Part shown: positions 1 to 64,000 of the stretch, piece after piece
Numbering within the stretch: position 1 is the first letter of the stretch
Layout of the letters: each line of letters begins with the position of its first letter
DNA from: Sphaerosporella brunnea
Taxonomy: Eukaryota; Ascomycota; Pezizomycetes; Pezizales; Pyronemataceae
Length of the DNA: 64,000 nt
Assembly: GCA_008704415.1 (NCBI GenBank)
Contig: VXIS01000070.1
Span: forward strand, 102,639-166,638
Direction of reading: 5' to 3'
Notes under the pieces: generated by a model
What the model was told of the DNA's origin: nothing
Database searches by the model: none
Seen by the model: only the letters and a program-made list of their open reading frames with translations
Program-made: the position numbers and the translations under genes

Positions 1-643
1 CCAAACACGGAAATTAATTCTGTAATTAAGCTGCCAAGTTGCGAAATATACGTGCCAAGGTCGCCAATTAGGCATATCAGCCTCAGTTACGCTTGCCATT
101 TATGGCAATTGTGCCTGCTAGCGCTGTTTTAATTGCCTATTACAGTAGGTTTTGCAGGGGACATCGCGTCTGACCCCCATATAAAATGCTTTTCTTTGAA
201 AATTAACTGCTCCTCCAAAAATGCCTGGAAAAATGAAAGCTCGTTATTATTCGACAGAGAATCATCCAGAGAGTCGAACAATAACGAGTTCTTTTGGAAA
301 ACCCTTTTTTTGGTGGAGGAGATAGCTGTTGAAAATGAGGCTCAAAACCCTCCGGTTTAAGGCGTCCCCAACTGTAGGACGGTTGATTGCTGTCTCTAGT
401 TCTAATGCTCCGTCGGATGCACATGCCACTAATGGCCACAGCGCAATGCCAAAATAGATGTTTGCGGCTTTTTGGCTTTGGATTCGTGAGTTTCGTAACC
501 CTAGTCTCAACGGGAGAGTTCATGGACGTCGTTAGGAAACCTAATCCACTAAATAGTCGCCATAGCGCGTGTTCACGCGTCAACCCCCGCTATGCCCGTC
601 GCGTCTCCATCTCGATACGCGACACCGCAGCACTCCAACGACA
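1..643. other. Intergenic, no gene seen
   Basis: I see no convincing coding region here. The open frames that run through it have no domain signal and overlap the promoter side of the downstream oxygenase gene. No tRNA or clear repeat is visible. Confidence 0.5.
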
Positions 644-1965
644 ATGTCCACCACCAACAAGCGCCGCCACCCTTCCCCAGACCTCTCGGACAGTGAAGAC
701 AGCACTGACACCAAGCTCGCCATCCTCCTCTCTCTGCACCCATCCGTTGCATTACCCACCCTCCTCGAAACGCTCCTTGCAAGCAACGGTTCCGTCACCG
801 CAGCCTCTTCGCTCCTTGCCGCCCCACCTGCAAAAAAGCAAGCACGCCAACAATCATCGCTCTCCAAATTTCTCCAGCAGCCACTCTCAACCTCAAAACC
901 TCTCCGTCCCCCAAAGAAAGGAGAAACGATACACCTGTACACACCGCTCTCGGTCTCCGCGTCTCTATGCCCCGTAACGCTACTGCACTCATTCCTGCCA
1001 CCCGCACTTGCAACTTCCCTCCTCCAAGAGCTGCTCCATGAATCCAACACCTTCGCCGCCCCGCAAAGCTTCCGCCTATTTGACCGTGAGGTAACATCAC
1101 CGCACACCAACGGCTTTTTCTTGCGGAATCCCGAGGTAGAGGCAAACGAGTATTTCTCGTACCAATCCCGGCCGCTGGAAGCAAGGCCATACACGCCGTC
1201 GATGCTGGCAGCGACACAGATGGTGGAAGCGGCTGTAAACTCCCTACTCGACGCACGATATGGTGCATTGCGAGAAAATAAGCCGTGGGGGCTGAGTCCG
1301 CAGCCGTGGAGCACGAATGCAGCGTTGGTGAACCGGTATCAAGGTGCGAAGCAGGCGGTGGGGTGGCATACGGATGAGGTGACATATCTTGGGCCGATGG
1401 CGGTGATAGCAGGGTTGAGCCTGGGGGTGGAAAGGGAGTTCCGAGTAAGGAGGATGCATCCCTCAGACGCGGATAAGGGTGGTGACCCGGCGAAGAAGGG
1501 AGAAGAGAGGGAGAGTGAAGGCGCTTACGCTGTGCATTTGCCACATAATAGTTTGGTGATTATGCACCCTGGAATGCAAGAGGGATGGAAACATTGTGTG
1601 CACCCAGTGAACGCAGTAGATCTGCACCCAGTGGCGGGAGATGTGAGGATCAACATTACGTATCGTTGTTACAGAAGGAGCTTGAGGCCTGAGTTGACAC
1701 CGAAATGTTTGTTTTCTTGCCCCATAGCGTTTGAGAGGGGACTGACTTGGACTCAGGTAAATGTAAGCTGCCGATGATGATGCGAGCCGTGTTTGGGCCT
1801 GATCCACCCGACCCTGATACGCCAAGGAAGTATTTCTGGACTTGTGCTGCGCCATATCGTGTGGATGAAGGGGATGGCAAGGGGTGCAGTGAGTTTTGGT
1901 GGGCCGAATTTGATGCTGATGGTGAGCCGCTGTGGGGGGAAGAGAAGGGCGAGGAGAAGTCATGA
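644..1965 (+). CDS. CUE-AlkB-GRF protein: 2OG-Fe(II) dioxygenase of the AlkB family
   Basis: Predicted 423-aa protein. An N-terminal CUE-like ubiquitin-binding helix bundle (about residues 15-60) is followed by an AlkB-type 2-oxoglutarate/Fe(II) oxygenase domain. The iron ligands are visible as H242-x-D244 in WHTDEV and H317 in WKHCVHP; the 2OG-binding arginine lies in RINITYR (R335). A C-terminal GRF-type zinc finger holds C355, C357, C384 and C398. The GRF part is only in frame if an intron at 1707-1756 (50 nt, GTTTGT...CAG, branch ACTGAC) is removed. I chose the ATG at 644, which has an A at -3 and lies just before the CUE domain; an upstream in-frame ATG exists at 569. Family knowledge suggests oxidative demethylation of alkylated DNA or RNA in the nucleus; the substrate is inferred only. 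Confidence 0.85.
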
Positions 1966-2218
1966 TGGTTTCGAGATACCCATGTATTATGGAGCATCGA
2001 AGGTCACCGCCGTTGAAAAATGCAGAGACCCGCCCTGGCTTTTCTGCTACAAAAATATAAAGCCAAATTTTTATCCCCTCTTCATCTGGAAATACAACGT
2101 GTTCTCGAGCTCTTTATCTTTCAGCTCCTTGTGTCTAATACAGCGAGAAGCGCCAGAGGCAACAGCACATTACAGCTTTGTTTCCGATCTACAAAAAAGC
2201 CACACCCGAACCTGGAAA

Positions 2219-2863
2219 ATGTCACTATACGAGAGCTTTCCTCCGCCACCCAGCGACAGCGACATGTCTGACCACACCGCAGAGGCGGTTTACAGTACAT
2301 CACCCAGCGGCAGCGACATGTCTGACCACACCGCAGAGGCGGTTTACAGTACATCACCCACCGAATCAGAGCACCAAGAGCTCCACGAGCTTCCCGGCGA
2401 CATCCCAGACGCAAGGGTCGGGCGCGGGGGAGGAGAAGCACAAGCCGGGCCCGCCAACTACCGGGCCGCACCCGAGCCAGCGGCAGCCGCATTCCCAACC
2501 CGCGAGCAAATCGAACTGATGCACCTCCGCAACATGCTCGAACAGTCGATTGTGCATCTACAAATCCTCGAAGACGTAAACCAGGACCTCCGCCAGCAAT
2601 ACGGGCGGCTGCAAGAGGCGCTAGCGGAAATGAACCGTGACCGTCCGCGCGGCTTTGTCCCCGCCGCCACATACAATTGGGCCCAGCGCGCTTACGGTGA
2701 TTACGTACTCGAAGTGGAACACAGGTTCAGGGTGAATGCCGAATGGGCTGAGACGGAGTTCGGCAGGCTTCAAGCGGTGATTCGGAGGCTGCGCGCCGAG
2801 CGCAATGAGTCTAGGGCGATGTTGGCGGCGATCCTGAGGATTGCCCGGGCAAATCGAAGGTGA
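2219..2863 (+). CDS. Hypothetical coiled-coil protein with an N-terminal tandem duplication
   Basis: Single-exon 214-aa protein that I do not recognise. The N-terminus is acidic and Ser/Pro-rich and contains two copies of an 18-residue unit (SDSDMSDHTAEAVYSTSP and SGSDMSDHTAEAVYSTSP). The C-terminal half, from about residue 95, is rich in Leu, Glu, Arg and Gln with heptad-like spacing and probably forms a coiled coil. The frame is open upstream to 1793, but the ATG at 2219 (GAAAATG) begins the region with ordinary protein composition. It lies 253 bp downstream of the AlkB-type gene on the same strand. Function unknown. Confidence 0.55.
   Translation: MSLYESFPPPPSDSDMSDHTAEAVYSTSPSGSDMSDHTAEAVYSTSPTESEHQELHELPGDIPDARVGRGGGEAQAGPANYRAAPEPAAAAFPTREQIELMHLRNMLEQSIVHLQILEDVNQDLRQQYGRLQEALAEMNRDRPRGFVPAATYNWAQRAYGDYVLEVEHRFRVNAEWAETEFGRLQAVIRRLRAERNESRAMLAAILRIARANRR
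2247..2354 (+). repeat. In-frame 2 x 54-bp tandem duplication
   Basis: Units 2247-2300 and 2301-2354 differ at one base, and the first six bases of a third unit follow. The unit is 18 codons long, so the reading frame is kept. The near identity suggests a recent slippage or unequal exchange. Confidence 0.92.
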
Positions 2864-3137
2864 GAGCTTGAGGGGAACTTTAGACTGGGATCTTTGGGAG
2901 GATGACTTTGTTTCTTGGATATCGCCTTCGGTTGTGGTTTATGGAGTGTAATATGGGATCTTTTATTGCTAGTTGTTGTTTCGCTTGCGGTTATTGCCTT
3001 TTTTAGTAAAATCCTTAGTGCTGCGTCAATTGTTACTTGCTACTGATACAAAGCCGGAGGATATCAACCTCAGACAACGTTGAAGAAACAAAAGAACAAC
3101 AACAAACGCAGCGGTGTGCGACGCCCATAGACAGCAC

Positions 3138-3479
3138 CTAGTATCTCTCCTCGCGATGCGGCCGCTTCTCGCCGTACAATGCCATCCGTGCCATGGCTCT
3201 CCACTTCTTGCGCTTCTTGTTCCGCGCGGCAATCATCTGCGAGGTAGCAATCAGTGCCTCGGGACGGGTCGGGGGGTGGTCCCATTCTATCTGGCCGCAA
3301 CACTCGCAGGCGTACCCCTCGGCGGCGCGGTTGCGCCAGTGTGGAAGCCCGACTCGGCTGAAGAAATCATGGCAGAGGTCGTTGGCGCATTGGATGTCGC
3401 CTTGGAGGTCCGGGGCGAGGATGTTGATGGTGAGGCATTGGCAACAGATCCAATAGTGGGCACAGCAGACGGAAGACAT
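3138..3479 (-). CDS. Small cysteine-rich hypothetical protein
   Basis: 113-aa single-exon frame starting MSSVCCAHYWICCQC. Cysteine pairs at the N-terminus (CC, CCQC), in the middle (C...C before a His) and in ACECC suggest metal binding of the kind seen in many small Pezizomycotina proteins. The C-terminus is basic (NKKRKKWR). No family assignment is possible by eye. It is transcribed toward the 3' end of the coiled-coil gene. A longer spliced form cannot be excluded. Confidence 0.45.
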   Translation of the reverse strand: MSSVCCAHYWICCQCLTINILAPDLQGDIQCANDLCHDFFSRVGLPHWRNRAAEGYACECCGQIEWDHPPTRPEALIATSQMIAARNKKRKKWRAMARMALYGEKRPHREERY

Positions 3480-3550
3480 GGCCTGAGAGGTATTAGTGGA
3501 GGAGGGAGTGGGGGTGGTGAAAGGGGGGCCATACCGGCGGTTTCGGCGGA

Positions 3551-3650
3551 GGGGGGTATCAACCAGGAAGGGGGGGGGGGATGAGAGGGTTGAAGGGGGG
3601 TATCAACCAGGAGGGGGAGGGGGGGGGGTGAGAGGGTTGAAGGGGGGGGT
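3551..3650 (+). repeat. G-rich two-copy tandem repeat
   Basis: A unit of about 45-50 bp (TATCAACCAGGA, a long G run, GAGAGGGTTGAA, a G run) occurs twice in a row. The runs of 6-12 G on the plus strand could form G-quadruplexes. It lies just upstream of the small Cys-rich gene, which is on the minus strand. Confidence 0.75.
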
Positions 3651-3949
3651 GGGGACGTTTTGATGCAGTTTAGTACAAGGATGATGAGGATGAGAGGGTC
3701 TAGCAACTATGGTCATATTTTATCACTCTGGCGATGTGAGGTTTTGGTTTATCTATTTGCAAAAATATCTCGACATTAAAGATTTCCAAGCGGCGTATTT
3801 TTCTGCATGGAAGAATGTTCTTTTTCGAGTTCCAGCACGGATTTTAAGCTCGAAAACACCAACGCTATTTGTTGGGAGGTGATCAAATTCGAGGTATCTG
3901 AAAAATCTCTAGAATCAGTATCCTTCAAAGTCGGTGATCATTATATCCG

Positions 3950-4031
3950 GGCCGTGTGGCCTAATGGCTAAGGCGTTGGTTTTCGGTTACGAAATCACCA
4001 AAGATTGTGCGTTCGAGTCGCATCATGGTCG
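3950..4031 (+). tRNA. tRNA-Arg (anticodon TCG) with a 9-nt intron
   Basis: The cloverleaf folds fully. Acceptor stem GGCCGTG pairs with CATGGTC (two G-T wobbles) with discriminator G. The D stem is GCC/GGC with a GG-containing loop. The anticodon stem is TTGGT/ACCAA, and the T arm is GTGCG-TTCGAGT-CGCAT. The anticodon loop holds TCG at 3983-3985 followed by G37, then a 9-nt intron (3987-3995) at the canonical site one base after the anticodon. A T run at about 4046-4052 is a likely Pol III terminator. Confidence 0.93.
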
Positions 4032-4249
4032 GATTCTTTTGGGGGTTTTTTTATGGCCCAGATATTCTTTAGAATACACCAGAGTTGTTTGGTCATTGGG
4101 CTAAAAATAATCATTCGGAAGTTCTACGGTGCTACGGTGATGTATCTTCAAGAATAGCTTGTACTTTTTATAGCTAGTAATGATCTTCTCAGGATTCAGA
4201 TAGACAGAAACTGATAGTTTCACATGAGACAACACCATGCCCATCCAAG

Positions 4250-4918
4250 TCAACCCCCTTCCTTTACAACCGCCAGTGAAAAAATCTCAAGACTGAACGG
4301 TCCCTCCTGCTCCTTGTCCCCAAAGAAGCTCCTAACCATGAAACTCATCCGTCTTACATGACCCAGATCGAGCTCTGGCGGGGGTTCAACTTTCCTCCCA
4401 CGATAATATGCCACGAACTCGGAAAATGGCAAAAAAATAATTTCCACGTCCCGATCACTCTTGTGAGGGGCGGTGAAAGTATACTCGAACGACACAGTGG
4501 ACGTCTCCATTTTCTTCCAGTCCGTAGGGGAATGGTGTTCGTCGTCATAGGGTAATTCGTTTTTCAACACCAAAGTGTACTTCTTCGGATTGTTGATCAA
4601 GTGCTCTGTTTCTATCAGCCATCCGTATTTGCGGCTGGTGGGATGGGAAAAGGATGTGTGTGCGTGTGTACCTCTGATCCCCAACTCAATCCCGCTATAA
4701 CCGCGCCAATCCCAGTTCTGTATACAGGTAGTGCGCACACTTGCGAAGCCCGCGCCGCCAAGGGTTTTCGAATCGAGGGCTCCAAAGAATATTGCGCTGT
4801 TGCCGTGCCCAGCGACGATTAGGTCGCTGGTTGAGGAGCCGCCGCGGAGGGAGTCGTTTTGAGGCTGCCAGTCTGCCGGGCACCAAGGCGGGAAGATGGT
4901 ATGGCGTGGCGGAGACAT
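4250..4918 (-). CDS. CIA30-family protein (NADH:ubiquinone oxidoreductase intermediate-associated protein 30-like)
   Basis: 222-aa protein from the ATG at 4918; the frame stays open to an ATG at 5095, but the extra 59 residues look low-complexity. Family signatures are visible in order: DSLRGGSSTSDL near the N-terminus, GALDSKTLGGAGFASVRT, WDWRGYSGIELGI, a KKYTLVLK strand, the YRGRK stretch before PPELDL, and SFFGDKEQEGPFSLEI at the C-terminus. This is the beta-jelly-roll CIA30 fold. In Neurospora, CIA30 assists assembly of mitochondrial complex I, but fungi also carry cytosolic relatives. I see no clear mitochondrial presequence from the chosen start, so the role in complex I is inference. 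Confidence 0.8.
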   Translation of the reverse strand: MSPPRHTIFPPWCPADWQPQNDSLRGGSSTSDLIVAGHGNSAIFFGALDSKTLGGAGFASVRTTCIQNWDWRGYSGIELGIRGTHAHTSFSHPTSRKYGWLIETEHLINNPKKYTLVLKNELPYDDEHHSPTDWKKMETSTVSFEYTFTAPHKSDRDVEIIFLPFSEFVAYYRGRKVEPPPELDLGHVRRMSFMVRSFFGDKEQEGPFSLEIFSLAVVKEGG

Positions 4919-5239
4919 TGTTGCTATGGTGGTGTGTGGTGTAGTTGGGCTGGGTTGGGTTGGCGAAACTTGGGGATGGGCGTTGGCGCCTGATCTGACG
5001 AGGTGCCCAAGCGCGGATGACGTAGGGACATGTGTATCGATGCCAAGGCCTAATTCAACACCGCCGTGATCGGATGCGGTCATGAAAACCCACAATGGTG
5101 CTTCGGAAACTCCCTAAAGCAACCAGTCGAGGGCTTTTCTCGGTATTTCATCCACCTGCAACTGCCGGTTCTTAAGGGTTGCAGCACGAGTATGCAGAGT
5201 ACGTTCCTCGAATAAAAGCACACAAGTACTTCTTATAAC

Positions 5240-5358
5240 TACCGTAGAGCTTCGGTACTAAGGCAATGTGGCTAAGTGACTTTGCCATGAGGCTGAGTGA
5301 CTTCTCCGCAGAGCGCAGTGACTTTGCCACATTGCCTTAGTACCGAATCTCTACGGTA
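5240..5358. mobile_element. 119-bp MITE-like foldback element with TA ends
   Basis: Left arm 5240-5271 and right arm 5327-5358 are inverted copies over 32 bp with one mismatch, and partial pairing continues inward. Both ends read TACCGTA/TACGGTA, so a TA target duplication flanking CCGTAG... is possible, as for Tc1/mariner-type MITEs. The loop contains short direct repeats of GTGACTT. The same TACCGTA terminus is found at 23096-23450. Confidence 0.75.
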
Positions 5359-5440
5359 TACTCTTACGTATATGTTCCGGCCCGTACGCGTATAAATCCC
5401 AGTCGCGACTTGGACGTCCAGCTCGCGAACAAATAGTATT

Positions 5441-5936
5441 TTGTTTCTTCACGTCCGCAAACTACACCATTGGCAGTCCACCACCACTCGCGCCATATCC
5501 GCCTCCGAGTCGCACTCCGAATACGATAATCGGAGAATTATGTGTCGGGTTGTGGCTGTTCCACAAGAGAATCGGTATAAACTCCGCTGTCAGTATGGAC
5601 TGCTGAGTGGACTGTTTCCCACTGGCACACTTGCTTCTGTGTGCGAAGCTATTTCCAAAGGTCTCGGCGACGACATATCTTTGGATACCGAAGGGAGCGA
5701 GATTCTACTGCGGCAGGCCGCACAATTGGCAGCTACAAGCAATCGGGCGAGTGTCGCTTGCAACTGCAAGAAGGGCTATGGAACATCGCTGTCGCTGCTT
5801 CAAGAATGACCTTGAGTGTTCGGTTTACTGTCATTCCACTGAGTATGACTGCGGCAATCTGAAGCCCTTGAGCGAGCGAACCGAAATTTCCCTCTTGGAT
5901 AAACCCGGACCGGAGGTGGCAACAAGCAAAATTTGA
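5441..5936 (+). pseudogene. Fragment of a transposon-derived protein with a CXC-type cysteine motif, frameshifted
   Basis: The first frame reads ENRYKLRCQYGLLSGLFPT and ends near VACNCKKG. The next frame continues RCRCFKNDLECSVYCH...YDCGNL. Together these form the CNCKKG...RCRCFKN...C..CH...DCGNL arrangement found at the C-terminus of transposon/retroelement integrase-type proteins and related to tesmin/TSO1 CXC motifs. One extra base after the KKG codons (about 5780) breaks the frame. No integrase core is seen upstream, so this is probably a decayed terminal fragment. The assignment rests on motif recognition only. Confidence 0.5.
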
Positions 5937-6740
5937 ACTGTTGGGGCCAAGGCATCATATCAGCGGCGATTGACCGAAGTGAGCTCAGGCATGAAGTCTA
6001 CTGTTGAGCCGGGTTCCAAAAAGCGGAGTCTGAGGGGGACAGTGATTGCGAGCGTACTGTAAGTTCTCAAAATTCGAGTTTTTGTGGCGGTCTAGTTTTG
6101 GCAAGCAGGGCTGATAGAGCAAAAGAATAGGATTCCGGCGAACCGGAAATCGTGTAAATCGGATAGGTTTTGGTGAAAACAGAGGGGTGGTGTCGGGGTT
6201 TTTTTTTTTCAAGATCTCAGGCTCAGGCTTAGCGACCACTAGACGTCGTTCGTGAGTGGGAATACCAGTCGATATCACCTGTTGAAATATAAGTCGACAG
6301 TCTTCCACTACCATCGGATTTATCACTCTTTCCAAAGCCCCGTGAGTCGTAGTTCAGGAAGGATGCGAAAACGTCGGGTTTTATTTAATCTACCCACACC
6401 GTCTATAATTCCCACAAAACAACACGGCAACTCGACAACTGTACAAACATTTCACCAAAACGGATTGGAAAATTACCAGAAAAACTCGCGGAACATCGAG
6501 AAGGGTTAGAATTACGGGTAGGATTAGAGTTACGGTTATGAGGTGAAGTTTAGTGGTTATGGTCAGTTTGGATTATTTTGTGAATTTTTGTCGTAAAAAT
6601 TGGACTATCTACAATTGCAAGCGCCCGTCCTGGGTTTTTTGGTCTCTCTTTTTCCTAATTTTTTGTATCGCATTTCGTGTTATATTGTTGCGTTGTTCCT
6701 GCGTTATTGTGTGGCCATGCACATTATAGACCGTGTGGGT

Positions 6741-7054
6741 CAGTGTTCCTAATTGCCCAAAAAGCCCGGCTGTGCGGGCGGGCTGCCAAAAGGTAACAGC
6801 CCGGCTGTCTCAAATCACGACGGGCTGGCTGCCGGGCTGCCAAGCACTTCCGACTGAGGTGAACCTGTCATGCAGCCATCAGTTCGACCTAGTTACGTCG
6901 TAAACCGCAGAGACTGACAAGTGTTTCTGTGTGGCTGTTGTTCCATTCCCCATAGCGCGTGATTCTGCATCCGCTGGAAGCCCGCCAGCCAGCCGAAACA
7001 GCCCGCCCGTCTTATCGATCAGCCCGACGGGCGGGCTGGCTATTAGGAACACTG
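6741..7054. mobile_element. Non-autonomous hAT-type transposon (MITE) with 8-bp target duplication
   Basis: The 314-bp element has perfect 13-bp terminal inverted repeats (CAGTGTTCCTAAT / ATTAGGAACACTG), of the CAGTG-type start common in hAT elements. It is flanked on both sides by the same 8-bp sequence GTGTGGGT (6733-6740 and 7055-7062), the hAT target-site length. Inside are repeated subterminal AGCCCG/GGGCTG motifs in both orientations, as expected for transposase-binding sites. There is no coding capacity, so it would need a transposase in trans. Confidence 0.92.
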
Positions 7055-7224
7055 GTGTGGGTACATTAAAACACGGGACCTTTGCTCGAAGGAAGAAATA
7101 GAAGATATTTTAATTTTGGTATTGGTCTAACAGAAAACTTCATCAGAATTAGTCGTTCAGGAGACCCCCTGACTACAGCCTCACTTGAAAGTATTCCTCA
7201 GGCTGAATGAGTGCTCACGGTGAT

Positions 7225-7647
7225 TAGAAGCCGTCGCCGAATAGATCGGCTATTACAACAAACAACCATAGATTCAATGAATGGGTGACTTCCCGTTGCT
7301 CTATTGGGACCGAATAGACCAATCACCTATCCGCTGTATTGAAAGTTGCGGCCTGACTTTTGACGTTCTATCGCCGCCAAATTGGCCGTTGCTATAGACA
7401 ACGGGGTCCCCACCCTCTTCTATTCATTGGATCGATACAGCACGTATAGATGGTTGTTTGTTGCATAGAACATCGATCTATTCGGCCGCCATAGAACTAG
7501 GGGAAGTCACCCAATAGAACGGGGGGTGAGACTCCCTGTCTATATTAACGGTCTATTTGGCAATAATAGAACGTCAAAAACTTTCAATTAGAGGACGGGT
7601 ATGCAATCGTTCTATTCGGACCAAATAGAACGACGGGAAGGCTTCCA
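7225..7647. repeat. Cluster of degenerate inverted repeats, family shared with 22346-22482
   Basis: The segment 7290-7400 resembles the reverse complement of about 7540-7647 (TTCCCGT.G.TCTAT, CCGAATAGA, GAAAGTT, GACGTTCTAT). A second inverted pair is GCCGAATAGATCG...CAACAAACAACCAT at about 7235-7272 and 7450-7485. The outer right terminus, read on the minus strand, is GGAAGCCTTCCCGTCG, the same as the terminus of the element at 22346. It is probably a nest of several old MITE copies. Confidence 0.65.
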
Positions 7648-7819
7648 GTGGAGAAAATTAGACAAAAAACTCCAACGACACAAAAAAAGCAAGACCAATG
7701 CTTGAGACCCGAAAAAAACCAAACAGCAAAAAAGCACAGAACTCGAAGGCATAATACGAAACAAAAACTAGCCAGAAACTAAACCATCTACAACTATATG
7801 GCCTAGATGCCCGACTACT

Positions 7820-8010
7820 CTTCACCCTCGTCACCCTGGTCACCACCCTTCAGCCTCCTCACCCTGGTCACCATAATCACCCTCGTCACCCTCGTTACCC
7901 TCGTTACCCTCGTCGCCCTCGTTACCCTCGTTACCCTCGTCACCCTCGTTACCCTCCTCGTTACCCTCCTCACCCTGGTCACCACCATCACCCTCGTCAC
8001 CATCATCACC
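7820..8010. repeat. Coding 9-bp minisatellite
   Basis: Variants of CACCCTCGT/TACCCTCGT repeat about twenty times. On the minus strand most of it encodes the Gly-Asp-Glu-Gly and Gly-Asn-Glu-Gly tail of the overlapping zinc-finger gene. It is likely to vary in length between strains. Confidence 0.85.
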
Positions 8011-8745
8011 CCCGGCGTCACCCTTGGCCTTCTGCTCACTCTTTTTCTTCTTATCCTTAAGTCGGGCTTCCTTCATCGCCTCATGGTCTTCGATCCTGGT
8101 GTTGGAGAGCGTGTTCCAGTCAGTCACATCGCAAAACGTGCCGGGGCCGTGATTGTTCACCGCAACCTTTGTGAATTTAGCATATGCACTACATTAATCA
8201 AGGGGGAAGTGGCGTCGGCTTACTTCGAATCGCTGACTCTTCAAATAGGTACCGCAAACCGGGCAGTAAGGATCGGTCTTCTTCTTGGCCTTGAAGGTTG
8301 CTTCATCCTCCGCCGACAAAGGCGTCTCCCTGGGCGCCTTTTTCCCCGTTTTCCGCTTTCTTGGAGTTAGTGTGGCCTTCTTCCTCTTCTTTTTAGCTTT
8401 AGTCTGTTTGGGAGCAGGTGGGTCCTCGATATCCTCGTTGTCATTTTCGTTGCCATCCTCCTCGTCCGCATCCTCCCTCACCTCTTCCTCCGCCTCCTCC
8501 TCGTTATCGGATCCACTAGCAGCCTTCTTCTTTCCAGCTGCCTTATTTTTAGCTTTCTTTGGCGCCGCCCTCTGGGTCTTCCTCTTCTTCTTGATCGTGG
8601 CGTCATCATCACCACCGTCATCATCGCCATCATCCTCCGCCGGACGTTTCTTTGTCTTCTTTTTGGTAACCGTTGGCTGGTCGTCTTCTACCACATCGTC
8701 GTCCTCAACGTCTGCAGGAACGGCCTTCTTACGTTTTGCCCCCAT
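7840..8745 (-). CDS. Lysine-rich nuclear protein with a Cys/His zinc-finger-like motif and acidic repeat tail
   Basis: Predicted 282-aa protein from two exons (8745-8224 and 8166-7840) separated by a 57-nt intron with GTAAGC donor and CAAAG acceptor. The start ATG has a good context (CAACAATGG). Residues 1-150 alternate basic clusters (KKKTKKR, KKKRKT, KKKRKK), likely nuclear localisation signals, with acidic stretches. C161-x2-C164 (CPVCG) sits before the junction. H180, C186 and H202 lie after it, so splicing creates the full metal-binding motif. The C-terminus is a GDEGNEG repeat from the minisatellite. Function is unknown; nucleic-acid or chromatin association is an inference from composition. 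Confidence 0.7.
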
Positions 8746-9298
8746 TGTTGAATAAGTGGCGTGTAAGCTTTTTGAATGTTTCTTTTGGGTTTAAATATCA
8801 GGCCAGCTGAGGAGTGTTGAAAGTATGGTATATCGCACAAATTATGGACTCGAACCGGTCGAGGGCGGGTATTGATGAAGGGTGTGGGTTTGTCCACCGC
8901 AAAAAAAAGAAGAGGAGAGGGGTTAAGTATCAATAAAAAAAGGGTGTTTCTTTTTGAAGGGCATCAGGTTGACAGGGGTGGCTTGACACCTGTCATCCGC
9001 GGCCACAAAGTGCTGCGAGGACTTCCTTTGTTTGCTATTCAATCATCTGAAACCTATAAGGGAAGAGAGCTCAAATTCCGTGGGTTGGCTTTGCCGAGGG
9101 TTAGAAAGACGAGATCGATCTGCATTACTCACAGTGTCTTGGGAGCGGGCTGTCGCTTTGTCTAGTTGATGTCTCAATCATACATATGAACATAAGGGAA
9201 AAGATAAGGGTTTGCAAGACTGGTCGACTAACTATGCATTAAGGAAAAGTGTTAAAAATATCAGGTATCAGCCTCCCTGCTGTGAAAGTCACTCCTCC
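8746..9298. other. Intergenic, no gene seen
   Basis: Promoter side of the lysine-rich protein and 3' side of the ankyrin/Clp gene. Only short open frames without protein features; no repeat recognised. Confidence 0.5.
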
Positions 9299-11397
9299 TT
9301 AAACGCTGCCATCCTCGAGCCGCACAACAAGCGTTTTCTCTCCCTCCTTGATAGATCGAACACCCAACTTAAAGTTGCATTTACGCAAAGGCTGGAGATT
9401 ATCCATCTCCTCTATCAATGCGTCCTTGAGAAGCCACTCCTTGACGATCTCCTGTTTGACCTTCCGCTTGACTGCATTAGAGATGCTCCGAGCGCCCAAA
9501 GTTCTGTCATACTCTCCTTCCACCAGGACCTGATAGACTTCTAGATCGCTGCTTTCAAAGGTCAGGCTCGAGTGGCGGAGTAGATACGGGTCAGCTTCAC
9601 AGAGAGAGATTTCTCTTGCCAACTCTTTCTTGAGCGCCCAGAGATATTTGGCGCCAACGATCAGTTGCTCGCGAGGGGAGAACGGGAAGAAAGGGATCAC
9701 ACGAGTGATCCTGCCAGTGAATGGTGCCTTGAGATAGGTGTCTGTTAGCTAAGTCTTCCATCTTGATGCACACTGTGTTTACCCACCCCGAAACGTGGTT
9801 TCAAGATGGTCTTGAGGATACGCGTCTCGAGAACAGAAATCAACTCCATGCGGTCCTTCAGAGGGAGGCTGAGTGGATCCATCAGCTCCTCCTCATGTTG
9901 TGAATAATACTTCTGGATTTCCTCGTCGGCACAGTTGGTTGTGAGGATCCAGATGACCTTTCTGCAATCAATCGCAGCATCAGCTGATTGGCGCTGGTCG
10001 CGATACGTCCCTGTCACCCATTATCAGACCCAGACGTGAAAAAAGTTTGAAATTCTTTGTTGTCGCCTATATACCTTCATCGAATGGTAGCAGCAGTGCT
10101 TCGTGAACATCTTCACCGCATTTTTCAAATTCATCTAGGAAAACAATGCATGGCTTGCCAGCGTTCTCAGAGAGGAAATTGTTCATCAAAGAACCTTTTT
10201 CATGGCCTTGATATGGAGCCTTCGGTCCCAACAAGTCCGTTTTGTAGTACATTTCTGTGCAGTCGATAGTGCACAAAGGCAACGACAGGAGCGCTCCCAT
10301 TTGCCTTGCAAGCTCAGTCTTTCCATGTCCACTTGGGCCTATAAGAGTCAGCCCAAACGTTTAAACATACACCTCCAACAGGCCTGATGACGCACCCGCA
10401 AACACAACTACGAGGGGCTTTGTGCGATCGAGCAGGCTGTGCGCCAAGAGGGCAGTGATCAACTCCTGCACCGCAGCATCCTGTCCAATCAAATTGAACG
10501 GAACTTGGAACAGCGATTCGTAATGAAAGGCTGTCGCTACTTGCTTCCTTCTCGGAGACGGGATAGGCAGCTTTGTCGCCTTGTTCAGGAGGTACTTCTG
10601 TGTGATATTGAGGGAAGTTCTAAGTGCTTCCCATATGGATTCGGTGCACCAAGCCGCATTTTTTGACTTTGGGAAATAGTGTTTTACACTATTTCCAGGC
10701 TCTCCTAAAGAAGAAAACAATTCCGTTCCAATGACAGAAGGATCTGCCCCGTGCGCCAAAAGCGTCCTGACGATTTCAGTGGTGTCTCGCAAGTCGTGTC
10801 CATGGAGAATCGCAAATGCCAGAAGGGGCATTTTTGATTCCGGACGGACATTAACCGCGTTAACGTTACATCCGTAGTTTATCAGCAATTCCACCACATC
10901 CAGCCGATTAGCAGCGACTGCGAAAAACAGAGGATCTAGACTGCACTCTGCGTGCTCTTTGATAGCTTCTGCAACCAGACTCGTTTCGAATCGCAACAGA
11001 TATGTTGAAACTTCGTCCTTGTCAATATTTTCATCGTTTAAGAGTTCCTGTAAGTACCAGATGGCAAAAGTATCCGGTTCATAGTAGGGTCTGTCGACAT
11101 ATATATCTGGGCTGATGTATTCCCACCAGAAATCTTCATCCAGTGTACTCGTATCTTTGCCTGTTTGTCCTGATCAGCTTACTGCACAGCACCACAAGAA
11201 ACAGAGATAATACCCTGTTTCACTTCGCCGATCGACTTCTCTGACGTAGAGAGGCGAAGCTCAGCCGTGAATTTGGAATTATTCCACAACTTGCACTTGT
11301 CGATGCAGTTGCATTTTCCAGTTCTCTTGAACTCAGGGCATGGCTTGGGCGAGCAGGTCTCGGAGTCGCTGTTTGAGAGATCCATATCTTCCGCCAT
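9299..11397 (-). CDS. Ankyrin-repeat / ClpB-like AAA+ ATPase
   Basis: Predicted 621-aa protein from five exons: 11397-11214, 11160-10396, 10338-10075, 10010-9787 and 9727-9299. Introns are 53-64 nt. The N-terminus has a Cys cluster (CSPKPCPEF...CNCIDKC). Ankyrin-like repeats follow (DPLFFAVAANRLDVVELLINYG, TEIVRTLLAHGADPS). Then comes a Clp-type AAA+ module with Walker A GPSGHGKT (317-324, formed across the exon 2/3 junction), Walker B CIVFLDEFEK (about 380-389), a sensor-1 ILTTN stretch and a C-terminal GRI..VIPFFPFS...EQ segment. This ankyrin-Clp architecture is known in filamentous ascomycetes and is usually annotated as Clp ATPase; a chaperone-like unfoldase role is inferred. For the fourth intron I chose 9728-9786 because an alternative acceptor at 9742 sits too close to the branch point. 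Confidence 0.85.
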
Positions 11398-13279
11398 ATT
11401 TCTGCAGGAACGGGAGTTTTTTTTTCCTCACAGGCTTCTTCCTGCAATATGTTGATTAGAGCGATCGATGGTGAAAGTGGCTGTGAGAGGTACATATTGG
11501 TTGAGGTCGAAGAATGAAAAGAACGCGGTAGACAACTCGGCTCGCTTCTTGTCGATCTTATCGCCGGCTGCAGTGGCAGATTTAGGTCTAAAAGGACTGC
11601 TCTGGAGTTCCATTGTTCAAAAGGAACGGTTCTTTCATGTTTCAAAGAACTCAGAAGAAGCCGGATCATGTTCTACCAGGCCATCTTCTCTGGTTTGCAT
11701 ACTTTGCCAGAGCAGACTAGTACTATGAAGGCAACGTAAGCAAACCCAGTGATATCAAAGATGAAAAAGGATCAGAGGGTCACTCTCTGCTCTAGCTCTC
11801 CACCGCAGAGGTGGAGTTTGCTGGATAATTGCCGGTAGCAAACCGTTAATCCCCAAATCGAGTCTTGTTGTAAGCAAACTGCGGCTCCTTTATTATTTTG
11901 TAAAGTCAGTTGTTGCCTCATAATAACGGTCGTGGAAATCTGGCATGAAGGCGCGTTCCACAATGACCAGAGCTGTCTATAGTTTTCGCTCAAAAGGGAG
12001 CCGAAAAGGGGTAATTGATCGGAAATTCGGAATTAGGTACATATATAAACTAGGACAAATAAAATGGGAAAATTCGCACTCACTCTTCACCACCTTACCA
12101 AAAATCACCATTTGGTCCAAAAAATTGACCGCTGGCCGGGAAAGTAGAAAAACACATGAAATTCAATCCCCGAAGAATCTGAAAAAAGAGAGCAAACTTG
12201 GAGGCACTGTGAACTGGGAGGTGGTGTTGAGAGCTTTTCGGAAGGAGATTTTGTATGGGGCCCCATACAAAAAGTGACTTGACAACGGCCTCTGCCATTA
12301 TTTTTGTCCTGTGACTGTACATGTTCTATTCTGCCGAGCAAGCATCCTGGCGACCAACTGGCCGACCAACCGAGCAAACAATCGACACAGCCAGTGCTCA
12401 GTGGCTCAAAATTTTCTCTACCGAAGATAATCCTCTCGGATGTGTTCCCAAAGTTTTTTCAGGAAAATCGGAAGCCATTCAGAACCCGTATGGGCCTCTT
12501 CACCAGGATTGCAGGAGTCCACATCTCGAAGTTGCTGCCGATAGAACAGCCCCAAATTTCGCAAAGGTGATCTTCTGTGGTGGCATTTTATGTTCCGGGA
12601 TTTGATTGATTCTCTACTACAGGGCGTTGGAGCTATTGTTGAATATCAATAGTTGTTTGCTCGGTTGGCCGGCCGGTGGTCGGCGGTACAGTTTGCTCTG
12701 CAGGATAGAACATACTAGTACATGTCCTCTTTCATGCAAGTCGGCGACGCCGTTGGACCCAAAAAAAAAAATCAAAAAAAAATCAGTATATCAAGTTAAT
12801 AGCTCGTCAATCTGCTTCCAATGCTGCTTTCATCCAGTTTGGCATGTGGCGTTGCCTGTGGCATCCGTCAGTACCCTGTGCTTATGTCCCCTTTGTTTGT
12901 AATCCCCTTCCGCTCGCGTCCAAATATTTAATCCAGATACCTTAACAGATCAAGATATTTCAGCACGCGTTATCCTAGACAAGTGCTTTCAGTATTCTAT
13001 GACACCTACTTAAACTAGCCCTGTTGGCGATGAAATCCTTTCATCAGAGGTTCTCGCGGCAATCCAAGCCGAAGCCACAAAACGCAAGACAACAACACCC
13101 CAATACTGTTCATTCCGAAAGAAAGCACAAATCCTCTGACTCCTTATATACACATTCTACACACGCGTATGTACGTGCATATACATATTCACCATCCACC
13201 CTAAAAAAAAAAAAGCCAACCTCCGCCCAACACAATGCATTCATTTACAAAAAAGGCTTCCACAATTTCCCCTGCCCAT
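11398..13279. other. Gene-poor interval with a decayed inverted-repeat element
   Basis: No supported gene, although 11428-11613 (minus) could be an upstream exon of the ankyrin/Clp gene: its frame reads AAGDKIDKKRAELSTAFFSF, which looks protein-like. The imperfect inverted repeat at 12317-12712 is listed separately. Poly-A runs lie at about 12762-12782 and 13205-13216. Confidence 0.5.
12317..12712. repeat. Imperfect inverted-repeat element (decayed MITE?)
   Basis: About 65 bp at 12317-12384 pairs imperfectly with 12650-12712. The best-kept blocks are CCAACCGAGCAAACAA and TGTTCTAT.CTGC.GAGCAA. The enclosed span is about 400 bp. No clean target duplication is visible, consistent with age. Confidence 0.6.
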
Positions 13280-15164
13280 TTAGCTCCTCCAAATCCGCTG
13301 CCACCAATAGCGGTGGCGGGTGCTCTGCACCGCGGGTAACGGTAACGTGCCCTGACCGGCTTGAGTCAAGTTGTTTAATGGAATCGGCCTGGGAGGTTGA
13401 CTAGATGGGCTACTTGGGGTCGGCAACGGGTGTTGGCCACTGGCAGGCAGGGACTGGCTACCTGTGTTGGCGGCCTGCGTATTCGGTTGCGGTGGCGTTT
13501 GAGTATTCGCTGTTGAGACGTTGGATGGCTGCATCGCGTTTCTATTCAGCTGCTGGAGTGCCAATTGCCGACTCCGCTCGCTGATCATCAGTTGATTCTG
13601 TCTCGTCTGAATCGTCGCTTGATCTGAGAGAGTATGAGCACCGTGAGCTTCCAAAGCCGGGGGGATGACGTAAAAGATACATACCATCTCGCTGGCTCAC
13701 GATGGTGACCAGGTTAAGGCCCGATTTAGTATTGGCACCCCTGGAAACTAGTCGGTGCTTGTTGTTGGAGTAAAGATAATTGTTGAACACGAAATTATGC
13801 CCCAGAATGACATTGTGGGAGCAATCTCGCATGACTTCGAAGTTGACAAACGCACCACCACCTTCTAATGATGGGTTCTGTTCAAAGTATTCATAATCAT
13901 CTTCACAGGTGAGTGTATCTTGGGTATACCACGTCGGATCGTTTTCGCAATTGATGTAGCTCACTTCATCCTCCCCCTCATCCGTTGTATCGTCTGCGAA
14001 GCCCAACCACATCCGAACCCACCCAAGAGATTTCTCCGTCGTTCCGTCAGGAAACTCGAAAGTCTCGTTCGATTCTAGAGGTTGTAACCCGTGGTATTTG
14101 ACGAAGCTCTCGCTCACAATGTTTGTCCCTGCGCCAGTATCTGGGAAAGCATCGATCCGTACCTTCTTCCCACCAAAACTGGCGTGCACAGGAAGCCGCT
14201 GGTTTAGGGTTGGGTAGCAGTTAACAATTGGTTCAACAACCACGTCAAAGGGAACAATGGGGCCCATAGGTCTTGGATTCCATAGTATTTTGGACGGCAA
14301 TTGATGGACATTGTGGCTCGATATTCTGGTGCAGTGCTGGGATCGTTTAGCGAATGCCGTGCGAATTGAGTTGTGCCCAACACTAAGCTGGTTCACGGCC
14401 CCAACGTTGTTAACCTGACGGGTATCCTGCATTCGCGCTAGACGGTGCATGAATCGGCCTCCCAACAAGTCCTCCTCCTGGAGGAAAGGGTTTCCGAAGA
14501 GGATGCTGTCCACCAGATGGTGGGCCACGTCAAATTCGACAACACGTGGATTAGGATCATCAACGAAGGAGAACGAAGCCCACGCTTTCCCGACCACCCG
14601 CATATAGTTTCCGTTGGCGATTTCCACGTCACGTTCGTACTTAGGGCTTCTGTCGACGAGAATATCGTTCGCCTCTGCGTACGTCTCGCCAATGAAATTG
14701 ACTTCTGCTCCGGTATCAGCTAGAATTGTGGTCCCCGCTCCATTTAAGAAGCCTTGGACTCCGGTTTTACTGGGGGCTGATCCTGGGATTTTCCTTTTGA
14801 CATGACGGCGTCGTAAGTTGTAGCCTTTATAAGGGGCTGATGTATGAATGATCCATTCAAGAGTACTCTTGATGACATGAGTACTTAGACCGTCGCCTAT
14901 AAAGATGGGCGATGGCCTTTGCCTCTCACTTGAGAGTCGGGATGATTTCAGGCGCCGCAGGTCTCCCAAGACTGTTCGAATCGACTCATGAGTCGAAATG
15001 GTCGAAAGGGTCGAAAGGGAAGAACGGCAGCCAAAGGTCAGGATCCGATCGTGTGCGGTCAGGTCGAATATGGCTGGAATATCGCATTCCGGCCTCCATC
15101 TAGGCCCAAAATCAACACTGCACCACGTATCGCTGTCAAAAGTTGCTCGGAATTGGGGACACAT
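13280..15164 (-). CDS. Protein with two retropepsin-like aspartyl protease domains
   Basis: Predicted 607-aa protein from exons 15164-13685 and 13623-13280, with a 61-nt intron (GTATGT...CTCTCAG). Two separate retroviral-type aspartyl protease signatures are visible: ILADTGAEVNFI (Asp150) with a following DSILFGNPFL flap/strand, and AFPDTGAGTNIV (Asp342) with a later HNVILGHNFV strand. Each would normally form half a dimeric active site, so one chain could fold as an internal dimer. The C-terminus is Gln/Pro/Ser-rich and low complexity. The start is uncertain: ATG 15164 opens the long frame, but ATG 15193 with a 44-nt intron (15133-15176) also joins to DTWCSVDFG. There is no reverse transcriptase or integrase nearby, so this is a single gene, perhaps domesticated from a retroelement gag-protease. 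Confidence 0.75.
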
Positions 15165-17171
15165 AAAGGGACATACTCTTGTTCTGATGCCATTCTTTTC
15201 CAGTCCAAGTGCGTCGGATCAGTCGGCGACCACGAGAGTGGGATCTTTACGTCGAAGAAACCACGGCTGTCCTGCAAGCAACTTTGCCACGACTTCACTC
15301 AAATAGCACGACCAAACGTAGAGGAGCAGGAGTAGTGTTTGTAGACCGTGCAAAGGAGGAGAATAGAGCGAGAAGGAAGAGCTGCGCTGCCTGGGTCAGC
15401 CATGCAGCCTGGCGGCTGTACTAGTACTGCCCCGGCGGCTATATGCACGTGCATGTAGCAGTTGGCGCTGACAGGCCATGGGTGGCAGGAAAAAGACAGA
15501 AACAACCGAGCAAAGCAATGAGCCAACACACCGATATCTATGCCTCTTTGTCATCAGGGTTGTTGTTACAGACCACAAAGTATCACTTGGTCTTCCTAGT
15601 TCTACTGCTTCCAACGATTGTCGGAAGCCCTCGTCACGCGTGTTATTGGAGCTGGACTGTAGCTGAATTGTGATCTTTTTTTGACTGCACGCAAGCAACT
15701 TGATTTTAGACATTAGGTTCAAACAATAGATTCTTTACCACATGAATACTCTTAATCGTGTTCTACCTAGACTATTGTGATACCTAGGGGGTTCTCACCC
15801 CCTGTTCTATACATTGTATGAATAGCTAGGTGGCTATTGCTATCCCCTTCTCCGGCTAAAAAAAAAAAGCGTTGAATAAGCCGTTGAAATCCATGTGAAA
15901 ACGGAGAATGGGATAAAACAGCGATATAATACGTATTCGGCCCAGTGTTGAACAAACGACTACTACGTTACACAAATATTGTAGACTAACTCGTATTCGG
16001 TACTTTCAACACTGCACGGCATAGGGTCTCCAACAAACATGCACCAGGCGAAATCTTATTCTTCACTCCGCAGCTCTGTTCCATAACCTTGCTGTAGGTA
16101 TCCTCACGGCGTTTTGGCTTCGGTGGAGCAAAATGCGGCAGCGAGAGAACAATGCAAAAACGTGGGGCAGTGAACCGAATGAGCCGCACTCGACAGCGTC
16201 TTCCAAGCAATTCACAGGCAGACAATATATAGATTTCCACACCCCAATAAAGTCGATCTCCTAGCTTCCCGCTTTACCAGTGGAACACGTGATCGATGCT
16301 TTATCCGGATCATCGCAATTCACCAAGTAAGAAGACTGGCCTTGGCCTATATTTACCAGGGACCGGCGAACCGCCAACGCATATTTCAACAGTAGCTCTA
16401 TCCGTTACCGTAGTGCTTGTGAAGCGGCTGGTTTGAACCAAACGACATCGCCATTGACCTTCAACGCAACAGCTTGCAACATCGATAGAGTCATCGCTAG
16501 AAACCCTACATGGGATGCAGCACTGAAATCGAATCCAACAAGTCAGCCTAGGCCAACATTTGCAGCGGCGATGGCGGAAAACACGGCACACATCTAGGCG
16601 AGAAAGGAAGGAGAATAGCCACGAATTTCGACAAAAGCTGGCAGTATCGAAGTTCAATCGTTTTGGAGCAGAGCTAGTTGACCTCGCATGAGCGCAAAAA
16701 GCTTGCAGATACGACACCGAGGTCATTTAGTGGCCGTACTCTGGGGAGCTACTTGGTTGGAGGAACGCTGAAAGTGCGGTGGCCGACTCGCCGTGGAGCC
16801 GGCCTTTCGGTTATGGCAGCTTGGCGTTTCGGGGCTTGTCTTTTCCTCCACCCACCTCCTTTTATCTTTGATATGTAGGGTGGCTGAAGTCGACTCCTGA
16901 GATAACATCAACAAGGCAGCGAACAGGACATGGGCGGGGACGAGCGGAGGTCTAAAAAAAATAGGCTGCATGCGGACAATAAACTTGATTACATACACTC
17001 TCTGTGGAGTAATAAAAGATAAAAACCATCAGTACAACTTGATCTAGTCCATCATAGAAATTTCTGAAGAACCTATCCCCACAGAAACTTGATTCTCCCG
17101 TATGTGCCCGTCCGAGAGATCAACCCTAACCCCCCACCGTCCCACACCCTCCTCATCCGCCACCGTGCATG
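15165..17171. other. 2-kb interval without a supported gene
   Basis: Scattered open frames, including a Cys-rich one on the minus strand at 16310-16726, have no recognisable protein features. A segment at about 15757-15850 (CTCACCCCCTGTTCTAT and neighbours) resembles part of the repeat cluster at 7225-7647. Confidence 0.45.
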
Positions 17172-19346
17172 TCAACGCATAAGCTGGGAGCATAATGCAC
17201 ATATTCTCTGGTTCACAGAAATCTTAAGATCTCCTGGCCGTGTCTTAAGATCAAAGCGTGTCACTCCCTGTACTTTGTGCACAATCTCTGGGATCTGCCG
17301 GCTGGTGGCTAGAAACTTCAAGGTTCCGTGTTGCGGGGTTGTCGAGTCAGAAAGAGCAGCAAACAGTTCCCTCAATCCTTTGAGCAACTTTTTTCTTTCT
17401 TTTCCATCAGAGTGCTTCCCGAGCTCGTCCAAACCGTCGACCAGGTAGGAGATTGCGCTGTGATGGGAAGCTCGGGCCGCGGTTTGAAACATCTCCAACA
17501 GGGAGTCATTGGATTCCGTGGCTTTGACTGGATCCATTTCGTATGGCTCTAAACTTTCCCGAATCTGAGCAGATCCACAGAGCAATTCTGTTACGAGGGG
17601 CCGTAGAAGCGAATTAGCTGTTTTGAGACTATCGCCCCGATCTGAACAGAAAAAAGTAGATGATCATGAGGTTTTTCTGTTTTTCTTTGTTCAGATTTTT
17701 GAGCACAAACTTCGAAAGAACTGTCTTTCCTTCACCAAGCGCTCCTATGATCAACAAGGACGCTGGCTTCTTCATGGTGGCCCAGAAGCGAAAAGCTTGT
17801 GCTTTCAGGAACCATGTAAAAGTCCCATCTGCGTCCATCTGCGGCGTCCTCAATTTTCCGTAGAAAAGCGTCAACATTTGGTGCACTATGAGCTTTTTTT
17901 GGGATTCTGATGGTTCTACGCTTGACTTATGATATTAATTCATGTACAAAGCAGGTAACTGAGGAAGTGAACTAATTACGTACGAGTTTCTAAGCCAAAA
18001 ATTTCCTTTAAACATTGTCTGAGGTATTAAACTACTGATTGGTATGTGGAATCCGCCGGTGAGCCAAATCTGACCAGCTCTGAATGGTCTCGTTCGACAG
18101 GAAGATGAAGTTCGCCTGGTATGTATAACTGTGCCGAAATCTTCTTCAGCATCTCCACCAATTTCCGGTCTTCTGATACTTTTGTGTAGCAGACTATACA
18201 ACATGATCAGCGACGCGCCGCGTAAGCGGAATCCGTTTGTCACACCTTCTGGACCACACTGGTTCTTTCGGTCTCGTAAAAGCTGATGATTTTGCGCCCG
18301 GACAAGATATCCGACAATGCAGAGTCCAAAACGGGTTTGTGAACCGACCTACTCTTCGACTGAATCAACGCCTAAGACGGGTTAGTTATAACCCACCGGT
18401 GCGGCAACACATGCGAATCTCGCCTGCACACTATCAAGATACCGCCTAGGCTGTGTCCAACAAATATAATAGGCCGGTTTTTCATCTTTGGTATCTCAAT
18501 ACCCGGCCTATCGAGGTCTTTCAAAGGCTAGTCCACATACCTCATCAGAGCTTCGGGCATTTTCCGATTGCTGGACCAAGTTTCTTCGGAAATCCAATAA
18601 TGCGCTATCCGAAGTGCCGTCGAGGCTGTTGTTGTAGCCATAGGCCATGATTCGGATGTTTTTGAAATCGCGAGGAAGAAAGTCCTGAAGCCACATTTGA
18701 CGACTCCCTCGATCCACCCAAGACATGGCCTGCGGGTCCCGTTACCGCGACGATACGGTGAAGGACATTAGCAGATAGCCAGCTGGGATCCTATCGCGAA
18801 AGGGTAGACAAACTCTGCAACACTGTCGTCTCCCGGGTTGTTGAGAGGCGTCAAGCCATAAAAGTTGCAGTCCACCGAAAGCACGACTGCTTCATTCGCT
18901 ACTTTGCCAGGTATACTCAAGCGGGTCTTATCGTCCGGTCCGATGTGCTGGAAGAATGCGTAACAAGTTTGGAGGTTCAGCAATACCGTTTGGGTGGTGG
19001 GACCGCAACATGCTGGATAGAGGGATATCCTGCCGTCAAAGTGGCTAAGCGACGGTTCAAGTTCTTGAAGAGGCTTTAGCAGGTCGTCTTGACTCCATTC
19101 CAGTGGGATATTGGTGAGGCGAAAACACTTCGGGCCTCTGTTTGAAGCAGCACCGGTGCGGGGAGAGGTCTGAGCTTGGCTTGAGCCTTTCTGTGAGGTT
19201 TGAGGCAAAATCTTTGACGTAGTCTCAGTGACAGGACCTACGTCTTGGGCTGGGATGAAGCGTCCTGAGATAATCCACAACTGTAGGGCTACAATAGCAC
19301 AGCATAGAAGCACCAGGCTACCGAGGAGAAGCGGTGATAAAGCCAT
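17172..19346 (-). pseudogene. Frameshifted membrane-anchored alpha/beta-hydrolase + NACHT protein
   Basis: Recognisable parts in order on the minus strand: an N-terminal membrane anchor (MALSPLLLGSLVLLCC...), a Ser/Thr-rich linker and a conserved N-terminal domain ending in LTPLNNPGDD; a lipase-like alpha/beta hydrolase (WLQDFLPRDFKNIRIMAYGYN, then FVGHSLGGILI with the nucleophile Ser); LHLPVERDHSELVRFG; and a NACHT NTPase with P-loop GALGEGKT and Walker B ISYLVDGLDEL. Several introns are good (for example GTATGT after SSDE, and one ending CTAACCCGTCTTAG). However, the frame is lost between SQLA and VLHRIVAV, again at AGHAMSW, and in a T6 run after the P-loop (ATCTACTTTTTTCTG), where one T fewer restores the expected frame. 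The product stops soon after the Walker B region. Intact relatives are NLR-like proteins linked to fungal incompatibility or innate immunity. Decay and sequencing error cannot be told apart here. Confidence 0.75.
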
Positions 19347-20022
19347 GATTGATATATACCGATGAAAGACGCTGGCTGTGCTTATTTATGAAGGGACGCG
19401 AATCGCCCTGCAAGCACTGGCATGGGGCTGTGCAGCGGCATCTAGACGAAAACCTCAGGCATGCGTACTTTTAGTGTGCAGTAAGTGAGTGCAAAAATAA
19501 TTCTTGTTTTGAACACGAACCTCTGTCTGTCAACATTGTGTCTTGGGTTGAAAAACTGGGAAGGTATCCCAAATCTCGGCGAGTTTGGCATTGAAGGCCT
19601 TTGCTCATCTACTAGAAAACTGGCGGCACTATCATGTCTTTGGCCTCCTTGGCCGTAAACAAAGGTTTATTTTGCGGTGTCCCGAGATCTCACGATCCGG
19701 AATTGGAGTTGCTTGAAATGCACTGCCGTTGTCGTGGCAACCTACAACTCTGGATCCTGCGGGAGTGCCTCGCCAATTAGCCGACGTTACATCCGCCCTA
19801 CATCACCCCGCATTTTCAGTCTGCCGCTGCTTACTGGTGGAAATATTGTCCGCCGTGCCTCCGCACGGCTGTGGCCAGTGCAACCAACTCCGCCATGGCT
19901 ATGCAGTTCCTCGGCCCTGACTTGCTTCATGCCCTCAAAAGCCCCAGGCCGTTGCAAACTCTGAGCTCCGTTTCTTCCTCACAAAGATACCCTCAACCAA
20001 TCCCACCCCGCTGTACAACACC
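19347..20022. other. Divergent promoter interval
   Basis: Lies between the minus-strand NACHT gene and the plus-strand maleylacetate reductase. Short open frames only. The last 40 bp before ATG 20023 are C-rich, typical of a fungal leader. Confidence 0.5.
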
Positions 20023-21102
20023 ATGGAGCCTTTCATCTACACGCAGAACCCGTCGCGCGTCATCTTCGGCAGCGGCACATTGAAGCAGCTTCCCGATGAG
20101 CTGAAGCGGCAGTCCCTCAGCAAGCCTCTGCTGCTGAGCACTCCCGAGCAGGTTTCGCAGGCACAGAAGCTCGAAAGCCTCCTCACGGGAGTTACAGTCG
20201 CAGGCACCTTCTCCCAAGCCACAATGCACACGCCCGCTGAAGTCACCGAAAAAGCACTGGAATTCCTCAAGGCCGTCGGCGCGGACAGCTTGGTCTCAAT
20301 CGGCGGTGGCTCTACAATTGGCCTCGGAAAAGCTCTGAGCATTCGCACCGGCCTTCCACACATCTGCATCCCCACCACCTATGCGGGGTCAGAAATGACC
20401 CCCATCCTCGGCGAAACCGCAGCGGGCGTAAAGAAGACTAGATCCGACCCTAAGATCATCCCTGGCACTGTCGTCTACGATGTTGACCTCACTATGACCC
20501 TTCCCGTCGGCATGAGTTGCACTTCGGGCGTGAACGCCATCGCCCACGCCGTTGAGGCCCTCTACGCTACCAACGCCAATCCCGTTACCTCCATGCTGGC
20601 CCTGGAGGGAATCCGTTCTCTGGCCACAGCCCTCCCGCAGGTCGTCGCCTCCCCTCAATCGCCGGAAGCTAGACAGTTGGCCCTCTACGGCGCATGGCTG
20701 TGCAGCGCCTGTCTCGGCACCGTCGGTATGTCGCTGCATCACAAGCTGTGCCACACTATCGGCGGCTCCTTCAACCTGCCGCATGCACAGACGCACACGA
20801 TCGTTTTGCCTCATGCCCTGGCGTACAACTTCCCGAAGTTGAAGCCGGATGTGCAGAAGCGGTTGGGGGATGCTTTCCCAGAGAGCAATGGAGACCCAGT
20901 TAGGGGACTTAATGTGTTGCTGGAGAAGCTGGACGTTGAGAGGGCGCTGAAGGCGTATGGTATGAAGGAGGAAGATATCGATAAGGCCGCTGATCTGGCG
21001 GTTGCTAACCCTTATGCCAATCCCCGTAAGGTCGTTAGGGATGAGATCAGGGAGGTTATTAGAAGGGCATGGGCTGGTGAGCCTGCGAAGCAGGATTTGT
21101 AG
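20023..21102 (+). CDS. Maleylacetate reductase (iron-containing alcohol dehydrogenase family)
   Basis: Intronless 359-aa protein, the usual length of the family. The N-terminal RVIFGSGTL strand is followed by the nucleotide-binding GGGSTIGLGKA (about 94-104) and the hallmark PTTYAGSEMTPI. A dehydroquinate-synthase-like helical C-terminal domain has the metal/substrate region HHKLCHTIGGSFNLPHAQTHT (from H239). The enzyme reduces maleylacetate to 3-oxoadipate with NAD(P)H in degradation of resorcinol and hydroxyquinol; it is cytosolic. No intradiol dioxygenase or phenol hydroxylase gene lies next to it in this window, so pathway partners must be elsewhere. The absence of introns in an intron-rich neighbourhood is noteworthy. 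Confidence 0.93.
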   Translation: MEPFIYTQNPSRVIFGSGTLKQLPDELKRQSLSKPLLLSTPEQVSQAQKLESLLTGVTVAGTFSQATMHTPAEVTEKALEFLKAVGADSLVSIGGGSTIGLGKALSIRTGLPHICIPTTYAGSEMTPILGETAAGVKKTRSDPKIIPGTVVYDVDLTMTLPVGMSCTSGVNAIAHAVEALYATNANPVTSMLALEGIRSLATALPQVVASPQSPEARQLALYGAWLCSACLGTVGMSLHHKLCHTIGGSFNLPHAQTHTIVLPHALAYNFPKLKPDVQKRLGDAFPESNGDPVRGLNVLLEKLDVERALKAYGMKEEDIDKAADLAVANPYANPRKVVRDEIREVIRRAWAGEPAKQDL

Positions 21103-21770
21103 ATAATTGTATGTATAGGGATACGAGGTTTTCTGTATACTAGCTTTCTTTGGAAACGTGGGTAGGCGGCCGCAAAAATACCAAAAGTCTGTTTTACCAC
21201 CTTGGACGGTAATTCGAGTACTGTGAGCTAAACGAAAAAGGAGTAGCATGAAGTTTTCTTGGGTTCACTAAAATGACCAATTCCGATGTCAGGCCCTTGA
21301 AATAGCAATACAACTCGGGCCAGCCAGGAATCTTTTAAGGTTCAAACACACCTGTGATGCTCCCCTACGTACCTGTAGGAACGGCACCGTCCGAGTGAGT
21401 TCCAGTGAGTCAAACTCACCCCCCCTCCCCCTTTCACTTGCGACAATTGCAAAAGGCCCACCTACCGGTATCAATGTATCATTTCCGACATTACACTTTA
21501 CCTCCCCATTCAACCTCAAGTTGCAACCAGAAGGTATCCCTTCAAGACAATACGTCCGATCAGCAACGGACGAAATCACCACCTCAACATTAGATGTGGG
21601 GGTCGTGGTTTCTATGCTAGGACCGTGACCGAGTACAGATTCGGACTGCAGGTTTTAGTTGCTGCTGTTATGTTAAGGGTGGAGGACCGGAACACAGTCT
21701 TCATTCTCAAAACAATACCAAAACTGTCGATCCCCTCCTTTCTTCTTGTAACATTTACGGGGAGACAGTG
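21103..21770. other. Intergenic, no supported gene
   Basis: A plus-strand frame at 21395-21628 has low-complexity composition and no domain signal. Nothing else is recognised. Confidence 0.45.
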
Positions 21771-22451
21771 ATGGCGAACGACTGGTTTTCTCAGCACCAG
21801 AATCAGTTCCAGCGCAGGGTCGCGAAGAACCAAGAGCGACTCCGCCGTTCAGGCGTCTCACGACGCTCGAGTCAACCAACACGGTTTTCTGTCCCTGGGT
21901 TTATCGGCAAGTCGTCTACTTGGTTGTGGCCAAGCGTTTCTGGAAGACCAAGATCAGGTCTCGGCTCCAAGTACCTCAAGATGGCCAGAAACCGGTCTTC
22001 ACCCACCACCAAGCGCTCCCACTCTCCTACCAACGCTCAGTTCCCACAAGCCACCAGGAACGTAACCCGCGCCAAGCACACGCACATGTCGATTGCTCCT
22101 GCCAAGTGTACCCGCAAGGCATCGACCCCACAGGCCGGTGGCCAGGACAACAAGCTCGCTTTCCTTTCCTTAGAGCCCAAGGGAAACAAGTCTCTCAAGG
22201 TGGAGATTTCTGAGAAGGCCCTGGATATGCAGATCAAAGAGTGCAGCTCCCTGCTTTTGAGCGTCAAGGAAGGAAAGATCTGGGGAAAAAGATCAGGCGC
22301 ATCGACAAGCTTCTCAACGCTAACCTCAAGGACGCTGACATTACTGGAAGCCTTCCCGTCGCAATACCTATTGGGGCCGAACAGAACAATTACCTATCCG
22401 CTAAATCGAAAGTTTCGACATGGTTTTTGGCGTTCTATCGTTGCAAAATAG
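21771..22451 (+). CDS. Hypothetical ORF ending inside a MITE
   Basis: 226-aa frame from ATG 21771, rich in Arg, Ser and Gln at the start (NDWFSQHQNQFQRRVAKNQ). I do not recognise it. About the last 35 codons and the stop lie within the 137-bp element at 22346-22482, so the original 3' end, if the gene was real, has been replaced. A second frame continues with protein-like sequence (KKIRRIDKLLNANLKDADITG), which hints at a frameshift or a missed intron near 22280. It may be a decayed gene. Confidence 0.3.
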   Translation: MANDWFSQHQNQFQRRVAKNQERLRRSGVSRRSSQPTRFSVPGFIGKSSTWLWPSVSGRPRSGLGSKYLKMARNRSSPTTKRSHSPTNAQFPQATRNVTRAKHTHMSIAPAKCTRKASTPQAGGQDNKLAFLSLEPKGNKSLKVEISEKALDMQIKECSSLLLSVKEGKIWGKRSGASTSFSTLTSRTLTLLEAFPSQYLLGPNRTITYPLNRKFRHGFWRSIVAK

Positions 22452-22482
22452 ACAGCCCCTGTAGAGCGATGGGAAGGCCTCC
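22346..22482. mobile_element. 137-bp MITE with 17-bp terminal inverted repeats
   Basis: Termini GGAAGCCTTCCCGTCGC (22346-22362) and GCGATGGGAAGGCCTCC (22466-22482) are inverted copies with two mismatches. ACT precedes and follows the element, a possible 3-bp target duplication. The interior matches the 7290-7400 repeat (ACCTATCCGCT, GAAAGTT, CGTTCTATCG). Confidence 0.75.
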
Positions 22483-23752
22483 ACTATGCTCGAAGAAACG
22501 CTTCTTCCGCTTCTTCATCTAGGAACCGAACTGCTAGTTGCTGGCTTCTAACTTTCTGGGTTGCTTTGCTTTGCAGTTGGTTGTTTGAATGGCGGTCTTT
22601 GTGATGGATGGATGGAGATACCGAGCAGGATTGTGTGATGGCTTCACGTCTGGATTCTGATAGTTGGCGTACTTGTCGCGCTGGCGTTGTGGGCGTATGT
22701 TCATAAACAAACTCCCTCCGATGATTATTTGCCTTACGCGAACGTCAAGTGACGGTCCTTTCTTTTGTGCCCAAATTCTGAGGCCGTAGTAGAGATTCGC
22801 TGCTGAATTTCTGTCGCCTTCACATCCACCCATGCACTGACCTCGTCAACCAGTCACAGGTTTCTGCTCCGGAATAGGAGGGTTGAGAATGAAGTTTGGT
22901 AAATAGACCTTCAATTCGAAAAATGACGTTTACAACCCCCTGTATTGAAATTAGTCTGCACCAAGTAGTCCGAGCAAATAAGATGTCTGTCTGCTGGGGG
23001 GAGCAAGATCCGAAGGATCAACTGCGGAATGGACCTCCACCGATTAGCACTCTGTAGATCTAAACCTTCGTAGGAGCTAGGTACCATTAATGCATTACCG
23101 TATTCTTCCGGTACGATGAGAATTGCCGGCGCCGAAGTCAATCTTTTCTAAGTAGCAAACGTACTATGTATGGAAACATGACACCGCCGGCGAATCTTAA
23201 TTGATGGCCAAGAGAGGCGGGCACTGGAGACGTCGCGGTACGACGGAGACACAAGGCGGCCGTGAGAATTAGAGTTGAGTACATAGTCCTCAACCATACC
23301 GCGCCCAGCCATTGTCGCCTCCTTAGATAGTGTTGTCGCCGTCACATAAGATTCGCCGGCGGCGTCATGTTTCCATACATAGTATGTTTGCTACTTAGAA
23401 AAGATTGACTTCGGCGCCGGCAATTCTCATCGTACCGGAATAATACGGTAGAATGGAAATATCCAACTCATTCGCTCTCCTTCGAAATTTGGGTTCGACA
23501 GCCATAGCACAACTAACCTGGCGGACCCGTTCGGCAAAGCCAGCATGGGCAACATTCGATCGCGTCGCTGGTCTCGATATTTAATATTTATTGCCTTTTC
23601 ACGTGATACTTCGAGTGATGTCCTGTGATAAGGGTCCAGGCCTGGCGTATCTTGGCACCCCACTATCGCATGCAGGCATCCCAAATTCTGAAATCTGACT
23701 TCTCACGCCGCAATCCACCCAGCGACTTCACACACCTCGGGAGTCGCCCATT
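22483..23752. other. Intergenic, contains one MITE
   Basis: Apart from the element at 23096-23450, no gene is supported. A minus-strand frame at 22534-22833 (GDRNSAANLYYGLRIW...) is not convincing. Confidence 0.45.
23096..23450. mobile_element. 355-bp MITE with 104-bp terminal inverted repeats
   Basis: Arms 23096-23199 and 23347-23450 are reverse complements with about three mismatches in 104 bp. The ends read TACCGTA/TACGGTA, compatible with a TA target duplication as in Tc1/mariner-type elements and identical at the tip to the element at 5240-5358. The 147-bp centre has no coding capacity. High arm identity suggests a fairly recent insertion. Confidence 0.9.
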
Positions 23753-26625
23753 ATGACCCTCCAGAAAGTGCGTCTGCTCTGTAATTCCATATTTTCCGCA
23801 CTCAGTCCGCAAAGAGCTTACGTTGGTTACTACCAGAACAAGAACAAGAACAAGAACGCCAATCGCAATAAATATGGCGACAAGCGACGCGATCGCGGCG
23901 GCCAGAAGCAGCAGCAACCTGCACACGGTGAGCGCGGAAACTACACGTCGATCGCCACCGAAAACGCCCTCTATGAGCGCTTCTACAAGGAGAGCAACCT
24001 CTTACCCGAGAAGGAGTGGGATGACTTTTGGGGCGCGCTGAAAAGGACCCTGCCGACTACATTCCGGTTTACGGGCAGCAGAGGGTGCGTGAAAGTCCTT
24101 CCGTGGCAATGGAATTGTGCTAATTCCCCGGCAGTCACGCCTTGAGCACTCTGAAGGCGTTGCAGGAAATCCACATTCCGCATCTACAAGGAATCACATG
24201 GGACGGACAGCTAGTGGATCCTCCCAAGGCGCTGCCGTGGTACCCTGACAATCTGGGTAATTCTTCAACCATTGGCGCACCTGACATGGGAATCTGACGG
24301 CTTGCAGCCTGGGGAATGTCTATAGGAAAGACTACTATCCGACGATGCCCGCCGTTCAAGAAGTTCCAGAACTACCTCGTGGCCGAGACTACCGTCGGAA
24401 ATATCTCCCGCCAAGAGGCGGTGTCGATGATTCCGCCGTTGCTCATGGACATTGAGCCTCACCACGTCGTCCTCGACATGTGCGCTGCCCCTGGGTCCAA
24501 GACGGCCCAGCTCGTTGAGATGATCCACAATGGTGAGGAAGCTGCGGTCAGCGCTGCCGCCGCTGGCCCTGCCCAAGAGGACCTCACCAAGGATGGTGAA
24601 AAGGGCGGAAGAGCTACTGGACTGGTCATCGCCAACGACGCCGATTACAAGCGTAGTCATATGTTAATCCACCAGACCAAGCGCCTCAACTCCCCAAACC
24701 TGATCGTCACTAACCACGACGCCACCATGTACCCGAGTTTGCTGATCAGCGACCCCAAAGAAGAGAACAAGCAGTACCTCAAGTACGACCGTATTCTGGC
24801 AGATGTCCCCTGTACTGGAGACGGAACCGCCCGGAAGAACTACAGCGTCTGGAAGGACTGGAACCCGCACAGCGCTTTCAACCTCCACGCTATCCAGGTC
24901 CGAATCTTGGTCCGTGGACTGCAGATGCTCAAGGTTGGCGGAAGGATGGTGTACTCCACCTGCTCTATGAACCCCATCGAGAACGAGGCTGTTGTTCAGG
25001 CCGCCATCGACCGCTGCGGAGGCTTGGACAAGGTTGAGATCGTGGACGTCAACGACCGTCTGCCCGAGCTCAAGCGCAGGCCTGGTCTCAAGGGCGGTTG
25101 GAGGGTGATGGACAAGGACCAGAAGTGGTACTCCACATTCGAGGAGGTGCTTCGGGACGATGAGGGCAAGGAGACTCGCATAGGAAGGATCACTCGTAGC
25201 ATGTTCCCCACAGAAACTGACAAATCCGACGACGACCCCACCCGAATTCCGCTGGAGCGCTGTGTTCGTGTTTACCCCCATCTTCAGGACACTGGTGGTT
25301 TCTTCATCACCGTCTTGAGGAAGAAGGAGGAGATTAAGGCGATCAAGCCTGAAGAGACCAAGACTCAGCGTATCGCTTCTCTCACCAAGACGTCGGTGGA
25401 AGCTACTCCTGTGCCTGAGGACGCCGTTCCTGTGGAAGAGACTACCCTCAAAACCGAAGTCATCCCGGCCTTGAAGCCTGACGGGGGATCTACTCCTCCT
25501 CCCTCCTCCCCCGGCAAGCGCAAGCTCGAATCCGACTCGCCGGCCCCGGCCGTTAAGAAGGTCAAGGCTGACGCCGACCCCGAGTCTGTTGTCCCGGAGG
25601 CCTCCGAAGCTGCCATCACCGTCCCCTCCGTTGTCATCCCCGCTCCCATTCCCGCAAGCACGGAGACCACCAAACCCTTCGACTTCCGTGGCAAGGACAC
25701 AAAGGGCAAAGGTCCCCCACCCGAGGAGCCATTCAAGTTCATTCCCCACGATCATGAGGTGCTGCAGCGGATCTATGAGTTCTATGGACTCTCTGACCGC
25801 TTCCCCAAGACGTGCTTTATGGTGCGCAACGCCGAGTGCTTACCGGTCCGCGCCATCTACTTCACTTCGCACCTGGCGAAGACGATTCTCGAGCGCAACG
25901 AGGGTCGTGGTGTCAAGTTTGTTCACTGCGGTGTGAAGGCTTTCATGAAGCAGGATGTGCAGTCCCCCGAGGTTTGCCCGTGGAGAATCCAAAGCGAGGG
26001 ATTGTCGATCGTGGCGCCGTGGATTGGACCGCAGCGTGTTGTTCACGCTACCAAGAGAGACACAGTGCACGCCTTGCTCAAGGAGCTGTTCCCCAAGGTC
26101 GGAGGAGCGGATGAGGAACAGGCGAAGAAGGAGGAGGATAAGAAGGAGGGTGATGCGGAAGAGTCTAAGCAGGAGGAGGTTGTGGACGACAGAAAGACGA
26201 TCGAGGAAATCGATAAGCAGGTTCGCGGCCTGGGCATGGGATGCTGTATCCTGAAAGTCAAGAAGACGGAGGGAGAGTTTAGCGATGACATGATCCTTCC
26301 CCTGTGGAAGAGTCGCTACAGCTGTAACTTGATGTTGCCGAAGGATGAGAGGAAGTAAGTGCTTCTAGTGGCCCCCTTTTGGTGTGGAGAGAGAGGTGCT
26401 AACGTGGAAATCGTCAGGGCTATGCTGCTGCGTTTGTTCAACGATACGTCCGAGATCAGGGATTCTACCAACAAGAACTCTCACATCTACAGAGAGGCCA
26501 ACATCGCGGCCAAGAAGGCCAGGGAGCTCGAGGAGGCCCGCCAGAGGGGAGAGATTCCGGAGGAGGATGCGGACCAGGTCGAGGCTGCCGAGGCTGAAGG
26601 CAAGGATGAGGAAATGCAGGAATAG
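23753..26625 (+). CDS. TRM4: tRNA (cytosine-5) methyltransferase, Trm4/Ncl1 (NSUN2) homologue
   Basis: Predicted 879-aa protein from exons 23753-23767, 23837-24084, 24135-24256, 24308-26354 and 26418-26625. Introns are 50-69 nt with clear GTGCGT/GTAATT/GTAAGT donors. The N-terminus is basic. The NOL1/NOP2/Sun methyltransferase core shows FTGSRGHALSTL, SRQEAVSMIPP, SAM-binding DMCAAPGSKTAQ (from 185), DVPCTGDGTARKN (Cys297, release) and STCSMNPIENEA (Cys347, nucleophile). A C-terminal PUA-like region and an acidic tail follow. The enzyme makes m5C at several positions of nuclear and cytosolic tRNAs using SAM. The first intron (23768-23836) is 69 nt, in frame and without a stop, so unspliced mRNA would also be translatable. 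Longer than yeast Trm4 because of a Pro/Ser/Lys-rich insert around residues 480-590. Confidence 0.95.
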
Positions 26626-26919
26626 TCTGGCAACACATAGACCGGGGTTTCTACGCGTAATAAAAAGTCGTTTCGTTTCGGGTTGGGAAAACATCAAATC
26701 TTTTTTCATTACATTGTTCTAGGCTCATGAAGGGTGCATATCGGATTGATGTGAACGTCGTTTATCTGATATGATTACATGTATAATTAAACGGACGGAA
26801 ATTAAAAAAAAAAAAAAAAAAAAAAAAAGAATCACCCCAAAACGCCGTAAATCAAACAAGAGCTCACCTCAAAACGACCACATCACACAAGCCAAGGTAT
26901 GTCCACAGATCCAGCCTGA
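26626..26919. other. Short convergent 3' interval with poly-A tract
   Basis: Lies between the convergent TRM4 and E2-like genes. It contains a run of about 25 A at 26804-26828 and no gene. Confidence 0.6.
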
Positions 26920-27590
26920 TTAGTACTCCCTCACCCTGATGCCCCTCTCCCTCAGCCTCTCCCCCACGGAACCGCGAATCCTATCCGCAGCGACCTGCTC
27001 CACCTCGGCAAGATCGCCCTTAAGCAGCACAATCTCCCCTCCCTTCTCGGGCTTCGTCTCATCCTGGCTGGCGCGCACACACTCGTTCACCCGCTCGGTC
27101 CAGCCATCGGTGCTTTCGCGGCGCGCATTCCATTTCTTCCACGCCTCCTTATCCGCTACCTGGTCCTCGGGGAGCTGGTCCAGCACGTCGTCGTTCTCGA
27201 ACACGGCTTTCAACGACTCCAGCAGCTCGGCGACCGCGTAGCGCTCGCCCGAGATCTTCACCTGGCCGGTCCCGCGGTCGACGAGGGGGTGGAACACGCG
27301 CGTTTGGAAGTGCAGCTCCGGCGAGAGGCTGGGGTTCTCGGGGAAGGTTATGGTGAAGCGCAGGATCGCCCCCAGGTATGCGCCCCGCCGCGGGAAGAAG
27401 ACGCCGTGCCAGGTCTTGCTTGGGGCCGTCGGCGAGAGCGTTACGTGCATGCCCCGTGGTGAGATTTGTTGGAGGCTTGCGCTGTGCGGCCGGGGGGTTA
27501 GCCAGATGTTTCTGGGATAGCGGACGGGGGTGCTGACAATTCTACGAGCAGCTGCTGCTTCGCGTAGAAGGGGTTGGCGGGCGGGAGCAT
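26920..27590 (-). CDS. Ubiquitin-conjugating-enzyme-like (UEV-type) protein lacking the active-site Cys
   Basis: Predicted 204-aa protein from exons 27590-27538 and 27481-26920, with a 56-nt intron (GTCAGC donor). The UBC fold is visible from QQLLVEF through PRGMHVTLSP, WHGVFFPRRGAYLGAILRF, ITFPENPSLSPELHF and VFHPLVDRGTGQV. In active E2 enzymes a cysteine follows the HPN/HPL segment; here it reads HPLVDRGTGQVKISGE with no Cys, so the protein is probably a catalytically inactive E2 variant acting as a scaffold, like UEV or AKTIP-type proteins. The C-terminal 80 residues are charged and helical. The partner is unknown. Confidence 0.8.
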
Positions 27591-28879
27591 GGTAAGGTTT
27601 GTTGGCGGCGAGACGGCGGCGACGGCGGGAGAGCTCGGTGTTGAACTGTGGAGCTTCCTTGCGCTAAACCCCAACGCGATCCCGGGTCACGTGCAGGGCC
27701 TGCATCGTATCCGCCTTTCCGCGCAACCATGCCGCAAAAGCGATTGGTGTTCATAGCCACCGACCACGGCAGTCTGCACTGCCCGCCCTTTGAAGGCTGT
27801 GGAGTACTGAGCCGGGCCAACTCCCTCCTCACCAAACCAAGGCCTTGGGAATATGCTGCAGATATGCAGCTCCAAGAACGAGAATCGAGGTTCCAGCCAG
27901 CCATCTCCCTCTGGGCTCTCCGACAGTATGGACACTTCATGCTGCAGCCAGACTGCGTTTGTGTGGCTTCAAAGCCTCTACGACGTTCTGCGTATTGTCC
28001 CGCTGCGAAGCGTTTGCAAAAAAATCAACGGAAAACGAAAGAGCACGGAATTCAGCATCATTATTCTGACATTTTCACTCCACTGCTGCGGTGCACAGCG
28101 TGCACTCGCAGCCGGGCTTTGGTTTTTCTGGCGTTGTACTTCTGCTTCTGGTGCTGGGGAAACACGTCAGTCGCAGTCTTGCGCGAGATACCTGGGAAAA
28201 GGCGTGATTTCCAATCCACTCCCTCAAAACCCGCTCTTCAAAACCCCGCCAAACCGCAGGGGACAGATATCTGGGGAACCATTCATTTTCCGGCTTCCGC
28301 AATGGACATGGACATTCCGTATTGCTGTTGCTACTCTGTAATGCCGTGTTTTTTTAGCTGCGTCCGGCAGCTACTGGGAGAGATGGATTTTCCACTTACC
28401 GGTACTGTTCCACCTCCGCCGACGTGTTTATGCCTGCTGTTAATATCCAGGGCGAAACAACGACATGGAAGCCACCAGTGTCGTCGTAACGATTGATGAA
28501 CTCCGACGGAAAGCTGCATTTCGAGTAACAGCGCCAATCCGCATATACAGCTCAAAAGAAAAAAAAAAAGTAACTACCACGACTCAAAGATGTCGCCATC
28601 AAGTGCGGAATTGACATCTTCGACCGCCGGCCTCTAAATATGTAGCTAGGGAGGCGGCGGAGAAGCTGTCCGAGTAAAAAATCCAACTCTCCCATCCCAC
28701 GCTTCACGAAATCTTTTTGCCATCCCTTCCTGTATACACTACACGGACATCAGTAAGAATACCCTATTTTGGCGAGTTCACGCGCGGCAAAATCTGACCA
28801 ATTGCATGCCGCAGAGTGTATATCTCCCACCGCAACAACAATAACAACACCTTTCAGTCCACCACAAGAAGCAAAACTC
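27591..28879. other. 1.3-kb divergent interval without a supported gene
   Basis: A long open frame at 27648-28496 has no ATG at its start, no domain signal and Cys/Pro-rich composition, and I do not treat it as a gene. The interval likely holds promoters for the E2-like and glyoxalase-like genes. Confidence 0.45.
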
Positions 28880-29746
28880 ATGGCCCCCGCTCAGATAGAT
28901 CATGTAGTCATCCTCCTACCATATAAAGACCTCATCAACCCCCCAGCGTGGATCACCGAAAATTTTGCCCTCACTCCCGGCGGCCGTCACAGCGACGGCC
29001 GCACCGAAAACAAGCTCATAGTCTTTAAAGATGGCACCTACCTCGAGCTGATCGCTTTCATCAATGACAACCCATCCCTACGCCGCGATCACCCCTGGGG
29101 GAAAAAACACTACGGCTTCATCGACTTCGCCTTAACCACCCCGCGAGAACTCGACTATGCTGGGCTCCGTGGACGGATCAACCAAAAGAGCGGGCGGCTG
29201 GCTATCGACTACGCATACCCGGTCGACGGAGGGAGACAGCGGCCAGACGGAGTGGAGGTAAAGTGGAAAGTCACGTTCCCCGTGAACCAGGCCACTGCTT
29301 CCCCTCATCCCAGTGCGCCGGTGAACCGCAGAGGTGAAATCCCGTTTTGGTGCAACGACATCACGCCAAGGAATGTGCGTGTGGACACGACGGAGGAAAA
29401 TACGACGCATCCGAGTGGGGCGCTGGGAATTGCGCAGTTTACGGTGCTGGTGCCGAAGTCCAAGGTCGATCGGTATGTTGACCTTTATTCGTCGATCATG
29501 GATACCCAGCCTGTGCGAGTGTTCGGGACTACGAGGTTGCCGCTTGATACCCCCATTCAGCACCCGGGCTTGGTTAAGCCGTGGGTGTTCGTGGAGGATC
29601 CGACGTCGGAGGAGGAGAAAAAGCGCGTGGCGGAGAGGGGGCCTGGGATTGTGGAGATTGCTTTGAGGGTGGGGACTGAAGGGAGTGTTGGTGTTGCAAG
29701 GGCACCGATCAGTGAGCAGGGCATATGGATTCACTTTTTGAAGTAG
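28880..29746 (+). CDS. Glyoxalase-like domain protein
   Basis: 288-aa single-exon protein beginning MAPAQIDHVVILLPYKDL. The His in QIDHVV at the start, FALTPGGRHSDGRTENKLIVFKDGTYLELIAF and the later YGFIDFAL strands match the first half of the Glyoxalase_3-like (VOC superfamily) fold. A second VOC-like half with QFTVLVP and RGPGIVEIALRV follows. These proteins are metal-dependent or former lyases/dioxygenases of unknown substrate in fungi. The frame is open upstream, but the first ATG in good context is 28880. Confidence 0.8.
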   Translation: MAPAQIDHVVILLPYKDLINPPAWITENFALTPGGRHSDGRTENKLIVFKDGTYLELIAFINDNPSLRRDHPWGKKHYGFIDFALTTPRELDYAGLRGRINQKSGRLAIDYAYPVDGGRQRPDGVEVKWKVTFPVNQATASPHPSAPVNRRGEIPFWCNDITPRNVRVDTTEENTTHPSGALGIAQFTVLVPKSKVDRYVDLYSSIMDTQPVRVFGTTRLPLDTPIQHPGLVKPWVFVEDPTSEEEKKRVAERGPGIVEIALRVGTEGSVGVARAPISEQGIWIHFLK

Positions 29747-30535
29747 CAGAGGGGCCATATAACCGTTCGATTTACGAATTTCTTTTGTCCTTTGCTTTTG
29801 ATGCATCCGCGAGGGGAGTTGGAAGGAGCATTTGGAGTTTCTGGAAGAATGCACCCCATTAAGCTGCATGCTTGGCCATTTCGCTCAGTTCCATAACTCG
29901 ATCACTTCGTCTTTGAGTGTGTAGACATAAGGATGAAAAGTGTCGGCGAGTGACATAATGAAGGCCAGCTTCAGATAACTACTTAAGTATGCAAACAAAC
30001 CGCAGAAAAAGCACAAACAAGCTCAAAGAAACTGCAGAATAATCCTCTATCTATTTTCTTTTTTCTTTTTCTTTTTTCTTTTTGTAGCTTTTCCGAGGCG
30101 GTGGCTTCTGGCGTTAAAATCCTTCGCATGAGAAATGCATATCCACCACTCACGTCCGAAGTAATCAACGTTTTCTCCTCGCTCCGCTTTGCTCTGATAC
30201 TTGCTCTCTTTTGCTCAATTTTCATCAGCTCTTCACGCTTTTGTGAAGAAGCCCCCCCCATCTTCTGCACCGTCAATTCCGTAGTCAATGGGCCTCCTCT
30301 CCTTCTTCGAAACCTTTTCTCTCCTTTTACACGACGTTCGGCGCGACCCTTCTCGCTCTATTCTCCTCCGCTGGTTCTGCCAGCTCTTCGACTGCCTCTT
30401 TTTCCTGCCAGCTAGCGGCCGGCGGAACCACCGCTCGAAGTGGCTGACCGACACAGATCTGGGAGACCTCGACCTGGAGTGCAACGATTTTTGCTCCGAG
30501 TTCTCGGTCTCGGTCCACAGTCTCGTCTAGCTGCC
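29747..30535. other. Intergenic with a pyrimidine-rich tract
   Basis: A C/T-rich tract lies at 30050-30085. A minus-strand K/R/E-rich frame at 29983-30288 could be a small gene but starts without ATG and draws its lysines from the tract, so I leave it out. Confidence 0.45.
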
Positions 30536-33500
30536 ATGCCGGCCAATTACACCGCTGCTGTTGCCACTCGCAGCCGTAGCGAATTCGCGGTCCCGGCGGC
30601 TACGGTTAGGTCCAGGTTTGTGCCGTGGGATCAGGAAGAGATGATGAGAAAGGGGATTCCACAGATGGATACGAGACCGCTTAATTTTAGGGGTGGCGGT
30701 CAGAGAGGGGCGCCCAACGGAATGACGGAGAGTGCTGTTCTTAGTGTTGGAAGCCTGCGGAGCAGACACCAACCCATCGCCAGCAACGAAACTTCAGCGG
30801 ATGCAACAGAAACTTGGTATACTCCGGCGAGTCCGGATATTGGGAGTGTACGACGACGCAGTCAGCTTTCAGAAGATACACCCAGAACAAAAGTCAGAGG
30901 TCGGCGCTCGGAGAGGGATGATCGTCCCAAAACTGCAGGAAACCAGGACGTGGGGAGTGTCAAAAGCCGTTACGGAGCACCTCCAACACCCAGGAGGACT
31001 AGCTCTAAGGGAGCAACACGGAAGAGAAGCCACACCGTTGAAGAACGAAAAACAGATAACGCCACTGCCTATGTTTCTCAGTTGGACGGGCCTAGCGATG
31101 TACCTGAGAGAAAGAAGAGCTCCGCCGGCGCTCGTGGCATGGCTTGGTTACAGCGTCCTGAGAAGAGGGTGGGGAGGATGGGAATGGCGCAGGCTCTCAG
31201 AGAAATCCCTGCTCCGATGTCGAATGTTGAGGGCAAGAACTCCAGGTCATTCACGGAGCCTGCCAGGCCGACTACTGCCGATAGTGCTACAGCACGCGGC
31301 GAAGGTGATATGGTGAAACGTGCGACATCTTCGGCCTCTCGGTTCAAGAAAGCGTTTGTTATCGGTCCTGACAACTCGACTGATGCGGAATCACTCGATC
31401 GTGAGAGCAATGGAGACAAAAAGGCCAAAGGTTGGAAGCAACGAGTCTTTTCGAAGGAATTTTTCAAGCCGGAAACAAGAGCTCAAAAATTGGAGAAAAC
31501 CACCGTTCTGGAAACTACCATCGAATCTCCTGAATATGACTCATTAGTTCTTTCTGAAAACTCTATTGCTTCAAATCCTTTTCGAACTTCTGCTGGAGGC
31601 AGTCCCGCACCGAGCATCGGATCATCACGTTCCGACAGAACTGTTGTGACCAAGCAATCGCGTAATTCCGGGAGTTACTCAGGTACCGACGCTAGCCAGG
31701 CAGCATCTACAACGGAGGAATTCCAAGTAGACGGAGTGGGAAGTATTCCACTAGACGACGAGTCGACAGAAAAGGTGTTCAACGATAGTGTGATCGGCAT
31801 GCTCAACGGGAAAATTGGAAGCATTTCAAGGCCTAGAGCTGGGCAGCAATGGAAACCACCCATCTTAACGTTGGATGTGCAAGTTATATCACCAATTGAC
31901 CGGCTTCCTGTCAAGGTTGGCCCTGGAAACGAAATCTGGGTTGCCGTTGTCCTTCAAGGCCTTGTGGTTGGTGATATTGATACTCCGAACACCACGGCAA
32001 ATGCCACTGGGATCGGTTTGGATGTTGGAGTTTTGCTGGACATCTCGTAAGTTCAAATCCTCAATGTCCAAAGCAATTTTTGAGGCTAATCTACGTAGGC
32101 CTTATACTTCCCCGGAGAGCTTCGAGGAAATGAAGAATGAAGCGAAACGTCTGGTCGAAGCTATGGACACTTCTAAGGATCGGATTGCAGTCATGACATT
32201 TCCAGCTCCGTTTGCTGGAAAAGCAAATGCCACTTCCCAGAGCCGCGGAGAGATTCGGGTTCTCAATTCGTCCGGAAGTGTCGCAAAGCGACAGTTAATT
32301 GATGACATTGCAGATCTTCAACCTGGGTTGAGCGCCGATCCGTCACGAAGGGACGTCTCGGCGGCGGTTAACGCGGCAATCAAGACGCTGCACAACATGC
32401 CTTCTGATACTAGCAAATATGGTTGTAAGAGGTCAAGTCACTTATTTGTGATCACAAGCAAGCTACACAAAAATGCGATTGGCGATGATCCTGGCGGTGT
32501 CAAAGTGCACATCTTGGGTGTCGGTCCGATTTTTAATCCTACCAGTGCCATGGGTGCGAAAGGATGGTGTTCCGCCGTCGCATCACCGCTCGACACGGCC
32601 CAGAAACTGAGGAAAATCATTGTCGACGGCGTTGAAATACCTGTCGAGAAACCACCCGGAGCTGTGGATGTCAAATCCATAATCAACCTCCTTCGAATGG
32701 GAATCGATCTTGGCGTCCTTGAGGAAGGAGATTTGTTTTTCTATCCCGGAGAAGGCTGTAAACTCAAGGGCGTTCTCGGCGATATGGCTTTTCCAACGCT
32801 GCTTCCCGGAGAACGGAAATGCTTGATGGTCAAACTGGAAGTGGGTGACTTGCCAGGTTGGGATTCTGGCGACATGGAGCTCAGTCATGCAGAGCGGCAG
32901 CTCGCGGCTACTCTGGGAGAACTCACAAGCACGTTGTTGACTGTCGAGGTCATCTACCGACACTCCCAGTTCGCAGCTCTGACAACCAAACTCATCTCTA
33001 AGACTGTTGTCGAAATATGGAGATATGAGGAGGGATGTATATGGAGCCGTTCCAGCCTGGACGTGGCTCACGCTATGCCGTCGTTCCTCACCCCGGAAGA
33101 GAAAATTCAGGATGACAAAGCCCGAGTGAATGCGGTCCTTGTCCAGGTTCTTGCCGCACATCATTCTTCTGCTCGGGACGCTTGGAGAGCAATTGACCAG
33201 CTGAGGGACCACATCCATGCCCCAGAGGTGCTTCGTGAGCTAGGCTGCCAAGTCTACCTTGAAGATCGCTTCGCGGTGAACACAATTACAGATGTTGATC
33301 CCCCCTTTAGTGCATATTCCGAACCCATGCTGGAAGCCTTCGAGCGCTCTTTTTCTCCTAACCATGGATCGCTTGGACGCTCTCGGACCCTTCCGCTGCC
33401 ACCAAATTCTCGGAGGCATGGACTTGCTGATAGAGATTTACTCATGGATGGCACCACCAGATACTCGGATGATGCGGACCTGGATCCATTCCGCCGGTAT

Positions 33501-33791
33501 AGTGATTCTGATGTTCTCAATAAATTCCCCGGACCTCGACACACAGCTATTGATAGATGTCGCAGCCCCGATGAAGCGAAACGCCTGTGGATGCGTCTTG
33601 GAACTGGCTTTGACGACGATGATGTTGAGGCACTGAGTATTTCGGATGAATATTACGATGCGGCCGATAGGGATGCGTTGTATTCCGCTGCGGCTGAGGT
33701 GGGCACACAGAGACGGCAGAGTCACGGACAGGAAACGTTGATTACTCTGAGAGATGTTAGGGAGACGGATTTTTCGCCTTGGGCTTTGTGA
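30536..33791 (+). CDS. Large fungal protein with a VWA-like domain
   Basis: Predicted 1067-aa protein from exons 30536-32046 and 32099-33791, with a 52-nt intron (GTAAGT...GTAG, branch GGCTAAT). Residues 1-about 440 are low-complexity and Ser/Arg/Thr-rich with many short basic motifs, probably disordered and phosphorylated. The central part (LTLDVQVISPIDRLPVKVG..., then DVGVLLDIS, RIAVMTF, AAVNAAIKTLHNM, SSHLFVITS, VKVHILGVGP) reads like a von Willebrand factor A-type domain with alternating hydrophobic strands and helices. The canonical metal-binding DxSxS is not intact. A beta-rich region and an acidic Asp/Tyr/Ser tail follow. Function unknown; I infer a protein-interaction role. Confidence 0.75.
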
Positions 33792-34429
33792 GAGCTCACG
33801 GCAGTTTCTGAGCTTTTTGATTGCTATTCGGTGTACTATACTCGGTTTACGGTTGCTTCTGGTTCGCTGATGGTTGCTGTTTGGCTTGTTGTTTTGATTG
33901 CTGACTCTGGGCATGGCGTTAGATGAGGGAGGTGGTGTACTTATCATGGCTGCTGGAATGGATTTGGCCTTGGGGAGATGTCTTGTTTGTATACCTTCTG
34001 CTATTGTTTTTGATATCCTGAAAGTGGTATGGTATGCAATTAAAGCTTGAGGCGGTGATATCTTTACAGAGCGGCTGTGAATATAGCGTGGCTTAGCTAT
34101 CGCGAAAGTTTTCAGATGAGGAATACTAACAGCCATCATCAGCACGGCTGGGCAGTGACGGGTGGTGACGCGGCAGCCACTTCTCAGCGACTTCCGCCAA
34201 CCGACAACACTCGTGTGCAGCCCGCCAAGCCTAGCAGTGTGGCTCCAACCAGACTTGCCGAGCCCTGGCCTGGCTGCGCCTCCGGCCCAGGCTCCGGGAT
34301 TACGAGGCCCTTTTGAGACGTCAAGCTCCCCAGTCGCTTAAAACGCAGCTGTTCACCTTACCTTCCTTACAAAACACCACACGTTCTCTTCACCACTGCC
34401 AACTACCACCACCCCCTTACAAGCAAGCA
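33792..34429. other. Intergenic, no gene seen
   Basis: Promoter side of the CYSTM gene. The last 60 bp before ATG 34430 are C/A-rich, like a fungal 5' leader. No repeat recognised. Confidence 0.5.
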
Positions 34430-34823
34430 ATGATGGATCCCAGCAAAGGCAGCGCTGTACGTATCCTTCATCGCGAATCCCTTAAGCAACTCCGACTGAC
34501 ATAGTATCGCGTCGAGCGTTCAGCCCCCACAATACGGCGCTCCCTCGTACCCTCCACAGGCACAGTACGCTCCTCCACCGCCCGGTAACGCCGACTACTA
34601 CGGATCGCCGCAGCCCCAGCAGCCATATTACGGTCCTCCGGGACAGCAGTACGGACCTCCGCCCGGACAGCAGGGCTACTACGGACCTCCGCCCCAGCAG
34701 ATGCAGTACCAGCAGATGCCCCCTCCCGTCCAGCAGCAGCAATCACGTGGGGAAGCTCCCGGATTTTGTGCGGGTCTTTGCGCGGCGATGCTGTGTTGCT
34801 GCTGTTTGGATGCGATTTTCTAA
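34430..34823 (+). CDS. CYSTM-type small Cys-rich membrane protein with PxYG-rich region
   Basis: Predicted 108-aa protein from exons 34430-34456 and 34524-34823; the 67-nt intron has donor GTACGT, branch ACTGAC and acceptor TTCAG. A short N-terminus leads into a Pro/Gln/Tyr/Gly-rich stretch (QYGAPSYPPQ, YYGPPGQQYGPPPG). The protein ends with a hydrophobic Cys-rich module GFCAGLCAAMLCCCCLDAIF, the C-terminal arrangement of CYSTM proteins. These tail-anchored proteins are linked to stress tolerance and plasma-membrane function in yeasts and plants. The tract is too short for other domains. Confidence 0.85.
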
Positions 34824-36025
34824 GAGGGGGTTGTTGGGATGGGGAGGAGAAGGAAGCGATACCATGACTATGATTTCTGGGGTTCATTGTTGTTACCATG
34901 CGGGGGGGCTTTCTTTTTCGTTTCGTTTTCGTTCCTTGTTTCAAGCAGGCTTTGATGGGTCTGGGTATTAGGGTTTTTTTTTTTTTTTCCTTCCCTTTCT
35001 TCTTTCCGTTTTCCGTCCTGGGGTGTGGAGACTACCTACTTCTTTCACACTTTTCGGGCTTCTGCCTCTGCCGCTGTTAATGTCTATTCGTTGGGAAGGA
35101 GAGTGAGCACAAGCAAAAATGCCTCGGCCTTCAAAACGAAAACGAATCACTTGCTCACTCCGTTCCGTTAGTGTCGGAGTTCTTTCCCACCGGCGCGTTG
35201 CACAGACCCCCGGCATGGTCACACCACCTGCAGCGAGCTTTTTGTGCGGCGTGAAGAAGCTTGAAGTTTTAAGGTTTGTGATGAAGGTTTAGCTGCTGAG
35301 ATCTGGTGCCGTGAAACGTGGCGTAAGATCGGGCCGTGCGGGCCGGATGTCTCCTGGACGTCGGAATGCGAGTGATCCGAGATGATCTGACAGCTCGCTC
35401 GGTCGAAAGTGATGGCTTGTGACTGGGATTTGAGGCCCTGGTTATGTCGAGTGTTTGGCTTCCTCGTCGGGTTTGGGTCCTGGGTGATCAAGCTCCCTCA
35501 CTAAGAAAGAGCATTCAATTGAAGCATTCAAAGGATTGTACCTTTCATGCAGTAAAGCCTTGGGATCTGTCAAACTTGGGCTCTTGAATCTTTTGTGGGA
35601 TATTCCAAGAGACCCAGCTGGGAACAATCTGAATTATCGATTGATGTTTGAAGTCCATTGGAAAGCTACTTTCGGCTAATATCTGGATGGGCTGGTGGGA
35701 AGCGGGGAAGCCAAGCCCAACATCTCAAAGGCGAGTGACCACACATGTAGGGCTACCATCACAATCTCACTTTCGTCCACGATACTGACAGCAAAATGAG
35801 GGCTCAACTTAAGCCTCACAGCGGTCATTCGACCCAGGAGGCGAGCTCTCGCCTTGCAGCAACTACAAAGCTTCCTTCTCTGCTTCGATCATCCCCACCA
35901 TTCCCCAGTTTTGCTCCAACCCCACCACCACTTTTGAACGAACCTTCCGACAACAGCTTCCTCTCCAAGGGAGTCATCACCGCTCTCCAGTTTTTTGAGA
36001 TCGATACCTCGCCACTCAAAGAAGC
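34824..36025. other. 1.2-kb interval without a supported gene
   Basis: Contains a T-rich tract at about 34975-34990. A plus-strand open frame at 35796-36125 overlaps the next gene's start in another frame and is more likely leader sequence. Confidence 0.5.
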
Positions 36026-37358
36026 ATGGTTAAGCGCATCATCTGTTGCATTTTGGCGCTCGGCCTCTTGGGCGTCATTGCTGGAACAGTGGAGCGTTAC
36101 AGCCACAACGCCCACATCCCTATGACTAACGAGACTGGGGGCACCGAGGGTAACAACAAGACCGGTTACAAGTTTTTAAATGGCAGCTTCGATGGCACCG
36201 TTAACGATACCACTGTTGGTTGTAATGCCAACAAGACTGATGAGGTGCGACCGTTCCGATGGATAGCTCTTGATGACGAGCTGTGCTAACCCACCGTTTA
36301 GCCGTCCTTCGTTGCACGCACAGTCGTGCTTTATGCGCACATCATCGAAGAGGCCGAGGCAAACAAGGTCGAACGTGGCAACGCCGCTGAGAAGGACAGC
36401 GATCTTGAGGCGCAGATCCTCGTCGCTCGCTCCATGAAGAACGTCACCAAGAAGGAGTCCGTCAACAACGGAACCGTCATCGTTAGCGACCAGCAGAGGA
36501 TGGTTCACCGTGTTGAAGCCTCCAAGCCTAACTTCGCCAAGCGTCGTGAGCCTAGGGTAATAACAATTAGTCGTTGAAAAAATAGCCATAGCTAACTGCG
36601 ACATAGATCATCACCAGTCTGTCTGAGCGAGAAGCTCCGAAGATCAACCGTTATTCGCCTGATTCCCTTGACTCTGCTCAACATAACGAGACTGGAAGGC
36701 CTATGACGTTTGTGGTAAGATCTTTCCCTGGTCTTTCAAAGGTTCACACGACTGATCGTACTCGCAGCCTCGTTTCTTGAACAGCACTCAGGGCAACGGC
36801 CCGGAACAGAACCTCACCTCGGTACTGCATATCATCTTCTACTACCAGAAGACGCCAGGCCCCAAGAACGAGACGATTGGAGAGCTGTCAACCACCTCCA
36901 AGAACACGACCGAAAACAACACGGAGCAGCACAACAAAGCCGACGACTCCGCTGCCTGCCACTGTGTCCAGGGCAAGGAATGCGGCTGCTCTCAGCTGCA
37001 CACAACGCTGAAGAAGAACCGGCTGACCATCATCATCGTTTCCGCCGTCTTGGGAGGCGTCTTCATCCTCCCGTTGACCGTGATCGCCTTTGTCCAGTTC
37101 TTCTTCGGCTGGAAAGTCAGCTTCCTCGGTATCGCGTTCCACAAGGGAAAAGAAGACCCGCCCAGGGTCTTCAATTATTTCTGCAGCTCCATCATGGGCG
37201 GTGACTTGCCCCTCTACAGAGCCAAGCGCGACAAGCAGCGGCGCCGCCAGAATCGGTGGTACAGGAGATATTGGCAAAACACTGCTGCTCAGCGTGCCGA
37301 GTTCCTGGCGAAGTTTGGTCTCTCCAAGAAGGAGAAGCTCGCGGTTATGAAGGTGTAG
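36026..37358 (+). CDS. Secreted-type single-pass membrane glycoprotein of unknown function
   Basis: Predicted 390-aa protein from exons 36026-36244, 36302-36556, 36607-36714 and 36768-37358; introns are 50-57 nt and phase 0. A signal peptide (MVKRIICCILALGLLGVIAG) is followed by an extracellular-type region with many N-glycosylation sequons (NET, NKT, NGS, NDT, NVT, NGT, NST, NLT, NTT). Next come a Cys-rich segment (CHCVQGKECGCSQ), one transmembrane helix (about residues 280-307) and a basic cytosolic tail (KRDKQRRRQNRWYRRYW). I recognise no family. The layout suggests a type I surface or secretory-pathway protein. Confidence 0.75.
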
Positions 37359-38437
37359 GTTATCTACTTTCACACATCTTTCTAAGACTGAGATTTTTTC
37401 AACGACGAGCTGCTTTTTCCCTTGTCTTTTTTTTTTTTTTTTTTTTTTTTTTTCGACGGTTATTGTGCCCCGTAGATACCCCGTCTACTACGCGTGAACT
37501 ATCTATCATAAGTACAAGTACATACTTGCCTACATACCCGCACATCATTGCTCCTGGTATGCAATTCTACCAGCTTCAGCAGTCCGAATGCCGACCCGAA
37601 TGAAACGCAGGTCCTTCCCAACATACGCCAAATGCAATTGCCACCAACTTTCCCATCTATTCTGGGCCTGACCGTGCTGGCAATGCAAACTGGCAGTGAC
37701 AACAGCCCGCCGGGGGCTGCAGCCGAAACAGCCAATCCGGCTTCTCGTTCAGCCATCCCGGCTATCGTGTCGAGAACAAATACACGCGGGGCATGGTGGA
37801 TACGTTTGTTGTTTTTTTGACGGGGGGTATAGAGAGGGTTTCACAAAACCATGGGGACGGCAACATAATAGCCATTTTCTGTTTTTTTTTTTTTTTTTTT
37901 TTTTCGATGCAGGAGCGGATAACTATATCTTATTTTCTCCCTTTGTAGTTAGTCAGCTAGCCTGACGACGACTGGAATACGGAATGCGTGTGTATGTGTG
38001 TGTGCGCTTTGCAGTTGGTCAACGTTGGGGCCTGATTGATCCTAGCAAGCTCAAACCTTCTCGCAAGTTTGTAGTTATAAGACATATCAAACGGCTTATT
38101 GAAAATATGCTTATAATGTGTGGTAGCAATGGCCGGTTACTGTGCTTTCTGTTTTGTTGTGTCGGTGGCATCTGCAGCGGGGAGCCAGTGCCTTGTTGTG
38201 AGTCAAGCCTTCGACCGGCACGTCCTTAAACGGTCACGTTAAACCCCTTCTAAAAACTTTTGGGTGGGTTAGAGGTCAGTGGCGAGTGACATCCAGTGTT
38301 TATGAACAATCGGCAAAAAAACAAGACGCCTTCTTTTAAACACGCTTACACCACAAAATCTGAACTTCCGCCGCCGAATACCACCCAGACTTCATCCCAA
38401 CCCCCCCATCTCCCAACACATTCCACGTACCGCTGCT
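37359..38437. other. Interval containing the left limit of the palindrome visible here
   Basis: Holds poly-T runs at about 37429-37454 and 37882-37904 and no convincing gene. The mirror of position 37690 is 64000, so where the inverted repeat really ends cannot be seen. Confidence 0.6.
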
Positions 38438-39841
38438 ATGTCCCCCGACCAGGAACTGCGACGGTAAGTTAAATGAGCCCGCTCGTCCCACGCGCCGTGC
38501 TGATGTTGTAGCTTCCTGCTCGGCGAGCCCGACCCATCTCACATCGACGAACCGGGAGGTACACATCCGCTGGATGGCTTCGACACGACGGGTTGGACGG
38601 CGGCGCAGAAGCAAGCGGTTTTCGCCGAGCTGATGAGCAGGATGCCGCCTTTCGACCTCGAATACGTGGTGCTTCCGCGGTACTGCAAGTGCCGCTGGCT
38701 CTGGGCCGAGTTCACGAGCACGCTGGGCTTCACGCTGAACCGCAAGGTGGCGGGCTTCAGCTTCGACGAGGCGGTGCTGGTCCTCAACAACCTGGACGCC
38801 ATCATGGCGCTGCCGAAGCACCGGCGCATCCCCGCGCTGCACGCGTGCGTCGGCGCCAACGTCGAAGCGCTTCCCAGCAGCAGCAGCAGACGCAGACGCA
38901 CCGAAAACATCGTGACCGACAGGAAGCTGGTCGGCCGGAAGCCCGCGGTGCTGAGCCACCGGCTCTGGGCCGAGGTGCGCAACCTCTACTTCGCCTGCCT
39001 CCTCGACGCCTCCGCCATGACCGAGATCTGCATGCGCACCATGCAGCAGATCAAGGACACCGGCGTCATGGTGCCCATGGTGCAGGATACCATCCACCCG
39101 TACACGGTCCCGCAGACCGCGCACGAGCGGCGCTCCCCGATGCCGAGGTTCGGGAAGAGCGTCTACGAGCGCCTCGGCGAGACGGTGTGGTGCTTGGTGT
39201 ACTACCCGGGCATGGAGGTCGACATCGCCTGCAAGGAATGCTCCCATGTCCGATACCGCCTGCTGAGGGACTATGCCGGCGAGGGCGACATCGGAAAGCT
39301 GCGCAACGCGAGGGCCGGCAAGAAGGAGGAGGAGGAGGAGGAAACGTCGACGCCAAAAGAAACGGGCCCCTTCAGCGCTCCCTGCTACGATCCACGTCCC
39401 CAGCGTCCCATCCCTTGCAGAACCGTCGACATGGGAGAGTTCTACCGGACCGGCAACATCGAATTGGTCGTGAGGGGACCGCTCGAGCCTGAGCGGGCCC
39501 TGGGAGTAGCGGACCTGGAGGACGAAGTCCACCTTGACATGGGGCACCAGGAATATCTCGCCAGATGTCTCAAGAAGGAGGAGGAGGAGGAGGAGAAGTT
39601 GGCCGGCCCGAACAAGGAGGCGAGGACCACCACCACCACCACCAAGAAGAAAGCCCGAGACCGCGCGGCGATCGCCAGGCAGACCGCTGACGTCGTCAAA
39701 AAGCTCAGGAACAACTACGACATCCTCAACGAGGCTTGGACTGGATGGCGCGAGGGTTTCAATGCCAAGAACGACCAGGCGTTGGACAAGCCCGTGCCGG
39801 AGCTCTTTTGCAACTGTAGAGTCTGTACTTCGTGGGCCTAG
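38438..39841 (+). CDS. Uncharacterised Cys-containing protein (left copy)
   Basis: Predicted 451-aa protein from exons 38438-38463 and 38512-39841, with a 48-nt intron (GTAAGT...TTGTAG). The exon 1 phase fits a start MSPDQELRR. Notable segments are VLPRYCKCRWLWAEF, a CKECSH pair in the middle, glutamate runs (EEEEEE) and a C-terminal CNCRVC. The paired cysteines suggest metal binding. The codons are GC-rich, which keeps the antisense strand open over 547 codons; that antisense frame is not a gene. Function unknown. An identical copy is at 61868-63271. Confidence 0.7.
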
Positions 39842-40328
39842 TAGCCAGCTGCAATTGGCTGCAGCCGTTGACGGAGCGAGCGCTTTGCTGGTTCCGGTGC
39901 AAATAAAACAATTCCAGTTGATGTGCAGACCATAAATCTCTTTGCTCCACCGATTGCAGGTGGCCCACACCGCCACCATTCGCCGCTGCCTCGCTTGAAG
40001 CTCACTCCATAGGGATGGATTTCCGTGTATGTACGTACAGAAACATCGGGGGGGGGGGGGAGGGGCATCTTAATCGTTAACCGTTCAGAAAATTCATCAA
40101 GATTACAGCAAATATGGGCAATTTTCTTCGCCGTATCTCTTTTCTGCTAGTCCATACTACCTAATGCACATATTAATCCCAAAATCCCACGCAATAAGAA
40201 TGCATCCATCGCCATGGCCAAAATGAAACCAAAAAAACCGGCTCAAAGCAAGCGCGGGGAGGTCCCAGATACTGCCGCCCAATTAACGATGCCACACCCG
40301 TGAATGCTCACTCAAGGCGAGCGCAGAA
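39842..40328. other. Convergent 3' interval, left arm
   Basis: No gene. It contains a 13-G run at about 40048-40060 that is only 3 G in the right arm. Confidence 0.7.
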
Positions 40329-41836
40329 TTAAGCCCAAGCGCCAACCAGAGCCATGCCAAACGCACCAAAAAAGACCCAGCAGCAAGCGATGATACGTCG
40401 TCTCCCAGAAAGAGTGTGCCAGCTCTCATCGCTCAGGAAGTCCTCGGCCAGCAGCTCCACAAGTCCCGCGAACACCAACAGCCCCGACGAGATCGCGTTC
40501 ATGATCCCCACCACCAGGAGGCCTGTCTGGCTGTCTGGGGAATAGAGCGTATGCGTTGCAAGCCCGATGGCCTGGCCGATGGGAGTGGTAAGGCCGTACG
40601 CACAGGCCATCAACCATGGCTGCCAGGCGCCCTTCTTCCAGTCGAGTGCAGCGATGCGGGAGCCAAGGGCAAGGCCTTCAAAGGTCTGGTGGAACACGAT
40701 GGCGATGAGAAGGACAACGAAAGCACTGCCCACGGTCACGGAAACTGCCATGCCGATGAAAATGCTGTGGAAGAGGATCCCCAATTCGAGCAGGAAGCAT
40801 TGAAGAATCGCCTTCTTATGCTTTTGCTGTGGGGTGAGCTGGATCTTTGGGAATTGGACGATGCTGGCAGCGGCGTTGTTGTTGTTGTTGTTGGGCTGCG
40901 AAGAAGGAGGCAGCCCCTTCACCGGAGTAGATGTGCCCGACGTGTGAGGACTCCCGTCCGCAATGGTCTGAGCGATACTCCCCAAGTTGCCGCGGCCCTG
41001 CGAGATCCCACCGTTGAGCCTCTGCAGCGCCTGTCCAACGCTGTGAGTACGCGATCGGCGCCTGCCCAGCATCCCAAATCCCAGGCTCCCCATTCCTCCC
41101 TCGCCACCAATGTTGTCGACGTTACTGGTGCGATGCGGGCCCCGATCCTCCTGCGCCTCCCCCTCCGCCTCCGCCTCCCCAGCATCCTCCCCTCCTTCCT
41201 TTTCACTAAGCCGTCCATTCTCGAGCGAGGTGTCGTGAATCTCGTGGCCGGTGTAGTGTCCACTGCACAATCCCTTGGTAAAAACCATCTCCACGACAGC
41301 GACGAGGAAAACTGCAGCCATAGCGATGGCGCCGGGCATCGCTGGATATTCCTTTGTCCAGAATTCGGGCAGGCAGTCGTCGGAGAGCGAGATGAAGGCC
41401 GTGGGGAGCAGGTGCACGAACGCGGTGGCGATCAAGACGCCGGTGCCGAAGTGTCGGGCGAAGAAAAGGAAGGAAGGGGGGATGCGGAGGAATGGGTATT
41501 TTTTTGCAATGAGTGGGAAAGCGCACGCTGTACCCCCATCCCATGTCAGTTCAATCCGGAAGAGCTCTCTGCCTGCAAAGACAACCCTATCATACCCAGC
41601 GTGCTCTGTCCGAAGATTACGAATAAGCCCATTACGTGCAAGCCCAGATTGTATTCATCTTCACTCAGGCCACGGCCTCCGCAGACCGGAGAGCTCCGTG
41701 GAACCAGTGCTCGGTCGAAGCTGGGAGGGTTTTGGTTGAAGCCAGGGTTGCCTGAGTGTTCAGTCAGTGATATGAGAGTGGCACTTGACGAGAGGGGCGC
41801 ACCGGTAGGCTCAGGATCGCGGGTAGGGCAATTCAT
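40329..41836 (-). CDS. ZIP-family zinc/iron transporter (left copy)
   Basis: Predicted 462-aa protein from exons 41836-41803, 41751-41596 and 41527-40329. The N-terminal membrane segments run through GLHVMGLFVIFGQSTLACAFPLI and the ZIP hallmark RHFGTGVLIATAFVHLLPTAF. Next is a long cytosolic loop with a His-containing SGHYTGHEIHD start, acidic repeats, Ser/Thr and an Asn run. The C-terminal half has LELGILFHSIFIGMAV and VFHQTFEGLALGSRI, the conserved metal-site helices, then two more helices ending at the terminus. It should import Zn(II) across the plasma membrane, like yeast Zrt1/Zrt2. The first intron (51 nt) is in frame and without a stop. Intact here and in the right arm (59883-61390). 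Confidence 0.93.
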
Positions 41837-43695
41837 CTTGGCAGTGAGTTGATTAAATTAATGGGAAGGCGTAGAAGGCCGTGTTGAGACAGAGCTGTCT
41901 ATGTTAAGTATTCAACAGTGATTTCAAGATGAGAATAAAATTGATCCAGACAAGGAGGAGGGTCGTGACGAGCTGCGAAGATTGTGGATCAATAATTGGA
42001 GATGTATCCAAACGGTGAGAGGTCTGGGTTGAAGTTAGCAGCGGCCAACTCGGAACCTTGTTATGTATCTCCGAGGAAGCAAACGTTAACTAACGAAGAT
42101 CTCGGGAAAGAAGAAATCCACGATCTGGCCGAGAAAGGAGAACGAGATGAAGAAGCCCCTGCAGACGACGGGACCAATTGGGGCCAGCAGACATGCCTTA
42201 GCTCCGACAGTTACATAGCATCCCAAGACACAACAACACATCTAGAGGCAATCGCGATTCGCGGAGTTTAACCAACTTCTGTCCAGAGTTCTGTCGTGCG
42301 AGTTAGCTCCACGGCTCTCTATCCAAGCGATCTCGACGCACCGAATCCAACACGAGCTGTCCGAAGAGGCGTGAATCATGCAACTCCCGCGAGTGGCCGC
42401 TTCCAACCAATTCTGCAGAACCAAGTCTTCCAAGACTCCAATTGCAACACCTTGGGGGAAGCCAAGCCCGCCGTTTTTCCCCCCTGGTCCAGACCACTCC
42501 GCTGCGGTGGCCGCTCATGTTGTAGGCCTATCCTGTAAATAACGACGACTTCCCGTTTTGTCCCGAGCGAATGATCGTGATGATATCAGATCATGATGCA
42601 AATACTATCTACCTATCTTCTGAACCGCACATCTACCATCCTGCAAAAAAGATTGGTAGGTGGAATTGATGATCACCACTACTAGGCGGAGACAAGGAAA
42701 TGCGGCATTTATGTATGCATGGCCCTCGATAAAGCGATCCGTCATCTCCACGTCCGGGTGTCATTCCATGGCCAAAAAGGCACCTTGATCGAGCCCCCCC
42801 CCCCCCAAGCTCGATAACGCAAACAACTTCACACCCTACCGTTGCACCCAAGCAAGCCACTTTCCAGTCTCAGAATCCAACAGGTGTCACCAGGGGCAAG
42901 CACGTGAGCTACTCCACGCAAGCCCAGCGTTCTACGTATCCAGGGGGAAAAAATGCGCCGGCGGACCTTCTTGGCTGTGAAAGCGGGTTTCCAGCGCCGG
43001 CTCACGTTTCAGCCCTACGTCCCTCGAATGATAATCCGTGTCCCCTTGGGGCGTTTCACAATTGGAAGATCGCCCGTTTGAAACTTCTCGACACGAGAGC
43101 ATTGAAACAGCCAAGTGCACGGGCATCAGCGGCTTCAGTGAGACACGGCCACTTGTTCATGTAACGTTATGATATGTACCCAGGTACAGTACATACCTCC
43201 AGTTATGATGGATCAAGCAACATTGACACTGAGGGTGAGCGTTGGAGAAGGAAAAGGTGAAGAGGAGGAGGAGGAGAAGGTAAAGAAGGAAGCGTAGGAT
43301 ATATGTACTCTATTGCGTTATACTGCGTGCCTCGCCCTTCTTGGATATTTCGGGCAAACACCGACTACAGCTGTTTATTGCTTGCGACAGTGAATTTGAT
43401 TGGCTGCCTTAATTCCGGCCACACGTTTTCCACACAGCAAACGTCGAAGGACGAACAGGACGAAGCCACGGCTGCTCGGCATTGAAGATTGCAGCGCCGA
43501 TTTGGTGATTTCATCCATTGAGGACGTAAGTATCGATGGTGGTTGATTGGTAGCCGCGTAGCCCTAATGCCATACTAGTGACCGGGGCGCGGGAAGCCGC
43601 CGGAGATAGGGGTTGAGTGCAGTGGCTACAACAGAGCAGCAACAACCTCACTCTTTGTGTCTTCACACGCCACATCACCGATTCCACGCACAATA
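41837..43695. other. 1.86-kb divergent promoter interval, left arm
   Basis: Lies between the divergent ZIP and MFS genes. No supported gene. It contains a 13-C run at about 42794-42806 that is the same length in the right arm, unlike the other homopolymers, and a GAGGAGGAGG purine tract at about 43260-43280. Confidence 0.6.
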
Positions 43696-45523
43696 ATGGC
43701 AGCCGATCCAGAAGTGCGTCCCGTCGCCACGGAGCGCGATGCGCTTCTCGCCCCCAAGCACGACGACGATCCCGAGACGGCGCAGGATGAAACCCTGGAT
43801 GAGGAGGAGCTGGACGAGCCGAAGATCCCCGGTGTCAAGATCCAGTATATCCTCCCGGCTCTAGCACTTGGGGTAAAAGCAGCAGCAGCGCCACTATATA
43901 CAAGTTGGCCTATGTAGCTTACCCTGCGATGCAGATCTTTTTAGCCGCGATGGATAATACCATCGTCGTATCCTCGTACGGCGCCATCGGAAACGATCTG
44001 AAGGAACTCAACCGCACCTCGTGGATCGCTACCGCGTATCTGCTCACGACTACTAGCTTCCAGCCGCTGTACGGAAAGCTCTCGGACATCTTTGGCCGAA
44101 AGGCGAGTTTGTTGTTTGCGTATGCGGTGTTTGGAATCGGATGCCTGGCGTGCGGGATGAGCATGTCGCTGGAGCAGTTGGTGGCTGCCAGGGTAAGGTG
44201 TTTTTGCGAAATCAGAAGTTGGCAGGAGGAGAACTGACCGCGGGGGGGGCTTGTGTAGGCATTCGCGGGAATCGGCGGCGGCGGCATGACGACTGTCGTT
44301 TCCATCCTCGTGTCTGACATTGTAGGACTGAGGTCGCGAGGCACGTGGCAAGGTGTGTTGAACATAGTCTTTGCAAGCGGGGCAGCCGCGGGTGCGCCGT
44401 TGGGTACGAGATCTTCTACCGCCAATGCCAGCGGCCATAACTAACGGCCAGCAGGCGGCATAATCGCCGACACGATCGGCTGGCGCTGGGCGTTCATCCT
44501 GCATTCCGGCAACACTCCTCGCAATAGCAATAGTCAGCATCTTCCTCAGCTGCCGGCACCCGAGCTAGTCGGGAACCGACTTCAAGACGCGGCTATACCG
44601 CGTCGACTTCCTGGGCGCCGCAGTCCTCGTGCTAGCCGTGCTGAGCCTTCTCATCGGCCTCGACAAAGCGGGAACCTATCCATCACATCCCCAGTGGTAG
44701 ATAACCTCGCTGTCGATCGCGCTTGCCCTCTTCGCTACCTTCACGTACGTCGAATCGTTATCGCCGCCGAGCCCTTCGCGCCGCCGCACGTAGTCAAGCA
44801 ACGGCACGATCCTCGCCTCGGCCTGGCAAACTCTTCTCCTTCGCCTCGCACATACGGTGCCTTCTTTCGTGCCGCTCTACTACCAAGCGGTCGAGGCCGC
44901 TCTCGGCGCGGCAAGCGGGGATGCGGCTGCTCCCCGCCATCGCCGGCGGCGTCTCGGGCTCCCTCGCCGGCGGCCTCCTGATGCAAAAAACCGGAAAATA
45001 CTACTGGCTGACCGTCTCCTCGTACTGCGGCCTCCCAGTCCTCGGCTCGGCGGCCGTCCTCGTCCTCCACCTCTGCCGCCGCCGGCCACCACCACAACCA
45101 CAGGCATCAGCTTCGGCATCCTCTCCTCCGGCTTCGGAAACGGCATCGGCGTCACCACCACGCTCGTGGCGCTCATCGCCAGCGCGAGGGAGCAAAGACC
45201 AAGCTCGTGGCCACGGCCGTAAGCATACCTCATTCTCCGCGCGCTCAGGCACCGTCAGCGGCGTCAGCCTCCGGCCGCGATGCTGGTGCAGGCCGCTCAG
45301 GACCGGGCTCGAGCGTCGCCTCGGCAGCGGCGACGAGGCGCGGAAATCGTGAGGAGGGTCAGGGGGAGCATGGACTTTATCGCCACCCTCCCCGACGAGC
45401 TTAGAGCCGCGGTTCGAGAGTGCTACAGAGACGCCGTGCACGTCGCCTTCGCCTCTCGCTGCTCCTGGCCGTTTGCGCCGTCGTCAGCAGCGTGTTTATT
45501 CGGAGAAGCGGCTGGCCGCGTGA
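43696..45523 (+). pseudogene. MFS transporter, left copy, frame broken by many indels
   Basis: The first four exons (43696-43872, 43935-44192, 44259-44403, 44455 onward) match the intact right copy. From about 44,490 on, scattered single-base gains, losses and substitutions appear: for example CTGCATTCCGG here against CTGCAATTCCCGG in the right arm. No continuous frame remains to the stop equivalent at 45521. The protein family and features are described under the right copy (56201-58023). Confidence 0.85.
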
Positions 45524-45743
45524 GCATATCTAGTGGTTAGTATCGATGTCGCGCGTGTGTTTCGGCGTTTGTTTGTTTCTGCTTGCGTAAGATCACGAGA
45601 GACATGAATTCCTTAGATCGTGTTCTCCTCTGAAGGGGCCCGCAGACCGAGTCGTGATGGCAATGAAGCGTAGCCGTGTTTCGCGTGAGAGGTCATGATG
45701 CTAATCAACTGCCAAACAAAGGATATCTTTTTTCTATAGATCT

Positions 45744-47592
45744 CTATACGACGATATCCTTTCTCCTCATTTCTACCAGCAGTCCCTTGCCCTCCAAAAC
45801 TCCTAACCTGTCTAACCGTGTATTCGCCACGATGGAACTGAGCTCATCAGCCTTGACCCTCCCCTGTAACAGAAGAACTCACCATTCCCGGCGCCCAACG
45901 CACAGCATCAGTAGTAGTCTCTCTAAACACCTCCTCAAAGTGTGCGGGGTTTCCCGCGCCACTGCTAGCATAACGGTATCTTAACGCCTGCTTAACCGCG
46001 CGGATGAGTTCGAGTCGAAGCCGCGAGTTGGTTCCGTCCTTATCGATGCCAGTTGAGGAGGATCTCGCCGGCGCCCATCGCCTCAACCGCCTGCACCAGA
46101 CATCTGCATGCAAGTCGAGGTCGCGACCCTCGCGCCCGCCTTGATGGTACACTGGCTACCAGCCAGTACGCCTCCGCCGTTGGGACCGGGGAAAGGCGGT
46201 CTTGATGGGTGTTGCGGGGGGTGGCGGACGGGGCGGAGACGTACACGCGTCTCGGGTCCACAGAGACGACGACGGCTGGTTGCCGTAGCTTTCGAGATCT
46301 GCCTCGATCGCCGCGGTGCCGAGGAGTGGTTTTTCCGCGGGCGTAGAATTCCTCTGCGGCGGTGACGGCGTCGGAGCCGATCGAGACCTTGTCGGCGCGC
46401 TCTTGAAGTACATGGTTGCGACGTCGAGGGCGGAGGACAATGGAGCTTGTCCGTGTCGACGACGTCTCTGATCCGCCGCCGATGGTAAGGGGTACAAACC
46501 ACCGTTTCGCTGTGCCTGCGCAGGACCTCGAGCATGGGTAGGTCCCGCACCGGACAGTTGCGGAAGCTAGTGATGTCTCAGGAATGTCACCTCGTCGGCG
46601 CCGTCCTCTCGAAATACTTCCGTGCACATCTCTACCGGCTTGCCGAGATTGCGCCACGCCGTTCCTGGTCCGCCTTCTCTCGCACGTCATATTGGTCGCC
46701 TTTGGTCACTACTAGGTCGCCCGTTCGTCGTTCGTGCGCACGTCTAGGCAGGCGATGACGCGGCGGGTGAGGCCAGCCCACACTCGCGCGCTCCTTGACC
46801 TCCGTGGCGAGCCCCGACAGCGGGGTCAGCCGCGTCTGCGTCAAGAACGCCTTGAGCACGGCCAGGCCGGCGTAGCCCGATTTCTCAGGGTGGAACTGGG
46901 TGGCCATGATATTCCCCCTAGAGACGGCGCCCTACAACTCCTCGTCGCCGTATTTAGCGGTGGCCAGGTCCCAGCCCTCCAGGCCCTCCACGGGTCGCGC
47001 GTACGAGTGCACGTAGTAGTATTTGCTGTGCGGTCGGAGGCCGTAGAGGGAGCCGTCCGGGGACGCCCGCGTCGCTGCACTGTTCCACCCGATGTCGGCA
47101 CCGCTTTTTGTGCTTGCTGTCGAAGAGCTTGAGCTTTCCCTGGATCACGCCGAGGCCAGGGTAGGCTGGGTCTCCTCCGAGCCCTCAAAAAGCGCTTGCA
47201 TGCCGACGCAGATGCCCATAGAACGGCTTGCCCGAGGCGATGAAGCGCTTCAAGGGCTCGATGTAGCCAGCTTTGGAGAGCGTCGACATGCAGTGGCCGA
47301 AGTGACCGACACCGGGGAAGATGACGGACTGTTTGTTGCGTTCAACTCAGTTTGCTGGGTGGCAATGTGGAGAGCGGAGACGGTGGGATACCGACCTCGG
47401 CGGTCTCGAGGTCAGAAGGACTCTTGATCCATTCTACGGTGTAGCCGACTCGCTCGATCGCGTTGACGAGGGAGCGGATATTGCCGCTGTGGAGTTTCGA
47501 GAAAAAAATTGTGGTCAGTTCTCTGTGAGAATTGAGCAATTGGAGGAAAAAGCGGCTCACGAAACTGTGTCGAGGAGGTAAACGGTAGGCAT
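45744..47592 (-). pseudogene. HIS7: HIS7, left copy, frame broken by many indels
   Basis: Same gene as 54148-55979, but between about 47,220 and the 3' end the frame is lost repeatedly. An extra T falls inside the GKPFMG codons, a G is missing in the EED codons, and the distance from start to stop is 17 bp longer than in the right copy. The first two exons and their introns are clean. Damage is spread over exons and the last intron alike, which argues against ordinary splicing differences. Confidence 0.85.
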
Positions 47593-48280
47593 TTTGGGCG
47601 GGCAAACCGTGAGGCGAGAGCGGAAGTCGTTGGGAATGACTCTGGCGGCGTTGAGTGAGATGTTTGGCACCCCGCCCTGCCAAGCAAAAGTTTTTAAGCC
47701 GCATCATTGAGTCAACCACATGTGAATCATCGTCACAGCTTATCATCCAGTGTTTTTGTTTCTCTGGCCGAGTTTCGTTTGTCGCCGTTCGACTTCGTAC
47801 GGCGAGTGCGGGGTTGACTGAAGCCCTGAAGCCTAGACGTCATGCCGTGCGTGTAGGTTTAGACTTGCAGCTCGGCGCTGAAGACAAAGAGAGGGGTAGA
47901 TATCGATGTGCATCTCGTCCCACGATTCGCAAATACCCCGCAATGGATCATGAACAGTCGGTAGTGCGAGCATGATCATCTTCAAAGTGCCGAGTTTCGG
48001 AATTATGATGTGCAAGCATTTGAACACATGACCTCAAGCAGCATGGAATCAACAAAATCAAATGCGCCCTGAAACCCGCAACTGGCGAGAAACCCGCCGC
48101 GAGTGACAGATTATGATATCATTAAACAGCACCCACAAAAAATGGAATTGGAATCATGACGATCGCACAGAATGGGTAAACATCTGGGTATGGATGAACC
48201 GCCTTGAAGGGCTAGACCACGATCCCGTCCCTTGGCTTTTCGGTAGTTAGCAAAACGCACAGCTAAACATAGGATCTGAC
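47593..48280. other. HIS7-DCD1 interval, left arm
   Basis: No gene seen. HIS7 is transcribed away from here and DCD1 ends here. Same sequence as the right arm. Confidence 0.6.
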
Positions 48281-49490
48281 TTATAAGCTCACCGGATGGT
48301 ACTGTCTGAGCCTCACTCCGCCTTCTCTGAGAACATCTGCAGTCTGAACCCAGTCAGATCGAGCTTGAGATGAGATCTGGATGCGAGACATACCTGAGCA
48401 TCCATGCTGTATCCCCGAGAGTAGACCACTTCAGAAATGCCGACCTGGACAATTTTGATACTGCACGTCAGGCAAGGGCATCTAAAAGGGTGTCAGCCAG
48501 ATGACCCCTCCCCATCTTCAGCATCATGTGCATACGTATCGCAGTACAACGTGGCCCCCGCACCAACACGTTCTCGCCCCGCCTCTAGAAGTGCGTTCTC
48601 CTCGGCGTGCAGGCACAGGCAAGTGTCCAAGGCCGTTCCACCGGCAGAACCGTCATTGCACCTGGCGCAGCCTCCGTCGTTGCAGTTCGTCAAGCCGCGC
48701 GGGGCTCCATTGTATCCGGTCGCGATGACCCTCTTTTCGCGCACGAGAACACATCCAACCCGCCGCTTCATGCAGTTGCTCCGCTTCGCTGCCAGCGACG
48801 CAAGCTGCATGAAGTAGGCGTCCCATCCCGGCCGCAATCTCTCCGAGTCGGTGATGTTGAGATTGGTCAGCTTCCGATGAAGCGCCGCCACCGAGTTGTC
48901 CCAGTTGATCAACTTGATGGACGCTCGGTCCACGATGGGAGCAATCCCTTTGACCGGATGATACATCTGCGCGTCCGAAGCTTCCAGAAACATCTCCAGG
49001 GTTTGCGCTGGTTTACTCCAGGCTTCATTCCTGAGGGTTTCAATCTTCAGCGGGGGTGGGGTGCGACAATGGTATTACACAGTTCTACCTTTTCACGTGG
49101 CGCACCCAGCGCGTAGTCACCGGCGCATCCACACTGATCAAAATGAAGCATGGCCTGGACGACAGCTCGTCGAGCACGCTCTTGTCACGGACGTTGGAGA
49201 CCACAAAGTGCTCTCTCCAGCGCGGGGTGACATAGTTCATCAGCTCCTGCGCATTCGGGAAAGCGAGCACGCCCGCGTTCTGCGGCTGTTTGCGGGCGTC
49301 GTTCTCAAAGGCTAGTTCCTGAAACCGGAGCATTTCGACAAGGAAATTCGCAACGGTCCGTTTTCCAGCGCACAGACCTGCAAGAGAGAAAAGGGCGTCC
49401 GTTAGTTACTTGCTGATTTTATGATGAACGATTGTTTCTCCGGATTCGCGGAGATCCGTTCGACGTACCTCCGCAAATACCCACGAGCAT
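48281..49490 (-). CDS. DCD1: Deoxycytidylate (dCMP) deaminase (left copy)
   Basis: Mirror copy of 52250-53459, with exons 49490-49469, 49377-49089, 49030-48536, 48481-48394 and 48343-48281. The deduced 318-aa product is the same as the right copy, and all splice sites are kept. Domain details are given there. Confidence 0.93.
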
Positions 49491-50590
49491 GGTGATGTTT
49501 TGTCAAAACGGAAGATAGGCGATGGTGGGGGTGCACGTGTCGAGCGGCGGCTTTGAGTTCGCGTGTGGACTTTGGCGTCGCCGCGTCGGTAGGGTTGCCA
49601 CTTTTATCTAGGGCCAAACATCCCTATCAGGGGCCAGGGGCATTCGAGAGGACCCTGGAAATCTACCGACAAGACCCTTCCTGCGCCGAGAATCCATATT
49701 ATTCTCTCTTATGATACATGCACGTACTGGTACTTGCCTCTGGCAGCGTCTCGATTAATTACACTGGTAATTCGTCACAACCATGATCACCATGGAATAG
49801 AATCTATATAACTACATCATGCCCAGGACCAAGTACTTCCTGCTCTGGTCGGTATCTACCTACTTGAACTCATCTAACTCCACTTAATTAAGTCCATGGA
49901 ATGTGTACTGAGTACAAACCACATACGGACGTTTCGTACAAAGAGCATACTCGAGAACGATGTGTACCCCGCAACAGCCGACATCGAACACGACCCAACA
50001 CCCCCAACCCCACCACAAAACGCAAAGTGGAAAAAAAACCGCCACGGCAGTACCCGCGCCATAGTAAGTTGCCGTCCCCGCTAGATAAGAATCGTTCTCT
50101 CGGCACAGATCTGTGGCTGTTTCTTCTTCTGTATCTGACCCTTGCCGGTGGTTCAAAAACATGCTGCTGCCACTTCTGCTGCCGCGATATTCCCTCTCGC
50201 CCAGAACTTAGACGCACGAATACCTAAACATCGGATCGGAGGGGTCTGGTGACGCTTTAATCAACGGAACCGGCAGGGTAGGTGACAGCGGCTGGTGCTG
50301 CCAGGTTATTAAAAAAAAACAATGGACGGGGCCTCCAGCCTCCAGGTGACGTCCGTACCCCGCATTGCCCGCGCGACAGCAGCATCGTGTTTGCGATACT
50401 CAAAGCCCTTGAAATGATGAAAAAAAAAAAAAAAAGGTGCAGGCCAGCAAGGTCTGGATCTTCCTACAGTGATGCAAAGTGAGTGAGCATGCGCAGGGGG
50501 GCTTCGGATGTCAGAATTCTGCCCCCGTTTCTCGTCCAGGTCATCGTCAGTGTCGCTTGCGGTTGTTGGTTGTGTCAGCGTCGTCGTCGT
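49491..50590. other. Apex-proximal left arm, no gene
   Basis: Upstream of DCD1. No supported coding region. Small differences from the right arm begin at about 50,060 (for example GCGCCATAG against GCGCATAG) and become denser towards the apex. Confidence 0.55.
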
Positions 50591-51145
50591 TCGATCTTGC
50601 ACGTCTTTCGTTAGTAGCATCAATGTTGTAGACTTTATAAGATTTTTCACTTGACCTTAGTCATTGTCTTCGCCCTCCCCCACCCCTTTCCCGTCATAGT
50701 TTATTATTGGCGGTGTGGATATATCTTATCAATGAAGACTACAGTCTCAGTTCTTTTATCCGTAAACACTCACATACTATCTTTTCTCTTAGAAGACAAT
50801 CTGAAAGTGGTTTTAGATACTTTGTTAATTCCTGTATACATTAGACAGGATACATAGTAAAGTACGTTGTATCTCTCTCTGCTCACTACTTTTGTACTGT
50901 TGTATGATTAGTGATATACGACGTATTTACATGGTATCCGCACTGTCGAATACCACCGTACTAAACCCCTGTTCGATAGTCACAGCGGCAAAATAGTATT
51001 TGATATTCTGGATACCAGACAGCTAGTTTCTTGATAGATATATCCACACCAGCCACATCACAACTTGCGGACCGCGCGCCATGCCAACGCCGTGACAATC
51101 CTTCAACGCTCCCAGTGATGAACGACTCCGACAGCGACGACGACG
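50591..51145. other. Unique spacer at the palindrome apex
   Basis: About 555 bp that does not pair with itself overall, ending at CGTCGTCGTCG on both sides. The left part is AT-rich; the right part is GC-richer. One short stretch still pairs: GGTGTGGATATATC at about 50713 and its reverse complement at about 51040-51053, with near matches alongside. No gene. Confidence 0.8.
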
Positions 51146-52249
51146 ACGACGACGCTGACACAACCAACAAACCGCAAGCGACACTGACGATGACCTGGAC
51201 GAGAAACGCGGGGCAGAATTCTGACATCCGAAGCCCCCCCTGCGCATGCTCACTCACTTTGCATCACTGTAGGAAGATCCAGACCTGGCTGGCCCTGCAC
51301 CCACTTTTTTTTTTTTTTTTCATCATTTCAAGGGCTTTGAGTATCGCAAACCGATGCTGCTGTCGCGCGGGCAATGCGGGGTACGGACGTCACCTGGAGG
51401 CTGGAGGCCCCGTCCATTGTTTTTTTTTTTAATAACCTGGCAGCACCAGCCGCTGTCACCTACCCTGCCGGTTCCGTTGATTAAAAGCGTCACCAGACCC
51501 CTCCGATCCGATGTTTAGGTATTCGTCGTCTAAGTTCTGGGCGAGAGGGAATATCGCGGCAGCAGAAGTGGCAGCAGCATGTTTTTGAACCACCGGCAAG
51601 GGTCAGATACAGAAGAAGAAACAGCCACAGATCTGTGCCGAGAGAACGATTCTTATCTAGCGGGGACGGCAACTTACTATGCGCGGGTACTGCCGTGGCG
51701 GTTTTTTTTCCACTTTGCGTTTTGTGGTGGGGTTGGGGGTGTTGGGTCGTGTTCGATGTCGGCTGTTGCGGGGTACACATCGTTCTCGAGTATGCTCTTT
51801 GTACGAAACGTCCGTATGTGGTTTGTACTCAGTACACATTCCATGGACTTAATTAAGTGGAGTTAGATGAGTTCAAGTAGGTAGATACCGACCAGAGCAG
51901 GAAGTACTTGGTCCTGGGCATGATGTAGTTATATAGATTCTATTCCATGGTGATCATGGTTGTGACGAATTACCAGTGTAATTAATCGAGACGCTGCCAG
52001 AGGCAAGTACCAGTACGTGCATGTATCATAAGAGAGAATAATATGGATTCTCGGCGCAGGAAGGGTCTTGTCGGTAGATTTCCAGGGTCCTCTCGAATGC
52101 CCCTGGCCCCTGATAGGGATGTTTGGCCCTAGATAAAAGTGGCAACCCTACCGACGCGGCGACGCCAAAGTCCACACGCGAACTCAAAGCCGCCGCTCGA
52201 CACGTGCACCCCCACCATCGCCTATCTTCCGTTTTGACAAAACATCACC
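51146..52249. other. Apex-proximal right arm, no gene
   Basis: Promoter side of the right DCD1 copy. Contains a T run at about 51306-51320. No supported gene. Confidence 0.55.
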
Positions 52250-53459
52250 ATGCTCGTGGGTATTTGCGGAGGTACGTCGAACGGATCTCCGCGAATCCGG
52301 AGAAACAATCGTTCATCATAAAATCAGCAAGTAACTAACGGACGCCCTTTTCTCTCTTGCAGGTCTGTGCGCTGGAAAACGGACCGTTGCGAATTTCCTT
52401 GTCGAAATGCTCCGGTTTCAGGAACTAGCCTTTGAGAACGACGCCCGCAAACAGCCGCAGAACGCGGGCGTGCTCGCTTTCCCGAATGCGCAGGAGCTGA
52501 TGAACTATGTCACCCCGCGCTGGAGAGAGCACTTTGTGGTCTCCAACGTCCGTGACAAGAGCGTGCTCGACGAGCTGTCGTCCAGGCCATGCTTCATTTT
52601 GATCAGTGTGGATGCGCCGGTGACTACGCGCTGGGTGCGCCACGTGAAAAGGTAGAACTGTGTAATACCATTGTCGCACCCCACCCCCGCTGAAGATTGA
52701 AACCCTCAGGAATGAAGCCTGGAGTAAACCAGCGCAAACCCTGGAGATGTTTCTGGAAGCTTCGGACGCGCAGATGTATCATCCGGTCAAAGGGATTGCT
52801 CCCATCGTGGACCGAGCGTCCATCAAGTTGATCAACTGGGACAACTCGGTGGCGGCGCTTCATCGGAAGCTGACCAATCTCAACATCACCGACTCGGAGA
52901 GATTGCGGCCGGGATGGGACGCCTACTTCATGCAGCTTGCGTCGCTGGCAGCGAAGCGGAGCAACTGCATGAAGCGGCGGGTTGGATGTGTTCTCGTGCG
53001 CGAAAAGAGGGTCATCGCGACCGGATACAATGGAGCCCCGCGCGGCTTGACGAACTGCAACGACGGAGGCTGCGCCAGGTGCAATGACGGTTCTGCCGGT
53101 GGAACGGCCTTGGACACTTGCCTGTGCCTGCACGCCGAGGAGAACGCACTTCTAGAGGCGGGGCGAGAACGTGTTGGTGCGGGGGCCACGTTGTACTGCG
53201 ATACGTATGCACATGATGCTGAAGATGGGGAGGGGTCATCTGGCTGACACCCTTTTAGATGCCCTTGCCTGACGTGCAGTATCAAAATTGTCCAGGTCGG
53301 CATTTCTGAAGTGGTCTACTCTCGGGGATACAGCATGGATGCTCAGGTATGTCTCGCATCCAGATCTCATCTCAAGCTCGATCTGACTGGGTTCAGACTG
53401 CAGATGTTCTCAGAGAAGGCGGAGTGAGGCTCAGACAGTACCATCCGGTGAGCTTATAA
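52250..53459 (+). CDS. DCD1: Deoxycytidylate (dCMP) deaminase (right copy)
   Basis: Predicted 318-aa protein from exons 52250-52271, 52363-52651, 52710-53204, 53259-53346 and 53397-53459; introns are 50-91 nt. The N-terminus carries a P-loop-like GGLCAGKRT and a nucleotide-kinase-like fold, as in other fungal Dcd1 proteins. The zinc deaminase domain has the catalytic C-H-A-E (H245, E247) and the PCLTC zinc ligands (C272, C275), which exist only after the 53205-53258 intron is removed. The end reads SMDAQTADVLREGGVRLRQYHP. The enzyme converts dCMP to dUMP, feeding thymidylate synthesis, and is allosterically controlled by dCTP/dTTP in the family. Confidence 0.95.
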
Positions 53460-54147
53460 GTCAGATCCTATGTTTAGCTGTGCGTTTTGCTAACTACCGA
53501 AAAGCCAAGGGACGGGATCGTGGTCTAGCCCTTCAAGGCGGTTCATCCATACCCAGATGTTTACCCATTCTGTGCGATCGTCATGATTCCAATTCCATTT
53601 TTTGTGGGTGCTGTTTAATGATATCATAATCTGTCACTCGCGGCGGGTTTCTCGCCAGTTGCGGGTTTCAGGGCGCATTTGATTTTGTTGATTCCATGCT
53701 GCTTGAGGTCATGTGTTCAAATGCTTGCACATCATAATTCCGAAACTCGGCACTTTGAAGATGATCATGCTCGCACTACCGACTGTTCATGATCCATTGC
53801 GGGGTATTTGCGAATCGTGGGACGAGATGCACATCGATATCTACCCCTCTCTTTGTCTTCAGCGCCGAGCTGCAAGTCTAAACCTACACGCACGGCATGA
53901 CGTCTAGGCTTCAGGGCTTCAGTCAACCCCGCACTCGCCGTACGAAGTCGAACGGCGACAAACGAAACTCGGCCAGAGAAACAAAAACACTGGATGATAA
54001 GCTGTGACGATGATTCACATGTGGTTGACTCAATGATGCGGCTTAAAAACTTTTGCTTGGCAGGGCGGGGTGCCAAACATCTCACTCAACGCCGCCAGAG
54101 TCATTCCCAACGACTTCCGCTCTCGCCTCACGGTTTGCCCGCCCAAA
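53460..54147. other. DCD1-HIS7 interval, right arm
   Basis: Promoter side of HIS7 (both genes on the plus strand here). No gene seen. I did not find a convincing TGACTCA Gcn4/CPC1 site by eye. Confidence 0.55.
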
Positions 54148-55979
54148 ATGCCTACCGTTTACCTCCTCGACACAGTTTCGTGAGCCGCTTTTTCCTCCAA
54201 TTGCTCAATTCTCACAGAGAACTGACCACAATTTTTTTCTCGAAACTCCACAGCGGCAATATCCGCTCCCTCGTCAACGCGATCGAGCGAGTCGGCTACA
54301 CCGTAGAATGGATCAAGAGTCCTTCTGACCTCGAGACCGCCGAGGTCGGTATCCCACCGTCTCCGCTCTCCACATTGCCACCCAGCAAACTGAGTTGAAC
54401 GCAACAAACAGTCCGTCATCTTCCCCGGTGTCGGTCACTTCGGCCACTGCATGTCGACGCTCTCCAAAGCTGGCTACATCGAGCCCTTGAAGCGCTTCAT
54501 CGCCTCGGGCAAGCCGTTCATGGGCATCTGCGTCGGCATGCAAGCGCTTTTTGAGGGCTCGGAGGAGGACCCAGCCTACCCTGGCCTCGGCGTGATCCCG
54601 GGAAAGCTCAAGCTCTTCGACAGCAGCACAAAAGCGGTGCCGCACATCGGGTGGAACAGTGCAGCGACGCGGGCGTCCCCGGACGGCTCCCTCTACGGCC
54701 TCCGACCGCACAGCAAATACTACTACGTGCACTCGTACGCGCGACCCGTGGAGGGCCTGGAGGGCTGGGACCTGGCCACCGCTAAATACGGCGACGAGGA
54801 GTTTGTAGGCGCCGTCTCTAGGGGGAATATCATGGCCACCCAGTTCCACCCTGAGAAATCGGGCTACGCCGGCCTGGCCGTGCTCAAGGCGTTCTTGACG
54901 CAGACGCGGCTGACCCCGCTGTCGGGGCTCGCCACGGAGGTCAAGGAGCGCGCGAGTGTGGGCGGCCTCACCCGCCGCGTCATCGCCTGCCTAGACGTGC
55001 GCACGAACGACGACGGCGACCTAGTAGTGACCAAAGGCGACCAATATGACGTGCGAGAGAAGGCGGACGGAAACGGCGTGCGCAATCTCGGCAAGCCGGT
55101 AGAGATGGCACGGAAGTATTTCGAGGACGGCGCCGACGAGGTGACATTCCTGAACATCACTAGCTTCCGCAACTGTCCGGTGCGGGACCTACCCATGCTC
55201 GAGGTCCTGCGCAAGGCCAGCGAAACGGTGTTTGTACCCCTTACCATCGGCGGCGGAATCAGAGACGTCGTCGACACGGACGGCTCCATTGTCTCCGCCC
55301 TCGACGTCGCAACCATGTACTTCAAGAGCGGCGCCGACAAGGTCTCGATCGGCTCCGACGCCGTCACCGCCGCAGAGGAATTCTACGCCCGCGGAAAAAC
55401 CCTCCTCGGCACCGCGGCGATCGAGCAGATCTCGAAAGCCTACGGCAACCAGGCCGTCGTCGTCTCTGTGGACCCGAGACGCGTGTACGTCTCCGCCCCG
55501 TCCGCCACCCCCCGCAACACCATCAAGACCGCCTTCCCCGGTCCCAACGGCGAGGCGTACTGCTGGTACCAGTGTACCATCAAGGGCGGGCGCGAGGGTC
55601 GCGACCTCGACGTGCAGCAGCTGGTGCAGGCGGTTGAGGCGATGGGCGCCGGCGAGATCCTCCTCAACTGCATCGATAAGGACGGAACCAACTCCGGCTT
55701 CGACCTCGAACTCATCCGCGCGGTTAAGCAGGCGGTTAAGATACCCGTTATTGCTAGCAGTGGCGCGGGAAACCCCGCACACTTTGAGGAGGTGTTTAGA
55801 GAGACTACTACTGATGCTGCGTTGGGCGCCGGAATGGTGAGTTCTTTCTTGTTACAGGGGAGGGTCAAGGCTGATGAGCTCAGTTCCATCGTGGCGAATA
55901 CACGGTTAGACAGGTTAAGGAGTTTTTGGAGGGCAAGGGACTGCTGGTTAGAAATGAGGAGAAGGATATCGTCGTATAG
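54148..55979 (+). CDS. HIS7: Imidazole glycerol phosphate synthase (HisH-HisF fusion)
   Basis: Predicted 547-aa protein from exons 54148-54179, 54254-54344, 54412-55836 and 55884-55979. The N-terminal class I glutamine amidotransferase starts [17 protein letters not shown], has the nucleophile elbow GICVGMQ (C81) and the His/Glu of the triad in TQFHPEKSG (H187, E189). The C-terminal cyclase barrel starts at [12 protein letters not shown] and has [37 protein letters not shown] and [11 protein letters not shown]. The last exon gives [14 protein letters not shown]. The enzyme makes IGP and AICAR in step five of histidine synthesis and so links to purine synthesis. Length and order match yeast His7. 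It is intact only in this arm and ends 221 bp from the convergent MFS gene. Confidence 0.96.
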
Positions 55980-56200
55980 AGATCTATAGAAAAAAGATAT
56001 CCTTTGTTTGGCGGATTAGCATCATGACCTCTCACGCGAAACACGGCTACGCTTCATTGCCATCACGAACTCGGTCTTGCGGGCCCCTTCAGAGGAGGAA
56101 CACGATCTAAGGAATTCATGTCTCTCGTGATCTTACGCAAGCAGAAACAAACAAACGCCGAAACACACGCGCCGACATCGATACTAACCACTAGATATGC

Positions 56201-58023
56201 TCACGCGGCCAGCCGCTTCTCCCGAATAAACACGCTGCTGACGACGGCGCAAACGGCCAGGAGCAGCGAGAGGCCGAAGGCGACGTGCACGGCGTCTCTG
56301 TAGCACTCTCGAACCGCGGCTCTAAGCTCGTCGGGGAGGGTGGCGATAAAGTCCATGCTCCCCCTGACCCTCCTCACGATTTCCGCCGCCTCGTCGCCGC
56401 TGCCGAGGCGACGCTCGAGCCCGGTCCTGAGCCGGCCCTGCACCAGCATCGCGCCGAGGCTGACGCCGCTGACGGTGCCGAGCGCGCGGAAGAGGTAGCT
56501 TACGGCCGTGGCCACGGCTTGGTCTTTGCTCCCTGCGGCGGCGATGAGCGCCACGAGCGTGGTGGTGACGCCGATGCCGTTTCCGAAGCCGGAGGAGAGG
56601 ATGCCGAAGCTGATGCCTGTGGTTGTGGTGGTGGCGGCGGCGGCAGAGGTGGAGACGAGGACGGCCGCCGAGCCGAGGACTGGGAGGCAGTACGAGGAGA
56701 CGGTCAGCCAGTAGTATTTTCCGGTTTTTTGCATCAGGAGGCCGCCGGCGAGGGAGCCCGAGACGCCGCCGGCGATGGCGGGGAGCAGCCGCATCCCCGC
56801 TTGCCGCGCCGAGAGCGCCTCGACCGCTTGGTAGTAGAGCGGCACGAAGAAGAGCACCGTCATGTGCGAGGCGAAGGAGAAGAAGTTTGCCAGGCACGAG
56901 GCGAGGATCGTGCGTTGCTTGACTACGTGCGGCGGCGCGAAGGGCTCGGCGGCGATAAACGATTCGACGTACGTGAAGGTAGCGAAGAGGGCAAGCGCGA
57001 TCGACAGCGAGGTTATCACCACTGGGGATGTGAGGGATAGGTTCCCGGCTTTGTCGAGGCCGATGAGAAGGCTCAGCACGGCTAGCACGAGGACTGCGGC
57101 GCCCAGGAAGTCGACGCGGTATAGCCGCGTCTTGAAGTCGGTTCCCGACTGCTCGGGTGCTGGCAGCTGGAGGAAGATGCTGACTATTGCTATTGCGAGG
57201 AGTGTTGCCGGGAATTGCAGGATGAACGCCCAGCGCCAGCCGATCGTGTCGGCGATTATGCCGCCTGCTGGCCGTTAGTTATGGCCGCTGGCATTGGCGG
57301 TAGAAGATCTCGTACCCAACGGCGCACCCGCGGCTGCCCCGCTTGCAAAGACTATGTTCAACACACCTTGCCACGTGCCTCGCGACCTCAGTCCTACAAT
57401 GTCAGACACGAGGATGGAAACGACAGTCGTCATGCCGCCGCCGCCGATTCCCGCGAATGCCTACACAAGCCCCCCCCGCGGTCAGTTCTCCTCCTGCCAA
57501 CTTCTGATTTCGCAAAAACACCTTACCCTGGCAGCCACCAACTGCTCCAGCGACATGCTCATCCCGCACGCCAGGCATCCGATTCCAAACACCGCATACG
57601 CAAACAACAAACTCGCCTTTCGGCCAAAGATGTCCGAGAGCTTTCCGTACAGCGGCTGGAAGCTAGTAGTCGTGAGCAGATACGCGGTAGCGATCCACGA
57701 GGTGCGGTTGAGTTCCTTCAGATCGTTTCCGATGGCGCCGTACGAGGATACGACGATGGTATTATCCATCGCGGCTAAAAAGATCTGCATCGCAGGGTAA
57801 GCTACATAGGCCAACTTGTATATAGTGGCGCTGCTGCTGCTTTTACCCCAAGTGCTAGAGCCGGGAGGATATACTGGATCTTGACACCGGGGATCTTCGG
57901 CTCGTCCAGCTCCTCCTCATCCAGGGTTTCATCCTGCGCCGTCTCGGGATCGTCGTCGTGCTTGGGGGCGAGAAGCGCATCGCGCTCCGTGGCGACGGGA
58001 CGCACTTCTGGATCGGCTGCCAT
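56201..58023 (-). CDS. MFS transporter, Vba/DHA2-like (14-TM type), intact right copy
   Basis: Predicted 547-aa protein from exons 58023-57847, 57784-57527, 57460-57316 and 57264-56201. A cytosolic acidic N-terminus leads to FLAAMDNTIVVSSYGAIG in the first helix, the MFS loop signature GKLSDIFGRK, then the GGGGMTTVVSILVSD and WRWAFILQFPATLL segments. A long hydrophobic C-terminal half ends in a basic KRLAA. The pattern fits the DHA2/vacuolar basic amino acid transporter (Vba) group, in which these sequences usually occur. The substrate is unproven: basic amino acids or drugs are both possible. Convergent with HIS7. The left-arm copy is broken. Confidence 0.9.
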
Positions 58024-59882
58024 TATTGTGCGTGGAATCGGTGATGTGGCGTGTGAAGACACAAAGAGTGAGGTTGTTGCTGCTCTGTTGTAGCCACTGC
58101 ACTCAACCCCTATCTCCGGCGGCTTCCCGCGCCCCGGTCACTAGTATGGCATTAGGGCTACGCGGCTACCAATCAACCACCATCGATACTTACGTCCTCA
58201 ATGGATGAAATCACCAAATCGGCGCTGCAATCTTCAATGCCGAGCAGCCGTGGCTTCGTCCTGTTCGTCCTTCGACGTTTGCTGTGTGGAAAACGTGTGG
58301 CCGGAATTAAGGCAGCCAATCAAATTCACTGTCGCAAGCAATAAACAGCTGTAGTCGGTGTTTGCCCGAAATATCCAAGAAGGGCGAGGCACGCAGTATA
58401 ACGCAATAGAGTACATATATCCTACGCTTCCTTCTTTACCTTCTCCTCCTCCTCCTCTTCACCTTTTCCTTCTCCAACGCTCACCCTCAGTGTCAATGTT
58501 GCTTGATCCATCATAACTGGAGGTATGTACTGTACCTGGGTACATATCATAACGTTACATGAACAAGTGGCCGTGTCTCACTGAAGCCGCTGATGCCCGT
58601 GCACTTGGCTGTTTCAATGCTCTCGTGTCGAGAAGTTTCAAACGGGCGATCTTCCAATTGTGAAACGCCCCAAGGGGACACGGATTATCATTCGAGGGAC
58701 GTAGGGCTGAAACGTGAGCCGGCGCTGGAAACCCGCTTTCACAGCCAAGAAGGTCCGCCGGCGCATTTTTTCCCCCTGGATACGTAGAACGCTGGGCTTG
58801 CGTGGAGTAGCTCACGTGCTTGCCCCTGGTGACACCTGTTGGATTCTGAGACTGGAAAGTGGCTTGCTTGGGTGCAACGGTAGGGTGTGAAGTTGTTTGC
58901 GTTATCGAGCTTGGGGGGGGGGGGGCTCGATCAAGGTGCCTTTTTGGCCATGGAATGACACCCGGACGTGGAGATGACGGATCGCTTTATCGAGGGCCAT
59001 GCATACATAAATGCCGCATTTCCTTGTCTCCGCCTAGTAGTGGTGATCATCAATTCCACCTACCAATCTTTTTTGCAGGATGGTAGATGTGCGGTTCAGA
59101 AGATAGGTAGATAGTATTTGCATCATGATCTGATATCATCACGATCATTCGCTCGGGACAAAACGGGAAGTCGTCGTTATTTACAGGATAGGCCTACAAC
59201 ATGAGCGGCCACCGCAGCGGAGTGGTCTGGACCAGGGGGGAAAAACGGCGGGCTTGGCTTCCCCCAAGGTGTTGCAATTGGAGTCTTGGAAGACTTGGTT
59301 CTGCAGAATTGGTTGGAAGCGGCCACTCGCGGGAGTTGCATGATTCACGCCTCTTCGGACAGCTCGTGTTGGATTCGGTGCGTCGAGATCGCTTGGATAG
59401 AGAGCCGTGGAGCTAACTCGCACGACAGAACTCTGGACAGAAGTTGGTTAAACTCCGCGAATCGCGATTGCCTCTAGATGTGTTGTTGTGTCTTGGGATG
59501 CTATGTAACTGTCGGAGCTAAGGCATGTCTGCTGGCCCCAATTGGTCCCGTCGTCTGCAGGGGCTTCTTCATCTCGTTCTCCTTTCTCGGCCAGATCGTG
59601 GATTTCTTCTTTCCCGAGATCTTCGTTAGTTAACGTTTGCTTCCTCGGAGATACATAACAAGGTTCCGAGTTGGCCGCTGCTAACTTCAACCCAGACCTC
59701 TCACCGTTTGGATACATCTCCAATTATTGATCCACAATCTTCGCAGCTCGTCACGACCCTCCTCCTTGTCTGGATCAATTTTATTCTCATCTTGAAATCA
59801 CTGTTGAATACTTAACATAGACAGCTCTGTCTCAACACGGCCTTCTACGCCTTCCCATTAATTTAATCAACTCACTGCCAAG
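58024..59882. other. Divergent promoter interval, right arm
   Basis: Mirror of 41837-43695, between the MFS and ZIP genes. No gene seen. The 13-G run at about 58913-58925 equals the left arm. Confidence 0.6.
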
Positions 59883-61390
59883 ATGAATTGCCCTACCCGC
59901 GATCCTGAGCCTACCGGTGCGCCCCTCTCGTCAAGTGCCACTCTCATATCACTGACTGAACACTCAGGCAACCCTGGCTTCAACCAAAACCCTCCCAGCT
60001 TCGACCGAGCACTGGTTCCACGGAGCTCTCCGGTCTGCGGAGGCCGTGGCCTGAGTGAAGATGAATACAATCTGGGCTTGCACGTAATGGGCTTATTCGT
60101 AATCTTCGGACAGAGCACGCTGGGTATGATAGGGTTGTCTTTGCAGGCAGAGAGCTCTTCCGGATTGAACTGACATGGGATGGGGGTACAGCGTGCGCTT
60201 TCCCACTCATTGCAAAAAAATACCCATTCCTCCGCATCCCCCCTTCCTTCCTTTTCTTCGCCCGACACTTCGGCACCGGCGTCTTGATCGCCACCGCGTT
60301 CGTGCACCTGCTCCCCACGGCCTTCATCTCGCTCTCCGACGACTGCCTGCCCGAATTCTGGACAAAGGAATATCCAGCGATGCCCGGCGCCATCGCTATG
60401 GCTGCAGTTTTCCTCGTCGCTGTCGTGGAGATGGTTTTTACCAAGGGATTGTGCAGTGGACACTACACCGGCCACGAGATTCACGACACCTCGCTCGAGA
60501 ATGGACGGCTTAGTGAAAAGGAAGGAGGGGAGGATGCTGGGGAGGCGGAGGCGGAGGGGGAGGCGCAGGAGGATCGGGGCCCGCATCGCACCAGTAACGT
60601 CGACAACATTGGTGGCGAGGGAGGAATGGGGAGCCTGGGATTTGGGATGCTGGGCAGGCGCCGATCGCGTACTCACAGCGTTGGACAGGCGCTGCAGAGG
60701 CTCAACGGTGGGATCTCGCAGGGCCGCGGCAACTTGGGGAGTATCGCTCAGACCATTGCGGACGGGAGTCCTCACACGTCGGGCACATCTACTCCGGTGA
60801 AGGGGCTGCCTCCTTCTTCGCAGCCCAACAACAACAACAACAACGCCGCTGCCAGCATCGTCCAATTCCCAAAGATCCAGCTCACCCCACAGCAAAAGCA
60901 TAAGAAGGCGATTCTTCAATGCTTCCTGCTCGAATTGGGGATCCTCTTCCACAGCATTTTCATCGGCATGGCAGTTTCCGTGACCGTGGGCAGTGCTTTC
61001 GTTGTCCTTCTCATCGCCATCGTGTTCCACCAGACCTTTGAAGGCCTTGCCCTTGGCTCCCGCATCGCTGCACTCGACTGGAAGAAGGGCGCCTGGCAGC
61101 CATGGTTGATGGCCTGTGCGTACGGCCTTACCACTCCCATCGGCCAGGCCATCGGGCTTGCAACGCATACGCTCTATTCCCCAGACAGCCAGACAGGCCT
61201 CCTGGTGGTGGGGATCATGAACGCGATCTCGTCGGGGCTGTTGGTGTTCGCGGGACTTGTGGAGCTGCTGGCCGAGGACTTCCTGAGCGATGAGAGCTGG
61301 CACACTCTTTCTGGGAGACGACGTATCATCGCTTGCTGCTGGGTCTTTTTTGGTGCGTTTGGCATGGCTCTGGTTGGCGCTTGGGCTTAA
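59883..61390 (+). CDS. ZIP-family zinc/iron transporter (right copy)
   Basis: Exons 59883-59916, 59968-60123 and 60192-61390 encode the same 462-aa protein as 40329-41836. The donor/acceptor pairs are GTGCGC...CTCAG and GTATGA...TACAG, the latter with branch ACTGAC. Retaining the 51-nt first intron adds 17 codons without a stop. Confidence 0.93.
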
Positions 61391-61867
61391 TTCTGCGCTC
61401 GCCTTGAGTGAGCATTCACGGGTGTGGCATCGTTAATTGGGCGGCAGTATCTGGGACCTCCCCGCGCTTGCTTTGAGCCGGTTTTTTTGGTTTCATTTTG
61501 GCCATGGCGATGGATGCATTCTTATTGCGTGGGATTTTGGGATTAATATGTGCATTAGGTAGTATGGACTAGCAGAAAAGAGATACGGCGAAGAAAATTG
61601 CCCATATTTGCTGTAATCTTGATGAATTTTCTGAACGGTTAACGATTAAGATGCCCCTCCCGATGTTTCTGTACGTACATACACGGAAATCCATCCCTAT
61701 GGAGTGAGCTTCAAGCGAGGCAGCGGCGAATGGTGGCGGTGTGGGCCACCTGCAATCGGTGGAGCAAAGAGATTTATGGTCTGCACATCAACTGGAATTG
61801 TTTTATTTGCACCGGAACCAGCAAAGCGCTCGCTCCGTCAACGGCTGCAGCCAATTGCAGCTGGCTA
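61391..61867. other. Convergent 3' interval, right arm
   Basis: Mirror of 39842-40328 with the G tract reduced from 13 to 3. No gene. Confidence 0.7.
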
Positions 61868-63271
61868 CTAGGCCCACGAAGTACAGACTCTACAGTTGCA
61901 AAAGAGCTCCGGCACGGGCTTGTCCAACGCCTGGTCGTTCTTGGCATTGAAACCCTCGCGCCATCCAGTCCAAGCCTCGTTGAGGATGTCGTAGTTGTTC
62001 CTGAGCTTTTTGACGACGTCAGCGGTCTGCCTGGCGATCGCCGCGCGGTCTCGGGCTTTCTTCTTGGTGGTGGTGGTGGTGGTCCTCGCCTCCTTGTTCG
62101 GGCCGGCCAACTTCTCCTCCTCCTCCTCCTCCTTCTTGAGACATCTGGCGAGATATTCCTGGTGCCCCATGTCAAGGTGGACTTCGTCCTCCAGGTCCGC
62201 TACTCCCAGGGCCCGCTCAGGCTCGAGCGGTCCCCTCACGACCAATTCGATGTTGCCGGTCCGGTAGAACTCTCCCATGTCGACGGTTCTGCAAGGGATG
62301 GGACGCTGGGGACGTGGATCGTAGCAGGGAGCGCTGAAGGGGCCCGTTTCTTTTGGCGTCGACGTTTCCTCCTCCTCCTCCTCCTTCTTGCCGGCCCTCG
62401 CGTTGCGCAGCTTTCCGATGTCGCCCTCGCCGGCATAGTCCCTCAGCAGGCGGTATCGGACATGGGAGCATTCCTTGCAGGCGATGTCGACCTCCATGCC
62501 CGGGTAGTACACCAAGCACCACACCGTCTCGCCGAGGCGCTCGTAGACGCTCTTCCCGAACCTCGGCATCGGGGAGCGCCGCTCGTGCGCGGTCTGCGGG
62601 ACCGTGTACGGGTGGATGGTATCCTGCACCATGGGCACCATGACGCCGGTGTCCTTGATCTGCTGCATGGTGCGCATGCAGATCTCGGTCATGGCGGAGG
62701 CGTCGAGGAGGCAGGCGAAGTAGAGGTTGCGCACCTCGGCCCAGAGCCGGTGGCTCAGCACCGCGGGCTTCCGGCCGACCAGCTTCCTGTCGGTCACGAT
62801 GTTTTCGGTGCGTCTGCGTCTGCTGCTGCTGCTGGGAAGCGCTTCGACGTTGGCGCCGACGCACGCGTGCAGCGCGGGGATGCGCCGGTGCTTCGGCAGC
62901 GCCATGATGGCGTCCAGGTTGTTGAGGACCAGCACCGCCTCGTCGAAGCTGAAGCCCGCCACCTTGCGGTTCAGCGTGAAGCCCAGCGTGCTCGTGAACT
63001 CGGCCCAGAGCCAGCGGCACTTGCAGTACCGCGGAAGCACCACGTATTCGAGGTCGAAAGGCGGCATCCTGCTCATCAGCTCGGCGAAAACCGCTTGCTT
63101 CTGCGCCGCCGTCCAACCCGTCGTGTCGAAGCCATCCAGCGGATGTGTACCTCCCGGTTCGTCGATGTGAGATGGGTCGGGCTCGCCGAGCAGGAAGCTA
63201 CAACATCAGCACGGCGCGTGGGACGAGCGGGCTCATTTAACTTACCGTCGCAGTTCCTGGTCGGGGGACAT
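61868..63271 (-). CDS. Uncharacterised Cys-containing protein (right copy)
   Basis: Exons 63271-63246 and 63197-61868, the same 451-aa product as 38438-39841. All features and splice sites are conserved. Confidence 0.7.
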
Positions 63272-64000
63272 AGCAGCGGTACGTGGAATGTGTTGGGAGA
63301 TGGGGGGGTTGGGATGAAGTCTGGGTGGTATTCGGCGGCGGAAGTTCAGATTTTGTGGTGTAAGCGTGTTTAAAAGAAGGCGTCTTGTTTTTTTGCCGAT
63401 TGTTCATAAACACTGGATGTCACTCGCCACTGACCTCTAACCCACCCAAAAGTTTTTAGAAGGGGTTTAACGTGACCGTTTAAGGACGTGCCGGTCGAAG
63501 GCTTGACTCACAACAAGGCACTGGCTCCCCGCTGCAGATGCCACCGACACAACAAAACAGAAAGCACAGTAACCGGCCATTGCTACCACACATTATAAGC
63601 ATATTTTCAATAAGCCGTTTGATATGTCTTATAACTACAAACTTGCGAGAAGGTTTGAGCTTGCTAGGATCAATCAGGCCCCAACGTTGACCAACTGCAA
63701 AGCGCACACACACATACACACGCATTCCGTATTCCAGTCGTCGTCAGGCTAGCTGACTAACTACAAAGGGAGAAAATAAGATATAGTTATCCGCTCCTGC
63801 ATCGAAAACAGAAAATGGCTATTATGTTGCCGTCCCCATGGTTTTGTGAAACCCTCTCTATACCCCCCGTCAAAAAAACAACAAACGTATCCACCATGCC
63901 CCGCGTGTATTTGTTCTCGACACGATAGCCGGGATGGCTGAACGAGAAGCCGGATTGGCTGTTTCGGCTGCAGCCCCCGGCGGGCTGTTGTCACTGCCAG
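63272..64000. other. Right window edge inside the palindrome
   Basis: Mirror of 37690-38437. No gene; the 23-T tract of the left arm is only 4 bases here. If the arm continues, the mirrored membrane-glycoprotein gene would follow just outside the window. Confidence 0.6.

Follow-up and report, generated by a model that had tools for sequence, protein, structure and literature searches.

Palindromic PacBio reads have been described as arising when SMRTbell adapters are missed (PMC6218980), and such reads resemble in several respects a giant inverted repeat at one end of a contig, C609, in the draft genome of Sphaerosporella brunnea, which we analysed in a window of 64,000 nucleotides. Arms without a spacer, an adapter-like stretch on the axis, an arm length like that of a library insert, differences of the indel type and PacBio data are common to both; as described there, however, the palindromes are raw reads, whereas here the structure has been kept in a polished, deposited contig and the adapter is weakly recognisable. 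The fold-back artefact reads described in PMC12870357 also have a second half that returns to the locus of the first on the other strand, symmetrically about the middle, but they are reported there mainly from Oxford Nanopore data and hardly at all from that study's three PacBio samples, and C609 is a PacBio contig. Whole-genome amplification is a further described source of artificial palindromes in PacBio reads that are harmful to assemblies; these arise by strand switching during amplification (PMC6218980), a step that the text of the S. brunnea genome paper does not state. True palindromes, exemplified by P1-P8 of the Y chromosome, likewise have kilobase-long arms of very high identity, but their arms show about twice the single-copy depth (PMC6218980), whereas in the C609 palindrome one flank is missing.

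Comparison of the window with itself by blastn returned one long inverted pair, 37690-50590 / 64000-51143, with 12,947 alignment columns, 98.88% identity, 10 mismatches and 97 gap openings. The inverted repeat is thus present in the deposited sequence, far above chance expectation, and the arms of at least 12.9 kb proposed in an initial annotation are borne out. Its main parts are as follows.

37690-50590, plus strand: left arm, of lower quality than the right arm in its inner part (blastn self-comparison, edits by region)
50591-51142, no strand: noisy palindrome centre (self-reverse-complement alignment; best axis after 50890-50894 in an axis scan)
51143-64000, minus strand: right arm, reverse complement of the left, reaching the last base of contig C609 (166638)

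Because C609 (166,638 bp) terminates at window base 64000, positions 37690/64000 do not mark a natural edge of the repeat, which is truncated by the end of the contig. Flanking sequence is therefore visible on one side only, the contig stopping within the right arm.

The same annotation described the sequence between the arms as a 555-bp loop, and this part of the description did not survive. The 552-bp centre pairs with its own reverse complement over nearly its full length with a local score of 146.4, against a mean of 58.5 and a maximum of 84.4 among shuffled controls (0 of 300 dinucleotide shuffles as good), which excludes a unique loop. When the centre is divided after 50892, its halves share 199 identities with 36 mismatches, and there are 67 extra bases on the left and 15 on the right; the centre is of raw-read quality. 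Positions 50591-51142 are thus part of the same palindrome, and each arm therefore measures at least 13.1 kb from the axis to the contig end, with no spacer. The erroneous loop hid the clearest sign of the origin of the structure, namely spacer-less arms that meet at a raw-quality centre.

We conclude that the palindrome is almost certainly absent from the fungus itself and is very probably an assembly artefact derived from one PacBio fold-back read in which an adapter was missed. The preference for an artefact over a real palindrome voiced in the initial annotation is strongly supported by the tests reported here, and the likely kind of artefact can now be named. According to the genome paper, the draft was built from a PacBio low-input 10-kb library with Falcon, finisherSC and Arrow; PacBio DNA reads are the only assembly data named there, the stated depth is very high, and the SRA accessions listed are SRP214822 and SRP215074. 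An arm of at least 13.1 kb is compatible with the insert of 10-kb PacBio libraries. In the mechanism we propose, one strand of a single SMRTbell molecule with an insert of about 13 kb would have been read, followed by the hairpin adapter and then the other strand; the adapter would have been read too poorly for recognition, leaving the read unsplit as a palindrome of about 26 kb, and the assembler would have placed this read at the end of C609, so that one copy of the locus is present in each orientation. We infer that a single read is responsible, and that an adapter was there but went unrecognised. The uncorrected centre is an indirect sign that one or few reads cross the axis.

The differences between the arms are of the kind seen in raw reads, with 10 substitutions against 135 indel bases, and they are unevenly distributed. 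Over some 9.6 kb of its length (37690-44503 and 47226-50058) the left arm is nearly identical to the right arm, differing in the length of two homopolymers (29 bases) and by a single other indel base, and over these stretches the near-perfect identity initially claimed holds. That description hides the differences at 44504-47225 and 50059-50590, which carry 101 and 14 edits, respectively, nearly all of them indels. The first of these stretches corresponds to the following feature.

44504-47220, plus strand: left-arm error patch, 101 edits comprising 9 substitutions and 92 indel bases

Two homopolymers have fewer bases in the right arm than in the left, and because of this the right arm may not be the better copy everywhere. 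Repeat-induced point mutation was considered; the arms are separated by 10 substitutions only. Polishing windows lie on a 500-bp grid, and such a grid was also considered as the origin of the error patches but dropped; when compared by hand, the patch ends showed no clear fit to it. The 9.6 kb of the left arm that are nearly free of differences count against the proposed mechanism, being more than would be expected if all of that arm came from one poorly corrected read.

This near base-for-base agreement in each arm, and the presence of the structure in a deposited contig, would also be consistent with a real and recent palindromic chromosomal duplication in the strain, doubling ZIP, MFS, HisHF, DCD1 and one or two further ORFs. 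We consider this very improbable: the centre is of raw quality despite the very high stated depth, at which a real centre would be expected to have been corrected, the differences are nearly all indels, the second flank is absent as the contig ends inside the arm, and the HisHF gene is broken in one arm only. No more probable is a very young spacer-less duplication of at least 26 kb carried by some nuclei only, in which few reads would cross the axis, hence its unpolished state.

The gene content of the arms was said to consist of ZIP, MFS, HIS7, DCD1 and an unknown gene, all doubled. Domains in the right-arm ORFs and the mirrored ORFs agree with this list, but the left copies of HisHF and MFS are broken. 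Pfam matches in the right arm were to ZIP (PF02535), MFS (PF07690), HisHF (PF00977/PF00117) and dCMP deaminase (PF00383).

40332-41654, minus strand: ZIP zinc transporter copy, left arm; identified by an ORF that shares its length (441 aa) and start with the right-arm ORF, the one covered by the Pfam scan
43803-45537, plus strand: MFS transporter copy, left arm; frames broken from 44504 onward
45760-47518, minus strand: HisHF copy, left arm; in pieces, in three frames
48496-49405, minus strand: mirror copies of the two DCD1 ORFs, left arm (from the ORF list)
52335-53244, plus strand: dCMP deaminase (DCD1), right arm; domain in ORF 52666-53244, with ORF 52335-52652 assigned to the gene by position
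54222-55976, plus strand: HisHF (imidazole glycerol phosphate synthase) gene, right arm; three blocks, encoding P0001
56204-57916, minus strand: MFS transporter, right arm; ORFs 56204-57274 and 57485-57916, by Pfam
60065-61387, plus strand: ZIP zinc transporter, right arm; PF02535, E 7.3e-50

Two further large mirrored ORF pairs (38339-40069 / 61643-63370 and 38504-39838 / 61871-63205) have no Pfam match. Among ten left-arm ORFs, none matched Pfam at E 0.001; for three of them (38339-40069, 38504-39838 and 40287-41849) the mirror images in the right arm have no Pfam match either. A search of a plasmid collection gave no match.

Only the right-arm copy of HisHF is thus intact, the left-arm copy being frameshifted. 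The breakage of the left HisHF and MFS copies beside neighbouring stretches that match almost exactly could be read as an old inverted duplication, homogenised by gene conversion, whose left patch is degenerating into pseudogenes. Such decay should produce many substitutions, and the patch has 9 against 92 indel bases; the noisy centre and the contig end would also be left unexplained, and of all the explanations considered we give this one the least credence. The one-sided damage to HisHF instead supports a missed-adapter artefact, together with the spacer-less palindrome, the indel-type differences, the noisy centre and the contig end.

At the axis itself, the sequence was compared with the SMRTbell adapter (45 bases, its letters checked against a printed source) and with dispersed repeats elsewhere in the assembly.

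50709-50872, minus strand: left half of the centre, weakly homologous to repeat copies on contigs C139 and C113 (scores 22 and 24)
50871-50915, minus strand: adapter-like centre, aligned end to end with the PacBio SMRTbell adapter in reverse-complement orientation at a raw-read error level
50916-51083, plus strand: right half of the centre, homologous to the dispersed repeat on C139 and C113 (scores 68.5 and 44.5)

The adapter alignment at the axis has a score of 20, the highest in the 64-kb window and equalled there at two places that mirror each other. Among 5000 controls of each kind, this score was reached by no shuffled centre and by 2 dinucleotide-shuffled adapters. When the stems were kept and the adapter loop was shuffled, 562 of 5000 controls were as good (965 of 5000 with dinucleotide shuffling), and under stricter scoring the axis (16.3) ranked second, behind these two mirrored places (39.5 and 62.1 kb; 16.6). 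The match is driven mainly by the stems and is suggestive only. Self-complementarity of the 45-nt centre was equalled by 1032 of 2000 of its own shuffles, a test to which the stems are invisible, and an exact-letter search found no exact pieces of the adapter.

The repeat homology of the right half begins at 50916, just beyond the adapter-like stretch, and 0 of 1000 shuffles were as good for either copy. The left half aligns as the reverse complement from 50872 leftwards, weakly, with 27 and 32 of 1000 shuffles reaching its scores and with a score against C139 (22) below that of a wrong-orientation control (23.5). The gap between the boundaries at 50872 (itself weak) and 50916 is 43 bp, compared with 45 for the adapter. 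Just past the boundary at 50916, 17 of 18 repeat bases are common to C139 and C113; beside the axis, these 18 bases gave shuffle-level scores on either strand. A lenient C113 alignment continues weakly through the centre, scoring 46 as against 44.5 when stopped at 50916.

Since the adapter match is inconclusive, some other artefact has to be weighed, such as a snap-back or amplification chimera formed in vitro, a hairpin-ended fragment lacking an adapter, or a misjoin made during gap closing. The library is called low-input and finisherSC was used, according to the genome paper, and whole-genome amplification is known to yield palindromic reads (PMC6218980). A (CGT)n tract also lies near the centre in both arms (50579-50590 and 51140-51151); as a fold-back point it was rejected, as the self-complement alignment extends past it to the axis near 50892. 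An adapter-like stretch of about adapter length on the axis, and a genome paper whose text states no amplification, make these other routes unlikely, and a missed adapter remains our preferred explanation.

We also rejected the idea that the right arm comes from a second locus, a result in keeping with the artefact: four stretches, namely the outer stretch of each arm, part of the right-arm middle and the palindrome centre, have full-length matches on C609 only, among the best candidates scored. Palindromes with arms longer than 150 bp were found in 0 of 15 windows of 10 kb at other contig ends, a survey that reaches axes within about 9 kb of the end. The absence of the same fault at those ends would suit a real duplication and speaks against a widespread fault; no systematic fault in the assembly is shown.

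The significance of the finding lies in quality control. Aligning the apparent loop to its own reverse complement is a simple check, and it exposed this case from sequence alone. For S. brunnea, the 13 kb or so at the end of C609 should be treated as a duplicate by which about five ordinary genes are falsely doubled, and the left-arm frameshifts in HisHF and MFS look false; any gene count, list of paralogues or survey of palindromes based on the draft genome would otherwise be misled.

Comparison of the window (bases 102639-166638 of contig C609) with itself confirmed the giant inverted repeat with arms of at least 12.9 kb described in the initial annotation. A single large inverted pair, 37690-50590 (left arm) against 64000-51143 (right arm), extends over 12,947 columns at 98.88% identity with 10 mismatches and 97 gap openings, and all remaining self-matches span 149 columns or fewer. 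C609 is 166,638 bp long, one of 640 contigs in a genome of 50,565,648 bases, and its final base is also that of the window. A separate inverted repeat (23096-23208 and 23338-23450) has 113-bp arms, 95% identical and about 130 bp apart, and short tandem duplications lie at 7818-8024, 2247-2360 and 3550-3647.

Real copies are expected to diverge mostly by substitutions. In a unit-cost alignment the arms differ by 10 substitutions, and the left arm has 89 bases that the right lacks, the right 46 that the left lacks; when substitutions are charged double, 6 substitutions and 139 indel bases remain. The outermost segment (left-arm 37690-44503) is free of substitutions; of its 30 indel bases, two homopolymer runs account for 29. 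Further in come 9 substitutions and 92 indel bases in 44504-47225, no differences at all in 47226-50058, and 1 substitution with 13 indel bases in 50059-50590. T23 at 37882-37904 faces T4 at 63805-63808, and G13 at 40048-40060 faces G3 at 61659-61661; both runs are shorter in the right arm, and the difference is probably a consensus fault.

The region between the arms had been taken for a 555-bp loop, a description that does not hold. Aligned with its own reverse complement, the 552-bp centre (50591-51142) scores 146.4, against a mean of 58.5 and a maximum of 84.4 in 300 dinucleotide-preserving shuffles, and the alignment covers positions 12-549; the palindrome therefore continues to an axis. 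Scanning half against half gave its highest score, 81, with the axis placed after 50890-50894, at 198-199 identities and 36-39 mismatches; the left half then has 65-67 extra bases and the right 11-17. Such richness in indels, with more extra bases on one side than on the other, resembles raw PacBio reads. A centre crossed by many reads would be expected to have been corrected at the stated depth.

The SMRTbell adapter, its letters confirmed by the Methods text of PMC12745853, aligns at full length to the axis, ending at 50915 and, in an alignment to the 90-base segment 50850-50940, starting at 50871. Its score of 20 is the joint best in the 64-kb window, shared with mirror positions in the two arms at 39.6 and 62.15 kb, and under stricter scoring the axis (16.3) falls behind that pair (16.6). 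The score was reached by 0/5000 shuffled centre segments and 2/5000 dinucleotide-shuffled adapters; when the stems stayed intact and shuffling was confined to the adapter loop, 562 of 5000 equalled it, or 965 of 5000 with dinucleotides preserved. No exact adapter piece was found, and self-complementarity of the central 45 nt was not above that of its own shuffles (1032/2000 as good). The match is suggestive of an adapter and is not proof of one.

Repeat copies elsewhere in the genome provide a second ruler. The stretch 50916-51083 belongs to a short dispersed repeat, of which contigs C139 (L004:1483-1691) and C113 (locus L040) carry diverged copies, 70-74% identical by blastn. When these copies were aligned to each half of the centre, the right half scored 68.5 with C139 and 44.5 with C113 (0/1000 shuffles as good for each), with homology beginning at 50916 in both cases. 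The reverse-complemented left half scored 22 and 24 (27/1000 and 32/1000 shuffles as good), with homology beginning at 50872 for both; this boundary is weak because a wrong-orientation control reaches 23.5, above the C139 score. The gap between the boundaries, one of them weak, is 43 bp, and the adapter is 45. Just past the boundary, 17 of 18 bases are common to C139 and C113; next to the C609 axis, those 18 bases score at the level of shuffles whichever strand is taken (equalled by 251 to 1983 out of 2000). Their absence would be consistent with a fragment ending at the boundary, with other sequence after it. A longer, lenient alignment to C113 nevertheless continues weakly across the centre, scoring 46 where the right half by itself scores 44.5. 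With two outside copies compared, the repeat may also be naturally truncated here.

A whole-genome search with four stretches (37500-39500, 50300-51300, 54300-57300 and 62000-64000) returned full-length matches on C609 only, the shorter matches elsewhere, at 65-86%, being dispersed repeats. One such repeat sits at the left arm's outer edge (37516-37876), with several 65-86% matches on C401, C117, C639, C1, C445, C257 and C56. Among 15 other 10-kb contig-end windows (5 starts, including that of C609, and 10 ends of other contigs), none had an inverted pair with arms above 150 bp, the longest pair listed spanning 139 columns, in a control that would miss palindromes, C609's included, whose axis lies deeper than about 9 kb into the contig. 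The control thus gives no sign that the artefact is widespread in this assembly.

The arms also differ in the soundness of their genes. The right-arm HisHF (imidazole glycerol phosphate synthase) ORF matches S. brunnea protein P0001 (hypothetical protein FN846DRAFT_681531) at 100% identity over 90% of the query, the dCMP deaminase ORF likewise matches S. brunnea, and P0001 aligns to the right arm in three blocks:

54222-54359, right arm, P0001 block 1, 73.9% identical, small intron probably inside
54409-55836, right arm, P0001 block 2, 99.8% identical
55884-55976, right arm, P0001 block 3, 100% identical

In the left arm, by contrast, P0001 is split into five pieces, spread over three frames and 43-77% identical. 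P0001, encoded on a contig as long as C609, is not an independent witness; the Tricharina praecox protein P0005 repeats the contrast, with 70, 84 and 88% on the right and 38-70% in four pieces on the left. The right-arm HisHF ORF aligns with the solved HisHF 1jvn in a single stretch (7-482), and right-arm ORFs have Pfam matches to His_biosynth, GATase, MFS_1, dCMP deaminase and ZIP. None of ten chosen left-arm ORFs had a Pfam match at E 0.001, a null that is partly due to ORF choice, the left-arm ZIP and deaminase ORFs lying outside those ten. DCD1 and HisHF adjoin at 52335-55976. For Wilcoxina mikolae, Choiromyces venosus and Drechslerella stenobrocha, the contigs matched by the two genes are equal in length, which suggests that the pair lies on one contig there as well, a neighbourhood that is perhaps conserved.

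In SMRTbell libraries, hairpin adapters join the two strands of an insert; sequencing covers one strand after the other, and the software cuts the read wherever it recognizes an adapter. An adapter too badly read to be recognized would leave insert, adapter and reverse-complemented insert in one read; such palindromic reads would exceed others in length and be favoured by assemblers that take the longest reads as seeds. Text of the Pacasus paper (PMC6218980) lists SMRTbell adapters that were missed or missing among the causes of palindromic sequences, and gives palindromes, false positives included, in 0.5% of reads from a non-amplified control. Along C609 a unique flank leads into the left arm, then come the noisy centre with its adapter-like axis, the right arm and the contig end, an order that fits this scheme, and a 10-kb library could yield an arm of 13.1 kb or more. 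We infer that a single read gave rise to the palindrome. We consider it very likely that a missed adapter produced the palindrome, and nearly certain that it is an artefact of some kind, as the initial annotation had preferred. The genes in the arms are ordinary, and the value of the palindrome is as a quality-control case.
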